NCBI RefSeq assembly: GCF_001625215.2
Contig: NC_030385.2
Location: 35,923,598 to 35,987,597, forward strand
DNA: 64,000 nt
Source: Daucus carota subsp. sativus
Taxonomy: Eukaryota > Streptophyta > Magnoliopsida > Apiales > Apiaceae
Direction of reading: 5' to 3'
In this document: positions 1 to 64,000 of the stretch, piece by piece
Layout: each line of letters starts with the position of its first letter
Numbering within the stretch: position 1 is the first letter of the stretch
The notes under the pieces: model-generated
What the model was told of the DNA's origin: nothing
The model's input: only the letters and a program-made list of their open reading frames with translations
Databases searched by the model: none
Position numbers and translations under genes: made by a program

Positions 1-90
1 ATGATCAACAGAATAGTCATCACGAAGCAACTTATCACGAACATAATTCATCCACCTCTTCATCTCTGGCATTTGCATACACATTTGCAT
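1..90 (-). other. Possible partial coding exon, unidentified
   Basis: On the minus strand an open frame runs from an ATG at 90 off the left edge of the window (about 30 codons). It reads KRWMNYVRDKLLRDDYSVDH near its end, which has a protein-like composition. I do not recognise the family. An in-frame TGA lies just upstream of the ATG, and a possible splice acceptor (gccag) lies inside the stretch. It could be a first or internal exon of a gene lying to the left, or chance. Confidence is low because too little of it is inside the window. Confidence 0.2.
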
Positions 91-518
91 GTTAAAAGAG
101 AATTCTCAGGCAGCCTCAGAAGGATCTCACTCTGAAGGAGTTTCATAATGGTGGCATGTTCCTGATAGTACACAAAAGTGATGAACTGAGAGATGTGTTT
201 AACAGGTATTAATGTATTATGAGAGGTTTAATTGATACTATAGCAGAAGATGAAATGCTGATGAGCTGAGCAAAGAATAGGCCTAGACAGATTAGTAGGA
301 CTAAATCATGACCATCAGAGTCGAGCCGAGCCTCACAATCCCTGTTTATTAACTAGCTTGTAACTAAAGTTCTCGTCAAGATCATTATAAATTAATATCA
401 TTGAAACCGGAAAAAAAAAATATTAACTTCGTGCGATTATATTTTATCGATTAATGATTATTTTATCATTTTATCACTAAATTAATTTATTAATTAACAT
501 GATAATATATTACCAAAT

Positions 519-566
519 AACATATTACTAAAAATTTGCTCCAAAAAAAAACATATTACTAAAAAT
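519..566. repeat. Mini poly(A) insertion with 17-bp target duplication
   Basis: The 17-bp sequence AACATATTACTAAAAAT occurs at 519-535 and again, identical, at 550-566. The 14 bases between the copies are TTGCTCC followed by seven A. A short segment ending in poly(A) between two perfect direct repeats is what target-primed retroposition leaves. The insert is far too short to be a normal element. Simple replication slippage is the alternative. Confidence 0.55.
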
Positions 567-747
567 ATATGTTATTAGTGATATAACCGTTTGAAAATAT
601 TTTTGGAGGTATCCATCTCATTAATTATTTTTACAAAGAATATGACATGTAACATTTGGAAACTTTTTAAAAAAAACTCATTTGAAAACTATTTTGGGCA
701 CCAATTTGAGACCCAGGCATTCTGTCTTTAATCTACAAAAATATATA

Positions 748-982
748 CTCCCTCTGTCCCACAATACATGTCACTTTGATTTTTTTTCACGTAATTTGAG
801 GTGCAAATAAAATATATGTTTATATATTATTTTTCAAATTTTCTTTTTCTGAATAAAAATATGGATGTTATACTTTTATTCGGGAAAAAAAAAATTTGAA
901 AAATAATGTATAAAAATATTTTTTTATTTGCACATCAAATTACGTGCAAAAAGTCAAAGTGACATGTATTTTGGGACGGAGG
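748..982. mobile_element. Stowaway-like MITE
   Basis: A 235-bp AT-rich palindromic element. The left end CTCCCTCTGTCCCACAATAC pairs with the right end, which reads GTATTTTGGGACGGAGG on the plus strand. ACATGTCACTTTG and CAAAGTGACATGT continue the inverted repeat. It is flanked by TA at 746-747 and 983-984, the target duplication of Tc1/mariner (Stowaway) MITEs. It has no coding capacity. It lies about 200 bp beyond the stop codon of the VPS2 gene. A related, more decayed copy sits at 30039-30266. Confidence 0.8.
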
Positions 983-1182
983 TATTATAACTATTTACTA
1001 TAAGTTCCAGACAATACAACTCAACACCATTAAGTTTATGGGCTGAAAGAACCATCAGAAACGTCAAACCACATGTTGACATCAATAATTGAATAACTAT
1101 AGACATTGTACAATGATATGAAAACTTCAAACTAATAACAGAGCTCTGAGAATTGACTTTTGATGATTTATTAGACATCAGC

Positions 1183-3747
1183 TCAACGAAGGGCTGCCAA
1201 CCTTTTCTCCAGGTCATCAATACCAGAGCTGCGATTAAAGTGAAAGATTAGTAGTTCATCAAAAAGGAAAATTTTCAAGATTAGCAAACAACCCTGGTAA
1301 AAGACTAAAAGAGTGCTTGAAGAAATCGTTGATGAAGACCAAGTAAAGTTAGAGTTGCTGTAGAAAGAAATGGCCAGCAATTTAATAATGCCATCAAAAG
1401 GACATCACTGGTTTAGGAATTTTTTTTTTGAAAAAAATGTTATTAGTTGATAGTCTTAAAATATAGGTTCCTCGCATACACTTCTTTATAATCCTATGGT
1501 GCTAAGGATGAAGAGAGAAAGTTTGAAACACCTAGCTTTAATGTTAATAGTCATTATAAAGTAGCTTAGATGGAAAATATCATCGTCAGATTCTTATGCT
1601 TCATTTGGTTGAAGTGAATAGAATGAGCAAGGAATTGATGAAAAGTTGCAATCAAGATTAATGCTGGTTCAACATTAACAATTAAACTATTTAAAAAGAT
1701 AAGAATATACCTTTTAAGTTGTAACTTACAAATTACAGAATAACTTTAAGCAACAAACCATTTTTATGGTAAACTAAGTGCCCAGTACTATGAAGCATTT
1801 ATGGCATTACCATATATGATTTTATACAGTAAAAAGCAGCAAGTACCAACTTTGTTGATGTCAAATAGTGTATCTCTCTTTACCATTTAACAATATCTGA
1901 TTTGCTATAAAGCTATAAAAGAGTGTAGCGGTCATTCCTACTTTATTATTACTATATTTTACTGCTGGATGATGAATCCCCATCCTAATTATCTACTGGT
2001 TTGCTATAATGCTAATACCACGAGTGATGGTTTAAATGGTGAGCCTAGTCCAATACTACCTCCATTTAGACCTCCACCAATAATAATAAAAATCCAGAAC
2101 ATCCAGTTGGAAACTGATTTGGACAGATAAAGTGATTAACTTCTTTTTCTAATAAAATTTACAGGAAGGTGTGTGAGCACAGAGGGACACATATGGTGAG
2201 GTGCAGATATATGCCACAAGGCAGATGCATTAAAATGTACCTAGTAGCCTCAGTCTTCTTCCCTGCAATTTTTCCTTTTGGAGCTGCTGATAACTGTGAA
2301 GAGTTCAAATACAGCTCAGAAATTATTTTATCAGTGATAAAATTTTCTTATTTGTGTCATCTAACAAAAGAGCACTACAAAAACTAACCTGGGAGGCAAC
2401 ATCAACACCAATTTCATCTAAAACCTACACAAGTAAAATCAAATAATAGAGTAAGCAGCCGGTAGAGTGAAATATAATAAACTATACAATTTACTATTCA
2501 TAAATTCTTTTGGTCCGGTGGATGCATTCTTTTAGAGCATCTTCAATAGGGGTTGCCAAGAAAGTTGCCAACCATTAACAAGTCATCATTATATATTAAT
2601 TTCCACTTGTGAAATTCAACTGAAAAATAAAGAACTGCTGAAATCACCTGGTTTGTCAGCTCTTCAGTTTCCTCTTCAGCCTCGTCATTATCCAAAGAAT
2701 CATCTATTGCTTCTGACATCATTTCAGTCTGCATGTAGACATTCAAGAATGAGATGTGATAATGCTCAAGTGCAAAATCGAAAAACAAGAATATACGTTA
2801 ATATTGTGGGTATAGAAAGAAAAATCTTACAGTCATATCCATTTGCGCTGATTGCTTTTGGAATTCACGTATCACCTTCGCCTGCTTTGCAGGGTCCATT
2901 TGCTGTGAAAAAAGACAAATAAACATAACACTTATGAAAGCAGGAAACTCAAAGATACTGCTACGTCATTTTACACTTCTAAAACCTGTTTCTTGTAACT
3001 TCAATCAAGATAAGTCAACATTTCTTTCCTTCTTCAATTCCCAATATGAAATAGAATCATACTTGATACAAAAAACATCCTTGTATTACTGGAAAAGATT
3101 AATAAAGCAATATATAACCTTATTCATCGCAGACATTGCCTTGCTAGCACCTTTCATGCCAACAGCTACTGAAGAGTGTGCAGACATTGCCTGTAACCAG
3201 GAATTATCTTTCTTAGAAATGTCCTAGATGTACAAAATATAAAAAGTCGAAATAATACATTTTACAATTGAAAGCGTTTCTAAAGCTTGCCTGAGTGTGA
3301 GTTGCTATGCCTCTCATTTGAGCTCGACTACTTTGCAAGTTGGCTATTTGTTGTCTAAGCCTGATCAACTGACGAGCTAATATTTTTGTTGCTCCCTGTA
3401 GAACGTAAAAGCAAATGATAATACACCAAGATAGCAAAGTGCAGCACAGCTACTTTAAATATTGATATCTGATATCAATAAATTTAACTATATACTATGT
3501 GCATCCAAATACATAACCTACCTCATTTCCCTGTTTAGCAGTTCTCTTTATCTCAGCAACAAGCTTTTTTTCCTGAAATTACATCTAAAGTATAAATATA
3601 CTCTGTTTTGAATAAAAAAACCAATTAACATGTGACCTCGCACAGCTACAGCATATAACACCTTTAACCAGCTTAGATGACAGAAATCATTTTGTAGATG
3701 TGATGAATTTAATATGTGTATAGGCTCTTCTTTTTTCTTTTTTTTCT

Positions 3748-3780
<33 letters not shown>

Positions 3781-5490
3781 GATACCCCCCTACTTAATTT
3801 ACTCTTGGTAGCAAGATTGTGGAAGTGGAAAGGTTGTTTGTGGTGAATGTTCAAAGGGCTACGATAACTAGAAGATAGGTACGAGGGATCGTTGGGGTCC
3901 ATCCCTGTGCATAGTTTATAGACATATAATTGTCTCTCTTCTCCTTTCCTGCTCTGCAAGAGGTATCATGTTCTACGCATGTAAATATGAGAATCATTCT
4001 TTATATGCTGCCTGTTGGTTGTTATAGCATGTTGGCTGCTGGGTATCTTTCTATCTTAGAGAAGGTCCATCAGAGAGATGCATATGTGGCTGTAAGAATT
4101 ACGCCAAAAAGTCTATTCCCTTTGGGTTACAAGCACCATAACTGAATAGACCACCCATCCACAGGATTTTTTTGCACTACATGGAGACATATAAGTCTTC
4201 TACTTGAGATAAAAAAAAAAAATATTCATAGTTTAGGGATAACTTAAATTATATTTACATTTTTGTTGACAGATGGTTTTGACCCGAGAGTTTTTGTTGA
4301 TACACACAAAAAACAAATACTCATAATTATTATAGTGGAAGTTACAGAAGTCAATTGTTCATGTCAGATGCGAGTTCATACTAGCAGAACCTCAGACACG
4401 AGGTATTATTTTTTTGGTCAGGCATGAGGTGTGGTTAACATGATTGAACATATACGATACAAAGAAAGATTAACATACTTCTGACTGCAAGGCAGTAATT
4501 TCCTTCTCTATCCCTGAGAGATGAAAAAAAAAGGGAGTAAATTTTAATATAGCACAGCAAATCTAGCGGAGGGCTAGATGATAGCAAATATAGCATAAAA
4601 AATAATATCCATTTTTCCAGCTTTATAATTAGTCCCAATAAGTTTTTCTTTAAGTCACTGTGTGCATTAGGGTACATGCAAAGACTTATAAATTGTCTTT
4701 GGAATCAAGTAATTGACCCAAAACGTGATCTCAAAGTCTAAGGCAAAATTCTGCACACGTGGGAAAAATTTACAAAAGCTGAAATGAGCAATAATGCAAT
4801 ATTAAGCATGAATCATGGTGGAAAGCTTTCAAATTAAAGATTGAGATGAACGTATAATGAATATCACCTCCTTGGATTTGTCTAACCAATCCTCATTTGA
4901 GTAGCTATTTGTCACTGTCTCACTGATCACAAATATATGTCATGCATGGCATTCTACTAAACAAACATTTATCTGCGCTTGCAAGCAGTCAAACTTTATA
5001 ATCATAAAGAAGGAACAAAGTGCACACAACCTTGGTCACACATTTTTAGTCCACAACCGAATTAAGATTTTGGTAATTGTAAAAGAACAATTTCAGTTTT
5101 GTCGAAAAGGCCGACAACATAACAGCAGCCAACAGTTTATTGAATGGCCAATACACGCCTTACTTTTTTAAACTGACTAATTCAGTTTATCATTATAAAC
5201 ATTAGTGAAATTTGCTACAGACAACAATAATATATTGAAAAAAAATGGAATTATAAACTTAAATTGATGATCATCAATTCATCATAAACTAAAAAGGCAA
5301 GATAAGATAAGTACCTCTGGTAGCATTGGTCATCTCTCGTTTACTCTCTCGAAGCGCCTCTGTAATCATCAAAATCAATATTCAAAATACGATTATCATG
5401 ACAATTATAAACTCAACACTATCTACTGATTGAGCTGCGATTAAAAAGAATCGAACCTTTGGCGGTGGGTTTTTTGGTGAATATGTTCAT
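1183..5490 (-). CDS. VPS2: ESCRT-III subunit VPS2 (VPS2.2/VPS2.3 type, CHMP2 homolog)
   Basis: Eleven coding exons: 5490-5457, 5359-5315, 4513-4479, 3572-3522, 3395-3291, 3190-3119, 2902-2831, 2728-2648, 2424-2389, 2293-2241 and 1228-1183. Together they give 209 aa, the usual length. The protein starts MNIFTKKPTAK, like Arabidopsis VPS2.2/2.3 rather than VPS2.1. It has the basic N-terminal Snf7 helices (KILARQLIRLRQQIANL), an acidic stretch (DNDEAEEETEELTNQ), and a C-terminal MIM1 tail DDLEKRLAALR that would bind the MIT domain of the VPS4 ATPase. By family knowledge it is a filament subunit for multivesicular body sorting on endosomes. All splice phases agree. One intron (3190-3291) has a GC instead of a GT donor. 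The intron between exons 3 and 4 holds a 31-base G run. Confidence 0.93.
3749..3779. repeat. Uninterrupted G31 homopolymer
   Basis: There are 31 consecutive G on the plus strand, so C31 in the VPS2 transcript, inside the intron between exons 3 and 4. It is preceded by a T/C-rich stretch and followed by GATAC plus a run of C. Such runs can form G-quadruplexes and are hard to sequence, so the exact length may be an artefact. The proline-rich reading frame across it is not a gene. Confidence 0.9.
4392..4430. repeat. Possible decayed mini-insertion with 13-bp repeat
   Basis: TCAGACACGAGGT at 4392-4404 and TCAGGCATGAGGT at 4418-4430 match at 11 of 13 positions. They flank a 13-base T-rich insert, ATTATTTTTTTGG. 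It has the same architecture as the better examples in this window but is weaker. It lies in a VPS2 intron. Confidence 0.3.
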
Positions 5491-6009
5491 GATTAGTATT
5501 GTTCGTGATGATGATGATCAACTAGGATTTGATCTTGTTGTTTGCTTGAAATATGCAATGATTTGTGTAAATATAAATATGTATGTAGAGGTGTAAGTAT
5601 ACACAATTGACTTGGGGGTTCGAATCAGCTGCGATTTTTGTATGGGTCGGTCAGCTCATTGCCTGGTACCATCCCCGATGATGGGATAAAATGACACGCG
5701 GTTCAGCGAATTTATAATGGGCTCTCCTTGGGAAAAACAATAAGAAAATAAGAATTCATTTAGAAAAAGTGTTTTACTATATTTAGTACTAGTGAAAAAT
5801 TAAGGACTTATTTCAAAAAGTAATATAATTTTACGTATTTTTATTCGGAATAATCCATTACTTTTAAAAAATAAAATTATCTAAACAATCTCAACATTAT
5901 TATTATTTTAGATACCATAAACAGAATATAAAATCAAGTTATATATTGTACATATAGTTATTAGAGTTTTGAAGTCTATGTATGAATATTTCATTTTCAT
6001 CTAATCTAA

Positions 6010-6058
6010 TTGTTTGCAAGTCTTGGCAAAAAAAAATAAAAAATTGTCTGCGAGTATT
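6010..6058. repeat. Older mini poly(A) insertion with degenerate 15-bp repeat
   Basis: TTGTTTGCAAGTCTT at 6010-6024 and TTGTCTGCGAGTATT at 6044-6058 match at 12 of 15 positions. They flank GGC followed by an A-rich tail. The layout matches the other poly(A) scars here. The mismatches suggest greater age. Confidence 0.4.
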
Positions 6059-7813
6059 AAAAGAAATGCATTCACTAATATTTTTATATTTTTTTTTCAA
6101 AGTATATTTTATAAAAATATACGTATATAGCCTACATTTTCTTTATCAATAATTATTTAATTCAAGATTTTCAATTATAAAATTTAATCCATTTACGTAT
6201 CAAAATTATCATTCATTTATATTATGCATTCTGCATACATATATATGATTTTGAAGCATCACACTTGTTCATCTTCCGAATTATTCTTTAAACAATTTGT
6301 GTTAAAAACACATAATTCGATGACAAAAACTCTATTATATATTTTATTCGTCAAAAATGTTCCGTTGCAACAATCTTTGTTGTGTATTCTTATATATGAT
6401 AACACATTTTGTATCTTCCCTCTTCTTATGTTTAGTTATTTACAAATTATTATAAAAAAATAATTATTGAAGATATTGGTATTTTTACGATAATGATGGT
6501 CGAAATAGAGGGAAGGACATTATCAAATAAAAATGAAGAATTTTCATTATTCTTTAAATCACATCTTATGATATTAAGTAATTTTCATTATTCTCATTAT
6601 TCTTTATATCACATCTTATGATATGAAGTAGGCTGACTGTTGTTCTGCAAGTGACCTTTTAATAAATTCTAAAACGAGAAGTTCTGTGACGGATTGTTTT
6701 TATATGCTCATGATAAGTTTAATGTTCATGATATTTGAATTAGTTAGTAGATAATCCTGTAATATTTCTAATTTTACATATTTATATTTAAAAATAAAAT
6801 ATAAAATATAAAATATTTTAATTTAAATCATTTGTGATGTTTTTTTATCTAATGATTGTTTGGAGGATCTTCATGTTCAAAATTATTTGGACTTCATATA
6901 ACACAACTGACATAATATATCAAATTTATATTATTATTATTATGAGGTGGAAATTTTATTACACATCTTTAAAGATTTGACAATATATTGCATCGTCTAG
7001 TTAGCTAAATTCACAGACGAGAGGAGTGTGTCATTGGAGCTGATTTTTTTATACATTTTCTATAATTCTTATTTATGATAAAAAGATGTCATCAAATTGA
7101 AGAGACAATTTTATATACTCTATGCACATCTGGAATTTATTTGGATAAAATAATGACTTATAATTTAATGTGATTTAACGTTATAAATAAAAAATTTAAA
7201 ATATTTGTTTATATAATATCAAGTTATCAATGAGTTACGGATTAGTTTTAAAAAAATTGATAAATAATGCAACTCATCAATATTTAGTTGATAAATGCAG
7301 AAAAGTAAATTAAGACGACTGAGATAAATAATTTTGATATTATGGATATTTGTTATTTTTGTAAAAAATTGAAATATAAGATAATTTGTTTTTGTTAGAA
7401 AATGGTTGGAAGAACAAATATTTAGATGACTAAGATTTATATTAATCATAAAATTTAATATTTAAAAGTTTTTTGAATTCTTTTATAAAATTTTATACGA
7501 ATTACGAGAGATGATGTCCAGATCCCGCAAACTTTATTCAAAATTGTACTCAAGTCGACCTAAAATCCTTGTATATCGACATAAAATCAACCTCAGTATT
7601 AAATATCAAATGGTTAAAATATGAAGTAATACAACCCTAAATATCAGTGTGATTTATCAGATGAAACAGGAGCTCCTCCGATCATCAGAAGTCGAGAGCC
7701 ATCGTCTCCACCGGCCCCACTCCCTCCTTTCTCGATCTTAGCGCTCCACGCCACATAACTTTTATCAAACTTTAATTCGAAACCTCTATTCAAAGTTTAT
7801 GACCTTTGACTAA

Positions 7814-7843
7814 TCTCTCTCTCTCTCTCTCTCTCCCTCTCTC
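7814..7843 (+). repeat. CT microsatellite in 5' leader of PP2A-B''
   Basis: A nearly pure (CT)n tract about 160-190 bp upstream of the ATG of the PP2A-B'' gene. CT/GA repeats near plant transcription starts are known binding sites for GAGA-binding BPC factors. Whether this one functions that way is inference. Confidence 0.7.
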
Positions 7844-8002
7844 GATCGAATAGATTCTTATATTCGACTCGTCTCGAATTTTGAAGAATTCCAGCTAGTA
7901 TTTGACAATTCAATCAGCTGAGACTTGTTTTTAGTCATTGATTTTGAGATCTAGGGTTTTGAATTGAGTAGCTATTATATTCAATTGTGCGCGTGTGTAT
8001 AT

Positions 8003-11000
8003 ATGGTTGTGATGGAAATGGATATAGCGAGGGATGTTACGGATTTGGACCCGGAGTTGTTGCAGCTGCCAGAGGTGTCTCCTCTGGCGCTCAAAACAAG
8101 TCCTCAAATTGCCGAGGAGCTCTTTGGACAGTGGTTGTCGTTACCGGACACCGGTAGACTGGTATAATCTTTCACGCGATGTTGTATATGTTTTTGAATT
8201 ATATGTTTCAATACTTTTTTATTGTTGTATATGCTTTTGGACTATATGTTATGGCATTTAATAGCAGTGAAATTTGTGTGATGTAGTGACGTTAGTTTAG
8301 AGAAGTAGTAGATACTAGTAATTTGGCAGAATTGATTGGAAGTATGTTGTTTATACTAAAGGAGAATATTGCTAGAATTCACATGTAAAAGAGTCGATAC
8401 CTTGTGAAATGAAATATCGTAGAAATTTATGAAATTGTTCGGAACTTGACCATGTGCAGCTTGCAGCTTTGTGCCTTTGTCTAATTCTTAAGTGTTTGTT
8501 GGATGATTTATATTTTCTTTTTTGGTAGTTTAAAACGTTGTTGTTGATTAAAGTTGTTTTATCTTGAAGTTACTTAACCGCAACTAACATGTTCCTTTTC
8601 CTCAATTAATTGCTGTATATTAATGATTGCACATGATGTTGTATTAGTGAATTTTCTTGCGTTTTCCATGGACATTATATTGCAAATGTTGGGTAATTTA
8701 TATTGATAGACAAGGAGTAGGAACAAGTAGTTCATTTAATCCTTTTCATTAAGAGGAATTACTGATAGCATTTGAACTTGTTGCTTGTGATGGGCTGTAC
8801 CAATGTAAGCGGACACTTGCATGCTGTATGATATAATTATCGTCCCCAGTTTATCTTGTATTGTTGTTCTCTTCTGTCAATGCATTTTGGCACGTAATTG
8901 TGAATGTATACCTGAGTGTCAAAACTATGCTAATGAAGTTGACTATAAAACTAGTACAGTCAGATGGAGATATGAACCCAAATCAAGTAACAATTTATGT
9001 TTAGTATCTCCCCCAATTTTCGCCTTGCCAACTTTTGTGTTGCAACCAGTCTTAGTCTAAAGCTCTTGTATTTCATGTTCCCTAAGGTAAAATCATTAAT
9101 AGATGATGCAAAAACGGGCACCAGTTTTGGTGCGTCAGGGAACTCCACCTCTACAAATGCTTCTGGGATTAGTCCATTGCCTTCTCTCTTCCCTGCTGCT
9201 AATACGCCTCCACTTTCACCAAGAAGTGCTGTAGGTTCTCCTCGAACTATGAAGCAGAGGGCCAGTTTTTCTTCGTTGGGTTCTCCGCTAAAATTGGTCA
9301 AGGAAAATGTGCGGGAAGTCATACCACAGGTTTGAATTAAATCACTTCCCTCTGTATGCACTTCATAATATATTTCTGTATTTGTACATTCAAAATTCAA
9401 GAGAGTGCGAGAGACAGAATTTTTTTCAATCAACCTTAAGTCTTTAAAGCATCATTCCTGTCTTTTTCATGATTCTTCTTGCCAGAGTCAGAAACTGACT
9501 TTAAAACCATGTTTTTGTTTGTTTTGTACTTGCAGTTTTATTTCCAAGATGGTCCTCCTCCATCAGAGGAGCTAAGAGTACAGTGCAATTCTAGAGTTGA
9601 TGAAATTTTTAACAGAAATATGGATGGTTTACAAGTAAATGGTATATTCCTTTTCCTTCTCATTTCTTTTTTTTTTTTTGGTATATCATCTCATCATATG
9701 ATCTACAGCCAAAGAAAGGATAGGAAACTCTGACATAGGATCAAATGTTTTTTTAAATGCAGAGTTCAAAACTGTCACCAAGGATATATGTAAACTACCC
9801 TCTTTCCTTTCCACCACACTTTTCTTAAAGATCGACACCAACTGCACAGGGCTAGTAACCAGGTACTGGTTTTATTTCCATCAAAGTTAATATGTGATTT
9901 AATATCTATACCCTATCGACCTGATATATGTATGCTTCTCCAATTTATGCTTTAGACACGAGTCACATGTCACTTTTTATAAAGGGTTGTAACTTGTGAC
10001 TGATGAAGAGCTTATAAATGCCCTCATTCACCATAAATATATAAATATATTTGGTTTAGTTTTTGCCTTTCCCAATGCAAAATTTTGAAAGAACAATATA
10101 TTATGTCCCAGTCCTTGGAAAAACAATATATTATCTCTAGTCTTACTCTTACATTACTGCTTCTGCTACAAAATATGAAAAAAGCTGTCTTGTACAATCT
10201 ATTTTGTTTAATATTAAAGCTCAAAAATTATCTAGAAACTTTCTTTCTTGAAATGATAATCCACATTCACCATTTGGGAGCTGAATTCTTGGTTGGTTTT
10301 GCACGAAGTTATTATTTTTCTTATCTTTTGTAGAGATGCATTTATTAAATACTGGGTTGAAAGCAAAATGATAACAATGGATGTAGCTACACAAATATAC
10401 AAAATCCTAAAGCAACCAGACTGCAAATACCTTACTCAGGTTTGTTACCATTATTTTCTATCCCTGATTCACTGGGTAATTTTTCATTCAAGGATGCTGC
10501 TGCTTGTTTAACTATTTCATCTAATACCAGAATATCACATCTTTTATACAGGCTGACTTTAGACCTGCTCTTAAAGAGCTTTTGGCTACCCATCCAGGAT
10601 TGGAATTCTTGCAGAATACTCCGGAATTTCAGGAAAGATACGGTATGCTCTCCGTGATTCGAGAATTTTGCAATTGACGTAACATAATATAGATCACACT
10701 ATTGATGCATCCCAATATCTCGGGAAATTTCAGTCCGTTAAAGTGTCATTCAGAATACAAATCTCACTTGAGTAGTTTATTTTCAGTGAATTTTGTTTGA
10801 AGTTATCTGAAACTCTTAAAGCCGGATATATTAGATGTACTTATTTGGGAATATTTTCTCTGGGTTATATCAATATTTTCTTCCGGCTCAGCTCATGTTA
10901 ATTTAAGACTTGGGATTTGAGAATCTCTTGCAAATTGTAGTTTGTGGTGCAATGCATTATGATAGCTATCTGTTTTGGTTATACACAGTGTTCTATAATA

Positions 11001-14000
11001 CGCTAGGTGGTGAAGATACTTTCGAGAAATAGTGAACTAGGCCGGGGTTATCGGAGCATTATCAGGACACCTTTTTTATGTTTTCCGTATAAAAAAATAG
11101 TTTCTGTCTTAACCCGCATGGGGGGGGGGGGTATTCAATCTTATTTTTTTAAGGATTTTTTTTGGATTTTAGAAATGTAGGTATATGCAATTTGGATTCT
11201 AAATAATCCATTAAAATCTGGTGTTCTAAAATCTTGGGGGTATTCGAACAAGATTTAAATTATCCATGAAATCAAGCAGTGTTTAATTAGGAATTTATAA
11301 AATCCTTTATAATATGATGGTACTACAAGCCGGAGATCTTTTTAGATTTTACAAAATGCTAGATTTTCCTGGCAATTTTGAACTTGTTGAAATTGAGCTA
11401 AAATCTATGAGATTTCGAGGGATTTGCAAGACACCCTATCAATATATGCGAGACTCGGCATCAGCTCTGCAGGCTTCTATGTTGACTTTGTAAGAGATGC
11501 TTGTTAAGAGTCTCAGACTTCTAAATTTTCATTATGGTGTTGTCTTTTGTGAGGACAAGCCAGCGATTGCTTCCGATTTTAGAAGTATTGATATAGAACA
11601 ATGAGCTAAAAGTCCAAAAAAAAAAAAGGGTTGAGCTCTATTACGGGCATATAAGCCCAAACTTGGTGTGAATACGAAGCTCAATGCTCAGTATTCTTGA
11701 ACTAGTAAATTTTATTGTTAATTGCTGATAATATCTTTTAGATTACGAATCTGATTTTAGAGTTCAATATGAAATAGAAAAGTTTATTTAACTTTGTTTT
11801 GATTAGAAGTTAAATTTTGTAACTATGACAAAATTTTGTTGTCTTTTGTGAGGACAAGCCAGCAATTGATTCCCATTTTAGAAGTATTGATATAGAACAA
11901 TGACCTAAAAGTCAAAAAAAAAAAGGGTTGAGCTCTATTATGGGCATATGCATATAACCCCAAACTTGGTGTCAATACGAAGCTCAATGCTCAGTATTCT
12001 TGAACTAGTAAATTTTATTGTTAATTGCCGATAATAACTTTTGGATTACGAATCTGATTTTAGAGTTCAATATGAAATAGAAATTATTTAACTTTGTTTC
12101 TATTAGAAGTTACATTTTGTAACTATGACAGAATTTTGTTACGAAGATTACGATGATAATTGAAATCTTTGTTCCGTGTTGTGAGGTTTTCTCCAAAAGT
12201 AACCACCACCATCAAGTAGGGTTAAATAAACATGCTATTTGCATGACAGAATGTCAGAAAATACATATAAGCTCAGTTTAGGAAACACTTGAGAGTAAAG
12301 GTTGACAAAATGTTCATATATGTAACAAAAGAGATTCTATTGTTGATTGTACAAGAATGCTTCGATAAATTGAGCTGGTTTTTGCTATAATCTCTGTGTG
12401 TAATTGAATCATGTAATTTAGCATGATCACTTAAATAAACCAACATCGCTTTAGCGGTTGCTTCTATAGTCTGTTATTCTAAGTATTTTACATATATGGT
12501 ATGATAGTTATCATAGGTACCTTTTTCCTCACTTTTACCTGATGGATAGCAATTTTGAATTCTGATGTGAATATTACTTTTCTTCTATGATGGTTTAGCT
12601 GAAACTGTCATATACAGAATATTCTACTACATCAATAGATCTGGAAATGGCCATCTTACTCTGAGGGAGCTCAGACGGGGAAACTTGGTTGCTGCGATGC
12701 AGCATGCAGATGAGGAAGAGGACATTAACAAAGTTCTGAGGTGACATGTTCATCTAATTTTTCACTCTCAAGCATTAGATTGTTAAAGTATATTTTTAAA
12801 TTATTAGCATGATTATATATAATATTAATAGGATTTCCGATGATATGAAGTTCTCATCTCTCTAAAGTTGAAATGTTTATCAACTGGCCACACTCTCAAG
12901 CATATCTTTTAAATGTTGATAAGCTTTTAGAAGACAAGTGATGGCTTTGTATTCTAATATCATAATAAAGTTGCTATTGTGGTCAATGTTTCGGGTTGTG
13001 TGAGATTCTCAATAGTAGTTTAGCTGTTATATAAAATGAGTGAAATCACTTGATATCTTACCATTCACATTTTGTGGAATTTTAATTATTATTATTATTA
13101 AGGTGCTGAAGTAGTCTTTCTGTGCTGCATTAATGTCACTTGGTGAAGTATCTTTGAAATACATCTAATTAATTATGTTTCCGGTGTTTTTGATTTGAAT
13201 AACAGATACTTCTCATATGAGCACTTCTATGTCATATATTGCAAGTTCTGGGAACTGGATACAGACCATGATTTCCTGATAGATAAAGAGAATCTCATCA
13301 AATACGGTAATCATGCACTCACATACAGGATTGTTGACCGAATATTTTCACAGGTATAATATTGTACAGTTTAGTTACCTGCATAAAGAGGAGAGACCAA
13401 GTTCACTTAAATTATTGCACTTATATGTCTATGTTATAATTTTGATTCAGGTTCCGAGAAAGTTCACGAGCAGTATTGAAGGGAAGATGGGTTATGAAGA
13501 TTTTGTCTATTTTATGCTAGCAGAAGAGGACAAGTCGGCTGAGCCTAGCCTTGAGTATTGGTATGTGCTATGCTTCCGTTGCGCAGCAATGTGTTTTTGT
13601 TTCATAATAATTTTACCCTTAAAAAACTACTGCTAAAGTTTCACCAAGTTGAAATTCGCAATTTGCAAAGTTACTTTGCGTTGTCTGTTTCTAATTCTTC
13701 AAAGATGTTTTAAACAAATATTGGTACGAGTGGCTACTTGATTTTAGAATATTTCGTTCGTCTTGGCACTTAACATGTTTAATATAAGAATCGCGAATTC
13801 ATATCTTTTAGAGTAATTCATTGTCAAATTTTGCAAGTAATATTATATTTTAAAAGACAAATGTATCTCTAGGTTTTCCAAGGGGAATTTAAAAATAAAT
13901 GAGAATGTATCCAGATAATCAAAATATCTACTATGTTATTATTTGGTTTCCAGTAGAAATTCATTTTCGATTGGAGTTATATTTATTATGACAGGGTCAT

Positions 14001-15372
14001 GTTCCAGAGAGAACTATTAGGGAGAGAACCCTTAGAACCATTACTTTATTTATAGTATTAGTTAGGGTTCCTGCAGCAGAATTGCACATGAAAAAAATGT
14101 CTTCTTTATGTATTATATCTTAAAATTACTTTTGAACACACACAACGATTCAAAAAAACATGTATTTAGATTTAAATCCTGAAAATCTATGAAAAATTTA
14201 GGGTTCTGTAGCAGAACCTTAGCGGTTCTATGGTTCTATTTTAAGCATTGGTTCCCTCTTGAGCGCAACCCTATTATGACAATTGTAATCACTAGAAAGT
14301 AGTAAATTGTATTTGGTTGGAAAATTGGCGTAACTTCCTATTTTGAGTGCAAGTTACCAAGGGGGTGTTGGGTAAGTAATTACCCATATCATATGGGTAT
14401 TTAAAATTCCGTAGAACTTGCACTTACCTTAATAATGTTAACCAAATGACTTCACAATTCACAAATTGTAATTCCTGGGAATTTCAGCTTGCTGGATATT
14501 TACATGTGCAACAAAAGAAGCACTATTTTGCTAATATATATCTTAAAAGGAAGTGCAACCAAAAAAGCACTGTGTTGCTAACTTATATCTTAAAAGGATA
14601 CACTGGTTTGACCCAGTTCATCCTTTCCATAAACGATTCATAAAATTTGACTTGTAAATTGGAGGGTCCGTAGGAGGGAAAGTGTTGTGGTGCTTTGCAG
14701 TAGGATAAAAGCTGATAACTTTTTCTAATGCTTGATATTTGTCCGCTAATTCCTTTATGTGTTCTCCAGGTTTAAGTGCATTGATTTAGATGGCAATGGA
14801 GTTCTCACACGGAATGAAATGCAGTTCTTTTATGAGGAGCAACTGCATCGGATGGAATGCATGGGCCAAGAGCCTGTTCTTTTCGAGGATATTTTGTGTC
14901 AAATAGTTGATATGATTTCCCCAGAGGTAAATTTTCGATCCTAATATATACTTTTTTTGTGAAAGTTGCTGTAAGTGACACTGTTTTTACTGCAGAGAGA
15001 AGATTACATTACCATACAGGACTTCAGAGGATGTAAACTGTCAGGAAACGTTTTCAACATACTTTTTAATCTAAACAAGTTTATGGCTTTTGAAAGTCGT
15101 GATCCATTCCTAATTCGTCAGGTACGGGAAACATCTTGTTTATCAGATCCCTACATGTTGTGATTTGCATGACCTTCCTAAGATGCTACATCTTTGGGCA
15201 ACTTTAACATACTTTTGTGTGCGTATAATCTCTGCAGGAACGGGAAGATCCAACTCTAACAGAGTGGGACCGTTTTGCGCACAGAGAATATATCAGGTTA
15301 TCAATGGAAGAAGACGGGGAATCAAATGGGAGTGCCGAGGTTTGGGATGAATCACTAGAGGCCCCATTTTAG
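8003..15372 (+). CDS. PP2A-B'': Protein phosphatase 2A regulatory subunit B'' (EF-hand type)
   Basis: Twelve exons: 8003-8161, 9087-9329, 9536-9641, 9763-9862, 10334-10439, 10552-10642, 12599-12740, 13206-13353, 13451-13560, 14770-14926, 14996-15121 and 15238-15372. All phases are consistent and give 540 aa, close to plant B'' subunits. The N-terminus is variable and Ser/Pro-rich (residues about 55-120). The core is highly conserved, with [30 protein letters not shown] and [13 protein letters not shown]. There are two calcium-loop motifs: [12 protein letters not shown] (about 334-345, partly degenerate) and the canonical [12 protein letters not shown] (407-418). By family knowledge it targets the PP2A catalytic/scaffold dimer in a calcium-dependent way; Arabidopsis B'' members act on HMG-CoA reductase. 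Translation may instead begin at the in-frame ATG at 8012 (MEMDIARD), which matches homologs better. Intron 6 carries a 300-bp tandem duplication. Confidence 0.95.
11541..12140. repeat. Two-copy 300-bp tandem duplication in an intron
   Basis: The unit beginning TGTCTTTTGTGAGGACAAGC at 11541 is repeated from 11840 with an offset of 299. Both copies share landmarks such as AGGGTTGAGCTCTATTA, GAAGCTCAATGCTCAGTATT and TTAGAGTTCAATATGAAATA. They differ at scattered bases and small indels. The duplication lies in intron 6 of the PP2A-B'' gene and has no reading frame. It is a local duplication, not a recognisable element. Confidence 0.85.
14507..14600. repeat. Short imperfect tandem duplication (47-bp unit)
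   Basis: TGCAAC..AAAAGCACT..TTGCTAA..TATATCTTAAAAGGA occurs at about 14507 and again at about 14554. It is a local duplication in an intron of the PP2A-B'' gene. Confidence 0.6.
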
Positions 15373-17802
15373 GTGATTGAGGTGAGTCTTGTACAAGAGC
15401 TTTTACTAGATTTTTGTACATTATGCTCTTTGGGGCCTAATTATACTGAAAGAGGTTTTTTTACTTTTATATGTACAATTGACAGTTAATTCTTGTTGAT
15501 GTTTAATGTAATAAAATAAAAAAAGAAACGGAACATTAAAAAAAGGTGGTTATTATAATGCCATCATATATGTTTATCGAGTGCGTGAACTTTAGCCCCC
15601 CAAAAATGCTAAAAAAGTGAGTGAACATGCTATGCATATAATTGCTCTTAAGTTTCTGGTGACAAGCTTTGCTAGCTTTGTAATTCTTATCGGCGAATTA
15701 TTTACCATCCAAGGCAAATGTGGAGTTTAGCTACTAGTGCAGTGGAATGTACACTTACATTGTGTGCTCTTGCATGGTAATATTTTTAGTGATAGTTTTT
15801 CATCATCGTGCAGCTGTGGATTACTTTTTTGGCACCACCCCTTAACTGGGGTTGATTGCTAATTTTCACGAATGGTACTCAAGTCGCTGGAAATCTGGGT
15901 TAATATATTCCATCTTTGGCCATGTCACCTGATGCTATTTGACCAAGTCTGAAAGGCTTTTATGGCTTTATGCTATTTACTGCAAAACAAAAGCTGCTTC
16001 TGGAGTATCAACCACATGTCATCTGGAAAAAAGAGTTTTTCCTTCGCTTGGCGATGATCGAGGCTCTTCCAGTAATGTCCGTGTGTTGTATACTTGTATC
16101 TCCTTTGCTTCTGCAGTGTTCAATTTGCCCCCCTTTTACTGTCACCATTCAATGCGGCGGGGGTGAGTTTCGATGGCCAAGTGTCGTGTAAACTTGCAGC
16201 TGTGTATGATTGTCTTTCTAGGAATAACATTTTCCCTGTACTCATAATTTTCTATATATATAACAGATATTCTATTTGGTCTTTTAAAAAATTTGGAAGT
16301 CTGATGTACGTGGAAAATTAGAGGTTTGATCAAATATATCATATAATTCTAGTTCCTGGTAGTTAGCCGATATGAATAGCAGTTTAGATTCGGAAAACTA
16401 GATTTAAAAAAATAACTTGCAAGAGGGCGCTTGGATTGTGAGTGACAATAAGAATCGGGCGTTTGGATTGTGAGTGACAATAAGAATTGTGAAGGGTATG
16501 TGAGAAAATTATCCGCATAGTTCTTATTTTTAACTTCTCAAAATATTTTATCGCTTACTATGTTCTGAACCCTGGTCACCTCTCTTCACAGCTCCTGTCG
16601 CTTTAATAGGCGAATAGCCCAACTCTTGGAACATACTAAAGCTCTAGGTGGCGAAGAGCCATCATTATAGTGCCAAACTTTTCTGTTGGTGTGAGCTCTC
16701 GGAAAGATCAGCCTGTTATCTATCTCAGAATAAATGTTATTCATTGAATGACGATCTTTTCACTCGACACTGTCGGATCACTAAGACCGACTTTCGTCCC
16801 TGCTCAATGGGTATTCTAAGGATAGTGCAAGTAATGATTTAGTGTTCAAGTTGGATTGAGGTTTCATTCCACGTCACAATTAATCCAAAACACCAACACA
16901 TAGATTTAAGTTTTCGATTTTCGTTAATCAGACACATTTATCATGAATCAGACGCTTTCCGATAAAATAGCAATCTAGTAAATAATTCTTAAAAAAAATT
17001 ACTTGAATTATCTAGTCAAAAGAGCTACCCATCTTTCGATTAAAGATGGTTTCAGACTAGGTTTTGGGCTACCTAAGCTACTTGACTAATCAAATTAAAA
17101 CGGCTTCAATCAACTAGTTAAAATGAATATTCATCGGTTTAAAAATATATATAAGACATTTTCAAATTACTTGTTTTTTTGATTAAAGATGGTTTCACAA
17201 AACAAAAAATAATTTCGAATCCTCTATCCTCTATTTCAATAAAAGATGATTTTGGACTTCCTGATTTTTTGATAAAAGAAACATCTGTCATTTTTTTAAA
17301 CTCTTTCGATAAAAGACATCTGAAAATATTCTATTGTTTATGTGTCCTTTTTCTAAGGACTCTTTTGATCAAACTCACAAAAATCCAGTGATCTATAATT
17401 AGCATAGCAAGTGAATAAATTGAAGTCCTAGATTCTCGATTATCGTCTAGTTAATATTAACCCCATCTTAGAAATTCCATTAATTACCAATAAAAAGATG
17501 AAACAGTTGCCTTCATACCATTTTTAAGGAGGTAATTAATCTTCACCTCGTGTGAGGGGGGTTGAACTGCAATTCTTTGGTGCAGTTTACCCTTCTTCCT
17601 CATTTTCACCACCCTACACAAATAATATATGCAGTAAAAACAATATTCATACACCAAATTTCCCTTTATCCTCTTGAGAAGTTTCACCTTATGACCTTAA
17701 ACTTTTAATCTGACCATGATCTGAGGGAGGTGAAATTGAAAGTTCCCTCCCAATTTAACTGGAAGGGGTAACTTTCAGCCAAGAGGATTTCATTTGAGGA
17801 GA
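15373..17802. other. Intergenic region / 3' UTR of PP2A-B'' and promoter of RIC gene
   Basis: No supported gene. The first several hundred bases probably belong to the PP2A-B'' 3' UTR. A short tandem duplication (TTGGATTGTGAGTGACAATA) occurs twice at about 16430-16490. The motif GATTAAAGATGGTTTCA and variants recur several times between 17030 and 17310; this is unexplained low-complexity similarity. The stretch before 17803 must hold the promoter of the CRIB-motif gene. Confidence 0.6.
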
Positions 17803-18793
17803 ATGGGGACAAGAATGAAGGGCCTTTTAAAAGGCCTTAGGTACATTTCTAACATATTTGGTGAGTCTGTTTCTTAAATTCATGTCTTTTATTAATTTTT
17901 CATGGTTTTGATGAGTACCCCGGTACCCAACTTCCGAGTGAAACATACTAAAACATACCAGTCGTGTTTGATTCGGTTTTATTGTTTTGATCAAAGAGAA
18001 ATGGGAATTTGTTTTGAATCGACCTAATGAATTGAGAATTATGGTGCAGAGGAGGAGAAAGAACATGAAATGCAGATTGGCATGCCAACAGATGTCAAAC
18101 ATGTGGCTCATATAGGATGGGATGGTCCATCATCTAATGAATCTCCAAGCTGGGTAAAAAATACACTGCAACTTATGATATTTAACTTTTTTTTGACAAT
18201 AGAAGATGATCAATCCTAGCGCGCATGTTTTCTTTCTTCACACAGATGAAGGAGTACAAAGGAGGGGGCGTTGTTCAGTCTGCGCCCCTGAATGCCTCTG
18301 AACCTCCTCGAGAGAGTCCTGATGTCAAATGGGTTTCCCAAGGTTAGAGTTTTGTTTTGAGATCATAAAATTTATAGTATAAACTGCCGAGTGCTGATAA
18401 TTTTCAAGTTCTTGAAATTGGCCAAATTTTGCAGATTCATCAAAACGAAAGAGCAAAAAATCTGCGGCTAAAGACCTACCAGAATTGCCAAAATCATCAA
18501 GGCGCCAATTCACAGACAGCTCAGCAGTAAGTCCATCTCCAAAAAGGAATCCATCGAAGTCAAGGAGCTCGAGGAGGCACCACCAACAGGAATCTGAAGG
18601 TAGTTGCAGAGGCAGTCGACGGGGCAAAGAACTGAGCAATGATGCACCTATTTCACCCTCAAGTCCGACCTCCAGAAAACTAGCAGATGGTAGAACAAAA
18701 TCCAGGCGCAGAAAGTCTAAAGAATCCTCTCTCCACGGAACATCAAAATCTAAGGACAAGGAGTACTCAAGTGTTAGCGAAGGATCATCATAA
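17803..18793 (+). CDS. ROP-interactive CRIB motif-containing protein (RIC9/10/11 type)
   Basis: Four exons: 17803-17860, 18050-18153, 18246-18342 and 18435-18793. Phases agree and give 205 aa. The protein begins [19 protein letters not shown], followed by an acidic linker and the CRIB motif [17 protein letters not shown] at about residues 29-45. This has the conserved I-x-x-P, H-x-x-H and GW positions that bind active ROP/RAC GTPases. The rest (about 95-205) is Ser/Lys/Arg-rich and probably disordered, with repeated SKSRSSRR-like basic patches. By family knowledge RIC proteins are ROP effectors at the plasma membrane or cortex, controlling actin, microtubules or calcium. A second in-frame ATG at 17815 is possible. 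I do not assign a number within the RIC family. Confidence 0.88.
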
Positions 18794-19689
18794 TCCGAAG
18801 ATAGTCTCCCTTGAACTTCATTCTCCGACCCCTGGATCGGGCAATGCTGATTCATCAACAAGGTCATTTATTAATAAAGGTTCACCAGCTTCCAGGCTGG
18901 AGGCTTTTCAAGAGGAAGAAAAGGGAAAGATACTGGTGTCTTGAATAACATGCTGAATGGTCATTTTTGGTTGCAAGTTCTTTTAGCTAGTGATATATTC
19001 AAGTGAAAAGGGAAAGAATAGGTAGCAGCACTTGTTGGCGTGGATTTGTAGAATCCAACCATAGCAAGTGCTGACATTATTTTGAGACTACTTCCTCATC
19101 TGCTGAGTAGAAGTTAGAGCATTCATCCTATTCTCCTTTTCATGCAAATTGTAACAACATTGGCTATAAGAACATGAAGCCCGGCCGTATGCCCACATTC
19201 TCTGTCTCACAATTCAATATGGTTTGAGCAACTCGCCAAGCAATTAGCAAACATAACAAACCACGGCACAACACCGAGTACTATCAGTATTACAATGCAG
19301 TTTCATATAATTGTCCATAAACATAACAAATTAGGATGCTAATCACGGGAGTTTTATATAATTATTGTCCATAAACATAACAAACTACGGTAGATAAACA
19401 TAATAAACTACGAAAGTAATCATTCTTACTAGACATCTTTATATAGTTGTTCATAATATACGTATAAATGAAATGATGAAAACTATATGTCAGATATCGA
19501 ATTTTTTATTTAGTATGATCGATATTAACACAACAATTTTTTGTTTAGTATGATCAATATTAACGCAACAAATCGATCTTATTTAATATTTATAATCAAT
19601 TAAAATAAAATGAGTTGTGTCAGAAATCAATACCTTTTATTAATAAGCGAAACCACTTTTCGGTGGAACATCGGTACCAAAAATACCAG
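18794..19689. other. 3' UTR of RIC gene and intergenic sequence
   Basis: No gene is supported. Around 19250-19410 the phrase CCATAAACATAACAAA and close variants (AAACATAATAAACTACG) repeat several times with spacing of 40-60 bases. This may belong to the Helitron-related repeat region that follows. Confidence 0.5.
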
Positions 19690-21796
19690 AATTTGGTCAC
19701 TTTCATATTGATTAGGATTCTATAGTCATTGTTATATTATTATTAAAAGACTTTTATATTCAATAAAATTTTATTATTAAAGACCTCAACATTCATTAGG
19801 ACAATGAAAGACTTTATTATTAGAATTTTATTATTAAAAACTTCAATATTGATTAGGACAATGTAATATAAATTTTTTATTTAATAACAACAATCATTAT
19901 AGAATTATGAAAAGATTTTCATATTATTAGGATTTTATACTTATTATTATACATTTTAGGATTTTATAATTATTATTATACAATTATGAAAAGACTTATA
20001 TATTGATTCGGATTTTATTAATAAAAATTTCAATATTGGTTAAGATTATTATACTACTATAAAAAGACTTCTATGGTGTTTAGGATTTTGTAATATAACA
20101 TTTATCTTATTCGCACAGTTAAATCGTTAACCATTTAACTTATGAAACAGTTCTATAAATTCATATAAAAAATTGGATATCATCATATTAATTTTTATTT
20201 AACAATTATTACTATTATCAAAAAACTTCTATATTTGACAGGATTTTGTATTATAACAATTATCTTACTAATAAAAATATGTTACCAACAAAATTATTTG
20301 TTTTAATTTTTTAAAACTCAAATAATTTAATATACATAACAACTCTATAAATCTTATATCATGCTTCAGATTTCAAACAAGAAGTTCATATTGATATTAA
20401 TATAATATCCTATCAATAGAATAATAATGTCAACAAAATTTTTCATTTTAATTTTTAAAACTCATATAATTTAATTTACGAAATAAATTTATAAAACTTC
20501 TATCGTATTTCAGAATTAAAAAAACAAGATTCAATATTGATACCAAAGTACCAAAAAAATTGGTCATATATTTTTTAATAATAATAATTAACATCATTCA
20601 ATGTTTTTCAGAAGATTGCGATAAAGACGAATAAGGCGGTGGTAACACTGACTTGATGGAAACATAAAAAAAAAAAGTCATTGTCCATATTGCAACATAT
20701 AATAAAAGAATCAAAACTCTAGACATACGTCAAATATTCGTTTTAATTTTTAAAATTCATACACTTTAATTTACGAAACAAATTTATAAAACTTCTATCC
20801 TATTTCAGAATTAAAATAAACAAGATTCAATATTGATACCAAAGTGCCAAAAAACTTGGTCATTTATTTTTTAATAATAATTGTTATTATCATTCAGTGT
20901 TTTTTAGAAGATTGCGATAAAAACGAATAAGGCGGTGGTAACACTGACTTGACAAATGGAAACTTAAAAAAAATAAGTCATTGTCCATATTGCCACATAT
21001 AATAAAAGAACCGAAACTCTAGACATACGTCAAATATTCGTTTTAATTTTTAAAACTCATACAATTTAATTTACGAAACAAATCTATAAAATTTCAATCA
21101 TATTTCAGAATTAAAATAAACAAGATTCGATATTGATACCAAAGTACCCAAAAACTTGGTCATTTATTTTTTAATAATAATAATTATTATCATTTAGTAT
21201 TTTTCAGAAGATTGCGATAAAGACGAATAAGGCGGTGGCAACACTGACTTGACAAATGGAAACTCAAAGAAAATGAAGTCATTATACATATTGCAACATA
21301 TAATAAAAGAACCGAAACTCTAGACATACGTCAAGATATTTGATATCAAATCATTATTCTACTTATGAGTTATATTTTAGAACATATATAGTGTTCAGTG
21401 ATTTATAATATAATTGTTTTATCTTTTGATTGCAACGATTATGTTGTAGAACATAACCTGCAAATTGTCAGATGTTTACAAATATTGTAGACTAAAAAAA
21501 TTAAAATTGAAACGAGTAGAGTATTTTTAAATAATTTTGGACAACAATACTCTTATTTTGTGGACTCTATAGAACAGGGACCCATATTATTATGAAATAA
21601 ATTTAAAGTATGATCAAATTTTAATATATAGAAAGTCTTATATTAAAAAACAATAATTTAAATATCATTTAAAAACAATAATTTAAATAGGTATAATAAA
21701 AATATAATAATGAAATTAAAAAAATATTTTTCTTCCAATAAATAATAAATTTTAAAATTTTATTTAAACCCGTGCTTGGCACGGGCTATCAACTAG
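19690..21796 (+). mobile_element. Helitron-like element, 3' end clear, 5' end not located
   Basis: The right end is diagnostic. A hairpin CCCGTGC-TTG-GCACGGG (21769-21785) is followed 7 bases later by CTAG (21793-21796) and then a host T, the classical Helitron 3' terminus. The interior is extremely AT-rich. It contains degenerate 60-90 bp repeats (AGGATTTTAT..TTATTATTATAC..GAAAAGACTT) at about 19700-20260, then the 3-copy 300-bp array. No RepHel transposase is encoded, so it is non-autonomous. The left boundary given is only a guess; I found no clear 5' TC terminus. Confidence 0.65.
20436..21336. repeat. Three-copy tandem array, about 300-bp unit
   Basis: Units begin at about 20436, 20737 and 21037. 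Each holds GAAGATTGCGATAAA.ACGAA (20611, 20907, 21207) followed by TAAGGCGGTGG.AACACTGAC. Each ends in AAAGAA.C.AAACTCTAGACA (about 20705, 21005, 21306). The copies are highly similar. A more diverged relative precedes them at about 20290-20400. The array lies inside the Helitron-like element. No conserved reading frame is seen. Confidence 0.9.
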
Positions 21797-22086
21797 TAAT
21801 TATCAAATATATTTCCCTTCTTTTTGTAAGTCGTCATGATTCTTCATAAAACAGAACTTTCACTTACTTTTTTTTTAATCTCTACCCCTCTAAAATATTG
21901 TTAATACAATAGTAAAAGTTTGATTTCAATCTTAAATCACCAATACCTTGCAGTCATGCACCAAAAAAAGTCAAACAGTCAACGGCTGTCACACAGCAAT
22001 CAATTCACCGTATAAAACTACTCTATAAAAGTAATTTTGAAATTACATATTGGCGGACTTGATATCGTTACCGATAGACGATAGTA

Positions 22087-25000
22087 ATGGCGATGGCGGG
22101 TTTGTATCGGCGCCTTCTTCCATCTCCTCCCGCCATCGATTTTGCATCTTCCCAAGGCAAAGTATGTATCTATACATATATCTATAACTCTCTTATATGC
22201 ATACAATTCAACTCATAGCTCATAATTTCAACTTATCTATATAATTAGGTTTTTTTTATTGTGGTTTTAATTTATGATATGTTATATTTTAATTGCTTGT
22301 TGAACACTGATATAGTAGAGATAGTTCTGCGTTCTATGTGCTTGAATGTTTGATTATGCGGTTAATTGAGCTTCTTTGATTTTTGCAAAGGGAACATGTA
22401 AAATTTGAGAGTGTTAGTGGTAACTATGAAGCTAATTTGTGTTTTCGGGATGTTGAAGTTGCTATGCGCAATGTGTGTGTTTATTTGTAAGTCTGATGTT
22501 CTCGGTGTGTGAAGTTTAGTTATGAATATTATTAATAAGGGATGATTATTTTTTGGAATTGAAGAAACTCTTTGTGGAAGCTATTCAAGGGGGGACGATG
22601 GAAGGTTTCTTTAAGTTGATCTCGTATTTTCAGACGCAATCAGAACCTGCGTATTGTGGTTTAGCTAGCCTTGCTATGGTTTTGAATGCCCTAGCTGTTG
22701 ATCCTGGTAGAAAATGGAAAGGTGACTTTAACTTTTCCTTGGTGAAGCTGTTGATGTTCATTTCTACACTGTCTTGGAGTACAGCATATACCTATGCTGT
22801 CTATAGATTCTTATACATCTCTTTGTCGTCTATATATTTGTATGTGTGTTCTGCAAGCATACTAGATGTGGCACTTAAACTCGACATTGTAATTTGTGTT
22901 GATCCTACCTATAGGTGCACCACATCCAATGTAGCTCAGACAATTAACTAGGTAGTTCTAGAAACAAATTCTACATGACTAAATATTATTTTGAACAATA
23001 AACTTCAAAGATTTACATATCTTGTGTTTATTGGTACATATTTTGCAAAAGTTGTTACCTGTATTAATGTATGGATCTGTACTCCTTGAGGATAATATAT
23101 ATTTCTTTATATTTATTCAAGAAAATTATATGCTAAATCTTAAAAGAACTATATATAGTGTGCAAGTCCTTTTCTTATGTAAAGAAGTGTTTGCCAGGAG
23201 TCTGAAGGTTATCATTTAGTAAGCTGTATCTCTACATTGAACGAATTCATCTATATTGTGTCTATAGAGCATTTTAAGTTATATGATCAGATCTTTTGTG
23301 GTAAATTTCAAAATTTTAGCCCAGAAAACTTATAGAAGTTTGTTTTCTAATAAACGTACTTCAAGTTTCCAGCCTAAAAAAAAGGTGCTGCCTATGTCAC
23401 GTATGGTGCCTTGTGTCTACATCCCTTCTTTCTTTCTTTTTTTGACAAAAGTCTACATCACTTCTATACGTGGAGAAAGCGTGATCCCTAGTTGAGACAC
23501 TGGTTTATAAATCTGAGGTAGTTTGTACAATGAGGGAAAGAGACATAAACTATTCATATACTCATATCTGACGATTGCAGGCATGCTACCTCATTTTAAT
23601 TAGTTTGGTCATTTCAGCAAAAAAATTGTTTTTCCAAATTTTTATGCTAACTACTTATTGAGTATCCTCTATTTGTACACTTTGTTGCATGACTATGCAC
23701 AGGACCTTGGAGGTGGTTTGATGAATCTATGTTGGACTGTTGCGAACCTCTGGACAAAGTTAAAACTAAAGGCATATCCTTTGATAAGGTTGTGTGCTTA
23801 GCTCAATGTGCTGGCACAAAAGTTAAAGCTTTTCATACAAATCATAGTACCCTTGACGACTTCCGTAAGTATGTCAAGGCATGTTCTGCTTCAGAAGATT
23901 GCCATGTAATCTCTTCTTATCATCGGGGAACATTTAAACAGGTAGGTTTCATGATTTGGTCTAAATCTTATTTAGTCCTTGGTTTTATTTCCGCACCTGA
24001 TATCTAATAATTTGTTGGTAAACTATGTGGGCAGAAGATAATAATGTTCATAATAGGTTAGTTAATATTTATTCTCGTGTTTACAGTTTTAAATATTAAA
24101 AAAGATGAACAATAATTATTAAAAGTTAAAAGAGGGAAAAGGAAGAAGTTTGGTGTGCTTGATAATGCAAAAGTATTGTTGTGCAGTTTCTAAGTATAGG
24201 TACACTTGGAAACTCAGTGGTTCACTCTGAAGGGTGTTTAAGGCACAGCATTAGTGAGCCTCATGAAGGACAGCAATGTTTTACTCGCTCTCAATGTATT
24301 GTAAAGTAGTTAATGTGAGCAATGACAAGCCATTCAACAAGAATCTCTACTTGTACTTAAGAAATACTAGAAATGCTAACTAATGGAAGAGAAGGACAAA
24401 ATTTTTGAATAGGAAAGACGTGCTTTTAATACTGATGGAGTTAGACTTGGCAGAATAGTTTTTCTCATGTGATTTTCTTGCAGACGGGAGAAGGCCACTT
24501 TTCACCTATTGGTGGCTATCATGCTGGAAGGGATATGGCACTAATACTAGATGTTGCACGGTTTAAGTATCCTCCTCACTGGGTCCCACTTAGCCTCCTT
24601 TGGGATGCCATGAATACCTTAGATCAATCAAGTGGACATCATAGAGGGTATCGGATTCTCTGATTATTCATAGTTCAGATATCATTTACATTTTCTTGAT
24701 TAAAAACCTTATGAAAGAGGAAGTTACGCTAGTCTATTTATCTAGATGTTATTCCCCCTAATGATTGAGCATTATCTGTTACAATTGAGGTTAACTACTG
24801 GTATTTGGCAGGCTAATTATCTCTCTTATTTCACCATCAGATTATGGTCTTATTTACTTTCATCGGTGTGTGTGTGTGACTGTGTGTATATGGATATGGA
24901 TCTGTTCTTAATCATATTGGAAGTTTGACAAGTTTTTTGTTTTTCCAGGTTCATGTTAATTTCTAGGCTTCACAGATCGCCGGCACTACTTTATACCTTG

Positions 25001-27624
25001 GTATAATTCTGTTCATAGTTTATATAATGTTCAATTAGCATATGAAACAATTTAGGTGCATCATCTCACTTACTGCAACTTTTGATTTGTTTGTTTTTCT
25101 GCTAAGAAGCTTTTTGATATTAACCTTTGAGAATATTGGTATTTTTTTAATCAATCAGTAGAGAGTTAAGATGAACCAGAGAGGAATAAATGCAGATAGT
25201 ATTTTGGATATTGAGGGATGAAAGTTTTGACTTGAATATTCAGAGAGCAGAAATTACCATAAACTATATCGAAACATCGACAAGCCTTACACCTTCTTTA
25301 TACATTCATAGATACATCTTACTTCTATATATTTGGTACTCCAGTATTCTGATGTGGTTGTATTACGGTACCATCATGTATAGACTTGTCCCTACATTAC
25401 CAATAATACCTAAGCATGACATGTCACATTTGATCTTTGCAGCTTTGGATATTGGTTACTATCAATTCTGCAGATTGTTCTATCAGTTATTGTATACTAC
25501 ATGGCAGGACAAATTAAAACAGTATACTGGAACAATTTATGGCTAGTTTTCTTAATTATATGAGCTTTTTTTGTCCTTTTTTGTTTTAAATATCCTTATT
25601 AAAGTCAAATCTTGCATGTTATGTTTTTCTTCAAGTCTTAAATAGCTCATTAATGTTAGTAAATTTTCAGAGCTGTAAACATGATAGTTGGGCAAGTACT
25701 GCAAAGTACCTGGTGGAAGATGTTCCTTTGCTGTTGGGTTTAAAAGAGGTAGAAGATGTAAAGAATATTCTCTCCATTGTAGTCAATTCCCTTCCGTCAA
25801 AATTCGCGGATTTTATTAAGTGGATTGCAGAAGTTCGAAGACAAGAGGATGTTGATGAAAGCCTAAGCCAAGAAGAGAAAGGAAGGCTTGCTGTGAAGGT
25901 CCTTTATCTTCTTTAATTCTCGGAAGAACGCCCTTCCAGCCTTGTTATAGTAATTTGAAATACAATTAAATTTTGTTTAGTTTTCTAGTGAGTATACTTC
26001 TGCTAAGTTCTTCCTCTTTTTCTGGCAGGAAGAGGTTCTAAGACAAGTACAGGAGATTGGCCTTTACAAGCATGTGAAGGATTTTTTAAGTTCAGAAATT
26101 TCATGTTGCCATTCTGTTGTGTCTTTAAGTAGTGAAGAGAGCTTATCATTAGTCGCAGCAGATATATGTTGCCAAGGAGCTGGACTCATGAAAGGAAGCT
26201 GTAGATCTTCTATTTCATTTTGCTGTAGCGAAACAGGTATAAAATGCATAAGAACCAAAGAGAATAAGTCCATCACCATGATATCTGGGAAGGTGGTTAA
26301 TGGAAATGATGAGCAACAGGTGGACGTACTTGTTCCTTCATCTCAAAACAACAGATTGGATGGCTCTTTATTTCTATTGTGATATACGAAATTTGGATGG
26401 AAAGGAATAGACGTATTCACAGCAGGGGAAAAGATATGGCTACTGTTCAGTTGCTAAGCAAAGTGAAGATCATGATGCGAGAAAAATTGTTTACTTGTAA
26501 TAGCTTTAAAAGTCATGTTAGGAACGACCACTCAGTTGTAAGGTTATTATATTAGACTCAGTGACTAGCTAGTAGTTAGTTTGTCCTGTTGACATGATTG
26601 TTAGGATCTTGCAGTCCTGCTTTTGGTGGTGAGCTTGTTGCCACCTTCTGTTGGACTGCTCCCTCTGTTTTCTTTCTTCCTTTTATAAAATTTAATTTAG
26701 CAAAAAAAAAACAGTCAGCTGTTCTGGTTCTTGTCCAAGCAGTTACAAAGTGCTGCACCCTGCAAATAGTGATGTTTTGACAGCACTTTTACTGGCGTTG
26801 CCGCCAGAGACATGGTCTGGTATAAAGAATAAAATGCTTTTGCAGGAAATACATAACCTCGTTTCAACAGAGAATCTTCCTAACCTGCTTCAAGAAGAGG
26901 TAAAGGTTTTGCTTCTTATACTTCAACAATTAGGCTTTAGTTTTACCCGCTTCAATCGTTGGCAATAAGTATAAATTGCTGATATCTATAGCAAGTAATC
27001 ATGGTTACATATTAATGTTTTCTTCTGGGATTAATGTAACATGTAAAAGGAGAATAGCATCATCTTGCATGTTAAACAAACTTCTGCAGCTAACGAACGT
27101 AAACCTTGACAATAGCAAAGTCTTCCATTTACTGTAATGGTTAAAAAATATTGACAGACCTATCCTCCACTGAGGCTGAAACCCTCAACCTAATTGTTAC
27201 CAAAAGGAGAGGGGTATTTACTGACACGCAATTACAATGCTAAAGATTACCAGGGTATTGGATGATAGCTCTTCCTAGGATCTTTAGATGTCAGTTTAGT
27301 GTTGGAGTATATATATTTCTGTTGGCTTACATGTCTGGTAGTCACTATTTTGAAGCAAATTAACATGTAATGGACTTACCAAGTGTTGTAGTGTGCTTCT
27401 ATTTAATTTGGCTTTGATGAATGCAGATGAGCTAGTTTCTTTACGGTATAAAGATGAATGCATAATTTTATTTTATTTTTGTTCTTCAGCTATATAGATA
27501 ATCTTGACTTGAATGTTATGTTATCATGTGATGGCAGGTTTTGCACTTGCGAGGGCAGCTGCTCGCACTCAAGAGATGTAAAGATAACAAGTTAGAGGAA
27601 GAGCTAAGTGCACCAGTGTTTTGA
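22087..27624 (+). CDS. PCS1: Phytochelatin synthase (glutathione gamma-glutamylcysteinyltransferase)
   Basis: Exons: 22087-22161, 22565-22721, 23703-23941, 24484-24647, 24949-25000, 25671-25898, 26029-about 26378, about 26719-26899 and 27538-27624. They give about 510 aa, near the usual 485-505. The N-terminal papain-like domain keeps the catalytic triad at the standard positions: Cys56 in EPAYCGLAS, His162 in [11 protein letters not shown] and Asp180 in ALILDVARF. The C-terminal metal-sensing half has Cys clusters ([16 protein letters not shown]) and ends [14 protein letters not shown] through a Lys/Glu-rich tail. By family knowledge it makes phytochelatins from glutathione in the cytosol for Cd/As/Zn detoxification. 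The exon 7/8 junction is uncertain: exon 7 runs into a stop at 26380-26382, and the only phase-compatible donor I see (ATT|GTGATA) is weak. The gene is bracketed by two inverted Helitron 3' ends. Confidence 0.94.
23415..23465. repeat. Mini SINE-tail insertion (minus orientation) with 15-bp duplication
   Basis: GTCTACATCCCTTCT at 23415-23429 and GTCTACATCACTTCT at 23451-23465 (14 of 15 match) flank a 21-base insert. Read on the minus strand the insert is TTTTGTCAAAAAAAGAAAGAA. Its TTTGTCAAAAAAA equals the 3' end of the full-length SINE at 36034-36174. It lies in intron 2 of the phytochelatin synthase gene. Confidence 0.6.
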
Positions 27625-28136
27625 TTCATTATCTTCTGAATTTCACACAAGCTTCTGGTTTTAGGCCAAATTTCCAACCTCTATGAAGGATGTAGAACTT
27701 AAACTGTTCATATGCACGATGAATCTCAACACACGCTGCAGAAAACCTTTTCATCACACCCTGTTAAAGTCAAATCTCGAGAAAACAACTCGTCCCTCGG
27801 AGATGAATGTGCATTGGCCTTGGTCTGTCCGACTGGGATGATCGTGTAGTGACCAGGTAAGATAGACCAGTATTTCTTCTGCACACTTGCCATGTACTGT
27901 AATGAAAAAACGTAGTGTTCGTCCTAACATCCGTAAAAAGACGCAGATGCTTTAGCAAGGCATCAATGTTAACACACCAAGAAACTTATTACACTCTGAA
28001 TAGCTGTAATTATTAGAATTAATATGTAATATTTTCTAAAACCACTCAAACCCGTTTTCCCTATTAGTTGGGATAAACAGGAGATGTATATACTATTTCA
28101 TTTTCCATGTTTATCTCGGGTTACTTTTATATAATA

Positions 28137-29699
28137 CTAGCTTATAACCCGTGCAATGCACGGGCGGTTAACATATTTGTTATTTTATTTTATATATCTT
28201 AAATTTATCTAATTTTATTGTAAAAATAAAATTATGATAGAATAATGTGGTTAAATAAATATTTTATTTAGCAGTTGGATAAATTCTTCATAGTTAAGTC
28301 CGTCAAATGGCTAATTAAATAGTAGGTCGAACATATATATTTTAATGAGAATGTTAAAATATTTTTTTTTGCATGTTATAATTTAAGAAGGCCTATAAAC
28401 TCATATATAAACTAACCAATCAACCTTTTTAATATTTCGTTATTAATAATTCATAATATGGTATAAAACATATTATAGTTTAAAGAGACGCATGAAACCA
28501 AATACCGACCGTCCGACCCATCATACTAATTTGAATTTAATGTTTTGGTTTAATAAATGATAAAAAAAATATAGTATAACATGTTATAAATTCAAGAGCT
28601 CCGTGGGTCGAATACCAACCCATTCACCAACTTTACTAACTGACCGACCAAGTGAACTTTTTATTTCGGCTTTATTAATATTGTAATAATATATAGTATA
28701 TGATAGATTTGTAATATTTTTTTTAATGTGAGATCATTAGAGTATTTAAAAATAATGTTATTAATGTATTTTTGGTTTAATAATATCACATGTTATTTAT
28801 TAATAATTATATTTTTAATATATATGACGTCCGTGTTAATTGTAAAAACTTGATTTTTTAGTTAGAAAATCTAAAAATGATAACCCGTTTTGATTAAAAA
28901 GACAATTACTATGTTGCTCGATATTATTTTAGAAGATTGAGTTCTTTTAGCTAATAAATATATAAAGATAATTTATTTTAGTTAAAAAGAATAATTGGTT
29001 TTATATATAGATAGGCCCGTACTTCGGTGCAAGTACCGACCGCCCGACAATATAATAATACTCTCTCTATTTTTTATTATTTGACGTTTAGACTTTTGGC
29101 TCACATCTTTACGTATAAATATGTCGCCCATGTTCGTATTAATTGTAAAAGATTAATTTTTTAGTTAGAAAATTTATGAAAAGATAATATATTTTAGTTA
29201 AAAAAAGTAATTACCATGTTTCTTAATGTTATTTTAGAAGATTAAGTTTTTTAGTCAAAAATATAAAAAAGGTAATATATTTCAATTAAAAGGATTAATT
29301 GGTTATATCGATAGGCCCGTACTTTAGCCCAAATTAAAAAAGATAATTGGTTATATAGATAGGTCCAGAATAATTGGTTATATAGATAGACCCGTATTTT
29401 GGCCCAAATACTGACCTACCAAACTTTTATTGTTTCGATTTCAAAAGAATTGTTAATTGGTTATATAGATAGGCCCGTAATTTGGCCCAAATTAAAAAGA
29501 ATAATTAGTTATATAGATAGGCCCGTATTTTGACCCAAGTACCGACGATTTTAAAAGAATTATTAATTGGTTATATAGATAGGCCCGTAATTTGGTCCAA
29601 ATTAAAAAGAATAATTAGTTATATAGATAGGCCCGTATTTTGGCCCAAGTACCGACCGACCAAACTTTTAATCTTTCGGCTTTAATAGTATAGTATAGA
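28137..29699 (-). mobile_element. Complete non-autonomous Helitron
   Basis: Read on the minus strand, the element starts TCTATACTATACTATTAAAG (5' TC end, at 29699). It ends with the hairpin CCCGTGC-ATT-GCACGGG (28164-28148), 7 bases, then CTAG (28140-28137). The flanking bases are A and T, the Helitron target dinucleotide, and there are no terminal inverted repeats or target duplication. Length is 1563 bp. The interior near the 5' end holds seven or more copies of GGTTATATAGATAGGCCCGT followed by TTTGGCCCAA (about 28999-29650). There is no helicase or Rep gene. The hairpin stem and spacing match the element ending at 21796. Confidence 0.88.
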
Positions 29700-30038
29700 T
29701 GTCAGCCTACCACCATGTCTTAATCATCATCATTTTAAACATTTTCATTATTGTCAGGTAAAGTACAATAGTTGGATTATGTTGCTAACATACTGATACT
29801 ACTACTACTTCTGCATAAACAATGGACGCCTAATTGAATTCCTTAGAAATCCAGACAAACTTTGACTAATTAAAGTCCAGAACAAACTTGTTTATGACAT
29901 GATTTAGAGCTGGTGTGGGTATAAAGACTTACTGTTAGTGTATAATTTAAATTTTTTGTTTGAATAATTTTTATTTTCTCAGTGAAAATTTAATTTCTAT
30001 AAAAAATGATAAAATAAAATAAGACATTCGAAATAGTA

Positions 30039-30266
30039 CTCCTTCCTCCCACTGAATTGTATATATTGGGGTTGTGATGCGACAGTCTTGTAAAGTATAG
30101 TTCTATAATTTAATTTCAAAATTTTTTTTTTCAAATAAAAAATAGTATTTCAACTTTTATTCAGAAAGAAAATTTTAATTTTTTTTTATAAAACTATACT
30201 TTATATGAGTATTAAAATACGTGTTGATCAGTGAAAAAATATATAAAATTGAGTGGAACATTACAT
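30039..30266. mobile_element. Decayed Stowaway-like MITE
   Basis: The left end CTCCTTCCTCCCACTGAATT pairs imperfectly with the right end AAATTGAGTGGAACATTA, and TA precedes the left end. The centre (CTTTTATTCAGAAAGAAAAT) resembles the centre of the MITE at 748-982, so it is probably an older copy of that family. The right boundary is uncertain. Confidence 0.45.
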
Positions 30267-31327
30267 CATTTCAACTTATTTCAACTTATGTCGATTTCAA
30301 TTCATCTTGAGGATATTCATTTCTCAGTTAAACTCGAAAATACTCACATGCACACTTTAGAAACATGATTCCATGGAAGGATGTGAAAGTTGTCCAGGTG
30401 AGATGATTCCAAATCCTAAGTATCTACCTGATCTTCCATTTTTCTGCGGTGGTGATTCTCTGATTTGATTAAACCTCCACCTAATTGATTGAACCCTTAC
30501 CCAATCTTCTATTTAAATCTCGAAATTTAGTCATTTTTTTTAATGATTGTTATTATTTTTTTTATGTCATATGATTAGGTCATGAATATAGGTATAAATT
30601 CGTAATTACATAACTGATTTTTCCATTTTATAATTGAAGTCTCAATTTTTTTAATACAAAAATATTCTAAATTCTCTGATTTTTATTTTTATTTACAAGA
30701 ATGCTTAAGTTGATGTTATATAATTCCAAACTACTCCTAACATGCGGATGAGAACATGGATTATTCTTTGATTGGGAACAAATTTATATTTTATACCTGC
30801 TATAAGAAAAGAAAGACTTCATGAAAGTGATATAGTTTTCCTTTTCAAAGTAAGCCCGATTTCGACGGCATGTTGCTTTATTTTATTATTTATGTGAACG
30901 GCTTGATTGGTAACGTCCAATGCACACTTTTTTAAAATATTAATATCACAGAAGCCTGTATTATTCTTTGTCAAATCAAAGTCTGGATTTATACAAACTA
31001 AACAAATCAGAGTTTATTCAGGAAAATGTAATACAATATTCAATGAGTAATAAAAGTAAATTATGAACCCGTTTGGCTGAACCCTAAAATTGTCATTTAT
31101 AATTTAACGTGATTTAATGTGATAAACTTAGACTTTAAATTATTTTTTTAGGTAATTTTGACTTATTAATGACTCATGTGTTATTAAAAAAAATAAAAAT
31201 AAAAATGATTTATAAATAATTGTTATTAAAAAAATTTAAAAATTTTAAGTCACTAGAAAAATATCTCAAACAAAATTATGACTTCAATTCAATTTTTGAC
31301 TTATTTCTGCATTTAAATCCATTTGAG

Positions 31328-31379
31328 AGATATTCTTTTGACTTTTTTTTTTTTTGAATCAAAGATATTCTTTTGACTT
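31328..31379. repeat. Mini poly(A) insertion (minus orientation) with perfect 17-bp duplication
   Basis: AGATATTCTTTTGACTT occurs identically at 31328-31344 and 31363-31379. The insert of about 18 bases is a T run followed by GAATCAA, that is TTGATTC plus poly(A) on the minus strand. It lies about 220 bp upstream of the FAO start codon. Confidence 0.6.
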
Positions 31380-31594
31380 AATAATATTATAAAGAGTCTG
31401 AAATATTTCTCAGCTTGGATAGAGTTTACCCCGGTTATAGAGGAAACAAACCGGCTCTATGTTGAATATTGAAGCCATTGTCTATAGCAAGTCAATAATC
31501 ATGTCCTGCATGTGTGTGTACTCTATAATACATAAATAATTCACTCACATTTCATATCCTAATCTTTTGAGGAATTTACAGAGTGAAGTAGAAT

Positions 31595-34592
31595 ATGGAA
31601 GAAGAAAGAAATGGCAGTGACAATTATAGCATGTCACACATTCTGTTAAGAGGAGGCAAAAGAAAGAGTGCTTATAGCCATGGCTTCTCTTCATCTCAAC
31701 TCCAAACACTCTCTTCCATCTTTCAAGCTTTTGTTCCTTCTGACCTCTCTTCCCACACCTCAGGATCTCAAATTCCCTTCCCAGATGAGGTAAAGTTCTT
31801 GTCTTTTGTATTTCAAGAAAATAACAAGCTTTTCTTGATTTTTTTAAAGGAGGGATTTTTATGTTGCATGGTGAGCAGGTTGCAGAGACCATGAAGGAGA
31901 AGCTATTGCCAGAAGCTCTGTTCTTGGTAAAACTGACACTTAGCTTGCTTTCAACAAGACTGGGATCTTTGTTGCTATGTGGATTTGTGTGTTTGGACTG
32001 GAGCTGGCCATTTGTTCACAAGTTTTCGGAATTAGCAGTGAAGAAAAGGGAGGAGGTTCTCTTCAAATGGTCATCACAGACTAATTTTCCCATGCCACTG
32101 CGATTAGTCTTCGCCTTGTTTAAGGCCTTCTGCTGCTACACTGCTTTCTCTTGGGTAATTTCACTTCCTTGTTTACACATTATTTCATAAGCTATTAGTG
32201 ATATACTGATATTTGGTTTAAATTTGTTAAAATCTGATATAATTAACTGAAAATAAGTTCAAGGCTAGATGAATTAAGTTTTGATAAAATGTTGGTTTGG
32301 CCTTTTGGGTATTGTTCTTGTCATTTCCGGACTTTGTCTATGAACATTGTGTCCCTTAGTCCCTTACTAGATCAAATTCGAGTCGTGTATCAAATTGTCA
32401 GGCATTGCCATCACACATTGGGCGTGACTTACACAAAAGAAAACAAGCGAAACACTTAGCTGCCATCGCCCCACGTTATGATCTATATGCCCTTGTCTTC
32501 TCTGGCGTCGATATGGTTGTGATTCCCTTGTCATCTTTGGCTGCTGGCGTGGAGCTTCGTGGTGACCACTAAGCCCGGGTCTCCCCCATGTTTCTAGTCT
32601 TTTAGTCATTTGGACGAGAGTGGACTCATGAATTATTTACATGGGGTCTGCTGAATACTACACGTTCTTGCAATCGGCTGTTAATATTATAATTTGATAC
32701 CCTGCAGTATAATCTAAATTAACATACTGCAATTTTTTAAGGCCGTCCTTGTTAAGTAAACTATAGATTAGCGGATCTCGAAGAGATTATAAAATCATAT
32801 ACGAATTAAATATTGAATTTCGTGATGTAATTTTTAAGATAAGTAAAATTTGTTGCAGACTGATGAAAATTCCAGAAATCCAGCTTGTGAGGCAATTGGA
32901 TACCAGGTAAAAAATGAAGAAAATGTAAACAAAATACAGGAGAGGCCTCTTGAAAATGGTATTGTGGAATCTAAGGATTGTAATGACTCGAGTTTCATGG
33001 AGTCTCTTAAACAGAAAGGCCTGCAAGTGACGGAAGATGGGACGTCGTTTCGGATCAAATGTGATGTTGTGATTGTAGGTTCTGGCTGCGGAGGAGCAGT
33101 TGCAGCTGCTCTTCTTGCAGGTTCTGGTCAGAAGGTGGTGGTTCTTGAAAAAGGGAATTATTTTGTGGCTCAAGACTACTCCCAGATCGAGGGACCGTCG
33201 AATTATGAGCTATATGAGAAGGGGGGTTTGTTATCATCAGATGATGGTAGAGTTGCTCTGAAAGCAGGATCAACTGTGGGAGGTGGTACAGCCGTGAATT
33301 GGTCTGCTACACTTAAAACACCGGATGATGTGCTCAGGGACTGGTCCGAGTCTCAGAAGCTTCCGTTGTTTGGAAGCTCTGTGTATCAGGATGCAATGGA
33401 TGCTGTGTGTAAGAGACTTGGTGTGACATATGATTGTCCTGAGGAAGGGTTTTCAAATAAAGTTATTCGGACAGGGTGTGAAAATCTTGGGCTGAAGGTT
33501 GAGAGGATTCCTAGGAATTCACCGGAAGATCATTACTGTGGTTCGTGTTCGTATGGTTGTAAGAAAGGAGCTAAAAGAGGGGCTGATACTACATGGCTTG
33601 TGGATGCTGTTCAGAACGGAGCAGTGATTCTAACTGGTGTAAAAGCTCAGAAATTTGTCTTAGGGGAAGACGAGAATGGTGGTGCTAGAAAGAGATGCTT
33701 AGGAGTTATGGCCAATGTCGTTAGCAAGAACGTAACTAAGAAGCTGCAGATTGAGGCTCGCGTGACAGTTTCTTCTTGTGGAGCTCTTTCAACGCCACCA
33801 CTGATGCTTTCAAGTGGACTGAAGAACAAAAATATTGGTAGAAATCTTCATCTTCATCCTGTCATATTTGCTTGGGGTTACTTTCCTGAACATGAATCTA
33901 AAATCCAAGGGAAGAGTTATGAAGGAGGGATTCTCACGACCCTCCACAAGGTGGAGTCTGAGGATTCCAGAGTTCAATCTATTATAGAAGCTGCTGCAAC
34001 AGGACCTGCCACATTTGCTGCACTACTTCCCTGGACTTCAGGGCTTGACATGAAGGACAAGATGGCAAAATTTGCAAGAACCGCGGTTTTATTCAGTCTA
34101 GTGAGGGATCAAAGTTCAGGGGAAGTAAGATCAGAAGGTAAGGTTTCATATGATATCAACCAGCAAGACGAAGAAAATCTGAAACACGGGCTGAGACGAG
34201 TCCTCAGGATCATGATTGAAGCAGGAGCGGTTGAAGTAGGTACTTTCCGGAATGATGGCCAGAGGATGAACTGTGAAGGGATTACCAATGAAGCTGTGGA
34301 GGAGTTCTTGGACAATGTGGAAGCAGTTGGAGGGCCGAAGTCGAACGGGGAACATTGGGCAGTATATGCATCTGCACATCAAATGGGAAGTTGCAGAATG
34401 GGTGCTAATGAAGAAGAAGGTGCAGTAGATGAAAATGGGGAGAGCTGGGAAGCAAAGGGCTTATATGTTATTGATGGGAGTGTGTTGCCAAGTGCAGTTG
34501 GAGTGAATCCTATGCTTACTATATACTCCACCGCTTATTGCATCTCCAAAAGGCTAGCAGAGTATATGAAGAAAGAAGAGAAGAGAGCTTGA
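31595..34592 (+). CDS. FAO: Long-chain fatty alcohol oxidase (GMC-type flavoenzyme)
   Basis: Three exons: 31595-31789, 31879-32154 and 32859-34592. They give 734 aa, typical of plant FAOs. The N-terminal third has a hydrophobic segment (about 78-102, [20 protein letters not shown]), a probable membrane anchor. The FAD-binding Rossmann motif [10 protein letters not shown] is at about 228-237. The GMC signature region [19 protein letters not shown] follows. The C-terminal catalytic block has HQMGSCRMG (His about 664) and [14 protein letters not shown] (Asn about 707). By family knowledge it oxidises long-chain fatty alcohols and omega-hydroxy fatty acids to aldehydes, producing H2O2, at endomembranes or peroxisomes. 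The long last exon, with most of the enzyme uninterrupted, makes the model firm. Probably the FAO4A ortholog, judging from the gene order. Confidence 0.96.
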
Positions 34593-35578
34593 TTCATTTG
34601 TGTGTTGCATCTCGAATCAAATTGCAGGTTGTCAGATATAAATTGATGCTACAGATGTTATTGACATATGATGCATTTTCAGTCACATTGACAGATGCTG
34701 GACAAATCATTGTAATATTGTCAATAATCATGTATTATTACAATTTATTTTGTTGTCGTAATATATTATCAATAATCATGTATTATTACAATTTATTTTG
34801 TTATCATGCATTTTGTGTCATGATTATAGAAATCGAGAATCGAAACTAATAAATACCGATTTAAGATTTATAAAAAAATTATCAAAACTTTTTTGGATTA
34901 CAAGTCAGAGATTTTTAATCAAAAATCAATAAATCAGTTAAAAATTAAAATTCAAAATGTAATCAATTAATCGGTTAAAAAATTAGTATTAATCAAGAAT
35001 TTTATAATAAACTAGAATTTTTAGAACACTGCTTTGTGTACATATTTGAAGCACTCAATTTCATTTTCAAGACGACTCTAAATTCATGCACAAAACAAAC
35101 ACTTCACCAGCTAACACAACATATGAAAGTAATGTAGTTATGTAATGAATCCCTCGACCCAGCAAGTACAAAAATTGAAATTGTTTAACGTGTTCTGCAG
35201 CTTCTAAAATGCAGGTAACTTGAACATTCTTGACAATCTGTATCTTAATCTGACTAGTGATAAAACTTTGGCAACTTGGGCCCCTGGGTATGTGGAACAT
35301 GTTACAAGAATCTTTTGACACAAAATGTAATCTGTATTATTTTCCCAGTTGTTGACCTATCACAACCAATTTTTAAACTGAATTCAGTAACATTCAGCCA
35401 ATAATAATGGATCACCTCTCTAACAACCAGAGATTAGTCAGTCAAGAAAACACATTTGCTCACGATATAATTCTTAACGTTATTAAACATCAGCCGGCAA
35501 TAGTCTTCTGATTATCTTTGGTAAAGCATTCACAAAAATCTTCATGTCAAGCAAAAGAATCATTGAGATTTGAAGAAC
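34593..35578. other. Convergent 3' UTRs of FAO and succinate-CoA ligase genes
   Basis: No gene is supported. A 48-bp tandem duplication (TCAATAATCATGTATTATTA at 34721 and 34769) lies at about 34713-34808 in the FAO 3' UTR. The rest is ordinary AT-rich sequence. Confidence 0.65.
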
Positions 35579-37478
35579 TCAACTAGCAGATGCTTTGACT
35601 GCCTTTTCAGCGGCATCATCCAGATCCTCTGCTGTGATCAATGTCATACCACTTTCCTGAAGACATCAAGAAACTTGTATTAATTTGTTTCTCTCTCTTT
35701 TTTTTACCCAACATACACTTGTGGAAGCTTCCGTTATATTATCTCGTACAAAATGATGATTTTACCTTTAGAATCCTCTTTCCTTGGTCTACATTGGTGC
35801 CCTCAAGACGAACAACAACTGGTACCTTCAAAGCAACCTTTAACAAAAATACACCATTCAGGCAGTACAAGTGAGTGATCAAGATTACAGATTTACATTT
35901 TACAATAATATAAAGCATGCTGAATAAGTACAGAGAGACAATTGTCTTGTGTAACTTCTAAATAATGTGTGCTTGTGAAGCAATACAACATTTAGAAATT
36001 GCCATTCATATGAAAATAAGTAGCAATTCACAGGAGCACGGTTGGATAGCTCAGTGGTAAAGAGCTTATCCTTTGTCGTCCCAGGTCCTGGGTTCGACCC
36101 TGGCTCACCCCGAGAGTTTCGTAGAACAGATACTCATTTGTAAGGCTATAAGCCATATTTGTCAAAAAAAAAAAAAGTAGCAATTCACAGCCAACTTGAT
36201 CAACATTTATTAAAAATAACGAGTTTACGAACACATTAGTAAACAGATAGACTTCAAGTACATAATTCAGAAATATATCACTACTTACAACGTCCACCAA
36301 GATCAATCTCATTTAACACACACCTGTTTGGCAGCGTTGACGATTCCGCTTGCTATAACATCACACTTCATTATTCCTCCAAATATATTGACCAAAATTG
36401 CTTTGACCTTGTCGTCTGCTGTCAAAATTTTAAAAGCCTCCACAACCTACCAAAACAATTAGAATGGTCAAGATAAAATAGATACGGCTGGAGAAAACAG
36501 AAATAACAGAAAATAAATAGAGGAAAACTTGAAATGGCCCGTAGAATACAATAGAATGGATGCAATAATCTCGTCTCAACAGTACACGGGCACGGCTATG
36601 TCACATACTACTAAGCAAAAAGTACAAGTTACCTGGTTTTCGGAAGCATTCCCTCCTACATCCAAAAAATTGGCAGGGGTTCCACCATGCAACTTAATTA
36701 TATCCATGGTTGCCATAGCCAGACCAGCACCATTCACCATGCAGCCGATTTGTCCATCTAAACCAATGTAGTTCAAATCTGCTTTTGCAGCAGCAACCTT
36801 CCAGAAGAAACAAAAGTCTCATTAGTTCATGACAGTCGATACAAATTTCCTAAAGCTATTTAAGTGGGGAACGCAGAAGTTAGTTTTACAATATTGCACA
36901 AAGCTCACACTGCCATATTGCACACAGCTTAAACTGCTAATACCTCTCTTAAAAATCTATTTCCCAATTCAATCATAGATTAACAGCACATGAGATACAT
37001 ATGTACAAGGGATCCTAACACCATACCTCGCGGGGATCCTCCTGAGATGGATCACGAAGAGCGAAAATCTCTTTCTGTCGGAAGTAAGCATTGTCATCAA
37101 AGTTCAGTTTGGCATCGGCAGCAACCAACTTGTTATCTGAAGTCTCAGCAAGGGGATTAATCTGTCAGGGAGATACCGGCTTGGTCATGTAAAATTGTGA
37201 ACAATAATATAGGTTTCATATCAATTATAACTATTAAGAATAAACGCATACTTCCAACATTGTGCAGTCACAATCACAAAAGAGTTTATATAACTTTTTC
37301 ACTTGCTCCATTGATTCCTTTTTGTCAGAGACTTTGGGAGCCAAGCCATCAACAACTTTGGCAGCATCTTCATCTGTGATTCCTTTGAAAACATCAATCG
37401 GAACCTGCATAGCAAATGGCAGATATAGCTCATTTTCAAGATAAATCAACAACAAAAGAGTATACCTGTGTGTGTGTG

Positions 37479-37515
<37 letters not shown>

Positions 37516-40458
37516 AGTTGCGGAGAATGATAAAAGCACCTTTATTATCATATCTGGAAATTTTTCAGCAAGGTCTTCAATACTAGTTCCTCCCTTTTGG
37601 CATGCAATTATAAGCTGAACAAAGAGTGACACATTTAAAATGTCACTTAAAGCCAAAAGCAAACACTCTGTTAAACGTAGCGCAACAAGTAATACCTATG
37701 TTTCTGCTAAACCTAGTGAAACATTGCTTTATTTTCACATGACAGCGCCAAATTTCACATTACACTACAAAGCATAAAGTTGCAGCAGCTACTTTTGGTA
37801 TGGGAAAAAAGTGCAACAATGTAAAGACATATGGTGTAATTCAAATGAGAACTGTAACTCCTTATCTTAATTTGTTATTACTATCCGTATTAAGTAAAAC
37901 CTTAAAGCATGTGGCATGCCAATAGCAACTTCCTATCACGTCCTCACCATGCGACACAATATAGTGCATAAATGACTCAGCCAGCTATTTATCTCTATTG
38001 AAAATTTCCAGATTCCCATAACCTAATACATAGTAATGCAAAGTATAGCTATAACCGCCACCAGAAAGATATAAAAGAGGTAAAAATGTGATTTCGCCAT
38101 TATCAAAATTCATGAGTAGCAAACTTCACATGATACATAACATGATGTTCAGACAAACAAAGTTGAAATAGGCTATAATTAATTAGAGGTTGCCATATTA
38201 TAATTTATGTAATGCCCCCGTTTTAGCATTTGTGATATAGAACTGAATATATTCTCAATTGTGAAATCTGGAACCTCAAGCAAATATGCAACTAACTGTT
38301 GTATGTATGTTAAAATTTAGATTCACTGAAAAGCTTCATATATTCGAATAATGTGATCAGGAAGCTTACAGGGCCAGCAGTAGTGCGGTCAAGCATGATT
38401 GCAAAGTACATCTCATTCACAAGGGAGACCTTTTCGCACAAGTAGATCTGCATATAAGAGAAACAATAGTAATTATTCATCTATTTCGTGAATTACACCA
38501 TTGACATCGAATCCAATAATCAGATACAGGAAATTAAATATTAAAAAAAAAAATAACTGAATGACTTGAGTTGGCTGATGACTAATATCATATCGAGTGC
38601 ATAATGCCCTGGAGTTGTATTAATTTACTGCACCAGAGCTTCATGCTTGTTTTATATAGTGGTTGCTGTATACTCACCAATCACTAGATACTTGTATTTC
38701 AATATCCTTTCCTTTCCGCTTAGCCAACTTGTAACAATCAAAATCCAATTACATAGTAGAATGCAAATCACTCAAGCACATTCAGCAAAGAGGATTTAAA
38801 GATATAAGAAAAGTTCAATAGAATCTAGTTTTAATAATCCAAAGTCTTCGAAATTCTAAGATAAATGTCCACACAAGCAGCTTCGAATACAATGATTAAA
38901 TTCAAGTTTGTGAGCACGAAAACTGTCATGCACGTCTATTAAAAATGTCAAACATGCAAGTATAGCAATTTATAAAGCAACAAACTGAAAAGTAAGATCT
39001 ACCTTGTTGACAACTTTCCCTTGTGGGCCAGTTTGTTTAGTAACGAGTGTTTGACCAAGCATCTTCCCTACAAAGAAAAAGAACTGACAAAGTCATACAT
39101 ACTAATATATCAATATACTAAAAGATCTCATGCATGGTCGATGATGACTCCAGATGTTTATGCAGATATGACCCAAATTCTCTATAAGTTGAAAGAGGGT
39201 AATGCATGCAATTTCATTCAGACATCAAAGCTTTTGAACAAGAACTTAACGACATGTGCATGTCATGAATTGCACACTTAACTTCGAGCCTGGATTACCT
39301 CCTAAAATAATGAAACAACAGTGTGCATCTGATATAAAAGGACTAAAACCGAATGAAATACAGGAATCTGACAACATATCTATTGTTTGTAGCAAATTAT
39401 AATTAATACCTGCTGTTTCTTCAACCTTGTCAGCCTTTACAATATGTACTCCACCCTGAAAGCCATTTTTGAATGTTCCAAGGCCCCTTCCACCAGCAAG
39501 GATTTGACTCTTAACAACCAACTGCACCCTCGAAAAAGTCAATACCAGCTTTCTAATTTGCGCAATTCAGAAACGGTTTTTTTTATAATACAATAAACTA
39601 TAGTGGGAACACTTTGTACGAACCACACAACAAAACTAAAACAGAGAGGGCGAAAAAAAAGTGACGACCAATCTAAGCAATGAGCCTTATATAGCCTTTC
39701 ATACTTTCTGATAGAAGTCCAAAGAAAATGACTGGATGCTCTCAGCTAAAACATACTCACTTCCTAGCCTGAGTAGCCTCGAAATCATACATAAATGTAA
39801 AACATCACAAATTCAGACCAACACAGTATGTATCTTTAATATTTTTTGTCATATTCTCTACATATTATCACAAGAAAAGAGTTATTTAGTCTTGCTACAC
39901 ACACAAAGAGAAAATTCAATATTTTAAAGAGGGGGCTTTATACTACCTCGCTTTCGTTGGGGAACATGTCCTTTACAATTTTTTTCACTTCCTCGATGGA
40001 GGAAGCAGCAGCACCCCTGGGAACATTCACTCCATGTTTTCCCATCAATTCGGCACCCTGGTAATACACACAATAGAATCTCGATATCAAATACTTTTTC
40101 TCTTTCCATCACAAAATGTATACATTTAGTCTATTTTCAACCCCGATAAATTAACAAAATTCTCAGACCGAGGTTACTGATTCATAAAAGGTACACTGCA
40201 CATACAATCACACATAGATGTATACTATCACAAGTTGCAAAGATCTATATAAATATCATGCATATGGATAAGAAAGAGGGGGGAAGGGAGAGGAGAGAGG
40301 ATGGAAGGGAGGGGGAGAGAGAGGAGAGAGAGAATAGGGAGGGGTGGGAGAGAGACCTGATATTCGTGAATATTGAGACGGCGGAGCTGCTGTTGCTGCC
40401 ATTTTCCGGCGACGGAGAGTGATTTTGAGGCGAGCTTGTTCAGTAATCCTCGCACCAT
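35579..40458 (-). CDS. Succinate-CoA ligase [ADP-forming] subunit beta, mitochondrial
   Basis: Twelve exons: 40458-40357, 40057-39947, 39521-39410, 39067-39003, 38447-38370, 37614-37540, 37404-37252, 37161-37027, 36797-36633, 36446-36324, 35837-35766 and 35656-35579. Phases agree and give 422 aa, the usual length. An N-terminal, Arg/Lys-rich, acid-poor presequence ([18 protein letters not shown]) fits mitochondrial import. The ATP-grasp domain follows: [32 protein letters not shown], and [20 protein letters not shown]. The C-terminal ligase domain has [28 protein letters not shown] and [11 protein letters not shown]. By family knowledge it forms the TCA-cycle succinyl-CoA synthetase with the alpha subunit, conserving energy as ATP. 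Several introns carry repeats: a SINE, a GA microsatellite, and a purine tract at the first donor. Confidence 0.97.
36018..36190 (+). mobile_element. tRNA-derived SINE with 16-bp target site duplication
   Basis: The SINE body is about 36034-36174. Its head is tRNA-like, with the pol III A box (TAGCTCAGTGG) and B box (GGTTCGACCC). It then has a short unique tail ending CATATTTGTC plus about 13 A. The perfect 16-bp repeat AAGTAGCAATTCACAG flanks it at 36018-36033 and 36175-36190. Perfect duplications and a clean poly(A) tail point to a recent insertion. It lies in the last-but-two intron of the succinate-CoA ligase gene, antisense to it. It is not a functional tRNA gene: the folded arms are imperfect and it carries a retroposon tail. 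Confidence 0.9.
37467..37512. repeat. Compound (TG)n(AG)n microsatellite
   Basis: A (TG)n run of about 14 bases is joined to an (AG)n run of about 30 bases. It lies in a succinate-CoA ligase intron and is probably length-variable. Confidence 0.9.
40270..40355. repeat. Purine tract at first donor of succinate-CoA ligase gene
   Basis: About 85 bases of almost pure G/A on the plus strand. In the transcript this is a CT/C-rich tract that begins right at the donor of intron 1 (CAG|GTCTCTCTCCC). Confidence 0.85.
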
Positions 40459-40700
40459 AGTTTGATTTAGGAGTTAGTGAGATTTGAGAATAACGAATTG
40501 AGAACCCTAGAAGACGACGATCTACAAATATATGCGTACAGATCCTATATGTATTTTTTGATTTCTTTAGCCTTTATAATCAAGAGAACATCTATACCTA
40601 AATTATTCATTTATTTGACTATTCATTCAAATTAAAAAAATGAGAGCGTTCAGTCAAATTGTAAATGCTGAATAAATGTGTATTTTCTTTCTATATGAAT

Positions 40701-40745
40701 AAAAAAAGATTTTAGTTTTATCAAAAAAAAAAAAGATTTTAGTTT
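40701..40745. repeat. Mini poly(A) insertion with short direct repeat
   Basis: GATTTTAGTTT preceded by A's occurs at 40701-40718 and 40730-40745. TATC plus a run of A separates the copies. The TATCAAAA resembles the SINE tail TTGTCAAAA. The repeat is A-rich, so the exact ends are ambiguous. Confidence 0.4.
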
Positions 40746-41591
40746 GTATTGAATTTATAATATACTTGTGTTTTCCAGTGATAGGAAAATTTTTTAAATA
40801 TATCATTTTTCATTTATAAAAAATCATAGTATACCCTTACCCGGATATAGGAACATTCTAATTTGTATAAGTCACATTTATATTTTAGTTAAAATATAAA
40901 ATAACAATTGTGAAAATAAAAAAATGATTTAAAGAAATTGACGGAGGTTATTCAATCGGAATTTTGATAGACTGTTTTTTTGTCTATAGATATTAATAAA
41001 TTGTATATGATTTTAATTTTGTGCGAATTTTTGATGAAATGTCGTAGAGTTGATATAGATTTTTTACATTTAAAATACAATACTTCAAATTCTCATGGAT
41101 TTTGGTGAGGTTTCCAAAGACTTAAAATATACTAAATAATCTTACAAAATCTATTATTTTATTAAATTCAAAACAATCCATAAGCATTTAAATACCATCA
41201 AATTTTAACGGATTTTATTATTTTAAACCATCTCAGCCGAATACCATCAGATTTTAAAGTATATTTTAAATTCCGAATTGAATACCACAAGATTTTGTAG
41301 TATAATTTAAAATCACAATTGAATGCTTTAAGATTTTGATAGATTTCAAACAATCTCAACCGAATACCTTCGAATTTTATAAATGAAAAAAATGTTTTAA
41401 AATCCGAATCGAATATATTCTTGAGTTATTAGAGAAATGATTCATCACTTAAAACAAAAATTGTGAAATGCATATTCAAAGAAAGAAGTAAAATTCAATT
41501 TTAGCTATGAATTTCTTGTAATGGAATTAATTCTGAATAAATCCGTTGGATACACCCCTCGTTTCGAGTTTGGAAACATGATTAAATTAGA

Positions 41592-41632
41592 AATAGTCCA
41601 GGTAAAAAAAAAAAAAGGAATAGTCCAGGTAA
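41592..41632. repeat. Poly(A)-only insertion with perfect 14-bp repeat
   Basis: AATAGTCCAGGTAA is identical at 41592-41605 and 41619-41632. Only A's and a final GG lie between. It is the simplest case of the recurring scar type in this window. Confidence 0.5.
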
Positions 41633-42130
41633 CATTAATTGGAAATTATGCTTGTTTTAAAGATTTTTTTAATTTATAAATCAACCAGAAGAATCACACA
41701 ATTGAAACACACAATTGAAACACATAGGTTAGATTATCCGTTACCAAACCAAGCTCAGATAACATATTTCAAGAAGCCGCCAAAATTTTGTAAGTATATG
41801 TATGTATATAAATTATCTTTCATCGTCACACTAAAATCCCCAGTAAGTAGGCACAATTATCTGACAATTTTTTTCGCTTTTATCTTGATTGATTGTTGCT
41901 TTGTTGTGTTTCTTGTTTTTGCTCACCATGCGTTTGATGTATTGCTTACATGGGCCACCTATTAAGACAATATTGTTTTTGAATGATTTAAAACAGGGTA
42001 ATACTATTCTGCTGGACCAGAAGGATTCGTGTGTTTGTTTGAGCTTTTTCTTGCAATTAAATTTTCAAGTGTATGTTCTTGTTATGATGATGTGAGATAA
42101 TAGACTTGGCATAAGTTCATCAAAGGGAAA

Positions 42131-44357
42131 ATGTTTCTTTCTGCTGCAAAACCTTGCCTTTGCTTTGATTCTTGCTCAACGCTTTATCCAAGCATCAGCC
42201 CTTCTTTGAAAATTAGCTACTCTCGTAACAATGTGAGGTTAAATGTTAGTTCTAAAAAGTCGGAACCCGAACAGAGTTCTGATGCTAGACCTCATTCGAA
42301 GCCTATAGAAAAAGGACAGCATAGGGAAAGTAGAGCTTCACAAAATGAAGTGAATGGAGAGTCTGATGGTAAAGTATACCCTACCACAATTCCCAAGAAG
42401 CCAAGGCGTGGTCGAAGGAGTGAAGCAGCTGCAGTTGAAGATTTCATGCGAGATTCCCTGGAACGGACATTTGCATCTATTAGGGAGCAGAATTCAGAAG
42501 TTATGAAGGATAAGGAACAGATTATGAAGGAAAAAATTGACGATGCTGTTGAAAGTGATGATGTTGATGATGGAAGTGAAGAGAGCGTAAAGTCAAAAAA
42601 GATGCTGGTCGAGGAGGACAATCCAGATTGGCCGCTGGATGCTGATGTTGGTTGGGGAATTAGGGCTTCGGATTACTTTGAGAAGCACGCGATAAGGAAT
42701 GTAGTGGGTGAAGATGGTGTTGAGATCGACTGGGAAGGAGAGATTGATGATAACTGGGTTAAGGAGATCAACTGTCTAGAGTGGGAGGCATTTGCTTTTC
42801 ATCCCAGCCCTTTAATTGTCCTTGTCTTTGAAAGATACAACAGGTAATTCATATGAATATCCATATCATACTCACCTGCACTATGATCTTTAAGCTACAA
42901 ACTTATGTATAGTGTCAAAAACCTATAAGGCTATAATTTTAAATAGAGGAGATCTATTAAGCAAATAAACTGGGCCTTCTTTTGGTCCTTGATATAAATT
43001 CCAGTCATTGAAGTGCGAATTTGTATTATAATTTCCATTCCTCGTTCCAAGGAAGCAATCTTAGTCAACAGTCAACACTAGCCTTGTCATGCATATAATG
43101 TAGTTGAAGTCGATGAAACACGTGTATCATGTTGTCTATTTTCTAAGATTAGGGGTTATTTGGAATAATTTTGTACCATTTGAAATAACATGAACGCACC
43201 CATCAGATGATGCTTGCACTCGCATGGGCCACGTTTTTGCCTGTGGATGCCGAAAATGCCAGTGTGTGATGTGGGCAATAGGCTAGACGTACATGGAGAG
43301 GAACTCACTGATTTAGAATTGTCAAGACATGTTTACTGAAAATGTGGCAGTAGTCAAAAGATTTAATGTGGTTGGTAGGATCTAAGTTCACGACTGTGTT
43401 TCTAACATAATTTGGTAAGATTTATAATTTTAGTCTTGAAGCTATATTACTGGGGTGTTTAAATGTAGAATATATATTTCTTGAGAAAAGGGTTCTAAAG
43501 TCGACTTTTGGCAAATTTACTTAAAGTCATATGCATTTGTATATGAAACTTGGATGACATTTAGCCTTAATTTTGTATTGAAATATATCTTAACTCTAGA
43601 TAATTATCTAAAGGTTACTTTAGGGCCATCAAGATAGTTCTGTATGAAGTTGGAGTATTTGGTACTGTCTGGCTGTAGTACTTCAGTTTATAATGTGCTT
43701 CTATCTTCGGGTTTTAATCGTCTCTCTTCTAATTTCTACCAAAGTGAAAACGTTTCATTTGAGAATTTCTAATAAAGAGTTTGATTTTTTTTTCGTTTTA
43801 CCTATCTGTTGTTTGTAGGGCAAGTGATAATTGGAAGGTTTTAAAGGAGCTAGAGAAGGCCACTAAGGTGTACTGGAGAGCCAAAGACCGATTGCCTCCT
43901 CGGGTATGTCATCTTCTTTTACCATGTTTATGTATACATTTGCTCAAATCTCAGCTTTCATCGTGAAAACTATTTGTTGGTCTAAACAACTGATGTGAAA
44001 TTGCATAAGGGACCTTTTGTAATTTGTCCTATATGTATCTTTAATTTTTCTGGAGTTTTATAAACAGGCAGTGAAGATTGACATCAACATTGAGAAAGAC
44101 ATGGCATATGCTCTCAAGGTCAGAGAAGGACCGCAAATATTGTTCCTGCGGGGAAACAGAATTCTGTACAGAGAGAAAGGTAATGATCTTGGTTTCTCCT
44201 TAATTCTTATAGTATCATAGTCATGAATATTCGACTAGGACTAGTCTTTCATTTTGACCTCGAACTTAATTTTGCAGAATTTCGCTCAGCAGACGAGTTG
44301 GTTCAGATGATTGCACACTTTTATTATAAAGCAAAGAAGCCTTCGTGCATGAGCTGA
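42131..44357 (+). CDS. MRL7: Thioredoxin-like fold protein MRL7 (chloroplast biogenesis; RCB/ECB1/SVR4)
   Basis: Four exons: 42131-42843, 43819-43903, 44068-44179 and 44278-44357. They give 329 aa, close to Arabidopsis MRL7. The N-terminus (about 1-45) is Ser-rich and acid-poor, as in a chloroplast transit peptide. A charged, low-complexity middle ([22 protein letters not shown]) follows. The conserved C-terminal half starts [20 protein letters not shown], with [20 protein letters not shown], and ends in a thioredoxin-like fold ([36 protein letters not shown]). The redox CxxC of true thioredoxins is absent, as in the family. By family knowledge it is needed for assembly of plastid-encoded RNA polymerase, with a nuclear role in phytochrome signalling. 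The next gene is NPGR2, as in Arabidopsis, which supports MRL7 rather than its paralog MRL7L. Confidence 0.9.
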
Positions 44358-47300
44358 CCTGCTCTTAGTGGCCAGTTTAATTCAGTTAAAGGTAACAATA
44401 TGCTTAAACCTTTATAGCTGACTGAAGTGTCCTTCACATTCAATCACTAACCCATTAATTGCAGCATGTGAAGTGTCATCCTTACAAAAGATTGTCTATT
44501 CAATATGGCAATCAAGGCATCATTGCTAGCAATTTATCCCCTTGTAAGATGTCAGAATTCGTTGCACCTGGAATTTGTGGTAAATTTTGAATCCTCAAAT
44601 GGAATGCTACTCCGCCTTGTCTGCCAAAAGACCAGTGTAATTTCTGTTAATGTAGTGATGAACTGATGAGCTCTTGCTGCATAAGAGTCTCTGGTTTTAG
44701 GTTGTAAGCTCATGAAGTCTAGAAAGTTTAGAATGCCAGTTTACCAATATGGAGTATTGATGCTGATGGTTAATGAATTAAATTCTTTATATATTCAATA
44801 TTCTTTTCCATTGAGTAACCATTTCGGGTAAACAAATTTTGTTTACAGGACACTGGCATGTCTAAGATACAAACAGGCTTGCTATATGGCGTGCCAGTTT
44901 AAGAATTGAATATTACAGCCGGGTGAGCAAATAAAGTAAAATGATTTATAATAAATATCACATGGGTTGATTTCTATGATGACTGTTTTTTATTAGAGAT
45001 ATTGAAAATTATATATGTTTTGCACGTAGAATATTGCCAAATTTATTGTTATGCAAAACCTGTTTTGCTAGCCGAAACACTGGAATTTATAATAAAATAA
45101 TGGTTTTCATATAATTTTTCCGGTCATTATAGTCACGTTACTCTGATTACCTGGTTACTCAAAATTTCGGAGGCAAACTAACTCCAGCTGAAGCTGTTAA
45201 GCAAAGAAATTGCAGCATTCAAAATGAAGTTGAGATTTTCAACACCCAAACTGATTTGAATATTGACAAGTTGTTTACTCCATTCTTCTATGAAATTATG
45301 GGCAATGCACTAAAAGTATGGTCAACTGGAAACCTCGTGCAGTTGTGTTATGATTAAAAACACAACATACCCTGAGCCTGGGCACTAGTACTTGGTGAAA
45401 GGGGGAGGAGAATGGGCACTTGTTTCAAAAGCTTCTATGCATTTTTGTATGTAAAAGAACCTCAATCATTGTATACGATGGCATTTGTACTTGATTTTCA
45501 TTATTACAGACCCAAAGGGGCCAGGGTTGTTCCTTCTATCATTATGCACTTGTTTCATGCTGCCTAGTGCAGTAACAAAATATCAATCCCACTCCGCAAT
45601 TCTAGTTGAATGAAAATTGGTATTTATGAATCAAATAATATTTAAAAACCAATTTCAATATCAAAATAGAATAGTCATTGTCTCAATTATCTCATGATTT
45701 TCTTTTATTAATTTATACATATTTTTCTAGAATATTATAGTTCTATTTGACAATTATGCAGCTGTTAACAATTTTGACAAGTTTTGATTATCAAATTGAA
45801 TCAGCTCTTCTGTGTTTAATAAATAACTGTTTAATTAGTATATTAAACTTTAAAGACACGTGACAATTTTAAGATTGAAAATTTTTTCATTAATTTTTCA
45901 AATTAATTTTTCAATTCGTCAACCATCAATATTAAAAGTATTTACATAATCATAAATATTTGAGTGACGGGTCCGAAACTCTTATTTCTATCATTTTTCA
46001 CATTTTTAAATAGGCAATTAGTGGTGTAAAACATGTGCTCTGTTTTGGAAACAAGGACATGTGACATAACATAAAATAGAACAAGTCTTTTGTTAATTAT
46101 TTACTCCAGTTGCTATAGTAGGTAACAATATAATCGAATTTATCGAATCCCACTTTATGCGTTAATATTATATAATATTGTAATAAAATATACGTTTCAA
46201 TAAAAACTTTACCGAAGTAATAAAATATTGAAAGTTACTGTTGTATAGATAGAGATACAGGGCAAGCAACACATATGCAATTGTGATCACCCCTCAAAAA
46301 GGCTTCTCCTTTACGATTGAATTCAATTCAGCATCTCAAGCATTCAACTTTTAAAGTAAAAATTTGTGCAATTTATGAGCTTCAAGTGAGGAAAACAAGA
46401 AAAAGCTAGATTCTTGAAACTTTTTGTGGGAGAAAAGCAAGTGATGGGTTTTTGATTGGAGTACAAATGGGCTCTGGGCTTTGTTTCTCCTCCCTTTTGG
46501 TGCACAACAAGGTGATTTTTTTTCTTAATTTTGATCAGGGTTTGTTGTTGTATGTGTGTAGCTTTTTTGTGAGTCAATTCTAGTGGGGTCCTGCTGAATT
46601 TATGTTTGAAGTTGGCATTTTGAAATTTTGGCTTTGGGGGTTTTGGGTTTATGAATTAGAAGAATTGTGAGTAGTATGTTAGTGATTTAGGTTAAAATTG
46701 GGTGGTGATTGCTTCTAGTAATGATACTAGTGGTTAGTGTTTGAAAGTTATGATCTTTAGGATTGGGTAGAAGAGTTATGGTCAAGCTGTTTCGATTTAG
46801 TTTTGAGAATGCGGAGTTTGTTTGAGGAGGCTTCTTACTTTTATATTGCGGTGTGGTGGTTATATGTTATAATGTTACTGATTATCAAGCTTAGTTAGAT
46901 TGAAATTACGTAGGTTAAGTTCATTTGATTTGCATGTTCTTGATCATGAAATGCCTATAGTAATTTTGGCTCAGCTTCTTTTTATCATTTTTTTCGAGTT
47001 TTTTTGGTTGTCAACTTTACCAATTTCATACTTAATTTCTTATTTTTTGCTACAATACAACTCTATTCTTTTTCCTATGTAATACACAGGATGCAACTAA
47101 GCAAATATCTGCAACCTGAACCAACCATTTTGCTCAAAATTAATTTTGGTTGCAGTAGGATGATCTAGGATGCAATTTTTTTAATATTTGCTGCATAGGC
47201 GGCAAATTTGAATTAATGCAACACTTTAATATATTTGAAAGGAAAAAGTCCAAATATATGGAAAATCTATAAACTTAGAATATTGGTACTCATGAAGAAA

Positions 47301-47414
47301 TTCCTTTGGCTTTTGATCTTTAGGCTGTTGTAATGCAATGGCCTCTAGTACTTATGTCTGGATTTCATAGTTCTTAAATGTTGTTAAAAATTTGTAGAAG
47401 GGTGAAGCAGAATC
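44358..47414. other. MRL7 3' UTR, intergenic sequence and 5' leader of NPGR2
   Basis: No additional gene is supported. A leader intron is possible between about 46510 (AACAAGGTGATT) and 47400, because the NPGR2 start lies in a small exon after T-rich sequence. I cannot fix the transcription start from the sequence. Confidence 0.5.
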
Positions 47415-47498
47415 ATGAATAATAAGAGTCAGATCAAGGGACAGGGAGAAAAAGGAATAAGTAGAAGACTCAGGACATTGATGAATTGCTGGCAATAA
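47415..47498 (+). CDS. Upstream in-frame ORF (27 codons) before NPGR2
   Basis: An ATG at 47415 opens a 27-codon frame, basic near its end (GEKGISRRLRTLMNCWQ). It stops at TAA 47496-47498 and is in frame with the NPGR2 ATG at 47502, with only one codon (AAT) between. It is either an upstream ORF that would reduce NPGR2 translation or allow reinitiation, or the old N-terminus of NPGR2 cut off by a nonsense change. I recall that NPGR proteins have a basic N-terminal extension of similar size, which favours the second view. A base error is also possible. Confidence 0.5.
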   Translation: MNNKSQIKGQGEKGISRRLRTLMNCWQ

Positions 47499-47501
47499 AA
47501 T

Positions 47502-50500
47502 ATGAATGAAATGTTCCCTTCTTCCGAGTCACTAGCTACAAAGGATTATTCAACGAGTGTCTACTCGTCTCGAGCTGGTGAGACTGAACAGAAGTTAGAT
47601 ACTGGAAATATCGAGGAAGCTGAATTATCTTTGCGGGAGAATGGTTCTTTAAATTACGAGGTGCTTTCTCTGTTTAATTGTGCTCAATATTTTCTTTACT
47701 ACATGAGCCTTTTGTTGAGTAAAATTTCCAATCTTTAGAATTCTGTTTTTCATTACTTCCCCAAGTTTCTTTCAAATTTTGTTTTTCCACTTCTTGACTT
47801 CTGGCTTTGTTCGTCATTATCTTTTGTTTTAAATGTTCATTTATTGGCATCTTTTGTAGGAAGCCAGAGCTTTACTAGGAAGGTTTGAGTATCAAAAGGG
47901 AAACATAGAAGCTGCACTACATGTGTTCGAAGGGATAGATGTTGCTGCAATCACACCAAAAATGATAGCCACTCTTGGTGCAAGAGGAGAGCCTCATAAA
48001 AGACGTTCACGTAGTTTTGCAACCCAGCCAATGTCCTTACATTCTGTGAGCTTGCTCCTGGAAGCTGTCTTTCTGAGAACAAAATCGTTACAAATCTTAG
48101 GGAGGTATAAAGGTAATTTCTGATTGTAATCCACCATCTTATCAAGGATCACTGTTTCTTGTGAAGTGTTGTGGGAAGTTATTATGATTGTAATATGATT
48201 ATTACCTATATTTGGAGAAATAACCAAGCATGATGCCTGAAAAGTTGTGATAGTCCACTAACTTTGAATTGTTTTCTGAATTTAGCTTTGTCTAATTCGA
48301 AGTCATTCTTCTTTAGGTTCTCTTGTAAGCCTGAAGAGTTTGTGAATAATCAAGTACAAAGATTGGTTTCTTTCACATTTAAGTTATACTTTTGTCTACT
48401 GCTAATATATAGTAATATCGGATTATCAATGGCAAACCATATTCACTTGCTGTTGCAGAATTTTGGCAGAAATATAGCTACTACACATAATATATATATA
48501 AATTTTATGCTATTCATTTACTATTAAATGTAAAATTGAACTTGAAAGTGTAACGCGGGCCTTAGCATGTCAATAAAAGCTCAGTTTTAAGTTCTAAAAA
48601 TGCAACATATCTCATGGAGCACAATAGCACACGCCGTCCCAATTAGTTTACATACTGAGGGTTGCTTTTTTTGTGTGTAATGTTGGAATGATTGAGACAA
48701 AAAAATTTCCTCCGTGTGAACCTTCGTTTTTCAATATATGCATGACTTTATAACATTTTCATGGTTCATTGTTGCCGAGGGCAGGAATTAACTCAAAATA
48801 TTTGGGCCAGGTAAACCTTCATTTGAAGGTTACTTCACTCTTGCTATGCATGATTTCATAGTGCTCTCTTCGGTTTATTGTTAGCAAAAACAGGAACTTG
48901 AGTCAACCTTTTTGGACCAGGAAACCCGTCATTGAATTCAAGGGCTAACGCGGCTCTTGCTCTTTTTTGCAGAAGCTGCTCAATCATGCACGGTTATTCT
49001 GGACATAGTTGAATCGTCATTACCCGGAGGTTTTCCTGAAAACTTTGGCGCTGAATTTAAATTGCAGGGCACCCTTACTAATGCAGTCGAGTTGCTTCCA
49101 GAACTATGGAAACTTTCTGATTCTCCTCGTGAAGCTATCTTGTCATATCGGCGGGCACTTCTCTTTCGGTGGAACCTAAATGCGGAAACTACAGCTAAGA
49201 TTCAAAAAAGATTTGCCATTTTTCTTTTATACAGTGGTGGAGAAGCTAGTCCCCCGACCCTTCGATCCCAAATGGATAGTTCGTTTGTACCTAAAAATAA
49301 CATGGAGGAGGCCATTCTTTTGCTAATGATTTTATCAAGGAAAGTATCCCTAAGATTAATTAAGTGGGACCCATCTATTCTGGATCACCTTCAATATGCT
49401 TTATCTCTCTGTGGAGGAGGAATGGATTTGGCTAATCAAATAGAAGAACTGCTTCCTGGGGTCATTGATCGAAAAGATATGTACTACACGCTAGCCCTCT
49501 GTTACCATGCAGAAAGAGATGATTTAGGTGCTTTAAATTTGTTGAACAAACTGTTGCATAGCAGCGAGGATCCAAATCACATGCCAGCATTATTGATGGC
49601 TTCCAAAATCTACAGCGAGAGCTGCAATTATGCGGACGGTACCAAATATGCCCTCAGAGCTTTGAAAAACTCAAAAGGCAGATGTGAGCTGATATTCGGT
49701 GTTGCCAACTCCTTCCTCGGCATTTCACTTGCAACACTATCTAGATCAGCTCTAACAGACTCTGAAAGAACTAAGACACAGTCCGAAGCACTCCAGTTCC
49801 TGGAAACAGCTGCGAGAATGACAAATCTAACCAATTCCAGTGTCATATATCATCTCAGTTTAGAGTATGCTGAGCAGAGGAAATTGGACGCTGCACTTCT
49901 ATATGCGAAGTCCCTGCTTAAATTAGGAGGCTCTAATATTTCATGGTGGCTATTGGTGGCTAGGATACTTTCTGCGCAAAAGCGACTTGATGATGCTGAA
50001 ACAATTGTCGATGCTGCACTAGAGCAGACACGGAAGTGGGATCAGGGAGAACTGTTGCGTACTAAAGCTAAACTCCAAATAGCACAGGGTAGATTAAAAA
50101 GTGCCATTGGAACATACACTCAGCTTCTTGCTGTTCTACAAATTCGTAGTAAAAGCTATGGATTTGAGAAACACCTTCATGAGGTAGGTCACTTCGTATA
50201 TAATGTGATAGTCCCATTATTTGGCCTTCTGCATTGTAGCTCCAAAATTTGTCAACATTAAGCCTATATTTGGATGTTCTTGGGCTTTCTAAATTCTCAG
50301 CCTTCTCCTCAACATTTCTTTGTCAATTTCATAATATTTTTTTTAATAGTTTTAACAGGTCATTGATCGTTGGGAAATATTCTGCTAATTACTTTTAGCA
50401 GTATATGTTTTCTTGTTACTACTTTGTAACTTTCTATGTACTGATTGAGCAGGACGCTGTAAATCGCATTAGGAGCTTAGAATTGGAGACATGGCACGAT

Positions 50501-51264
50501 CTAGCTTTATTGTACATAAGCTTGTCAAAGTGGCATGATGCTGAGATTTGTCTTTCAAAATCGAAGGCCATAAGAACAGATTCTGCATCTAGATGTCATG
50601 CAACTGGTAAGCTCATAATTAAAATAAATCAACTTCTCTTTCTTAGTTTTCATATGACTAGAGAGTATGTTTGCATATATGTACAGGGGTACGATCACCA
50701 TGAATGACCCCGTTGAACGTGCAATTATATATACTGATATACATATTTATCATGTTGAACTTCGACCTTAGAGATTTTGACCTACTTAGATTTATTTAAA
50801 AAATTGAAATCTAATGAAATGAAGACGTATTTGCTAACTGCCCCTGTTAATGTAAGAGTACATACATAAAAGATAAATACTTCCAAACTCACATATTTGC
50901 TCAAAGTAGATTTTAAGATGATGTAATCATAAATTTTGCTTTCGTAGGAGTGCTTTATAAAGCAAAAGGCCTCCACAAAGAAGCATTAGAAGCCTTTTCA
51001 ATTGCTTTAGATGTTGATCCTACACACGTCTCAAGTTTGGTTTCCATGGCTGTGGTTCTGAGACGGTTTGGTGAACGATCAGTGCCAGTTGCAAGAAGCT
51101 TGTTGACAGAAGCACTGCGTCTTGATAGAATGAACTATTCCGCATGGTATAATCTTGGTCTGCTTTACAAGGACAAGGGTGCTGCATTCGCATCAGAGGC
51201 TGCTGAGTGTTTCGAGGCTGCTATACTTATCGAGGAGACTGCGCCAGTTGAGCCTTTCCGGTGA
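47502..51264 (+). CDS. NPGR2: NPGR2 (No Pollen Germination-Related 2), TPR calmodulin-binding protein
   Basis: Five coding exons: 47502-47660, 47860-48112, 48973-50183, 50453-50606 and 50948-51264. Phases agree and give 697 aa, near NPG1/NPGR lengths. It opens MNEMFPSSESLATKDYSTSV, then NYE-EARALLGRFEYQKGNIEAAL. Tetratricopeptide-like helices run through the protein, clearest at LLSAQKRLDDAETIV, LALLYISLSKWHDAEICL, YKAKGLHKEALEAFSIALDV and AWYNLGLLYKDKGAAFASEA. By family knowledge NPG/NPGR proteins bind calmodulin. They also tether PI4-kinase alpha at the plasma membrane with HYCCIN and EFOP, and are required for pollen germination. The start is chosen as the first ATG after the in-frame stop at 47496. 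Confidence 0.94.
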
Positions 51265-52478
51265 CGCTCGAATCGTATATAAGTTCTCAGAGTTTTAGAA
51301 ATTTTGTTTAACAAGTTTTTTACACCTCTTATGAATAAAAGTTGTAAAAGCAGTGACTTTGTTCCAGTTCAAAGGGAAAAGATACAAGTACATATCGAGC
51401 AGCTGTAGTTATGTATCTGGATTTATTACTCAAATATTTTATCACGAAGCCTTGCTTCATTTTTGCTTATTTTTGACGACGAGATATAGACAGCCTTGAG
51501 GTGTTTGGTGATTTGTTCCTCTATTTTTTTATTATGCGATAAGTAATGGATGCTGAGATTGTTTGACGTAACCTAAAAGTGGTTATTTATTTTTGATAAT
51601 TTAAAAAGTAACGGATACCTGAGATTGTTTGTTTGACGTATCTTAAAAATGGTTATTGCTTATAAACGAGAAGTGAATTATAAATGCGAGGTAATTTTCA
51701 ATTTTTTTATTTGGATAAATTCTTTTGGTGTTTCCAAATTATTGAATAAAAAAATTATTAATATAATAATAAATTATTATAAATTATCTTTTAAAGTGGC
51801 CCGATACATATTTTATAAAATCAAATTTCAAAAAAAAAAAAGTCACTAAAAAAACTAGAATTTTTAACTTCTCATATTTGACTTTTAAATTGACTTATAA
51901 ATCGTTACACAAATTGTACCTATAAGTTGCTACATGTATTCAGTCTTGCATTCAGCATTTGAAGTGCATTGTTTGCCTGCATGTACTCAACTAATCTTTG
52001 GAAGCCGGGGCGATCAAGAATTCTTGGTATCAAGTGTAATGTCTATATATAAATGAGCCTACTCTGTACTCGAAAATGGCAGAACTCTCATTTCCACCAG
52101 GTTCAGATGTCCAATTACCTTTCTCACTATCTATATTTTATCCGCGTCAGGGTGCTTGTGGAAGAACCAGAAATGGAGTTCCTGAGAATCATTAAGCGAA
52201 CGGCTTCTGAGGATGGATATGAACGAAAACGAAGTTACTAACAAGACATCTACACGAAATCACATACAACTAGATTTTGAATATGTATTTTGTGATGAAA
52301 TAAATCACTTACATCTTCGTGCATATATGCCTAGAATTACATTAAGGAGTTGTCATGAATACAGTTACACCTGGAGAAGAAATTAGCATTAGAAAAGCAG
52401 TGATAGCAGGCATTGAAGTTCGTAAATTCAAATCACTGGACTAATAAGAAGAAAATGGAGGGAGATGTGCCCAACATG
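51265..52478. other. Convergent 3' UTRs of NPGR2 and PSAT1 genes
   Basis: No gene is supported. An imperfect duplication (GTAACGGATACCTGAGATTG and a GTAATGGATGCTGAGATTG variant) at about 51540-51660 is the only structure seen. The short frame at 52053-52241 lacks support. Confidence 0.6.
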
Positions 52479-55400
52479 TTATACATAATTTGCGAGAAGA
52501 TTGATTGAAGTATTCCTTAGCCTGCAGCTCTGACCCAGGTGAACATCTCCAAAAACATACCTGTATCACTGCATAATTAAGTGGATTGCCAATAAAAGAG
52601 TCAACCTCATAAGGAAATTATACAGACCTATATTCACAATTCTCTGACCAGGCACAACGAGCTTTTCCATAATCCCAGTAGCAGTCCTCATCTCTTAATG
52701 GTCCACGCTTAGCTGTTCCAAAGGAAATTATGAGGTAAGTTTTAATTAAGAAGAAAGTTTGAGTAAAAAGATGCTACCTTTTGTGACAAACTTTGTTGTT
52801 TTATTTGGATGAATATCATTCCACATTTCAAGCCATAGTTCCCGCATCAAAACTGGGGATCTCACAATATTCCTGTGGTTTGCTGCAAAGAGGCAGAGTC
52901 GGTGTCCAGTAGGTGCCTCCATTAAATAAAAAGAGCAACTACTATACAGTTCAGCTACTTGTTTCAGATGATCCAAGAGGCTCTCATGGACTAATAAATG
53001 CTGAAGAACAGTATCAATATTTGGTTTTCAATAGTTACAGCTAGATTACTTGCAATGCATTCCAGAGTGTGAAACTGGTAACAGCTATCGCTAAAACATA
53101 CTCCGTAATAGGGAAAAATAGAGAGGAAGCAATTCAAAAGCAGCACAGAAAGCAGACAACACTGACAGATATAGATGAGTTACTGATTAACATCCATGTT
53201 ACTCCTTTCCTTTACTGCGACATCAGGGATTCCTGACTCAATTTTATCAATGTTATGAGCATGCTCTGAAGGACATAGGAGGGTCCTTCACACAGTTTAA
53301 AGTTGTAAAAAATCTAATACCTTTATCAAGTTCCCAAACTGCAGTCTTCTTTCCTGGAAGATTTTCAGAATCTTCAAAATACGTTATGTACTTAACCCTG
53401 GGTGACCTTGTCATGTTTGCAACAACATCCCCCTCGAGAATGTGTTCGACATTTAGCTGCACCTGTATGTCTGATCCATCATGCTCCGACTAACACAGTT
53501 AATGAAGAATATAAGCACATGGTGGTAAGATCATATTTTAATCAGCATTTACGAAGAACAATTTTGTAATGTGCGATGGCATTTGGTTGTTAAATATATT
53601 TAGGTTCAGCAGTATGACTGTGAGGCAACATGGGGAAATATTTTTCCGATGTACGGGCTTCATTAATCTTCATTACATTTCAATTATATGTATGGAGTCG
53701 ATTAGAAAAATAGCACTAAATCATCAAAGTATACTTTTGAATGCTACTAATAAATAAGTAGCTTTCAGAAAACTTAAGCTGGGGAGACATTGAGAAGTAA
53801 ATGTAACTACTACCTAGAGCTAAATTGTAAGAAGCTACAAAATTTAAGATTTTTAAAAAATCTACAGATCAACATATATGTTGACATCTGTGCAAGATTA
53901 ATGATCCAGGAGAAGACGACCAAATCACACATTGCAGTGTGAAGATCTGTTGCCCATTCGAAATGACTAGAGTAGTAGTGTATGTGTATGTGTAAGCTTT
54001 ATGTGAACTGACATTCATCAATATAGTGTCTTAATATTATGAGATCATCAACATCTAGGGTAACTCTGATACTTTATATCAGAATAAGCAGCTTGCCTGC
54101 AATAGTGGAAATGGTTCTGTGTTGCAGAGAAAGGTATTACTTCCACATCTTTAGAATTTGAAAAACACTAAACAAGAAAGATATAATATGCGAAGGAAAT
54201 TAAAAATAAAATAATTATTTGATATTATTCCTGATCCATTGGAGGTGAATTATTAAATGTCATACAAATCCTCTTGGAGATTATAGTTAAGTTCATAAAA
54301 CAAAAGGTAATGGGATAATCATTAGGTGGTATGGCTGAGTACCTGCGGAGCCCTTGTTATATTTACTTTTGGCCCCAGCCAAGTCTTGCACCAGGACAGC
54401 GAATTATAAGGCACCTGCAAATTGATATACTTCAATGTGTTCAATATTACAATGCTAATAAAAACCCTTCTGAGTTGACTTTTGAGGTTAGCAAGAACTG
54501 TGAAATAGCATATAAGAGTGCACAACTGAAAGCTCATCTATATGATCCATGAGGCTGAAGCAGATAACCCTGGACCTCAAATGTCACAGTGTTGGTATAA
54601 AATTACAGTACTCAAGAAAAAACAGTGATAGGGGAAATCGGAAGGCCTTCGGGAATAAATTCAATTTCATTGGTAATTTCACCCCAAGGTCACGGTTTGT
54701 TCTTAGACAGGAGTGTTCATACTAATTATTCAATGAGAACATACTAGAGATGAAAAATGTTCACACTTATCATCCAAAAAGAAATTCAAGAAGACGTGTG
54801 TTTCCAGCATACCGTTTCATCGCCACTTGTTGCTCCTGGATTTCCACTAACCAGATTACCTGACCTAAATGGATGTGCAAGTATAAGAATTACTTCTATA
54901 TATTGAGAGTATCTGCATACAGAACATGTGAAATAATAACTGAAAGATGCATATGTACAGCCCCCGACCAGGAGGATTATAGCTTATATACGTTCTTAGG
55001 TACAAGTGTCGGACATGGGTGCGGATTCAAGTGTTCAGATTTAATTCTAAAAATTGTGGATTCCTGGATGTGGAACCAAACTTGGAGACAGGCAGGGACT
55101 CAGCATGTATATTAAACATTTTTATTTTTGTGTAATATTAATTCATTGTACATTTTTAAGAATAGAAACAAGTTATTGACAGAACTTGCTATCTGTATAG
55201 AAGTTGTCAGGAAGTGCGGCTTATAAGTCATTTTCAAATAGATTGCTGCAAGGTAAGATGGCCAGTTTCAATACATCCGTAACATTGGGTAGACAAAATG
55301 AAGTGTTTGACCAGCATGTTAGTTCAGGAGGGACATTCAAAGATTATAATTAAAACCAGCTACATCAACTGAGACGGTGATCAGTGGCGCATATAATAAA

Positions 55401-58400
55401 ATTTATCATACTGGATGAGAAAGATACGGTGTGATGAATCTAATATAGGTCCACTCTTCAGATCTTGATCTTCCTTTTATTTCTAGCACAAAATTTGAAC
55501 AACTTTTGGTAGCAGAACAGGTTAGTAATTAGTATAAGACACATTTTCCATTCATTTGTAGTTGTGTATCTCTACTGCTCCACCAGCAGGATCATGCAAA
55601 ATTACATAATGTGAGCGTACAAACTCCCCTTCTGATTTAATTCAAGAAGGAACTAGTTCAAAAAGAAAAAACTAAAAACTGGAGTTTAGCTTATTCTTAT
55701 TCAAGGGCTTAATCATTTAATAATAATTACCCACCCCAAAACCAATCGTCGGGGTCAGTTGTTTGGTATTTAGGTTTAAGAGGAAAACATTCTTGAGAAG
55801 AAATATAGCAAATAAAATGAAGTGCCATCTACATAAGCTACCATGATCAGGCTATAATATACAAGGCTCCTTTTTGCATTTACCTGGAATATAAGGATCC
55901 TTCAATCTCATATATCACATCGGTTATGATCCAATTATCAGGGTAAGGCTTTCCACTTGGTGCAAAATAATATCCGACCTGTCATGCCAACTTGACAACT
56001 TATAGGAATACTAAGTAATCATACATAAACAAATTTTCTTTTTAAATGAATGATGGCTGTTCCACCAAAAAAAAGTGCATTTTTACAAAATATAACAAAG
56101 AAAATAGTAAATAGGCAGGAAGTAAACCCATTTCGCATAGGCACAAGCTTCGGATCATACTGGTATGCAGTAGAAAAATGATAAATCTGGAAAATTGTCT
56201 ACAAGTAGGGCGAAGGGTTGCTAACATTGAATTGATACAATATTCTTTCTACAACAATCAACTTGTTGGTCAAGTATAAGACTTTAGATTAACTTTAATG
56301 ATCTAATCTTCATCACAAACAGATTCAAGAAGAATACTGGAATACAAGCTTCAATTCTTAGCCACTGATATGATTCTCAAAAACCAAACATGCTTTGTTG
56401 GTAGGGCAGTTTTATGGAAGTGAAATAGTAGGTTATATTTTTTAATTTTATATAAGATATAGCAAACTAAGTCAACTGATAGTCAGTGAACAACCTAATA
56501 GCAGCTATGCTGAATGTGTGTACAATGATATTACATACTTTTAAACTCAATAAAGGATAAGAGTACGATGATGATTCCTCTTTATAGTTAAATGAAAAGT
56601 ATAATCACAGTGAGTAACGATTAAGACAATAAAAAACATCAATAAGGAGGTGAAGTAGAGTAAATAATAGATGTACCTCTGTTTTTAAATCAACTCCATA
56701 GATGCAAAAGATGTTTTTTAAAGGAGGTCTTTCCCAAGGTGTTAGCGGATTAAGAATAGGATCACTATGATATGAACTGCCATGCAAATTTGAATGTGCG
56801 TTGAAAACATATCAGGATAATTTAAACCACTCAGATGAAGATGATGCATAATAAAATTAGTAACGATAGTTTGCAATGTTCACAAGTATCTGTTCACTGT
56901 TGAATAATACTGTGAATATACTTGTCGGGGCATATTATACGACATACAGGCAGTAAATTTATGAGAGTGACTTGTAGGTTGTGAGAGTAATTGTCTTATA
57001 GGTAAAACGTTTTGCAAGCACTAAAGAAAATGTCACTGAATCATAAATGATAAAGATTACTTACTTATTCAATTGGTACAATACCCTTTTACTATCAGGA
57101 TCATAATCTTCTATTGCTTTGAAAAAGGTCCCATCTGCTACTTCATGAGCAGAGAAGGATAATAGATTTGACAGACCGCATTCCATGCTAGACAAGTTTC
57201 CCCGTGCAGCATTTAAAAAGGATGAATAAGCATCATCTCCTGCTAAGATAGCAGATATAATATATGAGCATATTCAAGTAAAGTGCTGCTAAAATAATGC
57301 AGTTGCTTTAAAAAAAAAAATTTACCCCGAAAAGGAACCTCGATGTTGACAACATTAGTTGGCCACCCAGAAAAATTGAACTTTAATTTGTCTGTGTCAC
57401 AATGGTACACTTTGTGACCTTTTTTGCTATTACCAGCTAGATGTTTGCTGTACATATTATCAGACCTACAATACTTTGAAAATGGCAGCATCCAAAGTGT
57501 AGAGGCAAATGAATTGGACATCAATCGAGCTGTCCCCTGATACCTTGCCAATTTATTTCATGATCACATGTTAATACATGCTTTCAACAAATAGAGATCA
57601 CAAGAAAAAGTTTTCAAGCATCCACAAAGATAACAGATAAAAAAATACACTTATTCTATTTCCAAAAAGGTTATAAGAGAGTTTTGCATTGTATTTTCAA
57701 CTAATATCTTTATATAAGGGAGGTAAGAAGTCAATAAATAATACAAAATTTTCAATCCATTTTACATAACAGTGTAGTAGATTTCTAATCCAGCCAGGTT
57801 TTCCGGTCAACTAAACTAATACTTGCCTGTTTAATAATAACAATAAGGATCTACTTGAAAATACAGATCTATTGATACTTGAAATGGATCGGCAGTAAGT
57901 ATGACTACATAATGTTATGATTCATTAAAATAGACCACTTATTAAGATGTGATAGATTTCTGGCTAGCAGCTGATAGATGATGTAGACTAGATGCGAATT
58001 TAAAAACAGAAGAAATCATCAACATATATATCTTGAAAAGAATACGAAAAGAACCTCAGAAACAGGAAGACCAAATGTCACTCCAGAAAGTGTTGATTCA
58101 ATCATCTGTACTGAACCAAGAAAAGGTGATCCTGAAATCAGATGAGCAGCACAAAGTCTGGATTAAATTGTGTGAACTGCTCTGACCAACTCTGTTAAAA
58201 AAGTGGTTCAGATTCAGATGAGGCAACTATACCGACGGCAAAGTAAGCATGTATGTGATCATCCAGCCATTGAATGTATGCTTTGGGTGCAATCTCAAGC
58301 TTCAGCCACTCCAAGAAGTACCGGAAAACATTGTTACCCAGTGAATGCGCAAAAACTATTGAGGGACCGCCACGCTGTTTAAGTGCAGTTTCAAAAGCGA

Positions 58401-60767
58401 GCCTGCAACAACATGTTCAATAGTTTCCCTTAAATAGCATTACGGGACCTATTTAAGAAGCTAATATCAACAAGTGAAAACTTGAGGGTTTGAAACTAGA
58501 AAATATATGTTCAGTGTTGCAAGTAAAATAATACAAGTAACTGAATATTCTGAAACAAAAAGAGATGCAATAACTGCTCCCTCCCGTTCGAACGTTGGAA
58601 TGATTAGTCCAAAAAAAAAAAAAATTCAATCAAACTTATAGAAATTCTAAACTTTCACAAGCATGTGCACCAATCTCATTGCACTTCACATCAGCAGAAC
58701 GAAAAACAAGAGATACACGTACAGAAAAACATGACAAAATCAATCTCTAACAAGGATGTCAACAGCGAGATGCTTATTCTGTCTTGCAATTTATCTTACA
58801 GAAAAGATATTTTACTTAACAAGGAATTGGCATCATAACATGGAAGAGTAAATGAACAGGATAAGCAAGAAGAAATGAAAATCTCCATGAGTGAATTGGT
58901 AAGCATAAACTAGAGTAAGAACTATAATATTTTATTACTTTCCTATATATTATTGTTCATGAGATACTGAAAGATGATTGTTTAATAGGATAGAACACTC
59001 CCCAGAAGTACGCACAATATAAGTTAATTTATGATGCATTTATCAGCAATATTGAACCGACAAGTTGAACAATCATGGAATTAATTTTACAAACTTTAGC
59101 TTGTGGAAGTAGAGGTCTCGCTCCTCAAGCTTTGATGGAGATAGCCTCCAGTCATATGGAGCAGGAATGATTGCATTGGCCTCAACTCCAAACTCAATGC
59201 ACCACTTGATCCAGTCTTTCCACACTGATGAAAGAGGGCCTGATTAACATGAAAATTATTCAGGGAGCGTAATATATTAAAGCAATTATAAAAGATGATA
59301 TGCATTCTCAATGTGCCAGCAACATTCAAACCGCTACAATTATTGACACAGTACGGCTCCTAGATAACTTATATATTCAAAAAAATTCAGATGTAACGAT
59401 GTAGATGCCATTTATACTACTATACAGTTTCCTTTATTCTTTTTTCCATAGCAAGGAGAGCCCCACTTAGCAATTTAATAAAAGAACTTTTCAGCATTGT
59501 CTCCAGACTTATCTTAAATCGATGTGTCTTCCTTCTGTATTCCAGATATAAAGGTAATATAGGAAACTGCATTTTCAGTCTAATGTTTACATCGAGCAGA
59601 AATTGCAGATGTCAAGACTGGAACAATGTACTCATACCTGTTATATAACCTGGATCAATCTCTGTTATTGCAGAAAGACCAGTGTCAGCGCGAGACTTGC
59701 ACTCAGGGTTATCTGATTGGGTGTAAGGGTCCAACAGCATGCACTTTAGCCAGCAATTTACAGCAGAAAGAAGCTGCCCAATAGATAGCATTATTCTTCC
59801 ATCTTCCATGGATATATTGGACAACAAATGCGCAGAATTTAGCATACTGACATACTCCACTGCTTAACACTTGAAAAAGCAATTCAAAGTGTGTATGCTT
59901 CAGCACGGATAAAGTATCTTATAACAATATAATTTGAAGTTTAAATTATCAGAAAGATGTACTTCATCTTTGCTCTTAAAATTACAAGCATGTGTATAAT
60001 ATATTGATAGATATTGCAGGGCAGTGACAAAAGTACGAAATATGAAACATTCTTGTAGATTGTGTAATAATGTCCAATGTCACATATATCAGTCCTTTTA
60101 GCCTTATGCAAACAAACACATATACCTCATTCACTTTGTTTGTATCTAGAAGTTCTTAAGGTGTCTTAACTTTTTGACCATCATAAAAACATAAAATAAC
60201 TAAAGTTAATTAAGTATATCGCACTTTTAAGTGAAATTATTGTCTTTTAACATAGCACCCCTTAACACATGCTTGCTGCACATTATTGCAACGTCTTACA
60301 AAGATTTAGCAGAATATATAATTCTGTCTTGAAGTTGTTGGTCCAGATTAAGTTACTTGAATCTGTTTCATAGTTCTCAAAATATAGAAATCTTGAATTT
60401 CCCATTTCCTATAAAGGATCATGTTTTTATACACATGTACTAGGAAAGAAGGTAGTCCTATCTTTAAAATTAAAATAAAATAAATAGGCATGACCCTTTA
60501 TATACATAAAGATGTGTATCATCTACCCCTACAAAAATTGTCATTTTCCAAAGAAAAAGATAAGAAATTGACACATGTACTTCCCTATAAAGAAACCCAC
60601 AATTATAATTACAAATATAGAGATGCACAGAGCAATGCAGAAGACAGTGAGGGAGAGAGAGGGAAGGGAGATAGAGAGAGGAAGGGAGAGGGAGGGAGGG
60701 AGGGAGGGAGAGAGAGAGAGAGAGGGAAGGGGAGAGAGAGAGAGGAAGAGGTGGGGAGAGAGGGAGG

Positions 60768-60806
<39 letters not shown>

Positions 60807-61030
60807 GTTACTTTAGTGGAGTCGAGCCAGACCAAATCAAGAGGATTGAAATCAAGTGGAGAGAAAGGACAGTCCAAAATAGACCAAGCTCTGAGTTGGG
60901 TAGAAGCAAAGCCAGGTATAATGATCCCTGATAGCTTCCCGTAGTTTCCGGTCAGAACTCTACCGTTGACGGCGGTGCTGTGTAGAGTGCCGATGACAAG
61001 AAGACCCAAGAAAAGTAGCTGTATATTCAT
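52479..61030 (-). CDS. PSAT1: Phospholipid:sterol O-acyltransferase (LCAT/PDAT family)
   Basis: Fifteen exons: 61030-60812, 59773-59638, 59239-59095, 58402-58233, 58131-58055, 57536-57326, 57239-57065, 56776-56677, 55978-55884, 54864-54813, 54414-54343, 53489-53321, 52882-52778, 52712-52628 and 52560-52479. Phases agree and give 630 aa, like Arabidopsis PSAT1. A signal peptide or anchor (MNIQLLFLGLLVIGTLHSTA) is followed by GKLSGIIIPGFASTQLRAWS. The alpha/beta-hydrolase nucleophile is in VFAHSLGNNVFRYF (Ser about 187). Acid and His candidates are GDETVPYN (Asp about 458) and SEHDGSD. The lid has NPLTPWERPPLKNIFCIYG. By family knowledge it moves an acyl group from phospholipid (PE) to sterols at the ER, making sterol esters. 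The exon 7 donor is placed at AATAA|GTAAGT so that phase and homology agree. Confidence 0.95.
60646..60804. repeat. Long purine (GA/GGGA) tract in intron 1 of PSAT1
   Basis: About 160 bases of nearly uninterrupted G/A, ending in a pure (GA)n run of about 30 bases. In the transcript it is a (CT)n tract starting eight bases after the exon 1 donor (AAA|GTAACACCTCTCTC). The Ser/Leu/Pro and Glu/Arg reading frames over it are artefacts of the repeat. Confidence 0.9.
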
Positions 61031-61290
61031 CTGACTCTATCTATGGAAATCCTATCTTTCTATGTATCAAACAGTTTGGAGGCTGAATTCGTTAAAAAAC
61101 TTTCGGGTGCTGAAATTTAGAGTACGATGATCTTTCTGTAACAACAATTAATATTAATTATTGAGTTCTTGACCGCAGAATCATCATCATCTCACCAGTC
61201 ACCAATCACCATGCATATTAGGGAGTTGCAACTTTTTCTTGTTTCGTCAACTATGAAAAGTCAATTCCAGATTTATTCTTTAAAATAGTA

Positions 61291-61534
61291 CTCCCTCCCT
61301 TTCAATTTACATTTTCACTTTTAAGAAAATTTTTTGTTTCAAATTATTTGTCCACATCAACTTTCAATACAAATGTATATTTCCAAAGTCAATTCTACTC
61401 CACATATCTCTTATCTATATTTCCTAGATCAATCTCACTCCACATATTTTGATCATTTAATGCTATTAATTTGTAAACAAACATTTTTCTGTATGATTTT
61501 TTTAAAGTGGACATCTAATTTGAAACGGAGGGAG
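61291..61534. mobile_element. Stowaway-like MITE, second family
   Basis: It starts after TA at 61289-61290 with CTCCCTCCCTTTCAATTTAC and ends with TTTGAAACGGAGGGAG. The ends are inverted repeats. The right flanking TA is not preserved. Length is about 244 bp, non-coding, about 260 bp upstream of the PSAT1 start codon. Confidence 0.7.
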
Positions 61535-61656
61535 TCCATGACTACTTGTATAACATAATAGTGAATCTCAAACAACTTAACATATTTAAAAGTTTATTTA
61601 ATTATTCAGATCATATCATAATATGAGTTTTTTTTTAATGTTATTAACGTTTATAC

Positions 61657-61706
61657 TTAATTGTGTAATTTTATTTTTTTTGACAAATATGATTTAATTT
61701 TGTAAT
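61657..61706. repeat. Mini SINE-tail insertion (minus orientation) with 13-bp duplication
   Basis: TTAATTGTGTAAT at 61657-61669 and TTAATTTTGTAAT at 61694-61706 (12 of 13 match) flank a 24-base insert. The insert contains TTTTTTTGACAAATATG, the exact reverse complement of CATATTTGTCAAAAAAA, the 3' end of the SINE at 36034-36174. This is the strongest evidence that the mini-insertions derive from that SINE family. Confidence 0.65.
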
Positions 61707-61768
61707 ATAAATTAATAATCGGATAAAACAAGTGCTCCTCCCACATGTTGGTGTCGGCTAAGATGTTA

Positions 61769-62133
61769 GAGCATGTCCAATGGTACTCTTAAATCACTCT
61801 TCAAAATATAATATAATATTTGGCTCCTAGTGAGTTAAGACATTGAAAAACATTTCAACTCCAATACTCCTCTTTATACTTGCTCCTTATTCATATTTTA
61901 TTCATAAAAAAGAAAGAGAAAAGTAAAAAGAGAATATTGTTGGAGGTAAAGTTGGAGGGAAATCAATATTATATTCATGAAAAAGAAGTTAAGAGCTCTT
62001 ACATGCTCTTTAAAACAAAGGAGAGATGTTGAGCTCTTAAATTTTTAAAAAGCTTCTAGGAGCCCCGTTGGAGCTCTAATTTTTGCTTTACTCTTTCAAT
62101 TTGAAGTTAAGAGCTCATTTAAAGGGGATGCTC
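61769..62133. mobile_element. Tourist/PIF-Harbinger-like MITE
   Basis: The left end GAGCATGTCCAATGGTACTC and the right end, GAGCATCCCCTTTAAATGAG on the minus strand, form imperfect terminal inverted repeats. TTA flanks both sides (61766-61768 and 62134-62136), the Harbinger target duplication. Length is 365 bp, without coding capacity. The interior has further GAGCTCTTA inverted copies. Confidence 0.7.
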
Positions 62134-63505
62134 TTAATATGCTGATGGGATCAAGGCGCACCTGTTTATGAGAAAAACTGTTTTGATAAATGAAATTGTA
62201 GTTTGTTGAAATTGCAGTTTTCAATTTAAGATTTATTTTAAAAATATTAAGTTTTCATATTTTAGAATAAAGCTGTCTTTCAGTTTTTGGAAGAAATTGT
62301 CAAAAATTCATTTTTAAATCTCATCAAAATATTTTAACTTTTTTATCTTATAACTCTCGGTTATTAAAAAAATTATTAAACAGATATTGATTTTTAATAC
62401 AACAATTTTTTTAATCAGCAATTTTTGAAAGAACAACTCTTTTAACAGCACTCCAAACATATCTTAAATATAGTTTTAAAATTTTTAGTGATTAATATTA
62501 CTCGTAAGTAGAAATATATGTAAATCCGTGAATATATAAATTGTTTTGTGAGTTATTTATAATCCCGAGCTAAGAAAAAGTATCTAAACTAGTGTCCACT
62601 TTAATTTTCAATATTTTGTAATTTTATTTATAGTTTAAAATCAATTTTATACCATATATATACTTATCATTTATATTTTCAAGATAGAACTAATTTCGAA
62701 AAAAAAATAAAAAAGATAAAGCTGTTTTTCCGTATCCATTTTGCGCAGTAAAATATGATTCACTAAATCCCATTTGGTCAACACAGCATATATGATTCAC
62801 TAAGCATTATCCGTTATGAACATACTATATGAAATGTAGGATGTAGTTCATAAGATAATGAGAGTTCGCCAGGTTCATCATCTTACCATTCTCGGTGAGG
62901 ACTCTGAGGAGTACATATAGGTTATAGCCGCCCACGAAACTACGATTGTTTGACATTTTGCTTCGGATTTGATGAAGGAATTGATACTTTTTAGAAAGTA
63001 TACTGTGCATATACAGGAACAAAATTTACAAAAGCCTTGACAATTGTGTTGAATAAACAAGCTCTCAAATTTTACTGTGGTTGTTTTAAAGCACGCAAAA
63101 ACAAATCGTGTCAGAAAATGGCTGGAAGCTGTCAGAAGCAAATTTGAGTAGGACGACAACAAAATCTCAAGAAACTTCTATGGTTCTCAACATTTTAACA
63201 TCTCATAACAACAGACAAGGCATTACCCAAGACACCACTTCCACCCTCAACTATCAAAAGCAAAGTTCACTAATAACATTCATATTACTATAATTAACAG
63301 AACGCGACCCAAACCACAACAATTTAATTAACCAATCTCAACTTCATTCAATTTATCATCACAACCTAATAAAATAAGAGGTGCACAACAATTCTTCAAC
63401 GTGACATCTAGATACAAGTGATTCCCGATAAAACGTTTCTTACATGATCTACCATAAAACTAAGTCTGCTTTCAGATGCGCAGCTATCAACAGTTTCACC
63501 ACCAC

Positions 63506-63648
63506 TTACCGCATGTTCTGGCGTCGGTTATTATAGCGGGTGCGATCATTGTATCTTGGTCTGTCCTGAGCTCTCTGAGGCACTGGCTGCACTCTGCGTT
63601 CTCTCTCAGGAGATCTTTTGACAATCTCGCCGTTTACCAGGAGCTCAG
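63506..63648 (-). CDS. MORF2: MORF2 C-terminal coding exon (partial; gene continues past window)
   Basis: The last coding exon starts after a TTGCTAG acceptor at 63648 and encodes the end of the protein: A-ELLVNGEIVKRSPERERR, then PQRAQDRPRYNDRTRYNNRR and a stop. This matches the tail of plant MORF2 (DAG-like 1), a plastid multiple organellar RNA editing factor that binds PPR proteins in C-to-U editing complexes. The MORF domain itself would lie in upstream exons beyond the right edge. The Arg/Tyr/Asn-rich tail is characteristic of this paralog. Confidence 0.85.
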
Positions 63649-64000
63649 CTAGCAAATCATAAAAAAAATGACTTAGTGAAGTAGGAATTAACCCCCGCAA
63701 TGAAAACTATGGGGCAGAATATTTAATATTTAGTCATATTAGTTTCCTTGACTAAAAAGCATGATGACGAAACACAAAAGCTCTCAACCAGCACCAAAAA
63801 GTAACTGCAAACTTCGTGTGTCATGACAGGTTCCAAAGGGGACGATATTCACAACAGACAATGTAGAGCATTTTGCATTTATAATTGTCATGAATTTGAA
63901 CGGATAAAATGCATGCATCGGGCAAGGTGAGATGTGAATTTAAAACTGTCAATATACCGCCTCAACAAATTCAATAATATTAAATATGGTAGAGACTTGT
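63649..64000 (-). other. Intron of MORF2 (window edge)
   Basis: No exon matching the conserved MORF box is seen between the acceptor at 63649 and the right edge, so this is read as intron sequence of the partial MORF2 gene. Confidence 0.55.

Follow-up and report, generated by a model that had tools for sequence, protein, structure and literature searches.

The window (the whole 64,000-nucleotide stretch analysed) carries short poly(A)-bearing insertion scars that very probably arose by abortive target-primed reverse transcription (TPRT). One source RNA would be the genome's own tRNA-type SINE, which terminates in CATATTTGTC(A)n. Only some of the scars can be assigned to this SINE.

The sequence-only reading had proposed five main loci and three weaker ones, each a direct repeat around a mostly poly(A) insert. 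On inspection of the sequence, all eight stretches read as described, and the five main loci were accepted. Direct reading also confirmed the three repeats said to be perfect, of 17 bp at 519, 17 bp at 31328 and 14 bp at 41592. Among the weaker loci, 6010 was retained as a weak scar with a 12/15 repeat. Locus 40701-40745 was rejected as a tandem repeat, since it overlaps an array of 27-bp units (40682-40744, 2.3 copies), and 4392-4430 was rejected with a repeat of 11/13 and a T run flush with neither copy. The corrected list is therefore five scars plus one weak scar, given here with one possible further scar:

519..566, plus strand: scar; perfect 17-bp duplication (519-535 / 550-566); insert TTGCTCC + A7 (536-549).
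6010..6058, plus strand: weak scar; 15-bp duplication with 3 mismatches (12/15); insert GGC A9TA6 (6025-6043).
10092..10134, plus strand: possible further scar; perfect 13-bp repeat; insert GTCCCAGTCCTTGG + A3-5, a short A run.
23415..23465, minus strand: scar; 15-bp duplication, 14/15 match; insert TTTTGTC A7GAAAGAA (23430-23450).
31328..31379, minus strand: scar; perfect 17-bp duplication; insert TTGATTC + A11 (31345-31362); nick TT|AAGT.
41592..41632, plus strand: scar; perfect 14-bp duplication; insert A11GG (41606-41618).
61657..61706, minus strand: scar; 13-bp duplication, 12/13 match; insert ATCATATTTGTC A8TAAA (61670-61693).

The orientation of 41592 is ambiguous because its insert is almost entirely A; if its duplication is taken as AGRAATAGTCCAGGTAA, with a nick at TT|AG, the locus would be a pure tail. 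Neither 61657 nor 6010 appeared in any short-insert scan list, and 23415 was missing from the 330-kb and mirror scans described below. Locus 61657 was accepted on its SINE end and 6010 on a by-eye reading.

The SINE itself is represented once in the window by a full-length copy:

36018-36190, plus strand: full-length tRNA-type SINE; perfect 16-bp duplication (36018-36033 / 36175-36190).

Its body (36034-36163) ends in CCATATTTGTC and is followed by an A tail. It contains an A box, TAGCTCAGTGG, and a B box, GGTTCGACC, with a combined pattern match at 36047. The family is dispersed in the 441 Mb genome: a first look gave 1004 candidates, and the 40 of these that were scored are 94-100% identical. 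Duplication scores were at least 12 in 25 of 30 fetched loci, and again in 25 with a slightly different set. By its internal boxes, dispersed copies, duplications and A tail, the element reads as a tRNA-derived SINE. A second candidate SINE, at L045:2990-3098, was discarded, its sole genome match being itself. In viral contigs, the SINE body pattern gave 0 matches and the tRNA-like head 2, whose printed stretches do not continue as the SINE.

The motif TTTGTC-A7 occurs at three sites in the window, namely the SINE, 23415 and 61657. Flush with the A tail, the insert at 23415 carries the SINE's 6 terminal bases, and that at 61657 carries the 10 terminal bases of the copy in the window, or 11 if a GTCATATTTGTC variant is taken instead. 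Both scars have a T before the duplication, an A at its start and a single mismatch, in 15 and 13 bp, respectively. With a flush 3' end, a duplication and a nick like those of full-length copies, the two sites have the make-up of severely 5'-truncated SINE copies. Overall, the SINE 3' end was found in these two window scars and in three others. Within the window, it is present in only two of the six accepted scars; 519, 31328, 41592 and 6010 lack it, having TTGCTCC, TTGATTC, no body and GGC instead. A separate family ending in TTTGATTC, suggested by two scars, was rejected, as TTTGATTC-A8 barely exceeded its control genome-wide (9 matches vs 5).

The geometry of the scars was compared with that of the SINE copies. 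The A run lay at the 3' repeat in 12 matches with inserts of 4-24 bases, as opposed to 4 in a mirror scan, some matches on both sides being tandem or MITE cases. Duplication lengths agreed between scars and full-length SINE copies, and A was the first base of the duplication in 15 of 17 scars, as it was in 25 of 25 SINE copies. Read strictly, a T preceded the duplication in 9 of 17 scars (otherwise 5 A and 3 C) vs 21 of 25 SINE copies. Thus, the nick motif is weaker at scars than at SINE copies. The base before the tail was C in 11 of 16 scars, a set of our own selection, vs 128 of 446 A7 runs (p 1e-3).

The low frequency of the preceding T is also what might be seen had the scars formed by double-strand break repair with filler, in which staggered ends are filled in and captured oligo(dA) or cDNA fragments are joined, a process that likewise leaves a short unique insert together with a duplication. 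Nevertheless, the 12-21 bp duplications, the A start in 15 of 17 scars and the 3'-flush tail equal those of SINE copies, and we consider filler repair improbable.

The number of repeats was evaluated against shuffled sequence (Markov orders 2, 4 and 5; 60 shuffles per order). The window contained 15 direct-repeat events (score at least 11, gap 5-35) vs 1.2-1.6 in shuffles. The supposition that poly(A)-bearing repeats would outnumber those of shuffled sequence was borne out: repeats whose insert held an A/T run of at least 7 numbered 5 (40701 included) vs 0.03-0.07 per shuffle. Given a repeat, A/T runs were enriched in the inserts (5 of 15 window events vs 0.6 expected, p ~2e-4). A larger scan covered 330 kb, made up of the window, 18 sampled 10-kb stretches and the flanks of 30 SINE loci, using a tandem filter under which the insert must not recur outside the repeats. 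Non-tandem events numbered 79, of which 16 had a run of at least 7; the shuffles (n=20) gave 1.5 and 0.05, respectively. Of these 79 events, 58 had no insert A/T run of at least 5, and short direct repeats of other kinds also far exceeded the shuffled expectation. The shuffle excess alone does not identify retroposition, and was set aside as proof of it, because repeats without A are in excess as well.

These 58 events also speak for replication slippage or tandem duplication, by which the repeats would have formed with the poly(A) being incidental or later expanded; indeed, 40701 is such a case. Against this, the insert sequences passing the tandem filter are not repeated beyond the repeats, the A run is directional, SINE ends lie inside two of the six accepted window inserts, and, at the site described next, the insert and one of the two repeat copies are both absent from the empty paralogs. 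Slippage is on balance a shade less probable than filler repair as an origin of the scars.

The empty sites belong to a scar outside the window:

L032:504-560: scar inside a repeat; 20-bp duplication, 17-base insert, tail CCTTGGC-A.

The weak window scar at 6010, which reads (CTT)GGC-A, resembles it. An empty site here should be 37 bases short, corresponding to the insert plus one duplication copy. We sorted the 29 listed paralogous places by arithmetic, the classification being our own, and 21 lacked 32-37 bases at the site. Specifically, 15 gave a separate match for each flank, with 34-37 bases missing in between (exactly 37 in 11), and 6 gave one continuous match that was 32-37 bases short. 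Two places aligned across the insert, being 2 and 5 bases short, two were 15 and 25 bases short, and four matched on one side only. Sequence alignment covered one filled and two empty places, and the empty ones carry a single copy of the duplicated 20 bp. The scar at L032:504-560 is accordingly read from these alignments as having arisen by insertion, because the paralogs lack the insert together with one duplication copy; the same observation refutes slippage at this locus. A 20-bp direct repeat can recombine, and the empty paralogs could in principle be deletion products of repeat-mediated recombination from an ancestral filled form; with 21 empty and 2 filled other places, the empty form being far commoner among those listed, this is very improbable. 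Among the matches listed, at most 40 scored candidates per list, no paralog spanned the site of a window scar (five scars, and 519 separately), and, among the paralogs listed, an empty site was found for no SINE-ended scar and no window scar.

SINE-ended scars were then counted across the genome. TTTGTC-A9 without a match at the next base (BTTTGTC) occurred 489 times vs 39 for a reversed-pattern control; intact CATATTTGTC-A9 ends occurred 176 times vs 0. Of six BTTTGTC loci fetched, three were scars, one was MITE-like, one a poly(T) and one unclear. The estimate of scar abundance rests on this small sample, because three of the six were not clear scars. Longer SINE truncations made up four of eight fetched DCATATTTGTC-A7 loci, by our reading. 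Patterns with 5 kept bases gave 344 matches vs 85 in the control, and those with 7 gave 89 vs 2, but other repeats contribute to both counts (as seen for two ATTGTC/GTTGTC sites), and a CATTTGTC variant probably does too. Because of this mixing, it is the G-ended rows on which the peak at 6 bases depends.

Folding predicted a 4-bp hairpin near the tail at the SINE 3' end. The same stem was obtained from the full end and from a SINE slice lacking the last few 3' bases, whereas a variant end folds differently. There is little covariation: for two pairs, a single sequence each is changed on both sides, and three of the seven pairs predicted include broken cells. We hold it as a tentative possibility that an exact stop after TTTGTC, just short of the hairpin, has made SINE scars roughly as numerous as copies with an intact 3' end. 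The least probable alternative is that the SINE-ended scars are former longer copies whose bodies were deleted later: old SINE copies do decay and partly truncated ones are present, but a deletion stopping precisely at the 5' duplication should be rare, and in L060, L065 and 23415 the body fragment is adjacent to that duplication within a base.

Under abortive TPRT, a LINE-encoded endonuclease would nick the target close to a T|A step (approximately TT|AAAA), and a bound RNA would then anneal through its A tail. The reverse transcriptase, presumably that of a LINE, would copy the tail and usually 3-11 more bases, and then stop. Second-strand cutting and repair would be completed normally, leaving some 10-24 inserted bases between the copies of a 12-21 bp duplication. 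The short inserts would reflect early termination rather than later deletion, and the predicted hairpin GGCU-AUA-AGCC, 9 bases before the tail, perhaps favours a stop after 6 bases. The earlier suggestion of TPRT is supported as to mechanism by the directional A run, the SINE ends, the duplication geometry and the L032 empty sites; as to the tail, most scars keep 3-11 source bases and so are more than a bare tail.

Repeat annotation is likely to miss an insert of about 15 bases; should scars of this kind prove common, estimates of how often LINE-driven nicking and repair occur in plants would therefore be too low. Because the scars record the cut site and the extent of copying, the early step of TPRT can be measured using sequence data only. 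The scars are also a source of new poly(A) tracts in the genome. If the stop after TTTGTC is real, a large share of SINE integration attempts would fail at one template-determined pause, yet be repaired into the genome.

In the literature on tail-only or very short insertions and on plant SINEs, judged by titles and the opening of abstracts, nothing was recognised as this class. The scars share with 5'-truncated LINE and SINE insertions made by TPRT the target duplication, the A tail at the 3' copy, an endonuclease-like site and the element's 3' end; they differ in keeping only 3-11 source bases. Among the insertions that cause human disease, poly(A)-only cases consist of a tail with little or no body, like the scars here. 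In the portion of PMC4859970 available, such human insertions were not found. The short 3' L1 insertions of mouse (PMC11084082) are likewise very short 3' element fragments; they derive from a mammalian L1, and the abstract of that paper reports no length that could be set beside a 6-base body. According to the sections available, AnnoSINE starts from A/B boxes or homology and then checks for a duplication (PMC8825457), and a tool of this kind would presumably miss these scars. Plant tRNA-type SINEs, as described in the available parts of PMC3747384 and PMC2774510, have A/B boxes, an A tail and a duplication, and the scars are not full SINEs; the same excerpts propose poly(A) as a shared recognition feature in some plants. 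Finally, tailless retropseudogenes, so far as the available text of PMC5322556 describes them, are likewise duplication-flanked by-products of LINE retroposition, from many RNAs. They have no tail and mostly keep the 5' end, whereas the scars described here keep the tail and lose the rest.

All eight stretches listed from the sequence alone as scars (short direct repeats around tiny A-rich inserts) were present in the window. Such repeats were more frequent than in shuffled sequence: the window contained 5 repeats with an A/T run of at least 7 versus 0.03-0.07 in window shuffles, and 15 direct repeats with a 5-35-base gap versus 1.2-1.6. In 330 kb, there were 79 direct-repeat events, 16 of them with an A/T run of at least 7, versus 1.5 and 0.05 in shuffles. 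Four of the 16 were, in our reading, parts of repeats (two MITE-like ends and two tandem-like stretches), and 40701, which overlaps a tandem array, was among the other twelve. Scars 61657 and 6010, named by their window starts, were missing from every list from the short-insert direct-repeat scans; 23415 was picked up by three direct-repeat scans and missed by the 330-kb count and the strict 3'-flush scan. Repeats without poly(A) also exceeded the shuffles (58 of the 79 events in 330 kb), and features predicted by target-primed reverse transcription were therefore sought.

The genome searched was 441 Mb in 11 contigs, of which the last two were 250 and 128 kb; the window lies on a 47.6 Mb contig. 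Judged by two protein types, the GMC oxidoreductase and the TPR protein listed below, it appears to be nuclear DNA of a plant. Other window features were as follows:

739-996, MITE-like inverted repeat, its end found again at many genome places
3749-3779, unusual run of 31 G, possibly an assembly artefact
16574-16720 (-), LSU rRNA match of bacterial type, probably inserted into the nuclear genome from an organelle
20442-21340, 300-bp unit, three copies in tandem
32850-34592, GMC oxidoreductase
48957-50261, TPR protein

Requiring the A run at the 3' repeat yielded 12 matches, with inserts of 4-24 bases, versus 4 for the mirror requirement in 244 kb (the window and 18 sampled stretches); some matches on either side are MITE cases or tandem repeats, and an insert of almost nothing but A can score both ways. 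Looser scans showed a weaker contrast: 16 versus 11 in the window and 44 versus 34 in 330 kb. The raw split of runs of at least 7 in 330 kb was 10 closer to the 3' repeat and 6 closer to the 5' repeat, the latter including the repeat-derived cases above and the pure-A insert.

A search for duplications that are flush with poly(A) and enclose longer inserts revealed a full-length tRNA-type SINE at window 36018-36190. Scar 61657 carries the same CATATTTGTC-A end as this SINE, and scar 23415 carries the SINE's last six bases; TTTGTC-A7 occurred in the window at exactly three sites, namely at both scars and in the SINE itself. Of 1004 first-look candidate relatives in the genome, 40 were scored, and 25 of 30 fetched SINE loci had a duplication score of at least 12. 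Of 25 SINE copies, 21 had a T before the duplication and all 25 had A as its first base. The corresponding counts for scars were 9 of 17 and 15 of 17, using a hand-typed list and a strict reading in which the boundary was not slid through A's; sliding would push the T count up. At L045:1420-1629, a SINE tail fragment of ~40 bases directly adjoins a near-full-length SINE, which suggests repeated insertion at one place. At L016:8373-8572, a 100-bp near-identical duplication holds a SINE tail beside a full SINE and mimics extra target duplications in scans.

Paralogs were searched using 11 scar loci as one joined query, plus 519 separately. One of these 12 loci, L032:504-560, lies in a multi-copy repeat. 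Its perfect 20-bp duplication surrounds CCTTGGC-A9-G, so an empty site should lack 37 bases. The matches listed included 29 other places: 15 had a two-piece match with 34-37 bases absent (exactly 37 in 11), 6 had a single-piece match 32-37 bases short, 2 aligned through the insert, 2 were short by 15 and 25 bases, and 4 were one-sided. One of these four spans query 1448-1585, starting inside the L016 piece, past its scar. The L032 scar aligned cleanly with two empty places as well as with a filled one. Among the matches listed, no site-spanning paralog was found for the other ten joined-query loci or for 519.

A source was found for the SINE-ended scars only, and none for those ending in TTGCTCC, TTGATTC, GGC, or pure A. 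In 330 kb, TTGGC preceded 3 of 447 A7 runs. Two of these are scars (6010 and L032:504), and the third has a 47-base insert flanked by a 12-bp repeat; a second source RNA with a TTGGC-A end is therefore possible. Separately, L045:2990-3098 holds a 75-base insert with a tRNA-like start and a 17-bp duplication; it matched only itself in the genome and is thus apparently a unique retroposed RNA.

BTTTGTC-A9, in which B (not A) mismatches the SINE, occurred at 489 genome sites (reversed control, 39), and intact CATATTTGTC-A9 at 176 (control, 0). The loci fetched for BTTTGTC and DCATATTTGTC came from contigs 1-3 and are non-random samples of the full lists. Three of six BTTTGTC loci were scars:

L060, 15-bp duplication
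L061, 12-bp duplication, one mismatch
L065, 13-bp duplication, one mismatch

The others were not clear scars: L062 was MITE-like, L063 was poly(T), and L064 was unclear.

The number of SINE bases kept was compared using only G-preceded rows, as variants were to be avoided, with letters counted by eye. For five kept bases (344 total; control, 85), G was found in 7 of the first 100 rows; for six (489 total; control, 39), in 27 of the first 100; for seven (control, 2), in 9 of 89; and for eight (control, 1), in 7 of 19. These counts suggest that kept bases peak at six. A predicted 4-bp hairpin ends nine bases upstream of the SINE tail; covariation support for it is thin, as two of its pairs each show a single sequence with both partners altered, and broken cells occur in two. 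Pausing just short of this predicted hairpin would be a plausible cause of the six-base stop.

Finally, four of eight fetched DCATATTTGTC-A7 loci read as SINE up to the end of the stretch, and four are 5'-truncated (L052, L053, L054, and L059), with a clear duplication at L054 only. In L054 (C1:40217029-40217186), a poly(T) block lies between the 5' duplication and the SINE body, resembling the twin-priming L1 cases described in PMC2837659.
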